Shown in pieces: positions 1-64,000 of a stretch of 64,000 bases of DNA (positions are counted from its first letter, which is position 1; each line of letters opens with the position of its first letter). The stretch comes from Siphonodentalium dalli. Its lineage: Eukaryota; Mollusca; Scaphopoda; Gadilida; Siphonodentaliidae. The stretch covers positions 154,803,043 through 154,867,042 of the forward strand of contig CP136069.1 of assembly GCA_032622095.1 (NCBI GenBank), read 5' to 3'. Made by a program: the position numbers and the translations under genes. The notes under the pieces are model-generated. The model was not told the DNA's origin. It did not search any database and saw only the letters and a list, made by a program, of their open reading frames with translations.

Positions 1-3000
1 CCACTTCATATCAATGGTGCCATATATAACGATTTACCTATATAAAAATGATTATTTAAAGCACCCGTATTCAACAAAATTTCAAGAACAAATTAGCTGT
101 GTTCTGTTTAATGTACATTTTGTCGTGATGGTCTTTAATCTACTCATCTGCATTTGGGACTGAAACTATCATCAGATCATGTATTTTACGAAAAACCGTG
201 GTGAGCGAATTTAATGTGCGTGAAAAATAGTACTGCGCGAATTTAAATACGAGTAAGGTATATATATAATTCACATAATTATGTGTATTATATTTCAAGA
301 AAGGACTATGCGCAACGTGGCGTATCAACAAAAACTATCGCCTCAAAATTGGGTCATAATAAACGAATACATTTATGCATATAAGTGTCATAAAATAGTA
401 CTGTAGCTACATATACAATGCAGCATGATCAAATGTCCCTAATAGAACTAAATGTTAGATTTCATCTATATTTTCCAGTCACTATAGACGCTTTCATCGC
501 AGAAAAATGGAAAAATTTACGAATATACTATGTATTGTACACTTTTCTCAGAATGTACATGGTTATTTTCAATCTAGTGAATTCTGAGCTATAATAGTTT
601 AAAAGACTTTTGAGAAAATTGCCATTTGATTTTCACATGTCCGATTTCTGTGCATGGATGGATATTGAATCATGACTTACATTTTGTTTAGTGCTAACTA
701 ATCACCACAATGTTCCATAAATACGCGACCTCGTCAAATATATATACTGTATATATAACTACGTAGTCATGTGTAACGAGAATTACTCTTCAAAATGACC
801 AAACTCTAGGTTGTTTTTGTTTCAAAACTGACATGTCGACCGGCAACAATAATTACAACAATAACATTGTTTGTTCTGAGATGTGTGTATGTTATATCAA
901 CTCGTTAGAGGTATGATTTGTTTTATCAAAGGCCGATGTCTAAACCACAGGCCATATTAAGGCATATATAATTATCTAAGTCTACTCGCATCCAAACGAT
1001 CTACACGATTAATCAATCATTTGCTGACATGCGTATAGGCCTAATATATATGCATATAATTTCATGACTATTTGCACGACCCTTCGTAGTGTCCGTGTTC
1101 TTACTATTATGCCGGGGTCGTTCCATATGCCTTGCATATTATCACATTACGCTCGTATATGCTTAGCTGCCTATTTGTATATGAAACATTTATATAAATA
1201 ACCCAAATTGCGCAAGTAAGCCCAAAATAGAGTTAAAACGAACTTAATTACAAACTATATACCGGTTCACGGACTGGCTAAATCGACTCGGACTCACTTT
1301 ATCGTTCATACTGCCTCAAGGTGAAATGACAACTCTGCCTTACTGTGGACAAAATGAAATTAAAACATGTGTCAACAAGACACCATAAACATTCCCCCCT
1401 CCCGATCCAAATTAAGTTGACCGCCGTCAATTTTGGATCCGGTGGGTTTGTGGTGACTATTTAAGGCGTCTTGGGGAGGGCAACTTACAGCACCCTTTGT
1501 TTGACCTTAATATATAAAGGAACCGAGAAATGGCATGGGTCACCTATATGAACCCTCTGCATGGCCGGTGGCCATTTTCGAATAAGGAATGGAAGTCACG
1601 TGGTTCGTATAAGTTTAATACAAGCTGAAAAATGCGACTTTTTGAACAAACAGTGGCGGCCATTTTGAACAAAAGTGGCGGCCATATTGAAAAAAAGTGG
1701 CAGCCATTTTGAATCAGTCGACCATTATGATTTGTTCGTTGGGGAAAAAATCAGTCTTCGCAGTTCACATTGACCATTCATGTCAAATTGCATGCTTTGC
1801 GTCACAATAAAGTGAACGATTCTGTTACTATTGTTGACATATAATTATATATAAGAAGGCAGTGTAACCCACCGAAATTGATCATAAGTAGTGTAAATTC
1901 AACATAATCGATATTTCGTTGTGTTCACTTGGTTATTTTCACGTATCCTTCCAAATATTAGTCATCGTATTTCCCGGACAGAACCGATTAAATTAGGAGA
2001 GAACCGATTCGATCGGGAAGGAACCGATCGAGATATCACAATTCGCAGTTTTCGTCGTTGTTATTACTCGCACAATAGGATTTTCATTATGTTTACGTTA
2101 CTTGGGACCATAGATTATGAGGGGAATGGAAAAACTAATCGAATTATCACCTAGATGGCTCAAACATTGAGTTTCAACTGTCAAAAACTCGCGAAAATGT
2201 ATAATTTGGATCATAAGGAACCGTCACAAATCAGTCAAGAACCATCACAAATCGGCGATAGAACGACTTCCGATGTAACAGTTCCTACACAGTGAACCCA
2301 CATGGACCTAAGTATGCATAAAGTACATGGTCGCTATATCTGTACTGCCATAATAGTTGTGTTTAATTGGTATACAAAAAATATTAAATAATAATACAAT
2401 CATAGAATACTGATTAATCCAGCCTTGGGTATAATAAGCAACACCTTTCAGAACCTTCATTTATCAGAGAAATTGCGCAATTGCATATTTTCATAGCAGT
2501 TAGGGAAAACAAATTAATTTTTTTAAAAATCTTTATTTAAATCAAATAAATCGATTTTTTCGATTCATTTAAAAAAAAAAAATTTAAATCACCAACACTG
2601 ATTGTGTTTTGGGACAATATTAGTCATAATATATGTGTGCAAAATTTGTGCCAACATGTCAGCATTTAGGGTATATATAGAGCAAAGTGGTACGAGGGCC
2701 GTGAGATGTCACGCAAATTGGCCCAAAATATAGTATTACCACGGTCATATGTGAACAAAGCGTGACGTTTAGGCACCCCCGGGAATCCGGTCATTCACAT
2801 ATATCAGAAATAAAAACACCGCTAAGCAACGAGTTTCCAGAAATCAGAATATTTTACATTGGCAATTGGTAACGAGGGCGCGAAGAGGTTGTTTTTGTAT
2901 GGGAAAGTAACTGGCTGCGAAAATAGGCAACTATACGGATGCGTTTTATTTCTCGAAAATATTTACCTTCACACGACTTGGGAAATAAACAATAACGCAT

Positions 3001-3537
3001 AGGGACATGACCACAACAGCTTAGGATATGGGTTGGGTTGATGCTGTTTTGGACAGAATCCCGTCCCGTTCCTCTTTTATAACGTTAATTCAAAAGACGT
3101 ACTACACCGTCTACACGAAAACGTGGAGCCCTGGAATTCACGTAAACACCTCAATGTGATTGCTCACCTGACATGTCCGCTAATAATCGTTATTCAAAGC
3201 GATTTATTATATGACCATTACTTTCTACTCCAAATCCCATAGTAAATTGCCATGCCTAATTATGAATAATTCCCAATGTCCACTGCTCCTTTTATACCTT
3301 TTATAGCGCCACAGGTTAATATAACGCTCAGCAGGTTAATATAACATTCCGCTGACTCTTACTATAAATATATCTGGGTTTTCCCTACGCGCTAAATGTG
3401 ACAGCCAATGACGTTGCGTACATTACGAATGGGGAATCTTGAAACTAGGTAGCCTGGTACGCATACGACTGACTCGCTTCTCGTCAGAAATACACGGGTC
3501 CCTTGCATTTGATATAATCGCCCGTCATATAATAAAA
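1..3537. other. Gene-free left flank
   Basis: AT-rich sequence with no exon-like segment that I could support. Visible structure is minor. A short inverted repeat (GATCCAAATT and AATTTTGGATC) lies at about 1403-1440. Three tandem copies of a motif resembling GTGGCGGCCATTTTGAA lie at about 1650-1715. A low-complexity A/T block with TTTAAATC-type repeats lies at about 2517-2592. Open frames here are short and have no protein-like features. Confidence 0.5.
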
Positions 3538-3682
3538 CAGTTATTGCATTCCTCCTTGGTTAACATAAGGAATTATCAACCCTCGGAAGTTGATATTCAC
3601 CGCGGCCTTCGGCCTTGGTGAATATCAACTTCCTCGGGTTGATAATTCCTTATGTTAACCTCGGAGGAATGCAATAATTGTA
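3538..3682. repeat. Long palindrome with GC-rich loop
   Basis: Two arms of about 60 bp are nearly exact reverse complements (about 3541-3600 and 3616-3680). The loop is GGCCTTCGGCC-like. One arm runs from TTATTGCATTCCTCC to GATATTCACC. The same layout, long AT-rich arms around a short GGCYTTYGGCC-like loop, recurs elsewhere in the window, so this is probably the palindromic end of a non-autonomous mobile element. Its other boundary is not visible because there is no second copy to compare. Confidence 0.7.
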
Positions 3683-4549
3683 TAATATCAAGAGGGTCTA
3701 GTGATGATACGATCGTTTAATGTATTGTTTACATGCATTTTCTGATAGCGTGACAAATCGAAATTCTCTTGAAAACTTGACTTTGTTTACTTATAAATCT
3801 CGTTGCTTTGACATTTAACGGACCTCTGATATATGCATGTTTGCTATCATCATGCTTGGGAAAGACTGCCCTCTATGTTCATATACGCAACGATTCCATT
3901 TGGCCTAATTTTGACAAATTTATTTCACAAAATTCATCAATTTCGCCTTTCTTGATTCTTTTTGATTTTTAATATATTGTTTGTGATGGGTTATAGTACT
4001 TATTCCCACTGAGAAACGTTGTGTTGCAATTAGTTTGAGGTGAAACCATAAATGCACTGGACTACATCCCGCTGTGCGGGATAGCGTTTCTAAATTCACC
4101 CTCTGAATGGGACCTCATTCTGCAAATATCAGACACACTATATCCAGTCATGGCCAACAAACTTGAACACTGTATGTGCACATGGACCATTATAATGGTG
4201 AGGTGAATGATATAGGCCTCAGATGAACTGATTATACATGTATGATGCCATGTCTTTATATATTCACTCAGAAGTATTTCAATTTTTGGCAAACAGAATG
4301 GTGGAAATCAGATATGGGAACTGATTTTATGATATTTCTTCCGATGATGCTACCTTTCAATGACGTATTTCGGGTTGTTACCCCTCTACACTGGGTCATA
4401 TATTACCGTCCCTATAAATAGCTTCTACTTGCAATATATTCAGTATGACGTCACAACGCACAAATACATTTACGTTACAGAGGTCTCCTTTATGTCCACC
4501 GCTTCAACCTGGTGTTCATGGTTGAAAGTCTTGGGAATACGTACTTTTA
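3683..4549. other. Gene-free; contains a MITE fragment
   Basis: No gene is seen. At about 4066-4150 there is one end of a MITE family that recurs at 10310, 10580, 20080, 20620, 46530, 47390, 51690 and 51950. Its hallmark is an inverted pair around CCCGCTGTGCGGGATAGC, flanked by AAATTCACCCTCTG and CCTCATTCTGCAAAT. Confidence 0.5.
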
Positions 4550-5065
4550 GTATATACTTGCCCATGAATTATAAGGTTTTAGCAGTGAGATATAAGTGAT
4601 ATCCCACTAGTGAGATATCGATATCACTGGTATTATTGCGGCGTATGGATCCTCATGTGTGCTGTCAGGTTATACTTCATAGTGAATGATTTCCTGCACA
4701 CACCATGCACTGACATTCATTGGGGGCCATCGGCAAGTAACGAAAGTATATAATAAATACAAAATCTATACTTTTTGATTGTTTTTAATATGGGACTATT
4801 TGTTTGGGCGTAATGTGTCAGCTTGAAATTTCTGATGTATTGACATTCATTGAGGGCCATAGGCAAGTAACTAATGTATATAATAAACAGAATATCCATA
4901 CTTTTTCAGTGGATATGGGTTAAATCTCATTCATGATGACTAAACATTTGAATTTCCACTCGTGGCTAAAGCCACTCGTGGAAATTCAATGTTTTGTCAT
5001 CACTCATGAGATATAACCCATATCCACTGAAAAAGTGTGGATATCCTCTATATATTCTCCTCGTT
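4550..5065. mobile_element. Palindrome-ended non-autonomous element, longer copy
   Basis: It starts near ATATACTTGCCCATGAATTA and ends near AAAAGTGTGGATATCC. A shorter relative with the same two ends lies at 23355-23672, where comparison with unit B shows it to be a clean insertion. The right end is a large palindrome (about 4905-5035) with the central sequence GTGGCTAAAGCCAC. An internal segment beginning GACATTCATTG occurs twice (about 4710 and 4848), so this copy carries an internal duplication or the other copy a deletion. No coding capacity was seen. Confidence 0.7.
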
Positions 5066-5712
5066 AGTTAGCATTGGTCAATTGTGGACTGTTCGCGTAC
5101 GCTTTTATTGTGTAATGAGTTGTTGTGATCTCTCTTTTATAACTCTGTGTGAAATTATCAATGTTACAGAACTATATTGCGCTATTTGTTAGCTGTGTTG
5201 TGAATTGACCGCTGTATAGGAATTCCGACAATCGCCTGAACGGCTGCATCGCTTTACTGATTTTGGTTGGTTGACACTGACGTAGTGCTTGCTTGTCGTA
5301 ATGGAAAACCCACACAATGTCTTCAGATTGTGTACCGCGAAGCAGTTACAGTATGGTTCTAATCAGACTGGTAACTATCATGCACCACTGTTTTTTTTTA
5401 TAAGGGATATTGTTTATTCCGATTCTGAAATAGGGACCCACACCGATTAAATCATTAACAGTGACAACTCTGAGGATTCTTGTAACATTTTTATATATGA
5501 GACAACACATTAACATCATAAGGTGGTGGGGAATGAACTTTTGCCCACATGCAATCAAAGTATAATTTTTATGGTCTATTATTAATTTGCATGGGTGTTA
5601 AGGACAAACGAGCAGACAGAATAGGCAGATAAAAATATAATATAAGTGCAGAAGGATTCCCATTCATTTGTGGGAAATGTTCAAATAATATATTTAAGTT
5701 AAACAAACGGCC
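5066..5712. other. Gene-free stretch up to duplication unit A
   Basis: No exon, RNA gene or repeat boundary could be supported here. Confidence 0.4.
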
Positions 5713-6147
5713 TAATGGTTTGTTGAACTTGTTCTCTCAACATTTCATAAGGAAACTAATTGTCAATGAGTATTTAGTTTAGAAACGGTTAATGTAGCCA
5801 AGCAACAGTCGCGTTTGAAGAATATTTCCAAGAATAAAACCTTATCAATAGTTATACTTTCAAATAAATCAAGTGTATGACTGAGTGGCGTGTATGTAAC
5901 TTTGCATACATGTTTATAAGTGTGACCGCTAAACCTGTTCGATCCAATGAATTACATTGCAGCTGCGTGAACCATTGGTATACATGTATGTGCATGATTT
6001 TATGTATGAAAGTCATATCATAAATTCACAATGAATAGAGTTTACAGCCAAGTTTCAAGAAAGTGATAATTTTAACTGTTTTTCGCATTTACATTTAGGA
6101 ACAATCGAAGGTAAATTAAAGCCGACAACATGCAGATCACCAAAGCA

Positions 6148-6153
6148 TTTATT
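6148..6153 (-). promoter_or_regulatory. Candidate polyadenylation signal, copy A
   Basis: AATAAA on the minus strand, about 230 nt past the TGA of the terminal exon. It is conserved at the equivalent place in copy B (41983-41988). Confidence 0.5.
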
Positions 6154-6379
6154 GTACGATTTGGGAATGGTCATTTACATGTATCACAACAGTAAATTAT
6201 CTCCACAAACCAAAATCAAATTACTTGCGAATGGCGTGTAAACATTATTTTCTTTGCTTGTAATTTACAAATGCGAAATCTTATAGTATAGACCCCGGAC
6301 TAACATGACAAAGAATGGTCAGCAGGCGTATCTCCTCTGGTAATATAGTGTATAGACAGGTATATCGTGGTTAGTAGGT

Positions 6380-6478
6380 TCAGCAGTTGTCGCTACTTGG
6401 GGAGTCCGTGAGGTATATGTGGATTGTAGTCAGTTTCCCGACAGTACCCAAACAGGTCGGCACTGGCTTCAGGAACGC
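6380..6478 (-). CDS. Copy A terminal coding exon
   Basis: The acceptor CATTTCAG precedes GCGTTCCTG. There are 32 codons in phase 0, then TGA at 6380-6382. The peptide begins AFLKPVPTC and ends TDSPSSDNC. Copy B keeps the same frame and stop with four amino-acid changes. An alternative frame is also open in A, but its stop is lost in B, which decides the frame. Confidence 0.8.
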   Translation of the reverse strand, partial: AFLKPVPTCLGTVGKLTTIHIYLTDSPSSDNC

Positions 6479-9400
6479 CTGAAATGAGACAGGAAATGAA
6501 ACACTAAAAACAAATTGTTAAAATTAACTATATATATACTATACTAATTATTAGTTAATTTTTAACCCAATTATTTGGATGACCACAACCGACTAAACAA
6601 ATATAATTATAATGCAATTATTTGATAACCCAACTTTACGTCGCGTCAGAACTATAAGGTCGTAACTCCATTTTGGCGGGAAATGAGTATTTGATATCAT
6701 TCGAATCGTGAGAAAAAATCCAATCCGATGGGCCAAACTGGATGGCAAATATTCTCACAAACCAGTGACACAAATGTCGTATCTCCAGCGATCTTCACAA
6801 TTATTCGTGCTATAAGGTCGTATGTCCAACAGCAGCCAATCGGATGCTTCAGGTTGTCCATGTGACTTCTGTTTTGTGTTTGTAAATTCTCAAATGTGTG
6901 CTATATGGTCGTATCTCCATGTTAGTCACGTGATCATCTGGTGATTTAAATTTTGTGATTGTTCCACAAATTTCTGTATGATGATGCACGTGAGTAAATA
7001 TTCATAATGTAGAATAGGCACTTTTTAATTCGATTGCCACCATATTTAGCTTAATCTGTATTTATTAGCACAACTTCCTTATAGCACGGAAACCAATCGT
7101 CATTGGCGTATACGCAAAAGGTCGTATCTCCAAACAAACTATTGCTTTTTAAAAGAAAACGAGGTAGTAAACATACAACAATATGTGGTTCAATGGACAG
7201 CTAATGCCAGTTTTCATTGTGATAAATAGAACAATACGTCATGCTTTGTCAACATTATGAGAAATGTTGTATGAAAACTTCAACCTTCATTTTCTCGGAA
7301 AGTTGAAAATGTGAGTTACGACCTTATAATACTGATGCGCCGTTTAGTCGGTTTCGACTAAAGTGTAGTTACAATCGACAAAATGAAAAATTAACCCAAT
7401 GTAATTTTCGTTAACACAATTGCCTCACTTCTCAAAGGACTAAGCTTCAGCTGAAAGTAACAAAATGAATTGTGTCTGTCAATATTTGGTTACAATCAAT
7501 ATTTAGTATAGTTCCACAACCCAATAGTGGGTCACCAAATGGAGTTTTGTCACAAACTCTGACTAAATATTAAGTTAATTTCAACTGAATTGATTGGGGT
7601 AATCAAATATTTAGTCATTATGCTGAAAACGTTGGGTAAGGTTCTAGTTACAAAATGTAACCAAATGTTTAGTAAATTTCAACTGAATTAATTACCCATT
7701 ATCCATTAAGCTGAACAAAGTTTGGTAAGGTTTGGTGAGCAGTGGTCCCATTGTAAGAGGAAGGTTTCAAAGTTTAAAGGTACTCAATCCGATCAGACGC
7801 TCCGAAATTACTATTTCTTTGGCTTCGGGGGTAAACAATATTTTATTCGAGTCGAGGAACCCACTCATTAAAGCTCAGAGTGATCAGATATAGATTTTTG
7901 CGGATGAAGATGGATAACTCTAAAAGCAAGTGGTTAGTATTATAAGTGTTTCTGTGCCACTTATTATTGAACATCTCGAGAAATAACAAACTTCAAAAAT
8001 CGATATCTGATCACTCTGAGCTTTGATGGGTGGGATCCTCGACTCGAATCAAATATTGTTTATCCCTGAAGCCAAAGAAATAGTAATTTAGGAGCGTCTG
8101 ATCGGATTGAGTACCTTTAAGTGCGAATCATGTATATAAGACCTAGAGTGTAACATATGCTTATTTTCTATAATTAAAATAACTTATAAACTAAAATATA
8201 AAAGACGGTCGTGAATATCAGAGACCATTATTGAACGACACGGCGTTATTTTATATGAAAAAAAAATCAAATGAAATCAATAATAATTGATAGACGCGTT
8301 TCCGGACAGGGGGTCTCTGATTCGTATTTATTATCTCATACCCAGGAAACTATATATTAATCATGCTGCGGAGAAGATAATCTATCTTTAACATTAACTT
8401 AACCAATATTAACAATGTCACACAGTTATGTTATGTAAAGCGGGACCATCCTACATCTACTCTTGGCCTACTGAATTGGTATTCTATACCATGATTGGTT
8501 CTTACCGACAGCCCTGGCATTGTGGGATGTTCGTATCTGTTTGAGACGGCATTGGCGGGGAATGCGAATCCGAAAGCGTTAAGCTTCCCTTCGTTATACA
8601 GCACGAATGCCGGGAAGAACCATCTACAGTCCATGTTCTCCGTTATGTTCCACCAATAATGGTTACCTGAATAGAATAAAAGAACAATAGTATCGTTACA
8701 CTATTTACAAAGCTATGGTTATGGTAACCCAACTTTGTAACCAAACGTCGGGTTAAATTAACCACACATTGGGTTTGAAGTATAACTAAACATGGTGTTA
8801 GAGAAAACTTATATGTCAATATATAACTATATTTCATCTCAATGGATGAGTTTTGACCACATAATCTGATATTCTGGTCATTAATTAATTTTCCCAAAAA
8901 TAATTGATTCATTTCGGACATAAATATCTGAATAGAGGAGAGATATGCTCTATTAAACCAGACTTCGAACCTAGTATGTAATATGAAAGTCCGAAAAAAG
9001 GTGTTATAACATATAATGACTTCCTTTTCGAGAATAAATTAACAACATTTATAGAAAAGAATACTGAAACAAAAAACGCAAGCTATACTACAACAGTTAC
9101 TATATAAGTCCGACATAACAGATGCTTTCACCGTGTATTTATTTGGGTTTGATAAACTGAAGAAAATGTGACAAAGAGAGCTCTTATCAAGCAAATCGTT
9201 ATCAAGTGGCGCAACTTAAAAGCAGTGATTATTAACTAAACTAACCTAACCCAACAATTTAACCCATCAATTGAACCCAACTTCTGGAATTTCACCCAAT
9301 CATTAACCAATCTTTGGATAACCCAACAATTTTTACTAAACTTTATTTTGGGTGTGGTGGTTTTAAACTAGAAACTCTCTTTGTTACCTCCCAATACGGT

Positions 9401-12400
9401 TCCGGGATCAACATAATTATTACATAGCTATGTCGATCAATTCGTTAAATACTCTTGTGTGTACTTGATATGCCGATATTCCTTCGACCTTTCTCGTATA
9501 AACTCAGGAGACGTACTATTTTTCGCTCAGTTTTAAATTCGCGTGGAAACGAGTACTGTGCGAATTTAAAACGAGCGAAAAATAGTACATCTCCTGAGTG
9601 TATACCACATTTTCATAGGGAAAATAAGAGGGTGTGTTAATGAGTTGCATACAATACGGAAGATTTGACTGAATAGACAATTGTATTCACATGCGGTCAA
9701 CCAACCCCAAAACCATGTAAAGTAAAGCAATTAGTCATGGCAAAATGTTCGACGTTGCCTTGCTTGTAAAACGCGCACACATACTAAGCTGACGATACAC
9801 AAACGAACGCACGTCTCCGTGACATACATGTGGTCTGAGTTAATTATATGTCAACCGAACCATACAACTTTAAAATGCACGCGGCCAATTTTTTATTTTT
9901 CCTCAAGTCAGAAGCCAACGCGGTTGTGGTTAAACATATTTCGAGTTCATTACAATTGTGTTTATAACTATATATATGTAACTAACAGAATAATCACTTG
10001 GAGCATCTTCAAAACAAAATGATGATGCTGTAATGTCATGCTCTGTTTAAATTTCCGGCGTGATTGTCCGCAATATGCACAAGTATCTTCGGGAACCATC
10101 AATAAACTAAACTGTCATCATTAACTTTTACAAAAATATTTTTGTCAGTTTTGCGCTAATTCAAAGTAATTAAAACAAAGTGAAAATCAGCACTGCGCTA
10201 ATTTAAATACGGGTAAGGTATAGTTCAAAGATGTCCAATAACTATATGGCACATGCAGTATAAGTATACCAATTGTCACCAAACTCCACCATAGTGACCC
10301 AGCATCAAAGGCTGCAAATAGTACGCTAGCTATCCCGCACAGTGGAATAGAATCACCAAATTCACCCCCTGGGACCTCGTTTTGCTTAGGCTTCAACTGC
10401 TATGGGAGACCTAGGATCAGATTGAAGTTCCTCAGTTGAGGTTGTTCACACATTAGTCACCTCGACTATCCATTTTATCTTCTGGAAATTAGGGGATATA
10501 TATTATATATAAACTGATGCTAAGGGAAAAGGTAACTAAGACAATGTTAATTTGAGAATATATGTACTTCCCAGAAGATGAGGCCTATGCAGAATGAGGT
10601 CCCGGAGTGTGAATTTGATGATGCTAGCCCGATGTGCGGGATAGCATCACTAAATTCACCCTCTGGGAACCTCATTCTGCAAATGACAGACACACTATTT
10701 GCAGGCTTGACTGTGCTATATATACGTGTGGCAGCTGTCATTATACTTTCTAGACGGGCTCTTGTCTGCAAACTTTAACATAGTCACCCATTCTTTTTTA
10801 CTTACCCATGGCTGGGAAGCATTTGCCGCCGCCGAATTCAGTCGTTGCGATGTTTGACTCGTCTTTCGGGAACGTGATGGAGTCCCGAATCGGGTGTGTT
10901 CCATTCTGTATATATATTCCAGTACCGGTCTCATTCAATGACGTCCGACCAGTCGTACATATTATGGCTGAAATAATATGTTGTAGTGATGACTTGCAGA
11001 TATGTTATGCAGAGTCGGGGAATTACAGTAATGCTCTAATTAATCGACCTCTTAACCACATCAGAATTATGGGTAACTTTTCGGGATTTAGTCGGAAATA
11101 TGGCTTGTTACTGTATATCTTTAATTGTTCTTTGTATTCAGCAGCAATATATAAACATACTACTGTGATACTGGACGTCCAGATGACTTGCAGATATGTC
11201 ATGCAGTGTCGGGGAATTATATCTTTAATTGTTCTTTGTATTCAGCAGCAGCAATATATAAACATACTACTGTGTTGCTGAGCGTCCAGTATAACAGTAA
11301 TAATTATCAGTCCCAACAGAATAATCTGCTGAGATATACGTCTGGAACTAATAGGTGAATATTCTCAAATGGTTATCTGTGCAAACAAATTATGCTACAT
11401 TTGCAGTCGGTAAAAATCCACTTGAATCAATAATCTGAGCGAGGTTAACGTTTTATCTCATATTATTATGCACTCCAGTTATCACCATGAACATCCTATA
11501 TAGCCCTGTGTCACATGCACGGTGCTGTCCACGAATGTGACACAGGACTGTCGCAACAACCTCACTAGTTTTGCTGCAATCTCTTAAACTTGTCCAAAAT
11601 CTCTATAAAAGTACAGCATTGTTCAAAATTCAACCCAGTCTTGATTAAAACGACCATATAGAATATTAAAGTAGGCACCAACCGGCCATCCAAATACCAA
11701 ATAGTCTGTGTGAAATTGTGAAAACGCCATCATATGTTCATATTGCACTTATCATTCGGGGGCAGCAGGAAGGCGGCCAGCTAAGTCATGCTGCTCCTGT
11801 GCAATAATATACTTTTGTTAATATATTGTATATTATTGTGCAAATATATAGAATACATCAATAGTAGCAGAGAATAACAAATTTTCACCACGAGTGGTAT
11901 TGTGGTTTTAACCACGAGCCTTTGGCGAGTGGTTAAAACCACAATTCCACGAGTGGTGAATTTTTTTTTATTCTCGGCTACTATGGGTGTATTTTGTTTA
12001 TACCATAATTATTATCTTCGGTCGCTTCGTAAATGTATTGCTACTCCGTTGGTGACTGTTAACATGTATGTGCACCGAGTGGCCCAAATATGTTAAGCTA
12101 TCATGAATGTGGGTCACGCGTAGTAATACATATTTCTAGGAAATTCGGTGATCCGCCACTTTCTTGGGCATCAGTCAGCTGATGTGAACACACATTCAGA
12201 TTTCCCACATTGCAGATACCATTAACAATCTATACGTTGTTGTCAAAATGTAACCCGTCGTTCGCTTTAAACACGGAAAGGCAGACGAGCACGTGCGTTT
12301 GTTTTGTTTACATTTTCAACAGCTATCGCCGACCAGTATAAAACGTGTACTTTGTCGGTGCATGCACCTAGCATAAAACATCTTTAAACTAACTTTAATG

Positions 12401-15400
12401 TGTCATTGTTTGACAAGTAAACCCAGTAAATGGAATTGGATAGTATATATCTCTGTGTTTAGACCACTTATCGCATTTCAGAGTGTTTTGAGTCGGAAAA
12501 ATTGTGTATTTACTTCGCGAAGCGGGCGTGACGAAAAATTGGGCTAAATTTCGACAGCGAGGTCACCAGAGGTCAAATGACGGGTCGTTCTACTATGGGT
12601 ATAAACTTTTAACACATAAAGTGCCATTTACACAACAGTAGAAATTTATACCAATAGTAGGAATCGTTATACCCACAGTAGGGTATAAAGATGAAATTTA
12701 CAAAACAGGTGTTATACACACAGTAGCATAGCCAATTATGGTATACAAAGATATATTCTATTCTATTCTACGTCTGATGGCACAGAAGTCAGAAATCGAG
12801 TAAATTGTTCTGTACATGTTACAGTTAACTTATATTATAATGATATCCACGTACATTTCTTTGACCACAATGCTTTAAGGCAAGCATTATATTTACCAAT
12901 TGATATAATTAGCAGCGTAACCATGTCCGACGTGTTTTGGCCGAAGACCATACACTACATGTAAATCAAAAGTTTACTTAAAATTAACTAACCAATATAT
13001 AGTTAACTTTTAACCCAACTATCGTGTTGCCCACCACTGACTAAACAAAGGTCAGCAAATTATCTGATAATCCAACTACTAGTCGGTTCCGACTAAACTT
13101 TAGTTACCAATGCCTAAACTCAAAATTACCCAAATTTGGGTTATTATGGTAACCCAATTTGCCACAATTGTTAACCGACAAAAACATAGGTAAAAGTAAA
13201 TAAATTAATTGAGTTTGTCAACATGAATTGCAATGCACATTAAATACTCACATGGATTGACGAAGTACGCGGTGATGACGTATCTGTTGCCTTCCACATT
13301 ATAGGCTGCATGGTGGCTCTCGTGAATAACTACGTTCGCAGTGCTTTGGTCAAACTGTAACGTATTCACGGAAAAGACTTGATAAATTTGTAATTGCTGC
13401 ACCGTTGACACTATACATCGAGAAGTGCTCCATTCAATAATATATATATCTTTATTCCTCCATATAATGAAGAGCATATATATAAACATTATAAATAAAT
13501 TGAGAACACAAATATATCCTGCATGCAGGAATTTGGCTATACAATATACAGGGTTATATAATTTGACTGACAAAGACAAATACGAACATATTTGAGGGCA
13601 TATAAGTATGCATACCCTCACGAGAACCGGCACGATCACACATCCGCACACTCACATACACGCCCACCCTCACTCACATACACACATATACATACACACA
13701 TACATATACATACACATGTATATACTCATATATACAATATACATATATATACGAAAATATACATGTATACACATATAAATGCGCGCGAGAGCGCAAGTGC
13801 ACGTACACAGCCGCGCCAGAACTCGTGAATATATGCATGATTATATACGTATATATAAATGTTCATTTACATATATATGCTTATATTCATATACATATAT
13901 TCACGTAGACATACACACACCAACACACACATATATGAATACATATGTAACGATCAGGTACCTATATATGCACGTTTATATGAGCATGTATATCTGATTA
14001 AGTATACACCAAGGCATATATGGAACATGGCTGTATGATGAAATAAAGGGTATGGAATAATTCGCATTGAGCTGAAGCGGGACATTTTATGCTGTGTTAA
14101 AGAAAGGTTATGCTTTGTTAAGACGGTTATCTGAAGTGCAAGCGAGATAACTCCAAAGTTTGGATAATTGCGAAAGTTATATGGCATGAATATACATATA
14201 TATATACACACATGCATATGTATATATACACCTATACACATGTATATATATATATATTCTTACGCCTACATATGTATACACACATACAATTACACATGGG
14301 TATGGCTTGTGTGATCATGCATCCGGGAGAATACACATGGGTATGGTTTGTGTGATCATGCATCCGGGAGAATACTGAGATTCATGGATGTCCGTTGAAG
14401 TGAGCTTAGTGAGGCTATGTAGAGTGTATAGTACGTAAACTGTAAACAGTGTATACATGTAGGAAATATGGGTAATTTTAAATATATACATATTTGGCGG
14501 AAGGATGCATGGTACTGAATTGGCCAATGCTGCATGTGACAGAGATAATTTACCAAATAACAGTAAATGAATTAATAGAAAATTAACGCTATTCTACTCC
14601 GAAAGAGCGCTGATCACTTTAGTTAACCATTATCAAAATGAAACCGTTTCCACATAAATGCAGATGTCCTAACGAGCAAGCGGGACAGATTAGAGTGGTT
14701 ATCTGAGAGTAGAGCGAGATCTCTAGGTGGCGATCCCAGAAGGGCAGACATTAGCTGCAAACGGGGTATTTGGTCTATGTAGAGGAAACAGTCAATGCCA
14801 TAATTGTCAATGATGTGGTACCACATGTCATTCCGAATATGTAGCAATGACGGGCAATCTAACAAGATATGTTGTACTACACATGAGTAGGTCGCTAAAC
14901 AATGTTTGCATGTATCATTCTGTCCGAAAGCTGTATGGGCGATTATGCGACCGATCAAGAGGAATACAAATTTTTCCTCCGGAAATTGTGAGCATAGTTT
15001 CCATATACCGATCGTCCGTAGCGTGGGATGAATCATGAATGGTACGGAATGCTGTTAAAGAGGAGTCGCCGGAGATACGATTATACCAGTCAAGTTCAGC
15101 TAACTCCTTTACAGCTGTCCTTACCAAGCGTTTCCACACCACGGGCGATGGAAATTCATTGGAATTAGCATATTCAATAAGGTGATGTTCCATATTATAT
15201 TTGCATAGAATGCGCCATATGTCATGTATAAAAGATGTTTCATCCGTTGACAGACCAGATATGAAATCATACAAACGTCGTAGGAATAACTGTTTTGATG
15301 CTTTCTCGTGATTTGGCCCACAGAAAGCGCCAAGCATTGAGAGTTTCCGACGATCGATCCACGATGCTAGCGAGGAACAGCCTAGACAGCCTTGTGCAAT

Positions 15401-18400
15401 AACTGTTCGGGTCCTCGTCGGAAAACCTTGCATATGCTTGATGCAAACTCTGTGGGCCTTCTCAAGCTTATCTATTTGTGTTGTGTTTAGGTTCCAGAGA
15501 AGTTCACTGCCATACAACCCTGAAGGGATGACTATTGTTCTGTAAAGTTTGTATGAACTTTGAGGAGAGATACCACCAGGGTATAGGCCAACATCGGAGA
15601 GGCCGAAATATGCCCCCCTTAATTTTGTGCATATAGCATCGACAAATTTGTTATTGAAATAGGATTTGGAAAGCAGAATTCCCAGGTGAGTATAGAAGTC
15701 AACTTCTCCGAGAAAGGATGATCCAAATGCCCATGATCTTGCACATTTATCGGCTTCTTGTTTTGATTCATTTAAAACCATTATGACGGTTTTCGATGAA
15801 TTATAACTGAAGCGCCATGTATTACTGTATTCAATGCATAATTCATATAAGCCAATAAGACCTGGGCGGGATAGAGAGAGAAGCATCATATCATCGGCTT
15901 GGGTGGGAGATGAACAATTCAGTGAGTGGATACGAAGGCCCAATTTTGATTTTTTCAATAGCTTACATCGATCACAACGCGGAAGTAAACCCCATGATAG
16001 TTCTGGGAACCACACAGAAATTTTTCCGTATTGTGTATTTGTCAAACAAGGAGAGGAAGGATTTCAGTTTCAATCGGAGTCAATTAGAGTGTGATATCAG
16101 TATGTGTTAATACCTGTGACAATTCAATTTGTGTCCAGTTATTTATAGTGAAATATATTGTTATGGTAAAAATATCAAACATGACATGAATTTGAGTTTA
16201 TTCTTAGAACCCCTGTCACACTCAGGCCGGCGCTTGCATTGCGCTGTAAAGGTACCAAAATATGAGTAACACACAGGAGGAGCGCGGAAAACTGTCCAAA
16301 ATTGTCAAACAAAGTATTGCGTTCATACTTTGTCAAGTCTCACGCTCTCTGGTCATTGGTGCGCTCAAGTCGCTGTTATTGTGTTGCTAGTACGTTCTAA
16401 ATAAGTTTGCAAAACGTTCTCTGTGTGGGCGCGGAGAGTATAAATAGCGTCTCCTGCGTTCTCCAGTCATAGTCAGTGTTTAGGTTGTGGGGAATATACC
16501 CAACAATCCGCAATAGATTAACTGTCCGATTAAACCACTGCCACACTCCGCTGCGATCAGGCCGGCGCTTGCATTGCGCTGACAAATTATCAAAGCGCCA
16601 AGCAAAGCGCACTAAGGTATCCAAGAACCTATTGGTTACGCAGTTGACACTGGCTAGGACGGGAGAGGGTCCCCGTGATCGCCCCTGAGCGCCAGAGCAC
16701 CGCGCTTGTTTTGTGCATGCACAAAACAAGCGGAGAGTTTCGGCGTTATGACCAGGCGCAGTACCGTCGCCACGACAGTGCAAAGCGAACGACATGAGCG
16801 CCCCGTTGACTTAGCGAGGACCGATACAAGCTACTCGTGGTCGCAGCAAGAATTCCTCTGCAACTGCAGTAAGCTTATACTACGCCTTCGTCCGAACGCC
16901 GAGACTCTGCGCTTGTTTTGTGCATGCACAAAACAAGCGCGGCGCTCTGACAGCGCAAAGCTAGCAACATGAGCGTACCGTTGACGTAGCAAGGACGGAT
17001 ACACGCTACTCGTGGTCGCAGCAAGAATTCCTCTGCAACTGCAGTAAGCTTACTACGCCTTGGTCAGAACGCAGAGCCTCTGCGCTTGTTTTGTGCATGC
17101 ACAAATCAAGCGCGGCGCTCTGGCGCCAATGGCGCGAACATGGGGACCTTGGCCCGTCGTAGCCAGTGTCCACTGCGTCACCAATCGGTTCTTGGATACC
17201 TTAGGTCGTTTAGGTGGGCGTTTTAATACTTTTGCAGCGCAACGCAAGCGCCGGCCTGAGTGTGACAGGGGCTTTATGTACAGTTCAAAATAAACAAAAC
17301 ACTGAAATATTAGGTTCCAATTTCCCTATGCATTTCTATGGAGGAAAAGAAGGGATATGTTGATTTGTATCTACTGTTAAGGTCAATAGATAAAAGCGTT
17401 ACCCCGTGTCTGTTCACGTAGTACGGGTTTATACCTATACCCTCAGCCAGCCGTATCACATTCGGCCTTTGGCATCATGTGATGCGGCTGGCTTTGGGTA
17501 AGTAAAAACCCGTACTACGTGAACAGACACGGGGTAACTAATAATATCGTAATCCGGAAGTTACAATCCACCAGCAATCCCCCAATAGTTACGCATCATC
17601 TGAACGTGAAAGTCTGACCTAAAAATTTGGGTATGGAATAAATTACGATGTCAAAACTTTACAGTTATGTGTTATCATACATGTGACTGCTTATATCTGC
17701 TGCGAACGGAATGCCAATAGATTAATTCGTTACCCCGTGATTTCATTTCGATTTTGAATCTATTTATTTTTTCCACCTCGAGTTGTTGTCGGCCTAGCAA
17801 ACAATCCACCGGAAATACATGTATTTACGAGCATGCACTGATGTCGTAACGAGAGAGCGGGAGGTCACGCAAGGTTACGGTTCGCGGTGGCTTTGATGAT
17901 AGGAATTTATTTTCAGAATAAATTAGGACGAAAATTGACGCTATGTTGTGATAGTTGGCACACAGATACATTGGTATATACTTATTTCCGAATCAGTAAT
18001 CATGTTTTATTCATGAAAATCGACAAGTTATAATATCATTTCGATCACGTGGGTTTACGTGTGTGATGGCACGTGCTCTGAGATTCCATTGCGGGCCAGG
18101 CATCACGATATATGGAATTCGAACCGGAGAAAATAAACATATTTAAAAAATCGAAATCTAACTGTTTGAGCTTTGAAGGGTGGGTTCCTTGAATTCAGAT
18201 ATATTTCACATCTGAAGTCGAATGAGCAGTAATTTATGGGTGTTTAATCGGAAAAAAACATCTTAAATCCATTATGCAGCTAACAGTATTTTAAAGATAC
18301 TCAATCCGATCAGAAGGTTCCCATACCATCAAGATACAACAACAACAACATTTCCTCAAATACTCTTTAGTTATCAGAATCGATGTGTTGCAACAAAATG

Positions 18401-21400
18401 ATGCTAACCACTGTCAACTATGGTATATAATTTCCCAAAACTTGTTATTTATCAACATTTTGTTCGACAAAATATGGCCGAATTATCACTAAAGTATTAC
18501 GAAATTTGACCGTATTACCACTTAATTTTAGAGTTATCCATCTTCATCCGCTATTTTGTCCGAGACCTCCGTATGACAACGTGTTTCTGCGCCACATATT
18601 ATTACACATCTCGAGAAATAACAAACTTTAAAAATCGATATCTGATCACTTTGAGCTTTGATGGGTGGGTTCCTCGACTCGAATCAAATATGTTTAACCC
18701 CGAAGCCAGAGAAATAGTAATTTAGGAGCGTCTGATCGGATTGAGTACCTTTAAATATCGAAAACTGCATCATATATTACCATTATACATTATATCAATT
18801 CCTTGTGTATTCCCTCGTTCAATTTATATTATGTATATTATATATTTGGTGGATAAATAAACTATGCTTAAACCAAATATCGAAAACTGCAGCTATATTA
18901 TACTCACGGCAGTTTGAATACCAGCTATAAATCCGTTGACGTCAAACAGAAGAGCCACGGCGTAGTCTCCGTTTTTTGTGTATCGCTTTCCAAGAAAGAG
19001 AGGATTCTCTGTCAATATAAATAGTGAGAAGCTTTTGTTATGTCTGCATATATTGACATATAGAGGATCTACAACGAGTCCCCAGTTTATAGCGGAATTT
19101 ACAAAACGAGTCCAGTAAATTAGGTCTGGACCGAGCCTTTGGCGAGGTCCAGACCTAATTTACTGGACAAGTTTTGTAATTTCCGCTATAAACTGGGAAC
19201 GAGTTGTAGATTCTATTTATTACATGATCCAAAACATCGACAAAACATACTTAAATCAACAAATGGAACGAGAAACTAACATCGGCTTCTATAAGACATG
19301 CGATGACGTTTCACGTAACTATTCGTTGTTTGCCCGCGTAAAGAAATAGTCCCAGATAAATAAAGACTATTTGCCGCTTTTAATGGCGTATATTTAATAA
19401 CATAACTTTTCAAATTCTTCAGTCATGATAGTTTGTTGGAAAAATATTGGAAGTCATAGTATTTTTGAGACGTAGCGTACGGAATGTTAAAAGACGGTAA
19501 ACCGGATGTCAAAGGTCGCCTGGCACTATTTCCTGTTATTAAACGAACGTTTAATATCACAATTTATAGAATGGGTTTATTGAATGGAATAATGGTAGGA
19601 TCGTGTAATAAATATCAGTTTACCACCGAAAGCCCAAATAAAGACCATTCAGGAGAACTTGTATCGATCCGCTCTCTGCCAAACCGCCCAAAAGACGAAG
19701 GTGACTTGTGTTACATCTACGTCCCTAATCCTGCATGTTTTATTTGGGTCAAACAAAGGGTGTCTAATTGTTGTCTCCAAAAACGAAATACCCCGAAAAC
19801 CTTTCCCCGATTCAAAATGGCCGTCGCCCAGAAATTCCCGATTGTCCAATGTCGCGATCATGCGGTCTAGGCTGGCCACCAACAAACATTTTCGAGATAC
19901 CCTACACAAAACCCTCAACCGATCCAACTTGAAATTGTACGCCGTCCAGAGAAGCACGATCGATCCGTTCCCTACATTTACAGGTATGTGCCTCTACGAT
20001 AATGCAACATACTGATCGATGCTGACACAGGTGCAAGCCCAGAAACACGAATCATGCAGACTATCCTCCCTGTTCAAGCCTGTAATTTGCAGAATGAGGT
20101 CCCCAGAGGGTGAATTTAGTGCTGCTGTCCCGCCCAGCTATATAGTCTTAAATTAACATTGTTTTCAGTTACTTTTTCCCTTCCAGGAAGTTTCTATATC
20201 CCATAATTTGCAGAAGACAAAATGCATAATCGATACATGGACTGAAATGGTCATCAGTTAGAGAATTTTCCAACCTGAGGGGAGTATGAGGTTTGAAATT
20301 CCAACACTATAGGAAAGCTTCAGGTGAGGCCAGTCTAGATGCTAGGATTTGGGATTTGTATAGTTTTCAAAATTTTCTCACACCGGGCCGAACAACCATG
20401 GCCAGCCCGGTGTGTCCTGGTCTCTTGCCCGTAGCCGTGTGCATTTGTCTGGAGTTAGACCACTAGATGTTAGGATTTATGCAATTTTTCAGGTTAATAG
20501 TTACAATATCTGAATGTATGAGCTCATACCGGGAATATAGAACCAACCAACTTCAACTGGGGAACTTCAATCTGATCCTAGGTCTCCCATATAGCAGTTA
20601 ATGCCTACTCAGAATGACGTTCCCAGAGGGTGAATTTGGTGGCGCTAGCCCGCTGTGTGGTTTAGCGTCACTAAACTCACCCTCTGGTGACCTCATTCTG
20701 CAAATGACAGACACACTATTTGCAGGCTTTTCCGTGTTCATAAGCCATAACTATAAATCCGGCTGAAGAGCCCAATTGGTTACTCTCACATATAACAGTG
20801 ATGAAGGGTACTCGGGTTATGAGACTTTTGAGAATATGCGCTGAAGGGTACACATGGTTTGAGACTTTTGAGAATATGCGCTGAAGGGAACACATGGTTT
20901 GCTATCGGCGCTAATCGATGTAGTTACGCCAACTGTGTAATACCGCATGGACGTCTACATGGCTGCCATCAGAACTTTATTTTCATTTCGTTATATTTTT
21001 CATTGGAATGTAAACAATTCTTCAAACAAATAATCGCCGCAGACGCAAAAACTAAACAACATAATTTCGAACGAGATTTAAAAGCATGTGAACCCTTCAG
21101 CACATTTACCAAACCTGTGAACCCTCCAGCACTTCCTCTTAGGTGAAAGTGACCCCTTGAGCACAAATCCGTGCTTATCCAGAATCCAGATTAGAACCAA
21201 CTGTGTCATTGCAGGATGGTTTATGGCGGACTAGGATGCCATTCAGCTTACCGAACACATGGGATTTCGGCTAATTTAGACTTTTAGACCTTACCTATAT
21301 ATATCCATATATAGCAGGCTAATTTATACATACCTGTGCAATCAGAAAACTTGACCCATCCCTGTTTCTGTGCATCTGTTTCGGTCCTCGGCAGTGCAGC

Positions 21401-22220
21401 GAAATTCCCAAATGTCACTACAGAATAATAAATTGAAAGAATTAATACGACTGTTCCAGGACAGACTTGCGCTTATGTACCATAAGCGCACGTCTGTCAT
21501 GCGTGTCAGTTTCTCTGGTAGGATTACTGCTAGATGTCCCTGGCAAAAAAAAAATATATATCAATATAAATTGAGCACAAATCCGTGCTTATCCAGAAGC
21601 AAGATTACGAAAAGACCAGCACATAAACAGTTATATGGTACAAGCACAATAAACATCCCTTCTTTCAGATTCCAATCAGGATTTAGAAAACATAATCACT
21701 CGACTGCATTTTGTGTCTTGTTTATCTAACTCACTTAATCTGAATTCATATTGATGCAGGAAACTATATATTGCTGTATAATTATGTTATAGACTTGCAC
21801 AAAGGCATCCAGCCTGTTCTCTTCAAACTAAGCTCATATATTGAACTTATTTAAAAAACACAAATAAGCCCATATCGGCATTACTTGAATCTGAATTACG
21901 CTCCATTGGAACCTAAATCTACTTACCAGATGTATGCTCTAGATAATGTGTTTCCACTATGGCCCCCAGCACCATAACACGGAATGATGGGTATAAGTCC
22001 ACTATATATTGGCTTATTTCAGGATCCAATATTTCCAATATGAACCTATGTGAATATTTAGGTCCAATTTGAACCTATTTGCACGAGGATATGTTGAGAA
22101 AATTATGATATCCTAGCAATTTGTAATTCAGATTCAAATAATGCCGAAATGGGCATGCAGCTTAGATCTGTCTACAGTTCACTAACTATGACTTACCGTG
22201 CAGACCGTTCCAAGTCGGCG
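6380..22220 (-). CDS. Unnamed secreted-type protein gene, copy A (partial 5', frame-damaged)
   Basis: Gene-level span of eight in-phase exons read on the minus strand: 22197-22220, 21927-21956, 21334-21417, 18908-19008, 13252-13410, 10806-10967, 8506-8666 and 6380-6478. Motifs in order are GWVKFSDCT, ALLFDVNGF, YVITAYFV, TTGRTSLNET, GKCFPAMG, NHYWWN, DCRWFFPAF, LNAFGFAFP and a DNC C-terminus. I do not recognise a named family. The eight cysteines of the ancestral frame and the sequons (NET, NGT, NIT) suggest an extracellular fold, which is inference. Relative to copy B, a 7-bp deletion in the fifth exon causes a premature TGA. An AG 14 nt inside the exon would restore the frame at the cost of two cysteines. 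The copy may therefore be a pseudogene. The start codon exon is missing from the model. Confidence 0.65.
6648..7348. mobile_element. Insertion with CTATAAGGTCGTA-type inverted ends
   Basis: It interrupts a repeat that is continuous in unit B near 42466. The inner ends read AACTATAAGGTCGTAACTCC and GAGTTACGACCTTATAATAC, which are inverted to each other. Variants of the TAAGGTCGTATCTCC motif also occur inside (about 6810, 6900 and 7110). There is no coding capacity. It is a non-autonomous element inserted after the duplication. Confidence 0.65.
7777..8121. mobile_element. Long-TIR MITE, family 1
   Basis: Inverted arms of about 130 bp. The left begins AAAGGTACTCAATCCGATCA and the right is its reverse complement ending GATTGAGTACCTTT. 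The arms share the GGCTTCGGGGGTAA and GAGTCGAGGAACCCAC segments. It lies in an intron. The equivalent copy in unit B is at 43693-44093, so this insertion predates the duplication. Confidence 0.8.
8506..8666 (-). CDS. Copy A exon with NHYWWN motif
   Basis: 161 nt, entering in phase 1 (acceptor TTCTATTCAG) and leaving in phase 0 (donor GTAAGA). The first two bases, GT, complete a glycine codon with the G of the preceding exon. The 53 following codons are open and include NHYWWNITEN, DCRWFFPAF and LNAFGFAFP. Aromatic-rich and strongly conserved with copy B (44483-44643). Confidence 0.85.
9430..9600. repeat. Palindrome in intron, unit A only
   Basis: Arms from CAGGAGACGTACTATTTTTC to its near reverse complement (about 9506-9599), around a GCGTGGAAACGAGTACTGTGC centre. 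The segment is absent at the matching place in unit B (about 45213), so it is either an A insertion or a B deletion. Confidence 0.55.
10310..10720. mobile_element. MITE family 2 copies (GCAGAATGAGGT ends)
   Basis: Two neighbouring inverted structures (about 10310-10400 and 10590-10720). They have the GCTAGCCCGATGTGCGGGATAGC-type centre, flanked by inverted GAATTT/AAATTC and GCAGAATGAGGT/ACCTCATTCTGC arms. The unit B equivalents lie at about 46530-46640 and 47395-47520. Confidence 0.6.
10806..10967 (-). CDS. Copy A exon with TTGRTSLNET and GKCFPAM motifs
   Basis: 162 nt, phase 1 to phase 1. The acceptor is ATTATTTCAG and the donor GTAAGT. There are 53 complete codons. The entering bases CC complete a serine with the T of the previous exon. 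It contains two cysteines and two sequons (NET, NGT). The unit B counterpart is 47618-47779, with four amino-acid and four silent differences by hand count. Confidence 0.85.
11023..11260. repeat. Nested CAGTAATG element fragment and local tandem duplication
   Basis: Unit A has a fragment beginning TACAGTAATGC that resembles 23772-23912 and is absent from B at about 47830. It is followed by a local duplication of the sequence around CTGCAGATATGT and ATATCTTTAATTG. Confidence 0.5.
11846..12748. mobile_element. Palindrome-ended insertion, ~0.9 kb
   Basis: Absent from unit B, where the flanks join directly near 48440-48450. The left end holds a palindrome (about 11868-11985) whose arms include CACCACGAGTGG and GTGGTTTTAACCACGAG, around a GCCTTTGGCGA-like loop. 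The right part has repeated TACCCACAGTAGGGTATA-like motifs. No convincing coding frame was seen. Exact ends are approximate. Confidence 0.7.
13252..13410 (-). CDS. Copy A exon with YVITAYFV motif, frameshifted
   Basis: Acceptor TGTATAG, donor GTGAGT. The sequence matches the 166-nt exon of copy B but lacks seven bases (TCTGAAG) after ACAAATTTATCAAG. Read in the inherited phase, it ends at a TGA within 20 codons. Starting instead at the AG before CAATTAC (13252-13396, 145 nt), the frame is phase 0 and stays open to the donor with the correct exit phase. The conserved part reads VFSVNTLQFDQ, then ESHHAAYNVEG, then YVITAYFV. Confidence 0.75.
13600..14300. repeat. AT/AC microsatellite-rich tail with 44-bp doublet
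   Basis: Irregular runs of ATATAC, CACACA and ACATAT at about 13660-13990 and 14195-14260. Just beyond, at about 14297-14374, a segment beginning GGGTATGG and ending GGGAGAATAC is present twice in tandem. It probably belongs to the 3' region of the LINE. Confidence 0.6.
14623..15036 (-). pseudogene. LINE C-terminal fragment with Cys-His motif
   Basis: 137 codons open. It contains CKHC, then an H and a C in the spacing CxxC...HxxxxC (residues about 43-60), as in the zinc-binding segment near the C-terminus of many LINE proteins. It is shifted by one frame from the upstream reverse-transcriptase fragment, which it overlaps, so the original ORF is broken. Confidence 0.65.
14915..15960 (-). pseudogene. 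LINE reverse transcriptase fragment
   Basis: The frame is open to beyond 16045, but similarity begins about residue 29, where the element starts. Residues 49-57 read QADDMMLLS, corresponding to the catalytic Y/F-A-D-D motif of the polymerase. Downstream are a YSNTWRFSYNSSKT stretch and RTIVIPSGLYGSELL, typical of the thumb and connection part of LINE proteins. The N-terminal fingers, palm start and endonuclease are missing. It is an inactive remnant. Confidence 0.75.
16207..17273. mobile_element. 1.07 kb non-autonomous DNA transposon with TTA duplication
   Basis: Terminal inverted repeats: CCCCTGTCACACTCAGGCCG near the left end and its reverse complement before CAGGGGCT. The flanking TTA is present on both sides (16204-16206 and 17274-17276) and once in the empty site of unit B (about 49556-49566). 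Subterminal inverted segments around TATCCAAGAAC/GTTCTTGGATA make most of the element a loose palindrome. Three copies of a GCTTGTTTTGTGCATGCACA palindrome sit inside (about 16705, 16911 and 17092). The TTA target fits PIF/Harbinger-type elements. No transposase frame was seen. Confidence 0.8.
17398..17538. repeat. Palindrome shared with unit B
   Basis: Arms GTTACCCCGTGTCTGTTCAC and its inverse, with a second inverted level CAGCCAGCCGTATCAC/GTGATGCGGCTGGCT around a GGCCTTTGGC loop. It is present in both units (B: 49687-49829), so it predates the duplication. The arms have decayed more in B. Confidence 0.75.
18292..18755. mobile_element. Long-TIR MITE, family 1, larger copy
   Basis: Begins AAAGATACTCAATCCGATCA and ends GATCGGATTGAGTACCTTT. 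The right arm is typical and the left arm more diverged, with about 300 bp of interior. The orthologous copy in unit B is at 50587-51051. Confidence 0.7.
18908..19008 (-). CDS. Copy A exon with ALLFDVNGF motif
   Basis: 101 nt: two bases completing a glutamate codon, then 33 codons, leaving in phase 0 at GTGAGT. The acceptor is TATTGACAG. It contains NPLFLGKRY and ALLFDVNGFIAGIQ. Copy B (51082-51182) differs by one amino acid and two silent changes. Confidence 0.85.
19062..19615. mobile_element. Palindrome-ended element, ~555 bp
   Basis: Starts AGAGGATCTACAACGAG and ends GTAATAAATAT. The first 145 bp form a hairpin with ~65-bp arms (CAGTTTATAGCGGAA, GTCCAGACC) around a GCCTTTGGCGA loop. It is absent from unit B at this place (about 51223). 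A closely similar element sits elsewhere in B (46754-47309), where A has an empty site. This is therefore an active-looking family with a hairpin at one end only. Confidence 0.8.
20074..20735. mobile_element. MITE family 2 copy with nested insertion
   Basis: Outer ends AAGCCTGTAATTTGCAGAATG and CATTCTGCAAATGACAGACA...GCAGGCTT. The orthologous copy in B is 51677-52065. Unit A has about 310 bp extra at 20237-20545, containing an inverted ACACCGGGCC/GGCCCGGTGT pair, which looks like a later insertion. Confidence 0.6.
20800..20905. repeat. Short tandem duplication
   Basis: GAGACTTTTGAGAATATGCG and the following GCTGAAGGG block occur twice in A and once in B (about 52136-52180). Confidence 0.6.
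21334..21417 (-). CDS. Copy A exon with GWVKFSDCT motif
   Basis: 84 nt, phase 1 to phase 1. The acceptor is TTATTATTCTGTAG and the donor GTATGT. There are 27 full codons, including ALPRTETDA and GWVKFSDCT. Copy B has 21 additional in-frame nucleotides (seven codons after TFG). Confidence 0.8.
21927..21956 (-). CDS. Candidate 30-nt microexon, copy A
   Basis: Flanked by AG (CCATAG in A, CCACAG in B) and GTAAGT. Phase 1 to phase 1. It adds nine codons (ETHYLEHTS) plus a split codon. The internal sequence is identical in B except for the first base (60306-60335). Support comes from splice sites, phase and conservation only. Confidence 0.5.
22197..22220 (-). CDS. Candidate 24-nt microexon, copy A
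   Basis: Acceptor TATACCTTCCAG with a good pyrimidine tract, donor GTAAGT. Phase 1 to phase 1. It encodes PTWNGLH plus split codons. The B counterpart (60595-60618) differs by one silent and one His/Arg change. Confidence 0.55.
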
Positions 22221-22334
22221 CTGGAAGGTATAAAAATAAAATGAGTTTAGCACATAATGCCAGATAAATGACAATCATTCATGTATAAGTACGGACAATA
22301 AAACAGAAACACATTAAAGATGTCCCATCCTATC

Positions 22335-22825
22335 AAACAACTTACCATTGGCACGTCTTCTTTACTAGAATATAATAGGTCGTACCAATGAGCCTACGAA
22401 AGGAGGCCATCCTGTCCAAAAACTTACCATTGGTACGTCTTCTCTTCTAGAATATAATAGGTCATACCAATGAGCCTACGAAAGGATGCCATCCTGTCCA
22501 AAAACTTACCATTGGTACATCCTCTATTCTAGAATATAATAGGTCGTGCCAATGAGACTATTAAAGGAGGCCATCCTGTCCAAAAACTTACCATTGGCAC
22601 GTCTTCTGTTCTAGAATATAATAGGTCGAACCAATGAGCCTACGAAAGGAGGCCATCCTGTCCAAAAACTTACCATTGGTACGTCCTCTATTCTAGAATA
22701 TAATAGGTCGTACTAATGAGACTATATATGAAATGAGGCCATCCTGTCCAAAAACTTACCATTGGCACGTCTTCTGTTCTAGAATATAATAGGTCGTGCC
22801 AATGAGCCTACGAAAGGAGGCTAGA
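22335..22825. repeat. Array of six ~82-bp hairpin units with splice-donor motif
   Basis: Each unit carries ACTTACCATTGG (GTAAGT donor on the minus strand), TCTAGAATATAATAGG, an inverted CCAATG arm and AGGCCATCCTGTCC. The CATTGGYACG and CGTRCCAATG arms form a hairpin in each unit. Unit B has eight copies at 60735-61385. It sits just upstream of the first recognised exon of the minus-strand gene. Confidence 0.8.
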
Positions 22826-22857
22826 ATTGTCCGATATAGACTTTCATAAAAGCAAGT

Positions 22858-23140
22858 TTTAAAGGTACTCAATCCGATCAGACGCTCCTAAATTACTATT
22901 TATTTGGCTTCGGGGGTAATAAATATTTAATTCGAGTCGAGGAACCCACCCATCAAAGCTCAGAGTAATCAGATAACGATTTTTAAAGTTTGTTATTTCT
23001 CGAGATCTGCAGTAATAAGTGACCCAGAAAGACGTTGTCAAACGGACGGTCTTGCGGATGAAGATAGTTAACTCTAAAATCAAGTGGTTATTATTACCAC
23101 TTGATTTTAGAGTTATCCATCTTCATCCGCAAGACCATTA
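22858..23140. mobile_element. Long-TIR MITE, family 1, one-armed copy
   Basis: Has the left arm (AAAGGTACTCAATCCGATCA to TTATTTCTCGAGAT). It then has an inverted centre around AAATCAAGTGGTTATTATTACC and GGATGAAGAT/ATCTTCATCC, and lacks the right arm. The orthologous copy at 61416-61690 has the same truncation. Confidence 0.7.
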
Positions 23141-23256
23141 CCCCGACAAATCAATTGAGGTGCTCTCTACATTTAATTCAGGTAAGATCATGTATGCTGA
23201 TCGTATAAAAATATAGACTTCACACTATTCCATGGATGAGATTTTAAACGACCCAC

Positions 23257-23336
23257 CATTGCAGCAAAACGATATTTATATTCCCGATCAAATTATACTG
23301 TTTCAACAATGATGAGTCCATAAACTTCACCGACAT
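23257..23336 (-). CDS. Candidate upstream exon, copy A (unassigned)
   Basis: An 80-nt open segment starting ATGTCGGTGAAG, followed by GTGGGT in A and GTGAGT in B (62623-62702). It would encode 26 codons beginning MSVKFMDSSLL. The only two differences between the copies are silent (AAA/AAG, TTG/CTG). It leaves in phase 2, which does not match the phase-1 entry of the next recognised exon. It is therefore either a separate exon with unseen partners or a chance open frame. Confidence 0.25.
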
Positions 23337-23354
23337 AACAATAGGATAAAGGTT

Positions 23355-23672
23355 TATTATATACTTGCCATGAATTATAAGGTTTTAACAGTGAGATATA
23401 AGTGATATCCCACTAGTGAGTGATATCAGCTTGAAATTTCTGATGTATTGACATTCATTGGGGGCATAGGCAAGTAACTAAAGTATATAATAAACAGAAT
23501 ATCCACACTTTTTTAGTGGATATGGGTTAAATCTCATTCGTGGTGACAAAACATTTGAATGTCCACTCGACACAGTGGCTAAATCCACTCGTGGAAATTC
23601 AATGTTTTGTCATCACTCATGAGATATAACCCATATCTACTGAAAAAGTGTGTATATCCTCTATGTATTCAA
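23355..23672. mobile_element. Palindrome-ended element, shorter copy of the 4550 family
   Basis: Clean insertion: unit B reads directly across at about 62718. The ends match the 4550-5065 element, and it retains the large palindrome with a GTGGCTAAATCCAC centre while lacking part of the interior. Confidence 0.8.
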
Positions 23673-23769
23673 GAATAACGAACGATAAAGTGTATCAAAA
23701 CAATAGGATGAAAAAGTGTTGACGCGTATAATCGCATCGTATCCCTTCGCCGCCTGATAGGTCAGTATA

Positions 23770-23912
23770 CAGTAATACCCAAAGTAATTGACCACTTAAC
23801 CACAGCAGAATTATGGGTAATTTTTCAGGATTTAGTCGGAAATATGGCTTGTTGCCATTCATCGGAAAGCTCTCGGCGGTCAATTACTTCGGGCATTACT
23901 GTACAAACAAAA
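23770..23912. mobile_element. CAGTAATGCCC-ended MITE
   Basis: Inverted ends TACAGTAATACCCAAAGTAA and TTACTTCGGGCATTACTGTA around ~75 bp including TTTAGTCGGAAATATGG. A fragment of the same family lies at 11023-11110. In unit B the same place holds a nearly perfect palindrome of the left arm (62827-62940). Confidence 0.7.
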
Positions 23913-24593
23913 TGCGGCTGTGGGATTTCAATAGCTAAATGATTGGCAGCGTATATATGCATGTGATCAAGGCCTGAATCTTCGCTTGAACCTATAGTTG
24001 ACCTCATGTACGGATAAAGCATTTGAACACGTCGGGGGTAATGCCTCTATAATATAAACCAGATTTTTTTTTCAATTTTGGAAACCTTATCTTTCAGTCA
24101 GATAAAATAACTTACACGTGCATGTACTTGTAGTGTATAAACGCGTGAGAATTGGGCACATTTTCATATCGGGCGGATCGTATGGGCGATCGCGGCAAAT
24201 GCCCAATCTCTATACCAGAGCCCATACACCAGTCATATACTTCCTTTCTGGCTGTGTCACAGGCTGTGTACTAGTCTATATTTTCTATATTTTGCGCGGG
24301 ATTTTCAAGCCAAAATGGCTTAAACGGTCGTCCCAAAGTAAAATTGTCTATGCATGCTTTGAGAACAATTCCCGTAATAAAAATGTATTGACATAATGGA
24401 GAATTAGAGCGATATAGACTGTCTTGTTGACGATTAGATCTCGTATGTTTGACTTGACTGATGTTTGCCATAATTATGTTTTATTGTCCATGTGCGTTTC
24501 GTTTGTGTTGATAAAATAATCGGAGAACCAAATAACACCGTTTCGCGATATATAGTTCTTTGGTTCCAGTAGGGCTTTCCGAACTTAAGGTAC
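23913..24593. other. Conserved end of unit A, possible 5' region of the gene
   Basis: Aligns well with 62941-63682. It contains a TATATA-like motif on the minus strand near 24550 and several short open frames that are not kept in both copies. Candidate upstream region of the gene, but I cannot place a promoter or first exon. Confidence 0.3.
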
Positions 24594-25857
24594 GAAATTT
24601 ACCCGAAATTTGCTCGATATTTTGAGTACTTACTTCCTATTCTGAATAAAAGAAATTTAGATAGAAACTTATCTTATTGTACTGAAAACCATCGATGAAA
24701 CATTCTGGGTACCCACATCCACCCCATGAAACTAACACCCCCCCCCCCCCCCCACCGGCCCAAACCAGCCAGCTGGGTTCCCCATCCATTCTTTGACACA
24801 CCAAATGTGGCAGATGACATCGACCCGTGTCGTCCAAAATGTGTCACTTTACACGGCTGACGCGCTTTCTATATGGACAAAATTGGTGACGCGGTTAGTG
24901 TGTCGCCTGACACGATTGGTCGACACGTTGGTTGTGTCCCATGACACGCCTACTGTGTCACATGGCACGCTTACTGTGTCATTTAACGCGCTTTCTGTGG
25001 ACAACTTTTCGTGTCGTTTGACAAGGTAAAGTTGTTCAGTGATGATAAGGGAACGTGTGCCTCTGTTCGCTTAGTATAAACGTATAAATATTAATATCGC
25101 GACAGTCGATCAAATGTGGGCAAAATGTCGCCTGTGGCAAAGGTCTTATATATCGAGTCATCAAGGGAGATAAACCCTGCGTGGAGTTTGACAAATGCCA
25201 TGGACTATACTTCGCAATGTGCATGGGTTGCATGGATAACAAATATATATTAACCAAACTTACGTGGTCCTGAGATCAAAATGGCGTCAGCGAAGGTAAT
25301 CGCGACGCCAATAATAAGAAAGGAGTATGTTAACATTCCTGCGTTCTTGTGGAGTAAAATGTACTACTGCCGCCAATGGTGTCAATACCTCGTGCAATCA
25401 GAATATATATAGTTTGAAGATCTGGAAGATAAGACTCAAAACAGCACACCACATATTAACCGCGTGGCCGATATCACACGTAAGTGCACGGTCATCGTTA
25501 CGGGTATAGAATTCTCGGTAGTTCATGTGACCACTTTTATAGTGCACTGTGACCCGGTGTTTCCCTGGTTAAGGCGGGATAATGCTCTGGGTTAGGGATG
25601 TACCTTGTCGACGAGAATGGGTTAGGACTGAAGCGTCGTTCTCTACGAAAACTGCCAGTTCAGACTAAAATTGTATGTCAAAATGTTTTTCTAGGTTTGG
25701 AGTATCAGAAACAAGTGGAATTTTACGGATAAATGTATGATAAGTGGCAGAAATTTGTCTTCGAAAGTAGCCTTTGGCATTCGCATACAGTACGCTTACA
25801 ATGCAAAACCCCATTTTACCCAAGCAAATAACTTAGTGACATGTGGCCATGTGTCCC
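24594..25857. other. Start of spacer, gene-free
   Basis: No gene supported. A poly-C run lies at about 24738-24753. At about 24835-25030 there are degenerate repeats of a GTGTC...GACACG motif, roughly 20-40 bp apart. Confidence 0.5.
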
Positions 25858-25862
25858 TATAT

Positions 25863-26411
25863 ACGGTGGATGGTTTAGGACATGGGATTTTTTTTTTTTT
25901 CGTGGCCACGAAATAACTAATTCGAGATAAAGGGTGTTGTAGGGTGGCCCGTAAAACAAATGAAGTAATCACCCCTTTCACCAACCCGACCCACCTAACC
26001 CGTGTTCCCCGTTCTCTCTGGGCTAGTTTATATCGGAGGTTCATATCCACATAGAGCCCGGGTCCCACACCATGATGGGGTTTATAGTAGCTTCTCTGCA
26101 ATCGTGAAAGTGTAACCAGTCGCCGTAAAGGTATCTGGATATATGCAAAGGTCAAACAGTTATTTCGTGGCCACGAATTAGTTATTTCGTGGCCACGAAT
26201 TAGTTATTTCGTGGCCACGAATTGGTATTTCGTGGCTACGAATTAGTTATTTCGTGGCCACGAATTAGTTATTTCGTGGCAACGAATTAGTTATTTCGTG
26301 GCCACGAGTTAGTATTTCGTGGCCACGAATCAGTTATTTCGTGGCCACGAATTAGTTATTTCGTGGCCACGAATTAAAAAATTCTAATGTCCTAAACCAG
26401 CCACCATACCC
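25863..26411. mobile_element. TIR element containing a GTGGCCAC palindrome array
   Basis: Inverted ends GGTGGATGGTTTAGGACAT and ATGTCCTAAACCAGCCACC, with CCCTATA-like sequence on both outer flanks as a possible target duplication. Next to the right end, about ten tandem 22-bp units (26158-26385) read GTGGCCACGAATTAGTTATT. One inverted copy lies at the left end (about 25898-25925). Each unit is itself centred on the 14-bp palindrome TTCGTGGCCACGAA. Confidence 0.75.
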
Positions 26412-26639
26412 TATACTATATATATTAGAAAATATTTAACGTTTCCCACATGGACTACCAATTCACCAAACCCACTAAACACGTGGTTTCGGAATCCATT
26501 ATATCGATGTATTTGCAACCTGCACAACGTTACAAAGGTCAATCTCGTATCACTACATGTACGGAACCCCATGCATTGTTGTTACAACTTTTGTCTCTTC
26601 GGTGCACGGCAGCTTGTCGTGATTTCTATTATTTCAAAT

Positions 26640-28095
26640 ATAACATTCGTTGTGTGGTTCCGTGACAGCTCAAAAGAACGTCTCCTCTCTGGCTTTTGTA
26701 CTTTTTCGCAAAATTGAAATGACAGCCATATTATGGGAGGTCATTTTGTATCTTAATATCCCTCTGATAGCTAGTTTGTTGAACATATGTGGTACCTTTG
26801 TGTGTAATGTTATAACATTTGAGATGAGGGATGTTGAGTTTTGTGTCTATTATTTCGCAAATTAAAAGATATGTTATATGACTAATGTAAAGAAATGAAT
26901 GTAATGAAACGCCATAATATATACCACTCGAGACGCTATTTGTCTTGTTTTCCTGTATTTGTTTTTCACGAAGTGTTAAAAATTTGAGTCATGACAAAGC
27001 TTATCTGATTTTTTGTTAATATACTTGACCGCCCTATTTTGGTCTCCGTCATCACGCAAACGCAAAAAATCGCCATTTATAATGGAAACATATATTCTAG
27101 ATAATACATTCCTATAAATAATACCATATGAGACGTTCTTTGTCCGTATATCGTATTAGTTGTTCACAAAGTGTTGACATTAAAATTAGCCTCCATGTTA
27201 AGTGTTGTCCGCCATAGTGGATGTGCTTTCACACGTTTTGTTTGTTTATCATATTCACCACAAATGAATACCAAAATTTATGCTTAATTCTTTTTGGCCT
27301 GGACTGCAATCCTCAGTAGCGCATTTATGTGGAAGTTTGTTATTGTAGGGGTGGTTAAGTTTTTGTCTATTACTTCATCAATTGATAATATGGATTATTG
27401 GTGAATCTAATGTTTGGTATGAATTGTTCTATTGTAGTCAGTACAATGATACACACTATACCACTGGGGACGTTCCATTTCTGTATATATCAGTTCACTA
27501 AGTTTTACAATTAAAATGTTCTGCCAAATTGAACGCCATCTTCGATTATGATTCTCAGTTAATAACGAATCTGGATGACAATTTTCACTTGTCAATTCGT
27601 ATGTGTATTCTACATTAAATAAACAAAACACTGAAAAGTAATGGGATCATTCGTGGTTCCAATCCCAGGCGATAACTTTATTTCCAATTTTATGACATTG
27701 GGCGGTGGGATAAATTGTTGCCTATTATTTTACCAATTGATAAGATGTATTGATCAAACTAATGTTTGATATGAAATGTTATTCTATCAGATCATTACAA
27801 TAATGAAAATTTTACCACTGGGGACGTTCCTTGTCTGGAGTTTTCGTATATGTCCATTCACTAAGTTCTAAAATTAAAACTGACCGCCATATTGGACGCC
27901 ATATTGAATTTTGCTACCTTTCTAATAGTGAATATGGATAGAAATTTTCATTTTACACTTACTATGTGTGCTCCATAATAAATAAAAGCAAATATTATGC
28001 ATTAATCTATCATTCTTGGATCCAATTCCCGGCGACGGCTATATTTCGTATTTTATGACATTGGGGAGGGTTAAGTTTGTGTCCATTTTTTCAAT
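26640..28095. repeat. Diverged tandem repeat, ~200-350 bp period
   Basis: Four or more related blocks, starting near 26922, 27121, 27455 and 27808. Each has TACCACTGGGGACGTTCC-like, TTCACTAAGT and ACCGCCATATTGG-like segments. The last two also share ATTTTATGACATTGGG. No coding frame runs through the blocks. An old satellite or repeated element. Confidence 0.55.
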
Positions 28096-28733
28096 ATATG
28101 TAGGGACAGGATAATACAGTTACCGCCAGGTAGCAAATATTCTACTCGTTCCAATCATATATGATATGATTGGGCTAGGTCCAGCGCTTTAGTTTTGTAT
28201 AGAGTTGACAGGCGACAGTTACTCTGAATCGTCATGAAATTTTGACGCAGAACGTTATATTCACTACCATGACGTCGCGAAATCGCAAACAAACCAGAAA
28301 AAAATAAGAACGTTCGGTTCTAGTATCGCCATATGCCACATAAGGACAAATATATCGTTCTGTTTACTGTAATTTGTTTATCTTTTAACCAATTGTCTAT
28401 TGCTGGTCAACCACCTAAAATAGGGTAATTGTTCAGTATATGGTACCTTCACAAATAGTCTTACCATACATAGCTGCCACCAATTGCGGCAATGCCAAGA
28501 ATTATTTTCGTAAACAATATATATTTATTTACCTTCCAGAAAAAGTTGAAGATAGTGGTAATTCGAAAACTAAGGCCCTTTTTTGGATTTAGCCGCTCCA
28601 CTATGTCATAGTCAGCGTGTCTTATAGCGTACACACACCACAACTCACAACCACCTCATATGGGACAAGGTCATACACTATCAGATCCATACACTGATAA
28701 GACGCCGTGTAGGTAACACCTATTCCCACATGA
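28096..28733. other. Gene-free stretch
   Basis: No repeat, RNA or exon signal that I can support. Confidence 0.4.
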
Positions 28734-28905
28734 AGTCGGTAGCCGAGTGGTATAGCGTACTCGTCACTCGTACTTGCGAACCGGGGATCGCAACCTGCAT
28801 GGTCAGGGTATTCTGACAAAAATACGAATTCATTCAGATCCCAAGTTTGTCAGGCTGACAAGTGTCATTCGAGATCACTGACTGATCCGAAATAAAAATG
28901 CCGGA
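28734..28905 (+). mobile_element. Probable tRNA-derived SINE
   Basis: The head GGTAGCCGAGTGGTATAGCG matches a pol III A box (TRGCNNAGYNGG). About 50 bp later GGATCGCAACC resembles a B box. The cloverleaf is too degenerate for a working tRNA. A tail region follows, ending before a poly-C run (28907-28918). Confidence 0.45.
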
Positions 28906-28919
28906 CCCCCCCCCCCCCA

Positions 28920-29299
28920 CCATTAATTAGAATATGTGTCCATGTATGTTGTGTATGGTGCAGTAAGTTGTCCTTTCCGGGTGCAAACATTAATGGCTGA
29001 CCCGGCGTGTACACACATCGATGTGTGCGCGTTAAATTTAAAGAACGGTACTAGGATCACCACAGGGTTACAAGAAAACCATAGTCAGAAATGGTGACAC
29101 CCTCAAGATATATTATTTGCCATATATACAATATAACAACTTTAATGTGGTGATTGTGAAAAATATGTATATAGGTAACGCCTGGGTCAGATATACTTGC
29201 CATATACACCATAGGAGGGCGTAATGCTGATCTAAGAATGACCTCAGGTAATGCACTCCTGATATGACCTCTCATAAAGGATTGATTAAAATACATGTA
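28920..29299. other. Gene-free stretch
   Basis: Nothing supportable apart from a short ACACATCGATGTGTG palindrome near 29014. Confidence 0.4.
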
Positions 29300-29820
29300 T
29301 GGTTCCATGAGGGTTAATTAAAATATGGTCACACCCAGAGAGGGTTAATTGAAATTTGGTCCGATGAGGGTAAATTAAAATATGGTCACATCACGGTTAA
29401 ATAAAATATGGTCCGATGAGGGTTAATTAATATATCGTCCAATGAGGGTTAATAACAATTATGGTCCCATGATGGTTAATTAAAATTGTACCTTGACTGT
29501 TAATTAAAATACCGTCCCATGAGGGTTAATACAAATATGGACCCATGGGGGTTACTTTAAATATGGTCCCATTAAGGTCAATTAAAATATGGTAACGTTA
29601 CTTTATTAAAGAATAAATATATTGTCCCATTATGAGGGTTAATTAAAATTAAAATATGGTGTCATCAGTGTTGATTAAACTACGGTCCCACTGGGGTGAA
29701 ATACAATATAGTCCCATGAGGGTCAATTAAAATATGGTCCAATGAGGACTAATTATAATATGCCCCCTCCCCCATGAGTATCAATTAAAACATGGTCCCA
29801 TGAAGGGGGGGGTAATTTCT
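29300..29820. repeat. Degenerate minisatellite, ~25-30 bp
   Basis: About 18 irregular units of the form GGTCCCATGAGGGTTAATTA AAATAT. Many point changes and length variants indicate an old array. Confidence 0.75.
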
Positions 29821-30222
29821 GAACATTCTTCAATTCATATAGCATTCTGATGTATCCTCGGTATAGTGGTATACATAAATAAAAATGATGTTTAGAATTA
29901 GGCCATATTGTATGTTAATCAACCAATGTGAAGGGTTAGTGTTGGAACTTTTCTTAATAACATCTCTGTTCATAGCTCCGATATATTTCGCATACAAAGA
30001 AATGAAAAGTCAATATTTACAAACAGCATGAAGGAGTAACCATCCCAATTCATTTAGAATATAACATGCCGATATTTGTCGCATATAACTGATTGAAAAA
30101 GTTCACTAAACGATATTAAATAACATGTTAAACACCGATATAAACAAACACCTCGGATTCATGTTCGAATTAAAGTTCTTATACAATCGTCAAATCCCCG
30201 TGCAGTATAATATAACAATAAC
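29821..30222. other. Gene-free stretch
   Basis: AT-rich, no features supported. Confidence 0.4.
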
Positions 30223-30385
30223 ATGATTTTTGAGGGCATTATGGTTTCTTAACGGCCCGATAGGAATGATTAACAGCCAGAGGGCCTGAAGTCGAGGGCC
30301 GCTAATAGGCAGAGGGCTGTTAATCATTCCGGGAGGGCCGTTAAGAAACCATAATGCCCGAAAAATATCATGTTATTACTATTAT
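30223..30385. repeat. Long palindrome
   Basis: Outer arms GGGCATTATGGTTTCTTAAC and the inverse, continuing into inverted GATTAACAGCC/GGCTGTTAATC. The GC-richer centre is around GAGGGCCTGAAGTCGAGGGC. Arms are about 55 bp. Probably the palindromic end of another fold-back-type element. Confidence 0.7.
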
Positions 30386-31488
30386 TTCCACACACTATCA
30401 TTATGTAAGTGTCGTACCCCGGCAAGTTCAAATATTTCACAACATCTCTGAATTAACACAATTTAATCAAAATATAGAATAGTATTCAATATCATCAACA
30501 TTTGATCACAATACTTTAATTGTTCTATGGAGTTTCAGTCAATTCACTTCTCTACTCCATAATTGTAATTTATTGTGCACTGATGAACTGTAGCGCCAGC
30601 CATGAAATTTACTGGATTGAGACATTTTTTTAATTTACACAAATACGCATGGATCGTCTGGTTTGTTTGCAAACAATTATCACGTGATGAAAACAAAAAT
30701 CATGTGACCAAAATACATCGAAATTAGGCAAAATATCACCGGCATCTGAGACCAAATAACTCGCGTAATAATGCTTAAATTGAAATAATATATACCTGTG
30801 TTTACCTTAGGATACCATTTAGTTAGGTATGTGTTCTATGTAACACATGGCAATCGGGTATTTCTTCGTTAAAAAGCTTTATTAGAATAAAGAAATTCCG
30901 AAAAATTCATCGGCAGTTTGGTCACGTGACGTGTCGGGCCATCTCGTGCTAACGACAAGCATATCCCATTAGCACCCTAGGGCCATAATGAACTTACATA
31001 TTCACGTAATTTAGTTAGTGTTATGGGATTTTACCGCAGGATAAAACGTCATTAATATTCTAGAGAACGCCCTTATAGGTGGAAATAATAGTAGATAGCA
31101 TTCCGATTTATGTCACGTGAAAATAAACGAAAGATGATCAAATAACAATGCAACAAAGCAGGTTAAACATCAATAGAAACACATAACGCGCAGCGCGCTA
31201 ATGGTTAACGCGCCAATTCCCGTTAGAATTAATCGCGACTTGCATGCACTTCTTGACATCCGAATAACAATTGAAATTGAAATTCCCAACTACACCTTTT
31301 ACCGGACTCAGCGTCCGGGTCGCAGTTCGACTTTTAATCCGTCGCCAAAAATTCCCATTTCTATAAATAAAACTCCCATGCAGCGCCCGTAGGTACCAAG
31401 AATCTGTACATTATTATACGCCCGGAGCGCGAAATAAAGATATTCGGTCGAGGTAGCACCAGCACAAGTGCGTCTATAACCGGAAGGT
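30386..31488. other. Gene-free stretch
   Basis: No gene seen. Several ATCACGTGA-like and GTCACGTGAC motifs occur (30680-31120), too few to interpret. Confidence 0.4.
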
Positions 31489-32827
31489 TCCTGAAGTGAA
31501 ACATCTACAGATACAGATTCTATTAAACATCTACAGATACAGATTCTATTAAACATCTACATCTACAGATTATATTAAACATCTACAGATACAGATTCTA
31601 ATAAACATCTACAGATACAGATTCTATTAAACATCTACATATACAGATTCTATTAAACATCTACAGATACAGATTCTATTAAACATCTACAGATACAGAT
31701 TATATTAAACATCTACACGATACAGATTCTATTAAACATCTACAGATACATATTCTATTAAACATCTACAGATACACATTCTATTATACATCTACAGATA
31801 CAGATTCTATTAAACATCTACAGATTCAGATTCTATTAAACATCTACAGATACAGATTATATTAAACATCTACAGATACATATTCTATTAAACATCTACA
31901 GATACATATTCTATTAAACATCTACAGATACATATTCTATTAAACATCTACAGATACAGATTATATTAAACATATACAGATACAGATTCTATTAAACATC
32001 TACAGATACAGATTCTATTAAACATCTACAGATACAGATTCTATTAAACATCTACAGATACAGATTATATTAAACATCTACAGATACAGATTCTATTAAA
32101 CATCTACAGATACAGATTCTATTAAACATCTACAGATACAGATTCTATTAAACATCTACAGATACAGATTCTATTAAACATCTACAGATACAGATTCTAT
32201 TAAACATCTACAGATACAGATTATATTAAACATCTACAGATACATATTCTATTAAACATCTACAGATACAGATTATATTAAACATCTACAGATACAGATT
32301 CTATTAAACATTTACAGATACAGATTCTATTAAACATCTACAGATACAGATTCTATTAAACATCTACAGATACAGATTCTATTAAACATCTACAGATACA
32401 GATTCTATTAAACATCTACAGATACAGATTCTATTAAACATCTACAGATACAGATTCTATTAAACATCTACAGATACATATTCTATTAAACATCTACAGA
32501 TACAGATTCTATTAAACATCTACAGATACAGTTTATATTAAACATCTACAGATACAGATTCTATTAAACATCTACAGATACAGATTCTATTAAACATCTA
32601 CAGATACAGATTCTATTAAACATCTACAGATACAGATTCTATTAAACATCTACAGATACAGATTCTATTAAACATCTACAGATACATATTCTATTAAACA
32701 TCTACAGATACAGATTCTATTAAACATCTACAGATACAGATTCTATTAAACATCTACAGATACAGATTATATTAAACATCTACACGATACAGATTCTATT
32801 AAACATCTACAGATACAGATTCTATTA
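31489..32827. repeat. 26-bp minisatellite, ~51 copies
   Basis: Unit CAGATTCTATTAAACATCTA plus CAGATA, about 1.34 kb in all. Variants CAGATTATATT and CATATTCTATT recur, and a one-base-longer TACACGATACAG variant appears near both ends (about 31710 and 32780). Very low divergence indicates recent expansion or homogenisation. Confidence 0.9.
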
Positions 32828-33563
32828 AGTGTATGGTATCTTAAAGGCCCATTTATGTTTTCGAGAACCCGATTATTTTATTAGAGTGCCTTGATATACG
32901 GTTTTAATAACAATCTATGACATAATATATGATTAAATTATTATAATTCATCACCATTTGGAACGTGTTTGTTTCAGAAGGGGGTAATAGAAAAAAGCTC
33001 AAATCATAGAAACATTTCCCCCGTTTCGCTCCCAGCAATTGCCAGAATGCAACATAATTCAAACTAAGATATAGAGTTATTCCCCTTCCATTGAAAATAA
33101 TAGACTAATAGACTTTACAGTACAATTCAGATAAAACACGTCGGTACATCAACAAAAACAACATGTTCACAGTATACTACACCGTGGATAAGTTGATAAT
33201 GCAATGTTGTGGAGCTTCCTCTTTCAAATGGTATATAATATGGCATATGGTTTATATAATGTGATCTGTGGGGTTCGAAAATTAAGTGGGCCTTTAATAA
33301 TAAGTTCCAGAGGTATGTCATACCTGGGCTTAAAGTGGTATTGCGAGTCATTGTCGGTCGCAGACCATGCAGCATGAAAATTTGACTTGTCTAAGTGCTA
33401 TAGCTTTATTGCTATCAAATTGGTCACCATGGTGTCTATATATAGCATGGGTCACAACAGTAGTTACCGTTCATTCACATTATATTGCTGTGACCCTATG
33501 GGCAGCCGTTTGGTCGGAAAATATATAAGAAAATGCACTGGCTATAATGTCAATGTAAATATT
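32828..33563. other. Gene-free stretch
   Basis: No exon or repeat boundary supported. Confidence 0.4.
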
Positions 33564-35447
33564 TTAGGCCACAAAATCGCAATCGCCGATTTTCCTATTG
33601 CTTTATGTGTCGCCTATTTTCGGTCTGTATTTGTATCTCTCGCAACAATAAGGAGTGTCATACCGGTACCGTGGTGACTTCGACCACTTTGATCAATAAT
33701 AAATGCAACCATATTACTCTCAAAAGAAAACAAAAACATATTTGTCACTTTTCAAAATGCATTTTTGATGAAAAAATTGGCAACGCATTTATCGGGAAAT
33801 GACAACTCCATTCATCGGATCGACAATATGACAGTTCTCAGATACGTATCCATTTATCAATCGATCGTGCCCTCAGACTTGCGCAACTTGGTGAATATGT
33901 ATTATTACCATTGTGTGTCCATACACTATCATGTATTGAGGCGATCTTTTGTTTCTGATAAGTATTGCGTCGAGCCATAGATGACGAGACGCAATGCCCG
34001 TTGGAAACAGAAGTTAGCCTTAATGGTAGTTAATACATTGTCGTGAATGGACATATTTTGGTCTGGTTTATTAAGACGAGTTTGGAACGATAGAACATCA
34101 TTTCATATTTCAGTAAGGAAGTATTCCTTTGCCGGGCCGGGTTGGTATAAAACAAAAAAGAGTCGACGGACAAGCCTGATGACAGCACCCGCACCGGAAA
34201 CGCCGCAGGCGACTGTGTCAACCTCTGATCTTCTGGAAACTCCACAGTGTAGTGAACATCAACCGACTGTTACATCCCACGCTCACAGAAAGCCGAAAGT
34301 ACAACATAAAAAAAACTACATGCGAAACAGTGTGCGAAACGGAAATTGTTCGATGCATCTAAGCCAAAACATCGAATGTTGTTAATGACACTCTGACAGA
34401 GATGCAAACAAAATTAGCGCAAACAAAGTTAGCAGTTGTTGCCGAAAAACTTCACAACGCTGTGTGTTTATTTGAACTGAGGGAGTTCGTTGCATTAATT
34501 GCAGAGGACAAATTTCCTCTTCAAATATATCTTTTAGATTGTTCCTAGAAACCGTTCGATGGTTTTCGCAGATTACAACCACCAGCATGTGGTACTGGGT
34601 CGTCGTCTTTGAGCGTGGGACCACTATCTACTTCCGATTCTTCCATTGGTTCACAGCCCAGTTCTTCCAAATCACTGACATTAGAAATAACAGAAGTTAT
34701 AGAACACCGAGAGAAATCGGGATGAGGCTAGCTGCAGTCGTAGTGAACCCGATCCCGAATAAATCCAGATAAAATTGTACATTTACATATAGAGTCGGAC
34801 CCTCCCCCAACTATTTCCTTGATAAGATTACATCACATGGAACCAAACTGACACTTGCTAAATATGTGCGCCAACAATTGTGTTTGCAATTCTGAATTTC
34901 AATCATGATTTGTAAGATAAATTTGTTATTTACCACTATGTGTCCATTCACGATAATGTATTAACTATACCATTAAGGCTTACTTCTGTTTCTAACGGGC
35001 ATTGCGTCTCGTCATCTATGGCTCGTCGCAATACTTATCAGAAACAAAAGATCGCCTCAATACATGCATGATAGTGTATGGACACACACTGGTAATAACA
35101 CATATTCATCAAGTTGCCCAAGTCTGATGGCACGATCGATGGATAAATGGATACGTATCTTAGAACTGTCATATTGTCGATCCGATGGATGGAGTTGTCA
35201 TTTCCCGATAAATGCGTTGCCAATTTTTTCATCAAAATGAATTTTGAAAAGTGACAAATATGCTTTTTCTTGTTTTGAGAGCAATATGGTAGCATTTATT
35301 ATCGCTCAAAGTGGTCGAAGTCACCACGGGATCGGTATGACACTCCTTATTGTTGCGAGAGATACAAATATAGACCGGAAATAGGCGACTGCATGTTGAC
35401 ACATAAAGCAATAGGAAAATCGGCGATTGCGATTTTGTGTCGTTATG
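33564..35447. mobile_element. Fold-back element with ~500-bp inverted arms
   Basis: Arms at about 33564-34066 and 34944-35447 are inverted copies at high identity. The outer end is CACAAAATCGCAATCGCCG and the inner part includes GAATGGACA/TGTCCATTC. The 880-bp interior (34067-34943) has a short frame at 34047-34385 rich in Pro/Thr/Ser and Lys/Arg that matches nothing I recognise. There is no recognisable transposase, so probably non-autonomous. Confidence 0.75.
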
Positions 35448-35599
35448 TTCATATAATTTCAAGCTTCAGATTCCGATGGGAATTTGACGAATGATTTCTA
35501 AGACATTCGTTTCACTAGAATAAATTGGTCGGAGCTAAGAAAAAATGCTACTTTCCTTCTTAAGAATGGCATTTCGTCTGCTGGGTATCAAAAACGAAA

Positions 35600-36830
35600 T
35601 CTCCACCGGGAACCGCGCGGACGCGTTTCCACCGGGAGCCGGAATTATCCCCAATCTTTGGAAATTCGATTATACTGAGTGTGAATCTTGTAGAAATCAG
35701 CGCTAAACATATTGTTCATCTTTTTTATGTTCCTCTCACCGTCTATGCATCCTGACTCGATTGGTCCCACTTGTGACATCCTTAAACTACACAATTAGAC
35801 TCCTGAAATCATGGAGATAAATAGATAAGTTTGGTAAACCAATTTTGATCAAATTTAGTGCCCACTAACCCCATCTCTCACCCAAACAGCACCAACGTGG
35901 CGTCTTTAAATTACAAGATCAGACTCCACGTATTGTGAATAAGAATGCATATCATTTGGTGGAAATTGGCGCTAAAAATTATTGCGTATCAATTTTGGTG
36001 CCCTCTGCCTTTCAGTTCAACCCTGACTCGAATGACGCCAGATTTAAGCCACACCATTAGACTCCTCATACCATGGGGATGATATTGTATAAGTGTGGTG
36101 GAAATCGGCGACTGAGCACATTCTTATCAAATTGAGTGCCCGTCCCACAATCTGTTATCCAAACGACAGCAATTTGGAGTCTTTAAATCGCACAATTAAA
36201 TTCCTTGTGGCATGGAGAAGACTATAATATGTCAATTTGGTGGAAATCGGCGCTAAAATTAGTTTTATCCATTTGTGTGCCCCTTCCGTGCACCCCTGGT
36301 GCGAATGGCGCCACGTTTGACATATTTAAACGCCATTAGATTCTTCATAAAATGGGAATGATTATATAAACGTTTCGTGGCAATCGGCGGCAAACATTTT
36401 TTTCTACCCCTCCCCCTTTTCTGCCCTGACAACGGCGTCACTTTAGAAAGTTCTAACCCACACCATTATCTTTCTCGTAAAAAGTTACCCCTAGTAGACC
36501 GTTTTGTGCCATCTAGATGGTCCCTCGGCGCTAAACTTAGTTGATCAATTTGTGTGCCCCGCTCCCCTTCCGTGCATCACCGACTCGAACGGCGCCACTC
36601 TTGACATATTTAAAGCACACCATCAGATTCCTTATATCATGGGGATGGTTATATATAAGTTTTGTGGCAATCGGCGACAATTGTTTTTTCTGCCCCTCCC
36701 CCTTTTCTGCCCCTGGCAACAACGGCGTCATTTTAGAAAATCCTAACCCTCACCATTATCTTTCTCGTAAAAAGTTACCCATAAGAGACCCCTTTAGTGC
36801 CATCTAGATGGTCCCCTGTGGATTTATATA
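35600..36830. repeat. Diverged satellite, ~190-270 bp units
   Basis: Repeated blocks (near 35690, 35870, 35990, 36130, 36260 and 36540). Each has GGTGGAAATCGGCGCTAAA-like, GTGCCC and CATTAGACTCCT segments. The last two blocks (about 36240-36500 and 36520-36810) are longer and more alike, both ending in a CTCCCCCTTTTCTGCC stretch and AAAAAGTTACCC. Confidence 0.65.
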
Positions 36831-37236
36831 GAACACAGACAGACATTCGCAAATATAGATATAGGTAGATAGACTGTAATCACGGCAGATCTTTTACAAA
36901 CCAGCCGACAGCAGTTTTACTTTCATTGGTCAAGGACTGATTGGCGTTTCACAAAGGACCATTTTCACACATATAAAACCAATAATTTCCACTCCTCAGA
37001 ATAATAACATTAATTTGGAAGTCAAAAGCCACATTTTCTCACTAAATTTTACGTTTTAGAATTGATATAAAACTTCCTATTTTCGCCGTTTTGAACGCTT
37101 TATGCCATTTTAAGAAATCATTTAGATTCGTCTTGAATTAAATGCGATGTTTCTTTCAACAGACGAATTATGAATTAAACTCGAGTCTAATTCTAATTGA
37201 ATTAGATTCGTCGGTAGTGCGACGTTTGTTCCAAGG
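36831..37236. other. Gene-free stretch
   Basis: Only short inverted fragments around GAATTAGATTCG/CGAATCTAATTC are visible near 37120-37210. Confidence 0.4.
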
Positions 37237-37816
37237 GTAAGTGTCGCGATTACTAAAGATCAGCGATCAGTGGTTCACGGACGGACAAAGAACCTGATAT
37301 GAGTCCAACAATCAGTAACGAGTCGGACCAATTTTGGAGATTTCGTTTTGAAGCTCAAACAGACTGAATGACCTATTCATACTGTATTATTTGTTGCTAG
37401 AGCCTTTTTTATTAAGAACATATAACCATATCCTTTAGATATAAACGAAATAGCTTCTTTTTTGTAACAAACACAGTGCAAAGTTTCAATGGTAAATCAC
37501 ATAGATAAACGCGTGCTTAAGTGATGGTCAACATCTATATATATATTGCTCAATTTGCGGAGTCGAACATAGCTAACACAACCGTATGAAACCGACGAAG
37601 AGTATACTAATCGGAAAAGATATCGAGAAACTCACATGTCGTACATCTTTTCGTCTTTCCGCGTCAAAAAGTCCTGACAAAATTGGAATCGAGTCGGGTC
37701 CTGATCAGAAACGAGTCGGAACGACATCGTTAAAGATCCCAGTGGTGAGCCCGCTGAACCCCAGTGATAATACCAGACAAATATATTGACAGCGTGCCAT
37801 GACTAAAAAACGCCCG
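37237..37816. repeat. Direct repeat, left copy (LTR-like pair)
   Basis: From GTGTCGCGATTACTAAAGATC to CATGACTAAAAAACGCCC. It is closely matched by 38441-39031. Shared landmarks are GAGTCGGACCAATTTTGG, TGCTAGAGCCTTTT, AAATAGCTTC and CCGCTGAACCCCAGT. The two copies flank 624 bp. They may be the long terminal repeats of a small retroelement, but I see no primer-binding site, polypurine tract or coding sequence. Confidence 0.65.
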
Positions 37817-38440
37817 GAGCAGCTAGGATCCGGATCAGCCAAGACCGCTCACAAGGTGTTTAGGTGGGATTTGAGAGACCAGAACAGTGCGGGATCTCAT
37901 GTGTGTGTGTGTGCGAGTGTGTGAGTGTGTGTGTGTGTGTGAGGGTGTGTGTGTGTGTAGTTCTTATAGTGGTACGATGGCGACATGTATACCATCGACT
38001 ACGTTCGCATAGAAACAAGTGTGAATCACACAACAAAGCCATGACAGGCAATTACCACCCGAAATGTCGACATCGCGATATGCTTGTCGCGATAAAGCTA
38101 ACCAGTCAGGACCGCCCATGGGCCGCCTGGGTTGATTTTAGTGGCCAAAACATTGGGATGTGTTAACATTAAACCCCAACCACGCACGGACGGGGGCCGC
38201 GGCACACAGAAGTCCGCTATTAACTCCTAACTTGCCAAACTTTCAATATTGTCGCAATCGTACCACCAAGAACTATAGGTACAGCGGAACTAACTTCGAC
38301 TAGATTCCCGAACACATATAGTATGGTCGTGGTACGCGAAATGTTGGGTTTTGGTGTCAATAGACGCAGGAGAGTCAGAAGTAAAAATACGATAATATGC
38401 CCAAACTGAACCTCTCACAGCGCTCGTGTAAACACAACGT
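37817..38440. other. Interior between the 37.2/38.4 kb direct repeats
   Basis: Contains a (GT)n microsatellite at about 37900-37956. No exon-like sequence could be supported. Confidence 0.5.
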
Positions 38441-39031
38441 GAGTGTCGCGATCACTAAAGATCAGCGATAAGTGGTTCACGGACAGACAAAGAACCATGC
38501 AGATCTGAGTCCATAAATCAGTAACGAGTCGGACCAATTTTGGAGATTTCGTTTTGAAGCTCAAACAGACTGAATGACCTATTCCTACTGTATTATTTGA
38601 TGCTAGAGCCTTTTATTCAGAACATATAACAATATCCTTTAGATATAAACCGAAATAGCTTCGTTTTTTTGTAACAAACACAGTGCAAAGTTTCAATGGT
38701 AAATCACATAGATAATCGCGTGCTTCAGTGATGGTCAATATCTATAATTTATTTTGCCCTATTTGTCGAACATAACTAACACAACCGTGTGAAACCGATA
38801 AAGAGTATACACATCGGAAAACATACCGAGAGACTCACCTATCGTCCATCTTTTCGGCTTTCCGCGTCAAAAAGTTCTCAAAATATTTCAAAAAATCGGA
38901 AACGAGTCGGGTTCTGATCAGAAACGAGTCGGAACGAGATCTTTAAAGATCCCAGTGGTGAGCCCGCTGAACCCCAGTCATAATACCAGCCCAAATATAT
39001 TTACAGTGTGCCATGTCTAGAAAACGCCCTA
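38441..39031. repeat. Direct repeat, right copy (LTR-like pair)
   Basis: Second copy of 37237-37816, same orientation, with scattered substitutions and short indels. Confidence 0.65.
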
Positions 39032-39949
39032 ACATATCTAAAATCCGCTTTGGGTAAACTTTGTTTTCTATTATGGCGTCCAACATGGTTGTCTATATGA
39101 CATCAGTTATCTAAATAATTCATATGTATATATTGTGGCATTACATAGGAATTACGCAGATATGCTTGTGCGTGAAATTAGAGTACAAAATCGAATAGAG
39201 TAACACGGACAGAAAATAATACAATCGCGCAATGAAATGGCTGTCAAAATGGCCGCAACTTCAAACCATGCCACGACCAAAGCAACGTATTGGATAACCA
39301 CATGTGCGTGAAAATACGTATTGGTAATATACAAGTCTGGTGATAAATATCGTTAAAGGTACACAGGTCATTAAAACAGATCCATCTGATGGATTTATCG
39401 GTGACTACAACGCAAGTCAATCCCAATGATGTACGTCTTGAAAGTTCGGGTTTTCTCCTTAGAATACACCCAGGAGTTGAGCCAAACATAATAATATCGG
39501 GCATGCAGCACACGAAGTAATGTTTCGCCACACAGTGTGTGGTAGTTTCATTCGGCATGATTCATTATGGAATGTAACGCAAAATCCTGATGCGCATAGC
39601 TTTGTTAAATTCCCGAATGTTTTAACACTCTCCGTGATAATAAACCATACACGTATGTCTCAATGCTTATTATACTGTAAAGAAACACTCATCTCTTCGT
39701 AGATTAGCACATCATCTCACCTTGTCAAAGAGATGGTACATCGTACATTTTGTTTAAGCCATTTTGAACGCCATGTTGAAGTGAGAATTTTTCCCATGTA
39801 TATGTTGTTCAGCAAACCAGGCCGCATTTTGATACCAAAACGCCTTCTTTACCAATTTATTCCGGGTCCTACCGCCTAACGACCATCAACACATGCTGGA
39901 AATTAACCCTATATATGTCGCAATCGCCGGTTATGTTCGCCATCAATGA
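39032..39949. other. Gene-free stretch
   Basis: Short open frames only, none with recognisable features. Confidence 0.4.
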
Positions 39950-40980
39950 ATCAAACGGGCCGAACCCCCCGTGTGGTGTCTAATTGTGATGATTCTAGTG
40001 GCCAGCACAATGCTTGTGTCTCGCGAAAACCCATGCACGTCATTCCTTTCGTGGAAGTTAATTTTAATGTACACTCAGCCTTGTAGGTGACGATATAGGG
40101 GTTGATTGCGTACTTATTGTGCATGGGAACACTGTCGTGTCTGTTTGAACATGTGACGTGCATGTGTTCAAGACTTGTCACGTGTGGGGACGCGGCGATA
40201 GAGGGTGGGATGTACGTACTTAAATTGCATGGCACAATGTCAGTTTGTTTGGACAGTTCATGTGTACGTTATCAAGGCTGGTGGTCATTGCACAGAGACG
40301 CGGCGACAGAGGGTTGATGTACACGTATACTCATATTATATGGGACACTGTCGGGTGTGTTTGAAAATTGCATGTGCTTGCTCTCAAACTGGTCACACGT
40401 AGGGACGTGACAGTATAGGGGATTGGTGTATGTACTTATTGTGCAGGCGACATTGTCGTGTTTGTTTGAACACGTAACTTGCATCTTTTCACGGCTTGTC
40501 ACATGTAGGGACGCGGTGAACACTTCATGTGCATATTATCAAGACCTGTCACATGTAGGGATGCGGCGATTGTGGGTTGGGATGTACGTACATATATTGC
40601 ATGGCACAATGTCAGTCTATTTGGACATTTCATGTGTACGTTATCGAGGATGGGGTCATTGCACAGGCACGCGGCGACAGGGGGTTGAGATGCACGTGTA
40701 TTCATATTATCTGGGACACTGTCGGGTCTGTTTGAAAATTGCATATGCATGCTCTCAAATTGGTCACACGTAGGGACGTGACGACATGGGGTTGGTGTAC
40801 GTACTTTTAATGCAAGGGACACATTCGGGTCTATTTTATAAAGTCATGTGCAGGTTCCAAGGTAGGTCACAGGGCCTTGTCAGATGGGGTTGGTGTGGGT
40901 ACTTATATTGCATGGGACAATGTTGCGTCTATTTGAACAGTTCATGTGTATGTTCTCATGGCTGGTCTCAACTGCATGCC
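39950..40980. repeat. ~115-bp tandem repeat with higher-order period
   Basis: About eight degenerate units containing TGTCGTGTTTGTTTGAACA-like, CACGTAGGGACG and ATGTACGTAC segments. Two stretches (from about 40210 and from about 40600) match each other over three consecutive unit types, giving a higher-order period of roughly 390 bp. Short frames across it are periodic artefacts. Confidence 0.65.
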
Positions 40981-41486
40981 CCTTGAACCAGACCGAAATT
41001 TACAAATTTTATTATCACCCCTCCCCTCGGGTTGAAATCTTCCAACTTCTACAGCAAGTTTTAATTGTTGGACATTTCAGACAGGTTAACACCACCTCTG
41101 GACGCTCTACATATCACATCTTTCATCCGATTAATCTGATTTATTGTTTAAAAAACATGACCGCCATTAGATCTCGAATTTCTAAATTTGATTTCATTGA
41201 AACTGCAGCCGTCATTTATGAGCGGATTATCCGGAATATTTACGGGCATTGTCATCTCTATATGGGAGCTATCGAATTTGAATGTCTTCGATCAAAACAT
41301 TTCCACAGGCAGCCGTCTTTGATTTGTATCATTAACCCTTTACCCAACAAACCGGCCAAAACCGGCCAAATAAAGCTTCAACACCCTAAAATATCTTCGG
41401 TCTGTCTCAATAGAACCATACACATATGGATATCATTGGAACCGGCTCATTGACCACATTGTGATAGTTACAGTTATGCCCTGTGC
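40981..41486. other. Gene-free stretch before unit B
   Basis: Open for a while on the plus strand, but without recognisable protein features or exon borders. Nothing supported. Confidence 0.35.
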
Positions 41487-41545
41487 CAATGCATTCTCTT
41501 ATATATGCGAGTCGACCATAGGTCGCCTCGCATATATAAGAGTAT
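41487..41545. repeat. Palindrome at the left junction of unit B
   Basis: Arms CTCTTATATATGCGAG and CTCGCATATATAAGAG flank a 21-bp centre. The similarity between the units begins immediately to the right. Confidence 0.7.
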
Positions 41546-41982
41546 CAATGGTTTGTTGAACTTGTTCTCTCAAGATTTCATAAGGGAACTAATTGTCAAT
41601 GGGTATTTAGTTAAGAAACGGTCAATGTAGTCATGAAACACTCGCGTTTGAAGAAAATGTCCAAGAACGAAACCGTATCAATAGGTATCCTTTCAAATAA
41701 ATCAAGTGTATGACTTTCAGTGACGTGTATGTGACTTTCCATACATGTTTGTACGTGTGACCTCTAAACGTGTTCGATCCAATGAATTACAATGCAGCTG
41801 CAGGAACCATTAGTATACATGCATGTGCATGCTTTTATGTATGAAAGTCATATCATAAATTCATATTGAATAGGAAACAGCCACAACGTTCAAGAAAGTG
41901 ATAATTGTAACTGTTTTTCGCATTTACATTTATGAACAATCGAAGGTAAATTAAAGATGACAACATGCAGTTCACCAAAGCA

Positions 41983-41988
41983 TTTATT
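41983..41988 (-). promoter_or_regulatory. Candidate polyadenylation signal, copy B
   Basis: AATAAA on the minus strand, about 230 nt beyond the stop codon. It matches the position in copy A. Confidence 0.5.
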
Positions 41989-42218
41989 GTACTATTTGAG
42001 AATGTTCATTTACATGTAGCACCATAGTAAATTATCGCCACAAACCAAAATCAAGCACCAGTCTGATAAATTACTTGCCAATGGCGTGTAAACATTATTT
42101 TCTTATTGTAATTTACAAATGCGAAATCGTATAGTATAGACCCCGGACTAAGAATAGTCAGCAGGCGTTTCTCCTCGGGTAATATAGTGTATAGACAAGT
42201 ATATCGTGGTTAGTAGGT

Positions 42219-42317
42219 TCAGCAGTTGTCGCTCCTTGGGGAGTCCGTGAGGTATACGTGGAGTGTAGTCAGCTTCCCGACAGTACCCAAACAGGACGGC
42301 ACTGGCTTCAGGAACGC
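42219..42317 (-). CDS. Copy B terminal coding exon
   Basis: Acceptor CATTTTAG, 32 codons, TGA at 42219-42221. Begins AFLKPVPSC and ends SPRSDNC. Confidence 0.8.
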   Translation of the reverse strand, partial: AFLKPVPSCLGTVGKLTTLHVYLTDSPRSDNC

Positions 42318-45300
42318 CTAAAATGAGACAGGAAATGAAACACTAAAAAAATTGTTAACATTAACTAAATATTAGTTAATTTTTAACCCAATTATTTGGT
42401 TGCCCACAACCAACTAATCAAATATAATTATAATCCAATTATTTCATAACCCAACTTTAGTCGGTTTCGACTAAAGTGTAGTTACAATCGACTAAATGAA
42501 AAATTAATCCAATTTAATTTTCGTTAACCCAATTGCCTCAATTCTCAACAGACTAAGGGTGGATACACACTTGTATGTAATTTATGTATGTAATATCCAT
42601 GTATTCCATGTATTTTACATGGTCACACCAATCATTGATAGTATTATTCGCCTGCGCGCGATCGGTCCATTTCAACAGGCGAGGCCGGTGAGTAGTTATA
42701 AGCCATTATCAAACTAACTGCTATTAAGAAATTTCATGCTAGTCATAAACATGTCTTCTTTCGTGGATGCCGAAATAAAAAAAAATCCTGTCTGATGTAT
42801 GTTGCTGCTTTTCACGAGTTTTAATTCTTTCGAAAGTGGTTTGAGTCCGTCGATTTTATACTGTATTTGTTGCTCGTTATTTCTTGGAAACATGGTCATC
42901 CAAAACAAAAATAAAATATGATGAATTTGAAGCTCTTTTAGGACGATACCGGTTTGTTGAGATTGCTCGGATAATCTGAGAGCGAGCTCTTGTGATAACA
43001 TTCAATTGGGATATCCATGCAAATATCCATTACAGCGCCATACAATTAATGCAGGTACAGCATTGAAATTAAAAAGAGTGACACCCCCCCCCCCCCATTT
43101 TTCACCCATAATTTACAGAACAGTATATGTTTCTCAAGCCACAGGTTGAAATGTTCCTATTCCTAACTGTCACAATTATTTTGAGCGGCCTGACGACTTC
43201 GTCCGAGTCGACAGCTATCTGCACGTCCAGAGCTTGACTCACTGTGTTTAAACATAGCCGCAATGATTGGGTTGTCAACGGACACACATTACATGTCTGT
43301 ATGACCCATGTAAAACGCTAAATGCACGATATGTACAGAGATTACATACATGTGTGTATCTACCCTAAGCTTCGATTAAAAGCAACAACATTAATTGCGT
43401 CTGCCAATATTGCGTTACAATCAACCCAATAGTTAGTATAGCTCCACAACCCAATAGTGGGTCACCAAATGGAGTTGAGTTATAAACTCTGACTAAATAT
43501 TTAGTTAATTTCAACTGAATTGATTGGGGTAATCAAATATTTAGTTATTATGCTGAAACAGCTGGGTAATGTTCTAGTTACAAAATGTAACCAAATGTTT
43601 AGTAAGTTTTAACTGGGTAATTAATTTAAGCTGAAAAAAGTTCACTAAGGTTTGGTGAGCATTGTTTCCTTTGTAAGAGGAAGGTTTCAAAGTTTAAAGG
43701 TACTCAATCCGAACAGACGCTCCTAAATAACTATTTCTTTGGCTTCTGGGGTAAAAAATATTTGATTCGAGTCGAGGAACCCACCCATTAAAGCTCACAG
43801 TGATCAGATATCGATTTTTGAAGTTTGTTATTTCTCGAGATATTCAATAATAAGTGGCCCAGAAACACGTGGTCAAACGGACGATCTTGCGGATGAAAAT
43901 TGATAACTCTAAAATGAAGTGGTAATAATAACCACTTGATTTTGGAGTTATCCATCTTCATCCGCAAAAATTGATATCTGATCACTCTGAGCTTTGTTGG
44001 CCGGTGGGTGGGTTCCTCGACTCGAATCAAATACCCCACCCCCGAAGCCAAAGAAATAGTAATTTAGGAGCGTCTGATCGGATTGAGTAACTTTGAGTGC
44101 GAATCAAGTAGACAAGACCTAGAGTGTAGCATATGCTTATTTTCTATAATTAAAATAACTTATAAACGCAAATATAAAAGACGGTCGTGAATATTAGGGA
44201 CCATTATTGAATGGCACAGAGTTATTTTATACGAACAGCATCCAAATGAAATCAATACTAATTGACAGACGCGTTTCCGGACAGGGGGTCTTCGATTCAT
44301 TTTTATTATTTCATACCCAGGAAACTATATATTAATCATGTTGCGGAGAAGATAATCCATCTTTAACATTTACTTTACCTATATTAACAAGGTCACACAA
44401 TTGTGTGGTATGTTAAGCGGGACCATCCTGCATCTACTCTTGGCCTACTGAATTGTTATTATATACCATGATTGGTTCTTACCGACAGCTCCGGCATTGA
44501 GGGGTGTTCGTATCTGTTTGAGACGGCATTGGCGGGGAATGCGAATCCGAAAGCGTTAAGCTTCCCTTTGTTATACAGAACGAACGCCGGGAAGAACCAT
44601 CTACAGTCCATGTTCTCCTGTAGGTTCCACCAATAATGGTTACCTGAATAGAATAAAAGAACAATAGTATCGTTACACTATTTACAAAGCTATGGTTATG
44701 GTAACCCAAATTTGTAACCAAACGTCGGGTTAAATTAACAAAACATTGGGTTTGAAGTAACTAAACCTGGTGTTAGAGAAAACCTAAGTCAATATATAAT
44801 TATAGTTCATCTCAACATTGGATCAGTTTTGACCACATAATCTGATATTCTGGTAATTAATTAAGTTTCCCAAAAGTAATTGATTCATTTCGGACATAAA
44901 TATCTGAATAGAGGTGAGATATTCTCAATTAAACCAGACTTCGAACCTAGTATGTAATATAAAAGTCCGAAAAGAGGTGTAACATATATTGATTTCCTTT
45001 TCGGGAATAAATTAACAACATTTATAGAAAAATACTTGTACAAAAGACACTACTACAACTATATAAGTCCGACATAACAGATGCCTTCGCTGTGTATTTA
45101 TTTGAGTTTGATAAACTGAAGAAAATGTGACAAAGAGAGTACATATCCAGCAAATCTTTATCAAGGGGCGCAACTGAAAATCAGTGATTATTAACTAAAC
45201 TAAACTAACACGGGTATACCACATTTCCATAGGGAAAATAAGAGGGTATGTTAATGAGTTGCATACAATACGGAAGATTTGACTGAATAGACAATTATAT

Positions 45301-48300
45301 TCACATGCGGTCAACCAACCCCAAAACCATGTAATGTAATGCAATTAGTCATGGCAAAATGTTCGATGTTGCCTTGCTTGTAAAACGCACACACATACTA
45401 TGCACGCGGCCAATTTTAAATTTTTCCTGAAGTCAGAAGCCTTCGCGGTTGTGGTTATACATATTTCGAGTTCATTTCAATTGTGTTTATAACTATATTT
45501 ATCATATGACTCAATCATTATTTACGTTGGAAACTATGTCATAAATCAATTTCATATCAAATACTAATTCATATCACCTTCCGATAATTTGATTGGTTTG
45601 TTGACAAAAAGTGTGTTCTGATTGGCTGAATGGCAGCCGAGGGCCGGGCCGCATCTCTGACTAAATGCAGGTCAAATTCGTGCGCAGAAATACACGAATC
45701 AACGCGATGCCGAAATTCTCGCAATTATAATCTTGAAATATATAGTTTTGGACATTGTTATACGATAAATAGAATATGCAATTCGTATTTATCTAATAAA
45801 CATACGATATAATGTCACAAACTGAGAACAGAATAGCGCACTATATCTTCGCGTGCATATTATTTCTGCTAGTTCACCAGGTGTAATTGGGCTTCCGGTG
45901 CAACGAAGTGACGTTACATTAACCTTTTGCTGCCGATGTCATATAGCTATTTAGTGATTTGTGTGCGTTTTGGACATCATATTCAATTTATAGGTGTCAT
46001 ATGATAAATAGAATATGTAATTCGTGTTTCTCTCATATGATATTTATGAAACTCGTCACGAATTTTCAGTTTTCTCTCACCGGAGGCTCGAGAAAACTGA
46101 AAATTCTTAGACTCGTTTCATACATATCATATGAGAGAAACACTCATTTCATATCCTCTATATATGTAACTAACAGAATAATCACTTGGAGCATATATAC
46201 ACCCATCTTCAAAACAAAATGATGATGCTGTAACGTCATGCTCGGTTTAAATTTCCGGCGTGATTGTCCTCAATATGCACAAGTATCTTCGGGAACCATC
46301 AAGAAACTAAACTGTCATCATCAACTTTTACAAAAATATTTTTGTCAGTTTTGCGCTAATTCAACGTAATTAAAACAAAATGAAAATCAGCACTGCGCTA
46401 ATTTAAATACGAGTAAGGTCAAAGATGTCCAATAACTATATGACACATGCAGTATAAGTATACCAATTGTCACCAAACTCCACCATAGTGACCCAGCATC
46501 AAAGGCTGCAAATAGTACGTGTGTCTCTGTAATTTGCAGACTGTGGTGCCCAGGGGGTGAATACAGTTACGCTAGCTATCCCGCACAGCGGGACAGACCC
46601 ACCAATTCACCCCCTTGGACATCGTGTTGCTTATATGCCTCAACTGCGATGGGAGACCTAGGATCTGATTGAAGTTCCTCAGTTGAAGTGCTGATGTTCA
46701 CACATTAATCACCTCGATTATCCATTTTATCTTCTGAAAATTAGGGGATATATAGAGGATCTACAACGAGTCCCCAGTTTATAGCGGAATTTACAAAACG
46801 AGTCTAGTAAATTAGGTCTGGACCGAGCATTTGGCGAGGTCCAGACCTAATTTACTGAACGAGTTTTGTAAATTCCGCTATAAACTGGGGACGAGTTATA
46901 GATTCTATTTATTACATGCGTGATCTAAAATCTCGACAAAACATACTTAAATCAACAAATGGGACGCGAAACTAACATCGGCTTCTATGAGGCATGAGAT
47001 GACGTTTCACATAACTATGCGGTGATTGTCCGCGTAAAAATATAGTCCCAGATAAATCAAGACTATTTGGCGTATTTAGTTGCGTATATTTAATGACATT
47101 ACTTTCAAACTCTTCATTCATCAACGTTTGTTGGAATCACATTAGAAGCCACGGTAATTTGAGATGTAGCGTACGGAATGTAAACAGACGACAAACCGGA
47201 AGTCAAAGGTCACCTGGCACTATTTCCTGTTAATAAGCGAACGTTTAATATCACAATTTATAGAATGAGTTTATTGAATGGAATAAGGGTAGGATCATGT
47301 AATAAATATTATATATAAACTGATGTAAAGGGAAAAGGTAACTATATAAGACAATGTTAATTTGAGAATAATTATACTTCCCAGAAGATGAGGCCTATGC
47401 AGAATGAGGTCCCCGGAGTGTGAATTTGATGACGCTAGCCCAATGTGCGAGATAACATCACTAAATTCACCCTCTGGGAACCTCATTCTGCAAATGACAG
47501 ACGCACTATTTGCAGGCTTGACTGTGCTATATATACGTGTGGCAGCTGTCATTATACTTTCTGGACGGGCTCTTGTCTTTAAAACTTTCACATAGTCACC
47601 CATTCTTTTTTACTTACCCATGGCTGGGAAGCATTTGCCGCCGACGAATTCAGTCGTTGCGATGTTTGACTCGTCCTTCGGGAACGTGATGGAGTTCTGA
47701 ATCGGGTTTGTTCCATTCTGAATATATATTCCAGTACCGGTCTCATTCAATGATGTCCGACCGGTCGTACATATTATGGCTGAAATAATATGTTGTAGTG
47801 ATGACTTGCAGATATGTTATGCAGAGTCGGGGAATTATATCTTTAATTGTTCTGTGTATTCAGCAGCAGCAATATATAAACATACTACTGTGTTGCTGAG
47901 CGTCCAGAATAACAGTAATAATTATCAGTCCCAACAGAATAATCTGCCGAGATATACGTCTGGAACTAATGGGTAAATATTCTCAAGTGGTTATCTGTGC
48001 AAACAAATTATGCTACATTTGTAGTCGGAAAAAATCCACTTGAATCAATAATCTGAGCGAGGTTAACGTTTTAACTCATATTATTATGCACTCCAATTAT
48101 CACCCTGAACATCCTAGTAGATAGCCCTGTGTCACCTGCACGGGTGCTGTCCGCGAATGTGACACAGGACTGTCGCAACAACCTCACTAGTTTTGCTACA
48201 ATCTCTATAAAAGTACAGCATTGTTCAAAATTCAACCCAGTCTTGATTAAAACGACCACATAGAATATTAAAGTAGGCACCAACCGGCCATCCAAATACC

Positions 48301-51300
48301 AAATAGTCTGTGTGAAATTGTGAAAACGCCATCATATGTTCATAATGCACTTATCATTCAGGGGCAGCAGGAAGGCGGCCAGCTAGGTCATGCTGCTCCT
48401 GTGCAATAATATACTTTTGTTAATATATTGTATATTATTGTGCAAATAAAGATCTATTCTATTCTAATCGACGTCTGATGGCACAGAAGTCAGAAATCGA
48501 ATAAATTGTTCTGTACATGTTACAGTTAATTTATACTATAAAGATATACACGTACATTTCTTTGACCACAATGCTTTAAGGCAAGCATTATATTTACCAA
48601 TTGATATAATTAGCAGCGTAACCATGTCCGACGTGTTTTGGCCGAAGACCATACACTACATGTAAACCAAAAGTTTACTTAAAATTAACTAACCAATATA
48701 TAGTTAACTTTTAACCCAACTATCGTGTTGCCGACTAAACTTTAGTTACCAATGACTAAAATCAAAATTTGCCAAATTTAATGTTATTATTGTAACCCAA
48801 TTTGCCACAATTTTTAACCGACTAAAAGATAGGTAAAAGTAAATAAATTATTTGATTCTGTCAACATGAATTGCAATGCACAGTAAATACTCACATGGAT
48901 CGACGAAGTACGCGGTGATGACGTATCTGTTGCCTTCCACATTATAGGCTGCATGGTGGCTCTCGGGAATAACTACGTTCGCAGTGCTTTTGTCAAACTG
49001 TAATGTATTCATGGAAAAGACTTCAGACTTGCTAAATTTGTAATTGCTGCACCGTTGACACTATACATCGAGAAGTGCTCCATTCAATAATATGCATGTA
49101 TGTGTTTTTATCTATTGACTAGTGTGTATGCTTATATCTGACTGGTCAATAGCTACACGCCATGCATGGGACCGTCTTCGTTGAAATCCATTTCCACCGC
49201 CCCACTGAACAATTTCCAATATTGTATTGACTAGTGTGCTATCTTCAATTTGATTGGTCGATCGCTACACAAGATAAACCCGTATTGTGTGGACAACATC
49301 GAACCCCGTGATATTTAGCTTACATCGACCACAACGCGGAAGTAAACCCCATAATATTTCTGGGAACCACACAGAAATTTTTCCGTATTGTGTATTTGCC
49401 AAACAAAGGAGAGGAATGATTTCAGTTTCAATCTGAGTCAATTAGAGTGTGATATCAGTATGTGTTAATACCTGTGACAATTCAATTTGTGTCCAGTTAT
49501 TTATGGTGAAATCTATTGTTATGGTAAAAATATCAAACAGGACATGAATTTGAGTTTATTCTTTATGTATAGTTCAATATGATCAAAACACTGAAATATT
49601 AGGTTCCAATTTCCCTATGCATTTCTATGGAGGAAAAGTAGGGATATGTTGATTCGAATCTACTGTTGAGGTCAATAGATAAAATCGTTACCCCGTGTCT
49701 GTTCACGTAGTCCTACGGGTTTTTACCTGCCCTCAGCCAGCCGTATCACATTCGGCCTTCTGTCTCATGAGATACGGCTGACTTTGGGTAGGTACAAACC
49801 CGTACTAAGTGAACAGACACGGGTTAGCTAATAATATCGTCGATCCGGAAGTTACAATCCACCAGAAATCCCCCATAGTTACGCGTCATCTGAACGTGGA
49901 AGTCTGACCTAAAACATTAGGTATGGAATAAATTATGATGTAAAATTTAAAGCTATGTGTTATCATACATGTTACTACTTATATTTGAAGTTCTGCTGCG
50001 AACGGAATGCCAATAGATGAATTCGTTAACCGTGATTTGATTTCGATTTTGAATCTATTTATTTTCTCCACCTCGAGTTGTTGTCGGCCTAGCAGACAAT
50101 CAATCCACCGGAAATACATGTATATACGAACATGCACTGATGTCGTAACGAGAGAGCGGGCGGTCACGCAAGGTACGGTTCGCGGTGGCTTTGATGATAG
50201 GAAATGATTTTCAGAATAAATTAGGACGAAAATTGACGCTATATTGTGATAGTTGGCACACAGATACATTGGTATATACTTATTTCCGAATCAGTAATCA
50301 TGTTTTATTCGTGAAAATCGACAAGTTATAATATCATTTCGATCACGTGTGTTTACGTGTGTGATGGCACGTGCTGGGGAATTCCATGGCGGGCCAGGCA
50401 TCACGATATATGGAATTTGAACCGGAGAAAATAAACATATTTACAAAATCGAAATCTAACTGTTTGAGCGTTGAAGGGTGGGTTCCTTGAATTCCGATAT
50501 ATTTCACATCTGAAGCCGAATGAACAGTAATTTATGGGTGTTTAATCGGACAGGACATCTTAAATCCATTGTGCAGTTAACAGTATTTTAAAGATACTCA
50601 ATCCGATCAGAAGGTCCCCATACCATCAAGATACAACAGCAACAGTTCCTCAAAATACGCTTTAGTTATCAGAATCGATTTATTGCAACAAAATTATGCT
50701 AATCACTGTCAACTATGGTATCAAATTTCCCAAAACTTGTTATTTATCAACATTTTGTTCAATAAAATATGGCCGTATTATCACTAAAGTATGACGACAT
50801 TTGACCGTGTTACCACTTGATTTTAGAGTTATCCATCTTCGTCCGCAATTTTGTCCGAGACCCTCCGTTTGACCACGTGTTTCTGAGCCACATATTATGA
50901 CACATCTCGAGAAATAACAAACTTCAAAAATTGATATATGATCACTCTGAGCGTTGATAGATGGGTTCCTCGACTCCAATCAAATATTTTTACCCCCGAA
51001 GTCAAAGAAATAGTAATTTAGGAGCGTCTGATCGGATTGAGTACCTTTAAATATCGAAAACTGCAGCTATATTATACTCACGGCAGTTTGAATGCCAGCT
51101 ATAAATCCGTTGACGTCAAACAGAAGAGCCACGGCGTAGTCTCCGTTTTTTATATATCGCTTTCCAAGAAAGAGAGGATTCTCTGTCAATAAAAATAGTG
51201 AGGCGCTTGTGTTATGTCTGCATATATCAGTTTACCACCCGAAAGTCCAGATAAAGACCATTCAGGAGAAGTATCGATCCGCTCTCTGTTAAACCGCCCA

Positions 51301-54300
51301 AATGACGAAGGTGACTTTTGTTATATCTACGTCCCTTTATTCTGCATGGTTTATTTGGGTCAAACAAAGGGTGTCTAATTGTTGTCTCCAAGAACGATAT
51401 ACCCCGAAAACTTTTCCCCGATCCAAAATGGCCATCGCCCAGAAATGACCGATTGTCCAATGTCGGTCTAGGGTGGCCACGAACAAACATTTTTCGAGAT
51501 ACCCCAGGATACCCTCCAAAAACCCTCAAACGATCCAACTTGAATTTGGACGCCGTCCAAAGAAGCCCGATCCGGCATCTACATGTATGTGCATTTACAA
51601 TAATGCACCATACTATAACCGATGCTGACACATGTGCAAGACCAGAAACACGAAGCATGCAGACTACCCTCCCTGTTCAAGCCTGCAAATAGTGTGTCTG
51701 TAATTTGCAGAATGAGGTCCCCAGAGGTTGAATTTAGTGATGCTGTCCCGCCCAGCTATATAGTCCTAAATTAACATTGTTTTCAGTTACTTTTTCCCTT
51801 CCAGGAAGTTTCTATATCCCCTAATTTGCAGAAGACAAAATGCATAATCGATACATAAACTAATGGGTGAACGTAACCAACTTCAATTGGGGAACTTCAA
51901 TCTGATCCCAGGACTCCCAAAAAGCAGTTGAGGCCTATTCAGAATGAGGTTCCCAGAGGGTAATTTGGTTGCGCTAGCCCGCTGTGTGGGATAGCTTCAC
52001 TAAATTCACCCTCTGGTGACCTCATGCTGAAAATGACAGGCACACTGTCTGCAGGCTTGTCCCTGTTCAAAAGCCGTAACTATAACTCCGGCTGAATAGC
52101 CCAAGAGTTTACTCTCACTTAAAAGTGCTGAAGGGTACTCGGGTTATGAGACTTTGGAGAATATGCGCTGAAGGGTACACATGGTTTGCTATCGGCGCTG
52201 ATCGATGCACTTACGCCAACTGCGTTATACCGCATGGATCTGCATACACGTCTACATGGCTACCATCAGAACTTTATTTCCATTTCATTATATTTTGCAT
52301 TTTAATGTAAACAATTCTTCAAACAAATAATCGCCGCAGACGCAAAAACTAAACAACATAATTTCGAACGAGATTTAAAAGCATGTGTACCCTTCAGCAC
52401 ATTTTCCAAACCTGTGAACCCTCCAGCTTTTCTTTTTAGGTGAAAGTGACCCCTTGAGCACAAATCCGTGCTTATCCAGAATCCAAATTATAGAACCAAC
52501 TGTGTCATTGCTGGATGGCTTATGGCGGACTAGGATGTCATTTAGCTTACCGAACACAGAGTCGTTATCTCGTGGGAATCCGAATTCAGAATCTGGATTC
52601 AGATTACAGATTAGACCCCGTACGACTTGGTTCGGTAAACGAACAGACCAGAAATTGGCAGAATCAGTAAACGAACAGACCGTAATCTAAATCTCGTGGT
52701 AACCCAGATTCGGATTCGGATTCCGATTGTGGATTCAAATGTTCGTAATGTAAACAAACCGAGATTTCGCCACCTCGGAGTTTAAAAACACAATAAAACA
52801 TAAGAATCCGTCTCTTGTGTGCAAATTATTGCAGAATATAAACGATCTATATCAAAGAATTTTAAATGCGGAGACAAATTTGTTTTATCGAATGCAAACT
52901 GGGTGAATATTACTGAAATTAGCCAAATAATAACGCTATTGATGGTAATGCTGGGGGAGCACTTCGGTTGATGGCGAAGCAAATCATTGTCGATTTTATT
53001 GTCACTTTCATATGTCCATTTCATAATTCCATCCATAAAATACCGCCCGAACGCATGTTTCTTCTTATTCAAGAAATAGTAGGATTATATGATATCGATG
53101 GATTATCAGATACACGTATGTACTATCTAGTCTTATAGCAATTTCATGTTTAAAATGTTTTGTTTCGTTAAATGCAGTCGTTTTGCACAATAGTCTCTGT
53201 ATAGACATCAAACACAGGTATTTTTTGGCCAACGTGCTGTACAATAGCTGGAAACTAAAGCTTTGCTCATGAAGCTAATGTTGTGGTCTTGTGATCGCAG
53301 GTGAACTGCATCTCCCAATCGCACAAACAAAAATGTAAAGCTTATTCTAGGATCTCAGGACTATATAGTGGAAATGTCAGTCAATTTATTGATTAAGTAC
53401 CCACACGTACAAGTTCTAGGGACGTGGCTAGAGGTTTCCTCAAATTTCCTGCCAACTGCACCCCCCCCCCCCCCCCCATTGAACCAAACATCAATCTCAC
53501 AGGTTCGCAGAATTCCATTTGCATCCCTTGGAAATAGCCAACCTGACACACACTAAGATTGTAAAATTACCAACTTTTACTGGTTGAAAAAATCAAACTA
53601 TGAGAACAATTCCAACCTATATATGGTGTAAAATTAATGTCCAACTAATGTTGTGTCATGCATGAAATTTCCAACTGCTGGAAATGTACCAAAGTTTAGT
53701 TTAAACATATTTATTTCAAATATTTGTCAAATTTAGATAACACATGCTATATAACACATACATTTGTTTATACATACAATGGGATTGGGGGACAAGACTG
53801 TTAGTGCTGACTCACTGAAGGATACCCCCTCTCCCATATGTTATTACACTGAAAAAGTAAATAATTAGTAATGGCAAAGCAACATGACTACCAAAACAAG
53901 TTGAACATATATACAGATCACCGGTCACCCCCTCTCCCGAGTTAGTCATAAGTTTGTATATGTATTTATTTAAAATCGGGTTTGTTTGTTGCGTCTGCTG
54001 ACTTGTACGTATAATTATTTGGAACAGTTAGTCAAAAGAATCCTGATTTTTCCTCACGTATGAATGACTGCACAGCTAAGCAAATTGTACCAAAGTTCGG
54101 GGGGGGGGGGGGTCGAGACACCCAACCAACCCCTGTCGTCACGTCCCTGAGCAACTGACAAGTTTCGTGTGTTCTTCACAACATCTTCGGAATTTGATTC
54201 AGGAGGCCTAGAGCTGTTAGAATTAAATGCTTGCCCTCATCGATAAACACACTTTAACTTGAAAAAAAAGATGCGATTAAGTCGGATTGGCAGCAAATTA

Positions 54301-57300
54301 TGTGCCGTGTATATACGCATAAAAAAAGCATGACTTTCACAACAAACGTGAACTTTATAAATATAAGATACAAATGATACTTGTGTCAAATACATGAGCC
54401 ATGTTTGACGCTGGGAGAACATTAAACATAGTTTCGGAGACCACGTGGATTACAAAATCTGACCTAGAATCAGGGGGGGGAGTCGGAAAAATTTGCAGGC
54501 ACGTATGCTGATTTTTGACTTTCGACCCTTGTTGGGACCCACCCACCCCCGCGTCCAAATTTTTATCCGTTTTCGGCAGTTTTTTCCGACCCTTTTTTTA
54601 CACCCACCCCCCTTTTAACACTAAAACAGAGATTTGCGGGGGGAATTTCACTGTAAACAGTTGTATATGAATTTCTGTGCATAATATTAGTCATGGATGT
54701 GAACATTGGCATGTAAATAGGAACAAGTCATTTTGGGGTTATTCGGTCAAAAAAAACATGGCTGCCAGCAGCCATCTAGGATTTCAAAATTAAATCCATT
54801 AGCATGGGCTACAGGCTACACTGTTTGTCTGATCATCATGAAATTTGTCATTTATGTTAATATTGACATATAGATGTGTTTTAAGCCAAACTCATTGCAA
54901 AAACAGTCAAAAAGACTTGCAGGAAAAATATTTTTGAGTTACGGAAAAAATTGTTTGTTGGTCCTATCGACCACCCACCCACCCCGGCATACGTGCCCGG
55001 AAAAAACTTTTTTTCCACCCCCCCCCCCCCCCTGCTAGAATCGGGAATTAGCCCCGCCCCCGTAATCGGCTTTGGATTCTGAATCCGGATTCCCACGAGA
55101 TAACGACTCTGGGGATTTCGGCTAGTTTAGACTATTAGACTTTACCTATATTCATATATAGCAGGCTAATTTTTACATACCTGTGCAATCAGAAAACTTG
55201 ACCCATCCGTGTTTCAGTGCATCTGTTTCGGTCCTCGGCAGTGCATCGAAATTCCAATGGTTCAAAGGGTTAATGCCAAATGTCACTACAGAATAATAAA
55301 TTGAAAGAATTAATACGTCTGTTCCATGTCAGACTTGCGCGTATGTACCATAAGCGCAAGTCTGTCATGCGTGTCAGTTTCTCTGGTAGTATTATACTGC
55401 TAGATGTCCCTGGCAAAACAAATGTGTGTATATATATATATACGTTATTATTGAGCACAAATCCGTGCCAATCCAGTATCCAGAAGCTAGATTACGAAAA
55501 GACCTGCACATAAACAATTATATGGTACTGTCACGGACATGGAATTTATCTTATTTATGGAAAGATAGCAGACGAAATTATCATAGATACGCGACACCGC
55601 ACAGTGGAGCCGTCGGCGAGGTATTGTCTTGTATCGGCTGCAGCGATAAATTGTCTGACTAAATATAGAAAATCAATACTTTTCGGCATCTCACATTCTG
55701 ATTGGTCAATGTCGGATATAAAAGGCAGACTTTTATGGGGCTCAGGTTAGAAGTCTTCGGATTTCTCACCTGTCAAGATCTAGAGCTGAAATGAAGAGGC
55801 ATCCCTCAGTGAAAATGGTCATGGAGCACACGGTCAGCCAAATGCATTGATAGCCCTTACTGTCGCCTAGCAGAAGACTGAAAAGTGGTCGGAGCTGTCT
55901 TTTGAAGAAAGACCAGTGGTAGGCTGTCGATATATTGGGAATCCCAGGTATTTGGTGACCAATGTGTGCTTCCATGTCGTTTTCATTTGGGTTATGCAGA
56001 TCGAAGATTTAAAAGAATCAGTGAGCATTCATTTCTCAACTTTTTGCATCCCTCAGAATGGATGGCTATTTCTAACGTCTTTGGACGCCTTCTATTCCTC
56101 GAATTGTCACACAATGTTTGGTCTGCCAATTCAATGGAAACCCTGATTGTCGACCAGTGGAAGAATCAATTCATTGGGCGGTCATATGCAGAGTCTGGCG
56201 ACATGTTGGGTAGACCTAGTAGGTTACACTGGTGTAAATGTTTCCCATAGGCCTCAGTGCTAACGTTTTAGCGCATAGTGTTGGCAATATAAATGTTGGG
56301 TCCAAAATTTTCTTTAAATCTGAAAAATTGACATTTTGGGAAACTTTTTACACAAAAAAATCATGTCTGTCTAGCAGGGAATTCGCCTTTAAATCTTATG
56401 TTTTCGTAACTAGTGTCAGAATCGCATAAAAAAATACAGTCATATTTTAGACCACACCAAAAAATTCAAACTCCACTACAAAGGGTTAATTCCTGTGCCA
56501 ATGGTTATTTTACCTATGGGAAATCATAGGGAAGAGGTATGATGATTTTTTTATGTGAAAAGCACACAAGGCTATTGACCAATCAGGGCCCAGTGTCTAT
56601 TTTATTCTCTCCTATATATTCCTCCCGCATCCACCAGATGTCGCTCGGAACCTTATTTACACCAGTGTAACCTAAAGCGATAGCCCGCTTTTTCGCGGAA
56701 TAATTGTAACTCCCTACATTTCTTCAGAATTGCCCATCAATGGAAAAAATGTGTTCAAAAACAATATCACTTCTGTGGTTCTTTATTTATCACACACAAT
56801 TTAACCCCACCCCCTTTAACAAATTATTCATCAAAAAAGCACAATTTTCCACCACCAGTCATGTTCAAGCCCCATTTTCACTCAGTTTTAGGGGTCTGGT
56901 GTTGCAAACTTGGATCAGCTATGGAAGACTGTACAATATTCTTTCCATGAGAGAACTTCTGGTGATGTGAGGTCATTGAGTCCAGATCTGATCAGCTGAG
57001 CATCAAGCGCATGACTTTATCAGCACATTGAAGAATAAAATATGACATTTTCAGGTCTCCAAGGGTGATCCAAGATAACTGGATGTGGGTGTATATTGAA
57101 TTAGTTGAATAAAGATATGCTCTCTTTGAATTGCTGAATCATTTTCTTAAATGTGTCCAAGTTTTAGTGCTATTAACCTTCAAATGACCATACCCACCAA
57201 TGGAAATGACACACTTTCATGATATATATCTGTATATCACTGGCTATAAAATCCAAAATACTTGTTAGATTAGGTTCTTATAACAATTGATATATGTGTC

Positions 57301-60300
57301 GTTGACATGCTCATGTTATGGGTCATTTGCATTATCATGTGACTATTACAACCTTGAAAAAATTTGAAAATACCTTGAAAAATTGGCATTTTTTATGAAA
57401 AATCTTACTATTTTTTTGGCTGATGTAAGTGAAATAAGACATCAGCAGAAAGAATAGCCACACCAAGCATGAGGTATTCATTGGACTGAAAGACCAGGCT
57501 CTGTAAAATGCATTAAAATGCTTTAAAGTGACTCCCAGGAATCAAAAATGATAAAAAGCTATATTTTCCCTTTAGGTTACACTGGTGTAAATGTTTCCCA
57601 TAGGCCTCAGTGCTAACGTTTTAGCGCATAGTGTTGGCAATATAAATGTTGGGTCCAAAATTTTCTTTAAATCTGAAAAATTGACATTTTGGGAAACTTT
57701 TTACACAAAAAAATCATGTCTGTCTAGCAGGGAATTCGCCTTTAAATCTTATGTTTTCGTAACTAGTGTCAGAATCGCATAAAAAAATACAGTCATATTT
57801 TAGACCACACCAAAAAATTCAAACTCCACTACAAAGGGTTAATTCCTGTGCCAATGGTTATTTTACCTATGGGAAATCATAGGGAAGAGGTATGATGATT
57901 TTTTTATGTGAAAAGCACACAAGGCTATTGACCAATCAGGGCCCAGTGTCTATTTTATTCTCTCCTATATATTCCTCCCGCATCCACCAGATGTCGCTCG
58001 GAACCTTATTTACACCAGTGTAACCAGTAATTGGCGGCCAAATATTGTGTGCCAAGTGAACGATTCTCATTTTTGTATCCCCCTTGATTGGTAATTTAAG
58101 TTTAATTGGAGCTCTTTTATGGGCGACCTCTCAGTTTGACTTGCTAATTTTTAATAGCTATTTGGTCTCCGATTGTCACTCCAACCTTGGACTGATGTGG
58201 GCAGCCACCGAAACAAACGATAGGGATGAGAAGAGGTATCCCTTAGAGAAGTCACGGTCAGCCAAATACATTGGTAACCCTTACTATCGCTAGCGATATA
58301 TTGGGAATTCCAGCTATTTGGTGACCAATGTGAACACCCGTTGGTGCATCTCAGTGCGGCGTACCTTGAAATTTAAAAAGGATTCACTGAGATTGGTCGT
58401 GCTCGATTGGCATCCCACTCGTTAGACAACCTCCACAGCCAGAGAAGTATCTGGGAAGACCAGATAACTCTTAAAGAATGATAAGGTGATGGACTGGCTG
58501 TGGTTGGAAATCCTGGGTGCGATCCAACCTTGCACGATTGATGATTTTGATGGGATGACGTTTGCAGAATTTTATATATATCTAAGTGGCTGGCTGCCCA
58601 CAACTGCCCTAGTGGTTGGACGACAACTGGGTCTCAAGAAAGTTGGCGTACCAGAGGAGCTGAAGTTGGGCGTGCTCACAGTGACACCACATGGTTAACA
58701 CACTGAGAGCTTCCCACTTCATTTAGACGATATTAATTATAGAAGACTTTTTGGACAAGTTGACATCCCTGATTCCGGGTTGGCATCTCAGATGGAGCTC
58801 TTGTTGGGGGTCGGCCATCAGTGGCGGACCAGGCAGATATTTTTGGATGACCAGTGATGATGGTAACCAGAAAGGTATACCTCTTGATTTTTGGGATACC
58901 CTGCCTGATGGTCGACCAGCCTGGGTTGAGTGACCGGACCGAGGTCAAAGACTCCGTCACAGATGGCAGGCACTCAACCCCGTGAGCAACTCATGATATG
59001 ATAACCCTCGGAATCCTATTCTTACCTGACATGTGCAGAGATATTAACGAAGACAATGCGGAATTATACGACTTGGTTGACGGGCCATACCGGAGTCACA
59101 CCAACCTGGACACCCTAAGGTCTTAGTATAATGGGCGCCTATTAAAGCTGTACAGACGAGATACGCAGAAGACCGAAAGCTGTGTCCAGGCTGGATGTAC
59201 CGGTATGTGTCGCCAACATGGTGGGTTGATCAAATTTAAATAGAGAAACTGCGGCATGGTAACGTCTCCAGATGTGCGCCTTTGTTTGACAAAGATGTGT
59301 AAGTGAATAATCATGCCGTAATGCCTCGGTCATGTGGTTTTGACGGTGGAATCTGGAGCTAATAATTCTAGGGCCAGGTGGGAAATGTGATTTCTCCCCT
59401 TAGTATGTGACAGAGCTGAGACTAGGGCCAAGACGGGAAATGTAGTTTCTCTCCCTAGTGGTCCCACTGTCAAAACCTATGAGAATACACATCTTTCGTC
59501 GAACAAAGGTTGGCGTCGCGGATTCCTTCTCTTGTGGTGCACATCTGGGCCTGATGGAAATTTACAAAGGCGAGGGTCCTAACCTATAGATCATGATTTA
59601 TCACTATGGTATTCATACCATACAACGCCCTGGACCACTTCAGACTGGTGAATGCAGCAATTGTTTCTCTGCACATGGTCGGGTAGATAGGCGATTTCGG
59701 TCATGGAAGTCAAAGTGGAAAATTCAAGACAAATAAATTGGTTGACAGATCGATATTTGGCTGCTGGTGTGCAGTTGGCGTGACAGTCTAGATGGACGGC
59801 TTGAGTGTCCGTGAATTACAACCTGACTGGGTTCTGTCCCTTAAACTGTCAGTAGACGGCACAGCCGCCCATCTAGATTGTTACATTTTATTGCACATCA
59901 TACTCAGTCATGGATATATAAAACACCCAAATAATTATGTGGTCAAATTTTCAAAAATGATGATTCATTTTTTATAAGTTCCTGAATGTTCTTTTAAGTT
60001 CTTTACATGTACAAGCACAAGTACAAGCACAATAAACATCCCTTCTTTCAGATTCCAATCAGGATTTAGAAAAAATAAACACTCCCACTGTCTTTTGTGT
60101 CTTGTTTGTCTAACTCACTTAATTGAATTCATATTGAGGCAGGAAACTATTGCTGTATAATTATGTTATAGACTTGCAAAAAAAGCATCCAGCCTGTTCT
60201 CTTCAAACTAAGCTCATATTAAACTTATTTTAAAAAACACAAATAATCCCATATCGGCATTACTTGAATCTGAATTACGCTCCATTGGAACCTAAATCTA

Positions 60301-60618
60301 CTTACCAGATGTATGCTCTAGATAATGTGTTTCCGCTGTGGCCCCCACAATAACACGGAACGAAGGGTATATTTAATAAGTCCACTGGGGCTTATTTCAG
60401 AATCCAATATTTCCAGTATGAACCTATGTGAATATTTAGGTCCAATATGAACCTATTTGCACGAGGATTTGTTGAGAAAATCATGATATCCTAGCTACTT
60501 TCTAAATTACAAGCAATTTGTAATTCAGATTCAAATAATGCCGAAATGGGCATGTAGCTTTAGATCCGTCTACAGATCACTAACTATGACTTACCGCGCA
60601 GACCGTTCCACGTCGGCG
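42219..60618 (-). CDS. Unnamed secreted-type protein gene, copy B (partial 5', intact frame)
   Basis: Minus-strand exons: 60595-60618, 60306-60335, 55181-55285, 51082-51182, 48895-49060, 47618-47779, 44483-44643 and 42219-42317. All seven junctions keep frame, and split codons give V/A, V, E, S and G residues. About 281 residues are recovered. They hold eight cysteines (even, suiting disulfides), sequons NET and NGT, and conserved blocks GWVKFSDCTENPLFLGKRY, FDVNGFIAGIQ, YVITAYFVDPS, GKCFPAMGNHYWWN and LNAFGFAFP. No membrane segment, catalytic motif or named domain is recognised. Extracellular location is inferred from cysteines and sequons. The initiating exon is not identified. By hand count about 25 replacement and 13 silent differences separate A and B, suggesting weak constraint. 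Confidence 0.75.
42556..43369. mobile_element. ~0.8 kb TIR element (GGGTGGATACACAC ends)
   Basis: Inverted ends GGGTGGATACACACTTGTAT and CATGTGTGTATCTACCC. CTAA (or TA) is present on both sides and once in the empty site of unit A (about 7440). Two minus-strand frames (43001-42714 and 43287-43102) are open but I do not recognise them. A poly-C run lies at about 43085-43098. DNA transposon relic or non-autonomous copy. Confidence 0.7.
43693..44093. mobile_element. Long-TIR MITE, family 1
   Basis: Ortholog of 7777-8121, slightly longer in the centre, with both arms present. Confidence 0.75.
44483..44643 (-). CDS. Copy B exon with NHYWWN motif
   Basis: 161 nt, phase 1 to 0, donor GTAAGA, acceptor TTCTATTCAG. 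Six replacement nucleotides and four silent changes against copy A by hand count. The sequon NIT of A is replaced by NLQ here. Confidence 0.85.
45497..46158. mobile_element. Palindrome-ended insertion, ~0.66 kb
   Basis: Absent from unit A at about 9975. The right end is a palindrome (about 46020-46142) with arms CTCTCATATGATATTTATGA and the inverse, and an inner GAATTTTCAGTTTTCTC/GAGAAAACTGAAAATTC pair around ACCGGAGGCTC. No coding frame was seen. Confidence 0.75.
46754..47309. mobile_element. Palindrome-ended element, second copy of the 19062 family
   Basis: Same ends (AGAGGATCTACAACGAG to GTAATAAATAT) and the same one-sided hairpin as 19062-19615. Inserted where unit A has an intact site (about 10505), so the two copies moved independently after the duplication. 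Flanking TATAT is compatible with a short target duplication. Confidence 0.8.
47395..47530. mobile_element. MITE family 2 copy
   Basis: Ortholog of the 10590-10720 structure. Inverted GCAGAATGAGGT/ACCTCATTCTGC arms. Confidence 0.55.
47618..47779 (-). CDS. Copy B exon with TTGRTSLNET and GKCFPAM motifs
   Basis: 162 nt, phase 1 to 1, with intact acceptor TTATTTCAG and donor GTAAGT. Differences from A are H/N, R/Q, D/N and G/V, plus four silent changes. Confidence 0.85.
48895..49060 (-). CDS. Copy B exon with CQRC and YVITAYFV motifs, intact
   Basis: 166 nt, entering in phase 0 after TTCTCGATGTATAG and leaving in phase 1 at GTGAGT. 55 codons are open, starting CQRCSNYKFSKSEVFS. This is the intact form of the exon that carries the 7-bp deletion in copy A. 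It supplies two cysteines. Confidence 0.85.
49687..49829. repeat. Palindrome shared with unit A
   Basis: Ortholog of 17398-17538. Same double-level inverted structure, with more mismatches between arms. Confidence 0.7.
50587..51051. mobile_element. Long-TIR MITE, family 1, larger copy
   Basis: Ortholog of 18292-18755. Confidence 0.7.
51082..51182 (-). CDS. Copy B exon with ALLFDVNGF motif
   Basis: 101 nt, acceptor TTATTGACAG, donor GTGAGT. 33 codons, one replacement (T to I) and two silent changes against A. Confidence 0.85.
51677..52065. mobile_element. MITE family 2, most complete copy
   Basis: About 390 bp. Ends AAGCCTGCAAATAGTGTGTC and its near inverse, ending CTGCAGGCTT. Inverted GCAGAATGAGGTCC arms lie inside. 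This copy best defines the family's termini. Confidence 0.7.
52558..55110. mobile_element. 2.55 kb TIR element
   Basis: Ends AGAGTCGTTATCTCGTGGGA and its exact inverse, followed by a further inverted GAATCCGAATTCAGAATC-like stretch. It replaces a continuous site in unit A (about 21260). The interior shows poly-C or poly-G runs (about 53461-53477, 54099-54112 and 55017-55032). It also has an inverted AGGGACGTG/CACGTCCCT pair (53420 and 54138), suggesting nested material. No transposase was recognised. Confidence 0.75.
55181..55285 (-). CDS. Copy B exon with GWVKFSDCT motif
   Basis: 105 nt, phase 1 to 1. Same splice sites as copy A, with seven extra codons (INPLNHW-type) after TFG. Ends GWVKFSDCT plus a split codon. 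Confidence 0.8.
56222..56672. mobile_element. 451-bp MITE, left copy
   Basis: Ends GGTTACACTGGTGTAAAT and its inverse ATTTACACCAGTGTAACC. Preceded by AGTA. Appears identical base for base to 57575-58025. Confidence 0.85.
56673..57574. other. 902-bp segment between identical MITEs
   Basis: Begins TAAAG and ends CTTTA. It has one short open frame (56740-56970) without recognisable features. It has no purine tract or primer-binding site, so an LTR-element reading is unlikely. Confidence 0.5.
57575..58025. mobile_element. 451-bp MITE, right copy
   Basis: Same as the left copy in length and, as far as I can see, in sequence. Followed by AGTA, the same four bases that precede the left copy. Confidence 0.85.
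60306..60335 (-). CDS. Candidate 30-nt microexon, copy B
   Basis: Preceded by CCACAG and followed by GTAAGT. Phase 1 to 1. Same nine inner codons as in copy A. Confidence 0.5.
60595..60618 (-). CDS. Candidate 24-nt microexon, copy B
   Basis: Acceptor TACCTTTCAG, donor GTAAGT. Phase 1 to 1. PTWNGLR plus split codons. Confidence 0.55.
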
Positions 60619-60734
60619 CTGAAAGGTATAAAAATAAAGGGAGTTTAGCACATAGGGCCAGATAAATGACAATCATTCATGTATAATTACGGACAATAGA
60701 ACAGAAACACATTAAAGATGTCCCATCCTATCAA

Positions 60735-61385
60735 AAAACTTACCATTGGTACGTCTTCTATTCTAGAATATAATAGGTCGTACCAATGAGCCTACGAATG
60801 AGGCCATCCTGTCCAAACACTTACCATTGGCTCGTCTTCTGTTCTAGAATATAATAGGTCGTACCAATGAGCCTACGAAAGAAGGCCATCCTGTCCAAAA
60901 ACTTACCATTGGTACGTCTTCTATTCTAGAATATAATAGGTTGTACCAATGAGCCTACGAAAGGAGGCCATCCTGTCCAAAAACTTACCATTGGTACGTC
61001 TTCTATTCTAGAATATAATAGATCGTACCAATGAGCCTACGAAACGAGGCCAATCCTGTCCAAAAACTTACCATTGGCACGTCTTCTCTTCTAGAATATA
61101 ACAGGTCGTACCAATGAACCTACGAAAGGAGGCCATCCTGTCCAAACACTTACCATTGGCACGTCTTCTCTTCTAGAATATAATAGGTCGTACCAATGAG
61201 CCTACGAAAGGAGGCCATCCTATCAAAAAACTTACCAGTGGTACGTCTTCTCTTCTAGAATATAATAGGTCGTACCAATGAGCCTACGAAAGGAGGCCAT
61301 CCTGTCCAAAAACTTACCATTGGCACGTCTTCTGTTCCAGAATATAATAGGTCGTACCAATGAGCCTAGGAAAGCAGGCTAGGAT
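60735..61385. repeat. Array of eight ~82-bp hairpin units with splice-donor motif
   Basis: Ortholog of 22335-22825 with two more units. Each unit has the GTAAGT-type donor on the minus strand and a CATTGG/CCAATG hairpin. Confidence 0.8.
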
Positions 61386-61415
61386 TGTCCGATATAGACT
61401 TTCAAAAATGCAAGT

Positions 61416-61690
61416 TTTAAAGGTACTCAATCCGATCAGACGCTCCTAAATTACTATTTCTTTGGCTTCGGGGGTAAACAATATTTAATTCGAGTCGAGG
61501 AGCCACCCATCAAAGTTCAGAGTAATCAGATATCGATTTTTGAATTTTGTTATTTCTCGAGATCTGCGGTAATAAGTGACACAGAAACACGTGGTCAAAC
61601 GGACGGTCTTGCGGATGAAGATGGTTAACTCTAAAATCAAGTGGTTACTATTACCACTTGATTTTAGAGTTATCCATCTTCATCCGCAAG
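61416..61690. mobile_element. Long-TIR MITE, family 1, one-armed copy
   Basis: Ortholog of 22858-23140 with the same missing right arm. Confidence 0.7.
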
Positions 61691-61708
61691 ACCATGCATT
61701 CCCCCGAC

Positions 61709-62518
61709 AAATTTGCTGATGTTGGGCTGAGGAGTTATCAATATGAATGATATTTAATATTTACCATAGTTTACAGTCACATGATACCTGACACACGTGA
61801 CAAGTTAAACAATACATAATTATATACACCGTGTAACTCCACTACATGCATGTAATTCTAAGTATAGTCATATAAACTAAAGCACTAAGCTGTTTTATAA
61901 TGTAGCAATAATGTTTACAACTGGAATAAAACAATCATTTGTCTCAAAAGACTAGAATTTTGTGACAGGACAGTATACATGTAAAATTAATATTTAGAAG
62001 TGATCAAGCAAATTACATATACAAGAAACACAACCAATTCTCGCCAATAACATCAGCATTTATTATCATGTATTCGCCCTTTACGATGCGTCTATTGCAT
62101 GTACTAATGTTAAAAAATCAGTTTCATGCAAAATAAGTGAGATAAAGTGACATGATTGTGTTGTCATAACCAAATTAATGTAATTCTATTTTTCAACACT
62201 AATAGAGGAAAGTTCTAATTAATTTGCACATTAAACGCTTATTGATTTTTCTATTTATGCACAAACACCTTTAAATAGTGGTCAAAAACGCCCCAAAATG
62301 AAATTTTGGAAAAGAGTTGAGAGTAAAGATCCATATATGGCCAAAAGTCAATTTTCGCCGCCAATAATTTGAAAATTCCTTTACAGTGCTTTTAGCCTAG
62401 TACCGTATCTTTAAGAGATTATGAGAAATACAAGGAATATGGATACCACTTTATTGAGTCAGATATGACCTCAAATAGAAGCACAATGAGAACCCCGAGT
62501 AGGAACAGTTGCGGCAGA
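61709..62518. other. B-specific insertion, unidentified
   Basis: About 810 bp absent from unit A (about 23148). AT-rich, no coding frame, no clear inverted ends. Confidence 0.5.
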
Positions 62519-62622
62519 CATTGAGGTGCTCTCTACATTTAATTCAGGTAAGATCATGTATGATGATCGTTTAAAAATATAGACTTCACACTATTCCACG
62601 GATGAGATTTTAAACGACTCAC

Positions 62623-62702
62623 CATTGCAGCAAAACGATATTTATATTCCCGATCAGATTATACTGCTTCAACAATGATGAGTCCATAAACTTCACCGAC
62701 AT
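62623..62702 (-). CDS. Candidate upstream exon, copy B (unassigned)
   Basis: Counterpart of 23257-23336, with a canonical GTGAGT donor. 26 codons open, and only silent differences from A. The exit phase does not fit the next recognised exon. Confidence 0.25.
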
Positions 62703-62826
62703 AACAATAGGATAAAGGTGTCATCAAGAATAACGAACGATAAAGTATGTCAAAACAAGAGGATGAAAAAGCGTTGACGCGTATAATCGCATCGTATATA
62801 TCCCTTCGCTGCCTGATAGGTCAGTA

Positions 62827-62940
62827 TACAGTAATGCCCAAAGTAATTGACCACTTAACCACAGCAGAATTATGGGTAATTTTAAATTACCCATAATTCT
62901 GCTGTGGTTAAGTGGTCAATTACTTTGGGCATTACTGTAC
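62827..62940. repeat. Nearly perfect ~55-bp-arm palindrome
   Basis: The left arm TACAGTAATGCCCAAAGTAA onward is repeated in inverse with no mismatch that I can find, around a 3-4 bp centre. In unit A the right arm is diverged and about 75 bp of interior is present instead. Confidence 0.8.
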
Positions 62941-63682
62941 AAACTAAATGCGGTTGTGGGATTTCAATAGCTAAATGATTGGCAGCGTGTATATGTGATC
63001 AAGTCCTGAATCTTCTCTTGAACCTATAGTTGACCTCATGTACGGATAAAACATTTGAACACGTCGGGGTAATGTCTCTATAATATAAACCAGATTTTAT
63101 TAGCCCGGCTGCCTTTTTTTTCAATTTTGGAAACCTTATCTTTCGTCAGATAAAATAACTTACACGTGCATGTACTTGAGTGTATAAACGCGATGGAATT
63201 GGGCACCTGCAAGTAGTAGCCAAGTACATACGAGTTTTCATATTGGGCGGATCGTATGGCGGTCGAGGCAAATGCCCAATCTCTACCAGAGCCCATACAC
63301 AAGTCATACTTCCTTTCTGGCTGTGTCACAGTCTGTGTACTAGTCTATATTTTCTATATTTTGCGCGGGTTTTTCAAGCCAAAATGGCTTAAACGGTCGT
63401 CCCAAAGTAAAATCTGCTATGCATGCTTTGAGAACAATTCCCGTAATAAAAATTTATTGACATAATGGAGAATTAGAGCGCTAGACTTGTTGACGATTTT
63501 CGCACGCTTCTCGACAAAATGGCAGCGAATTATATCTCGTATGTTTGACTTGACTGATGTTTGCCATATGTGTTATTGTCCATGTGCGTTTCGACTTTTG
63601 TGTTGATAAAATAATCGGAGAACCAAATAACACCGTTTCGCGATATATAGTTATTTGGTTCCAGTAGGACGTTCCAAACTTA

Positions 63683-64000
63683 AAGGGGTACTGTACGCCA
63701 TTTTCATTAAATTTCCGGTGACAACAACGATCTAATATCGATAATATATAGAAACATAAGTAATTTTAGTCGAAGATGTATTCTGTAAACGCTCAGGTTA
63801 ATAGGCTATCTTAAAATTTAATAATTTAAAAGTTAATAATTTGATATAAATTGAATTTATGACTGGAGCCATAAAATGGCGTCAATTAAATTACGAATTT
63901 GCGTAATCAAATAAAGTAAATGAGGGATACTGGCTTGTTAAACCGATCGCACACACGATCGCTTAAAATATTATGATGATACGGGGAGAACACTCGAGCC
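63683..64000. other. Unique AT-rich end of window
   Basis: No similarity to unit A beyond this point and no supportable feature. Confidence 0.4.

Follow-up and report, generated by a model that had tools for sequence, protein, structure and literature searches.

A small clustered gene family with a doubled exon and a predicted secreted product in the scaphopod Siphonodentalium dalli

We observed that a 64,000-nucleotide stretch of the genome of Siphonodentalium dalli (GenBank assembly GCA_032622095.1, contig CP136069.1, positions 154,803,043 to 154,867,042 of the forward strand; hereafter the window) holds two copies of a spliced gene, the second of which extends past the window end. With a probability of roughly 0.75, we consider these genes, A and B, to be functional-looking paralogs in a small animal gene family encoding a secreted glycoprotein. 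Practically certain in our judgement are the exon anatomy, the intact frames, purifying selection across older paralogs, a cluster of four genes, a divergent fifth locus and the doubling of exon E3 in two genes. An earlier sequence-only reading had proposed a duplicated, spliced, protein-coding gene without a recognised family, which was right as regards Pfam, NCBIfam, PHROGs and PDB sequences. That observation holds in substance: the thing found was real and its size was misread.

The two direct copies that had been claimed were confirmed by self-comparison and fetched flanking DNA, the end of copy A (~27718) being approximate.

Duplicated unit, copy A: 5714..27718, no strand assigned; from self-comparison and fetched flanking DNA
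Duplicated unit, copy B: 41547..64000 in the window and on to 66794, no strand assigned; from self-comparison and flanking DNA

Copy B thus ends 2.8 kb past the window end. Self-comparison showed ~85-95% identity between A and B over nearly all of the 20-kb unit, with insertions that are unlike between the copies (for example ~2.5 kb at 13443-15959 in A, absent from B). Gaps open 118 times over the 11,321 bp of aligned A-B DNA, or ~10 times per kb, counted in HSPs over 400 only and with the minisatellite left out. No tRNA and no Rfam match was found within the window.

In each of the two genes we read seven coding exons, all of them on the minus strand.

Copy A, E0: 25264..25336, minus strand, 73 nt; start codon and predicted signal peptide (MLTYSFLIIGVAITFADA...), donor C/GTAAGT, phase 1
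Copy A, E1: 22197..22220, minus strand; 24-nt microexon (..PTWNGLH), phase 1 in, 1 out
Copy A, E2: 18908..19008, minus strand, 101 nt; phase 1 in, 0 out
Copy A, E3: 13252..13354, minus strand, 103 nt; single in A, doubled in genes C and D
Copy A, E4: 10806..10967, minus strand, 162 nt; phase 1 in, 1 out
Copy A, E5: 8506..8666, minus strand, 161 nt; carries NHYWWN, phase 1 in, 0 out
Copy A, E6: 6380..6478, minus strand, 99 nt; TGA at end
Copy B, E0: 64850-64922 in window coordinates, minus strand; lies 850 bases past the window end
Copy B, E1: 60595..60618, minus strand, 24 nt
Copy B, E2: 51082..51182, minus strand, 101 nt
Copy B, E3: 48895..48997, minus strand, 103 nt
Copy B, E4: 47618..47779, minus strand, 162 nt
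Copy B, E5: 44483..44643, minus strand, 161 nt
Copy B, E6: 42219..42317, minus strand, 99 nt; TGA at end

Exon lengths are identical between A and B for all seven exons (73, 24, 101, 103, 162, 161 and 99 nt), and the splice sites are intact at 12 of the 12 introns of the two genes, with AG acceptors, GT donors and matching phases agreeing between the copies as the sequence-only reading had described. Its outer coordinates were equally exact: the TGA stop ends at 6380 and at 42219, and the 24-base exon begins at 22220 and at 60618. The span between them, taken to be complete, holds six exons; the start codon lies further upstream in E0. This exon was the single candidate common to both copies in a scan for ATG segments with a donor of the right phase, and its homologue in gene D was recovered by protein search. 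The same 24-nt E1 is also present in gene D. Where eight segments per unit had been counted we read seven coding exons, and the two further segments were not recovered in two filtered scans. Those scans, for additional in-phase exons with conserved A/B peptides, returned a few short or weak candidates without support from the other genes, such as 20173-20241 paired with 51791-51859, and all were rejected.

Searching the genome with the B protein returned 24 matches, of which 22 lie on C9 within ~203 kb, one on C7 (E 0.08) and one on C5 (E 5.3). Those on C9 resolve into four genes, of which D (154665074-154691640) is on the plus strand and the next three, C, A and B in that order, are on the minus strand. 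Gene D has seven exons totalling 720 nt and encodes 239 residues with either of its two E3 copies. In gene C, E2 to E6 are open and E0 was also recovered; E1 was not found in the stretches searched, which include a long array of 33-base repeats. The pair that had been read as isolated is therefore one duplication within a larger family. Three weak matches were not counted as members: C5:149861433 (E 5.3), C6:30865669 (E 6.85, one stop) and C7:189471123 (E 2.25), whose frames were unconvincing on inspection.

The C7 match with E 0.08 marks a divergent fifth locus on the minus strand, of which ~50.5 kb was read in pieces (81803000-81853510). When an HMM of genes A to D was run against 956 stop-free segments from this region, the top three hits were E5-, E2- and E4-like, in gene order (E 4.4e-7, 1.5e-4 and 1.7e-4, respectively; next E 0.69). 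Read from the sequence, the E2-like and E5-like exons are both phase 1 in and 0 out, and the E4-like exon has the same ATGG donor end as in A to D. A single E3 candidate (81840726-81840852) emerged from 7.3 kb under splice and phase filters only; it ends in MYTIT opposite the YVIT of A to D. The intron preceding E4 has the same phase as in A to D and is placed six codons earlier. Aligned to A to D, the locus shows 32% identity, with three of the five cysteines retained; the 50.5 kb read yielded no E0, E1 or E6, the last being the part with the other two cysteines. Genome-wide, similarity to the cluster is weak, with E 0.0124 to 0.08 for cluster queries, and the C7 query recovered itself, a further weak match elsewhere and, at a weak E of 0.011 to 0.33, genes A to D. 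By these matches the family comprises at least five loci in the genome, and more distant ones could be missed.

The predicted product of A and of B is 240 residues plus stop, with 219 of 240 residues in agreement. It contains five cysteines, at 104, 150, 168, 217 and 240, rather than the eight first reported, and three glycosylation sequons in A or two in B. The N-termini of A, B, C and D are hydrophobic with a small-residue end, as judged by eye from a simple hydrophobicity scan, and alternating hydrophobic stretches, as in beta strands, were likewise noted by eye. The HMM search with the joined copy B protein returned no family (Pfam at E up to 10, NCBIfam 0, PHROGs 0). Proteins A and D and the C7 fragment likewise gave no Pfam match at E up to 10; no PDB sequence was matched at E up to 10 by single-sequence or profile search; and there were no relatives in viral_contigs, genome_contigs or plasmids. 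A literature search turned up no such family by name, a result of little weight given its general terms. Calling the protein undescribed, as the sequence-only reading did, stands for Pfam, NCBIfam, PHROGs, PDB sequences and the bacterial, viral and plasmid collections, and is limited to those libraries.

The family may nevertheless belong to a known superfamily, for example ependymin-like proteins or another beta-rich secreted fold, and be too divergent for profiles. Predicted secretion, sequons, cysteines and the alternating hydrophobic stretches seen by eye speak for such membership, and the absence of any Pfam or PDB match for it speaks against; ependymin-like proteins in particular gave no profile match in Pfam, NCBIfam or PHROGs. 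We regard this as a real possibility that falls short of an even chance. Similar uncharacterised secreted proteins presumably occur in other invertebrates, with resembling NG-IAGIQ, YF-P-C, C-MG-HY and YN-G-L-FG blocks. A two-module internal repeat, with E2-E3 like E5-E6, was also suggested by eye, and intron phases (1 then 0) agree between these exon pairs. Shuffle tests of the two halves were not significant (D, local p 0.22 and global 0.06; B, 0.69 and 0.42), and the repeat was rejected.

Genes C and D differ from A and B in the window by carrying two tandem E3 exons, E3a and E3b, each of 103 nt, separated by 72 nt and equipped with their own acceptor and donor. E3a and E3b are identical at 87 of 103 bases in C and at 90 in D, leaving 13 to 16 differences, and the E3 of A and B matches E3a and E3b of D about equally well (90-91/103). 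Since 103 is not a multiple of three, inclusion of both copies, or of neither, breaks the frame in gene D. Mutually exclusive tandem duplicated exons are a known phenomenon (PMC9741552, PMC7969005), and C and D show their usual anatomy in having adjacent homologous exons, a short intron and a frame that allows one copy only. Because exactly one copy keeps the frame, E3a and E3b look mutually exclusive, and we lean towards their being spliced as alternatives. The competing view, that one copy is a dead exon and the doublet has nothing to do with alternative splicing, gains from the use of one E3 in A, B and the C7 locus. Against it, all four C and D copies keep an open frame, the length of 103 and both splice sites, and the doublet has been kept in both genes despite a C-D dS of 0.28. 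We therefore think a dead copy rather unlikely.

The joined exons of A and of B form a frame of 723 nt without an in-frame stop, compared with 8-11 stops in the other frames, and the exons that it joins agree in their splice sites and phases. These exons are found again, intact, in C and D, and frames were intact wherever read among the family genes. For A and B alone, the excess of third-position changes was not significant (11, 6, 12; p 0.23), so the case for coding is carried by the older paralogs and by the intact frame. Taken with a dN/dS near 0.5 over seven exons (0.044/0.086), this result indicates weak constraint or a young pair. Over E2 to E6, dN/dS was 0.46 for A-B, 0.32 for A-C, 0.33 for A-D, 0.26 for B-C, 0.29 for B-D and 0.18 for C-D. 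The five older pairs, at 0.18-0.33, thus show purifying selection, and all five have a third-position excess (p 1e-7 to 4e-4). Synonymous divergence was 0.08 for A-B, 0.28 for C-D and 0.35-0.43 for A or B against C or D, which makes A-B the youngest split, C-D older and the split of A/B from C/D the oldest.

A and B could instead be decaying duplicates, that is, pseudogenes of a working C or D whose frames are intact through recent duplication. Their dS of ~0.08, a dN/dS of 0.46-0.51 that is the highest of the set and the lack of a significant concentration of changes in third positions would all fit such decay. We find it improbable, however, because neither copy has a stop or a frame-breaking indel in 723 nt, compared with ~10 gap openings per kb in the aligned surroundings, and none of their 12 introns has lost a splice site. 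Furthermore, the exons differ at 37 of 723 sites (5.1%), compared with 7.8% in the flanks (11 of 14 used, the three poorly aligned ones dropped), and dN/dS of A and B against C or D is 0.26-0.33. That the conserved open frames merely reflect recent segmental duplication of repetitive or non-coding DNA, in which ~85-95% identity over 20 kb makes short open frames look conserved everywhere, has next to no probability, since the paralogs already contradict it: these segments alone reappear at the protein level in C and D, together with their splice sites and phases, and in divergent form on C7.

We therefore return to functional-looking paralogs as the preferred account. The precursor would consist of a signal peptide followed by a ~220-residue chain that carries five cysteines and either three sequons (A) or two (B), and the product would be secreted, glycosylated and disulfide-bonded. 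Secretion and disulfide bonding are most likely, as far as the predicted protein can tell. Our best reading is a disulfide-bonded extracellular glycoprotein with no sequence match among PDB chains, diversified by duplication and perhaps by exon choice. It might serve as an extracellular binding or recognition module, its middle segment (E3, before YVITAYFV) varied by duplication and exon choice; this role is a tentative guess from the anatomy of a secreted, duplicated protein with one segment switched. The fuller proposal is a long shot: the extracellular recognition proteins would form an undescribed family, their fold would be new, and their middle strand would be exchanged through mutually exclusive exons in some genes and through gene duplication in others. 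If it were true, a small cluster would yield a range of versions of a single binding surface.

Tandem clusters of secreted multigene families are a known class. The present cluster is like them in its local duplication, predicted signal peptide and moderate dN/dS, and differs in having only four genes and no known domain. In conclusion, the family is undescribed within the libraries searched, and its kind is ordinary: a few clustered genes for predicted secreted proteins, with one exon doubled in two of them. Homology-led annotation could miss such a family, because the frame of each single exon is too short to show up in an ORF scan and the profile libraries searched gave no match. The five loci, with their exon borders, form a defined set for transcript and structure work, and they offer a small natural example in which two paralogs retain a duplicated exon that is single in two others. 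Should the fold prove new, the family would be of interest to structural biologists; otherwise, an orphan family would have been placed.

Tandem repeats lie within or near several of the family genes, both in the two direct copies in the window (A and B) and in their paralogs C and D elsewhere on contig CP136069.1 (C9):

22325-22821 of the window, 82-bp tandem repeat, 6.0 copies, near the 24-nt exon E1 of copy A
60723-61379 of the window, 82-bp tandem repeat, 8.0 copies, near E1 of copy B
C9:154757800-154771800, tandem repeat with a 33-base unit forming a long array, gene C region between E2 and E0

Repeats resembling this 33-base array come after E1 in gene D. The window also holds a further tandem repeat and, separately, two 300-base stretches (56220-56519 and 57573-57872), 1353 bases apart, with a reported identity of 100%:

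31499-32828 of the window, tandem repeat with a 26-bp unit present in about 51 copies, 96% matches

One open frame lies mostly inside 13443-15959, a stretch present in copy A only:

14915-16063 of the window, minus strand, 382-residue open frame

Among Pfam families, it matches reverse transcriptase best (E 0.097); since this match is under the curated cut-off, it only hints at a retroelement piece.

The E4-E5 junction of the divergent fifth family locus on C7 weakly matches another place on C7, at 189471123 (E 2.25), and a minus-strand frame close to that place bears it a vague likeness. This may reflect chance or a decayed relative.

Exon E3, single in A and B, is doubled in C and D:

C9:154753463-154753740, gene C (minus strand), tandem exons E3a/E3b, 103 nt each, 72-nt gap
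C9:154678702-154678979, gene D (plus strand), tandem exons E3a/E3b, 103 nt each, 72-nt gap

From this arrangement, we propose E3a and E3b of both genes as candidates for mutually exclusive splicing.
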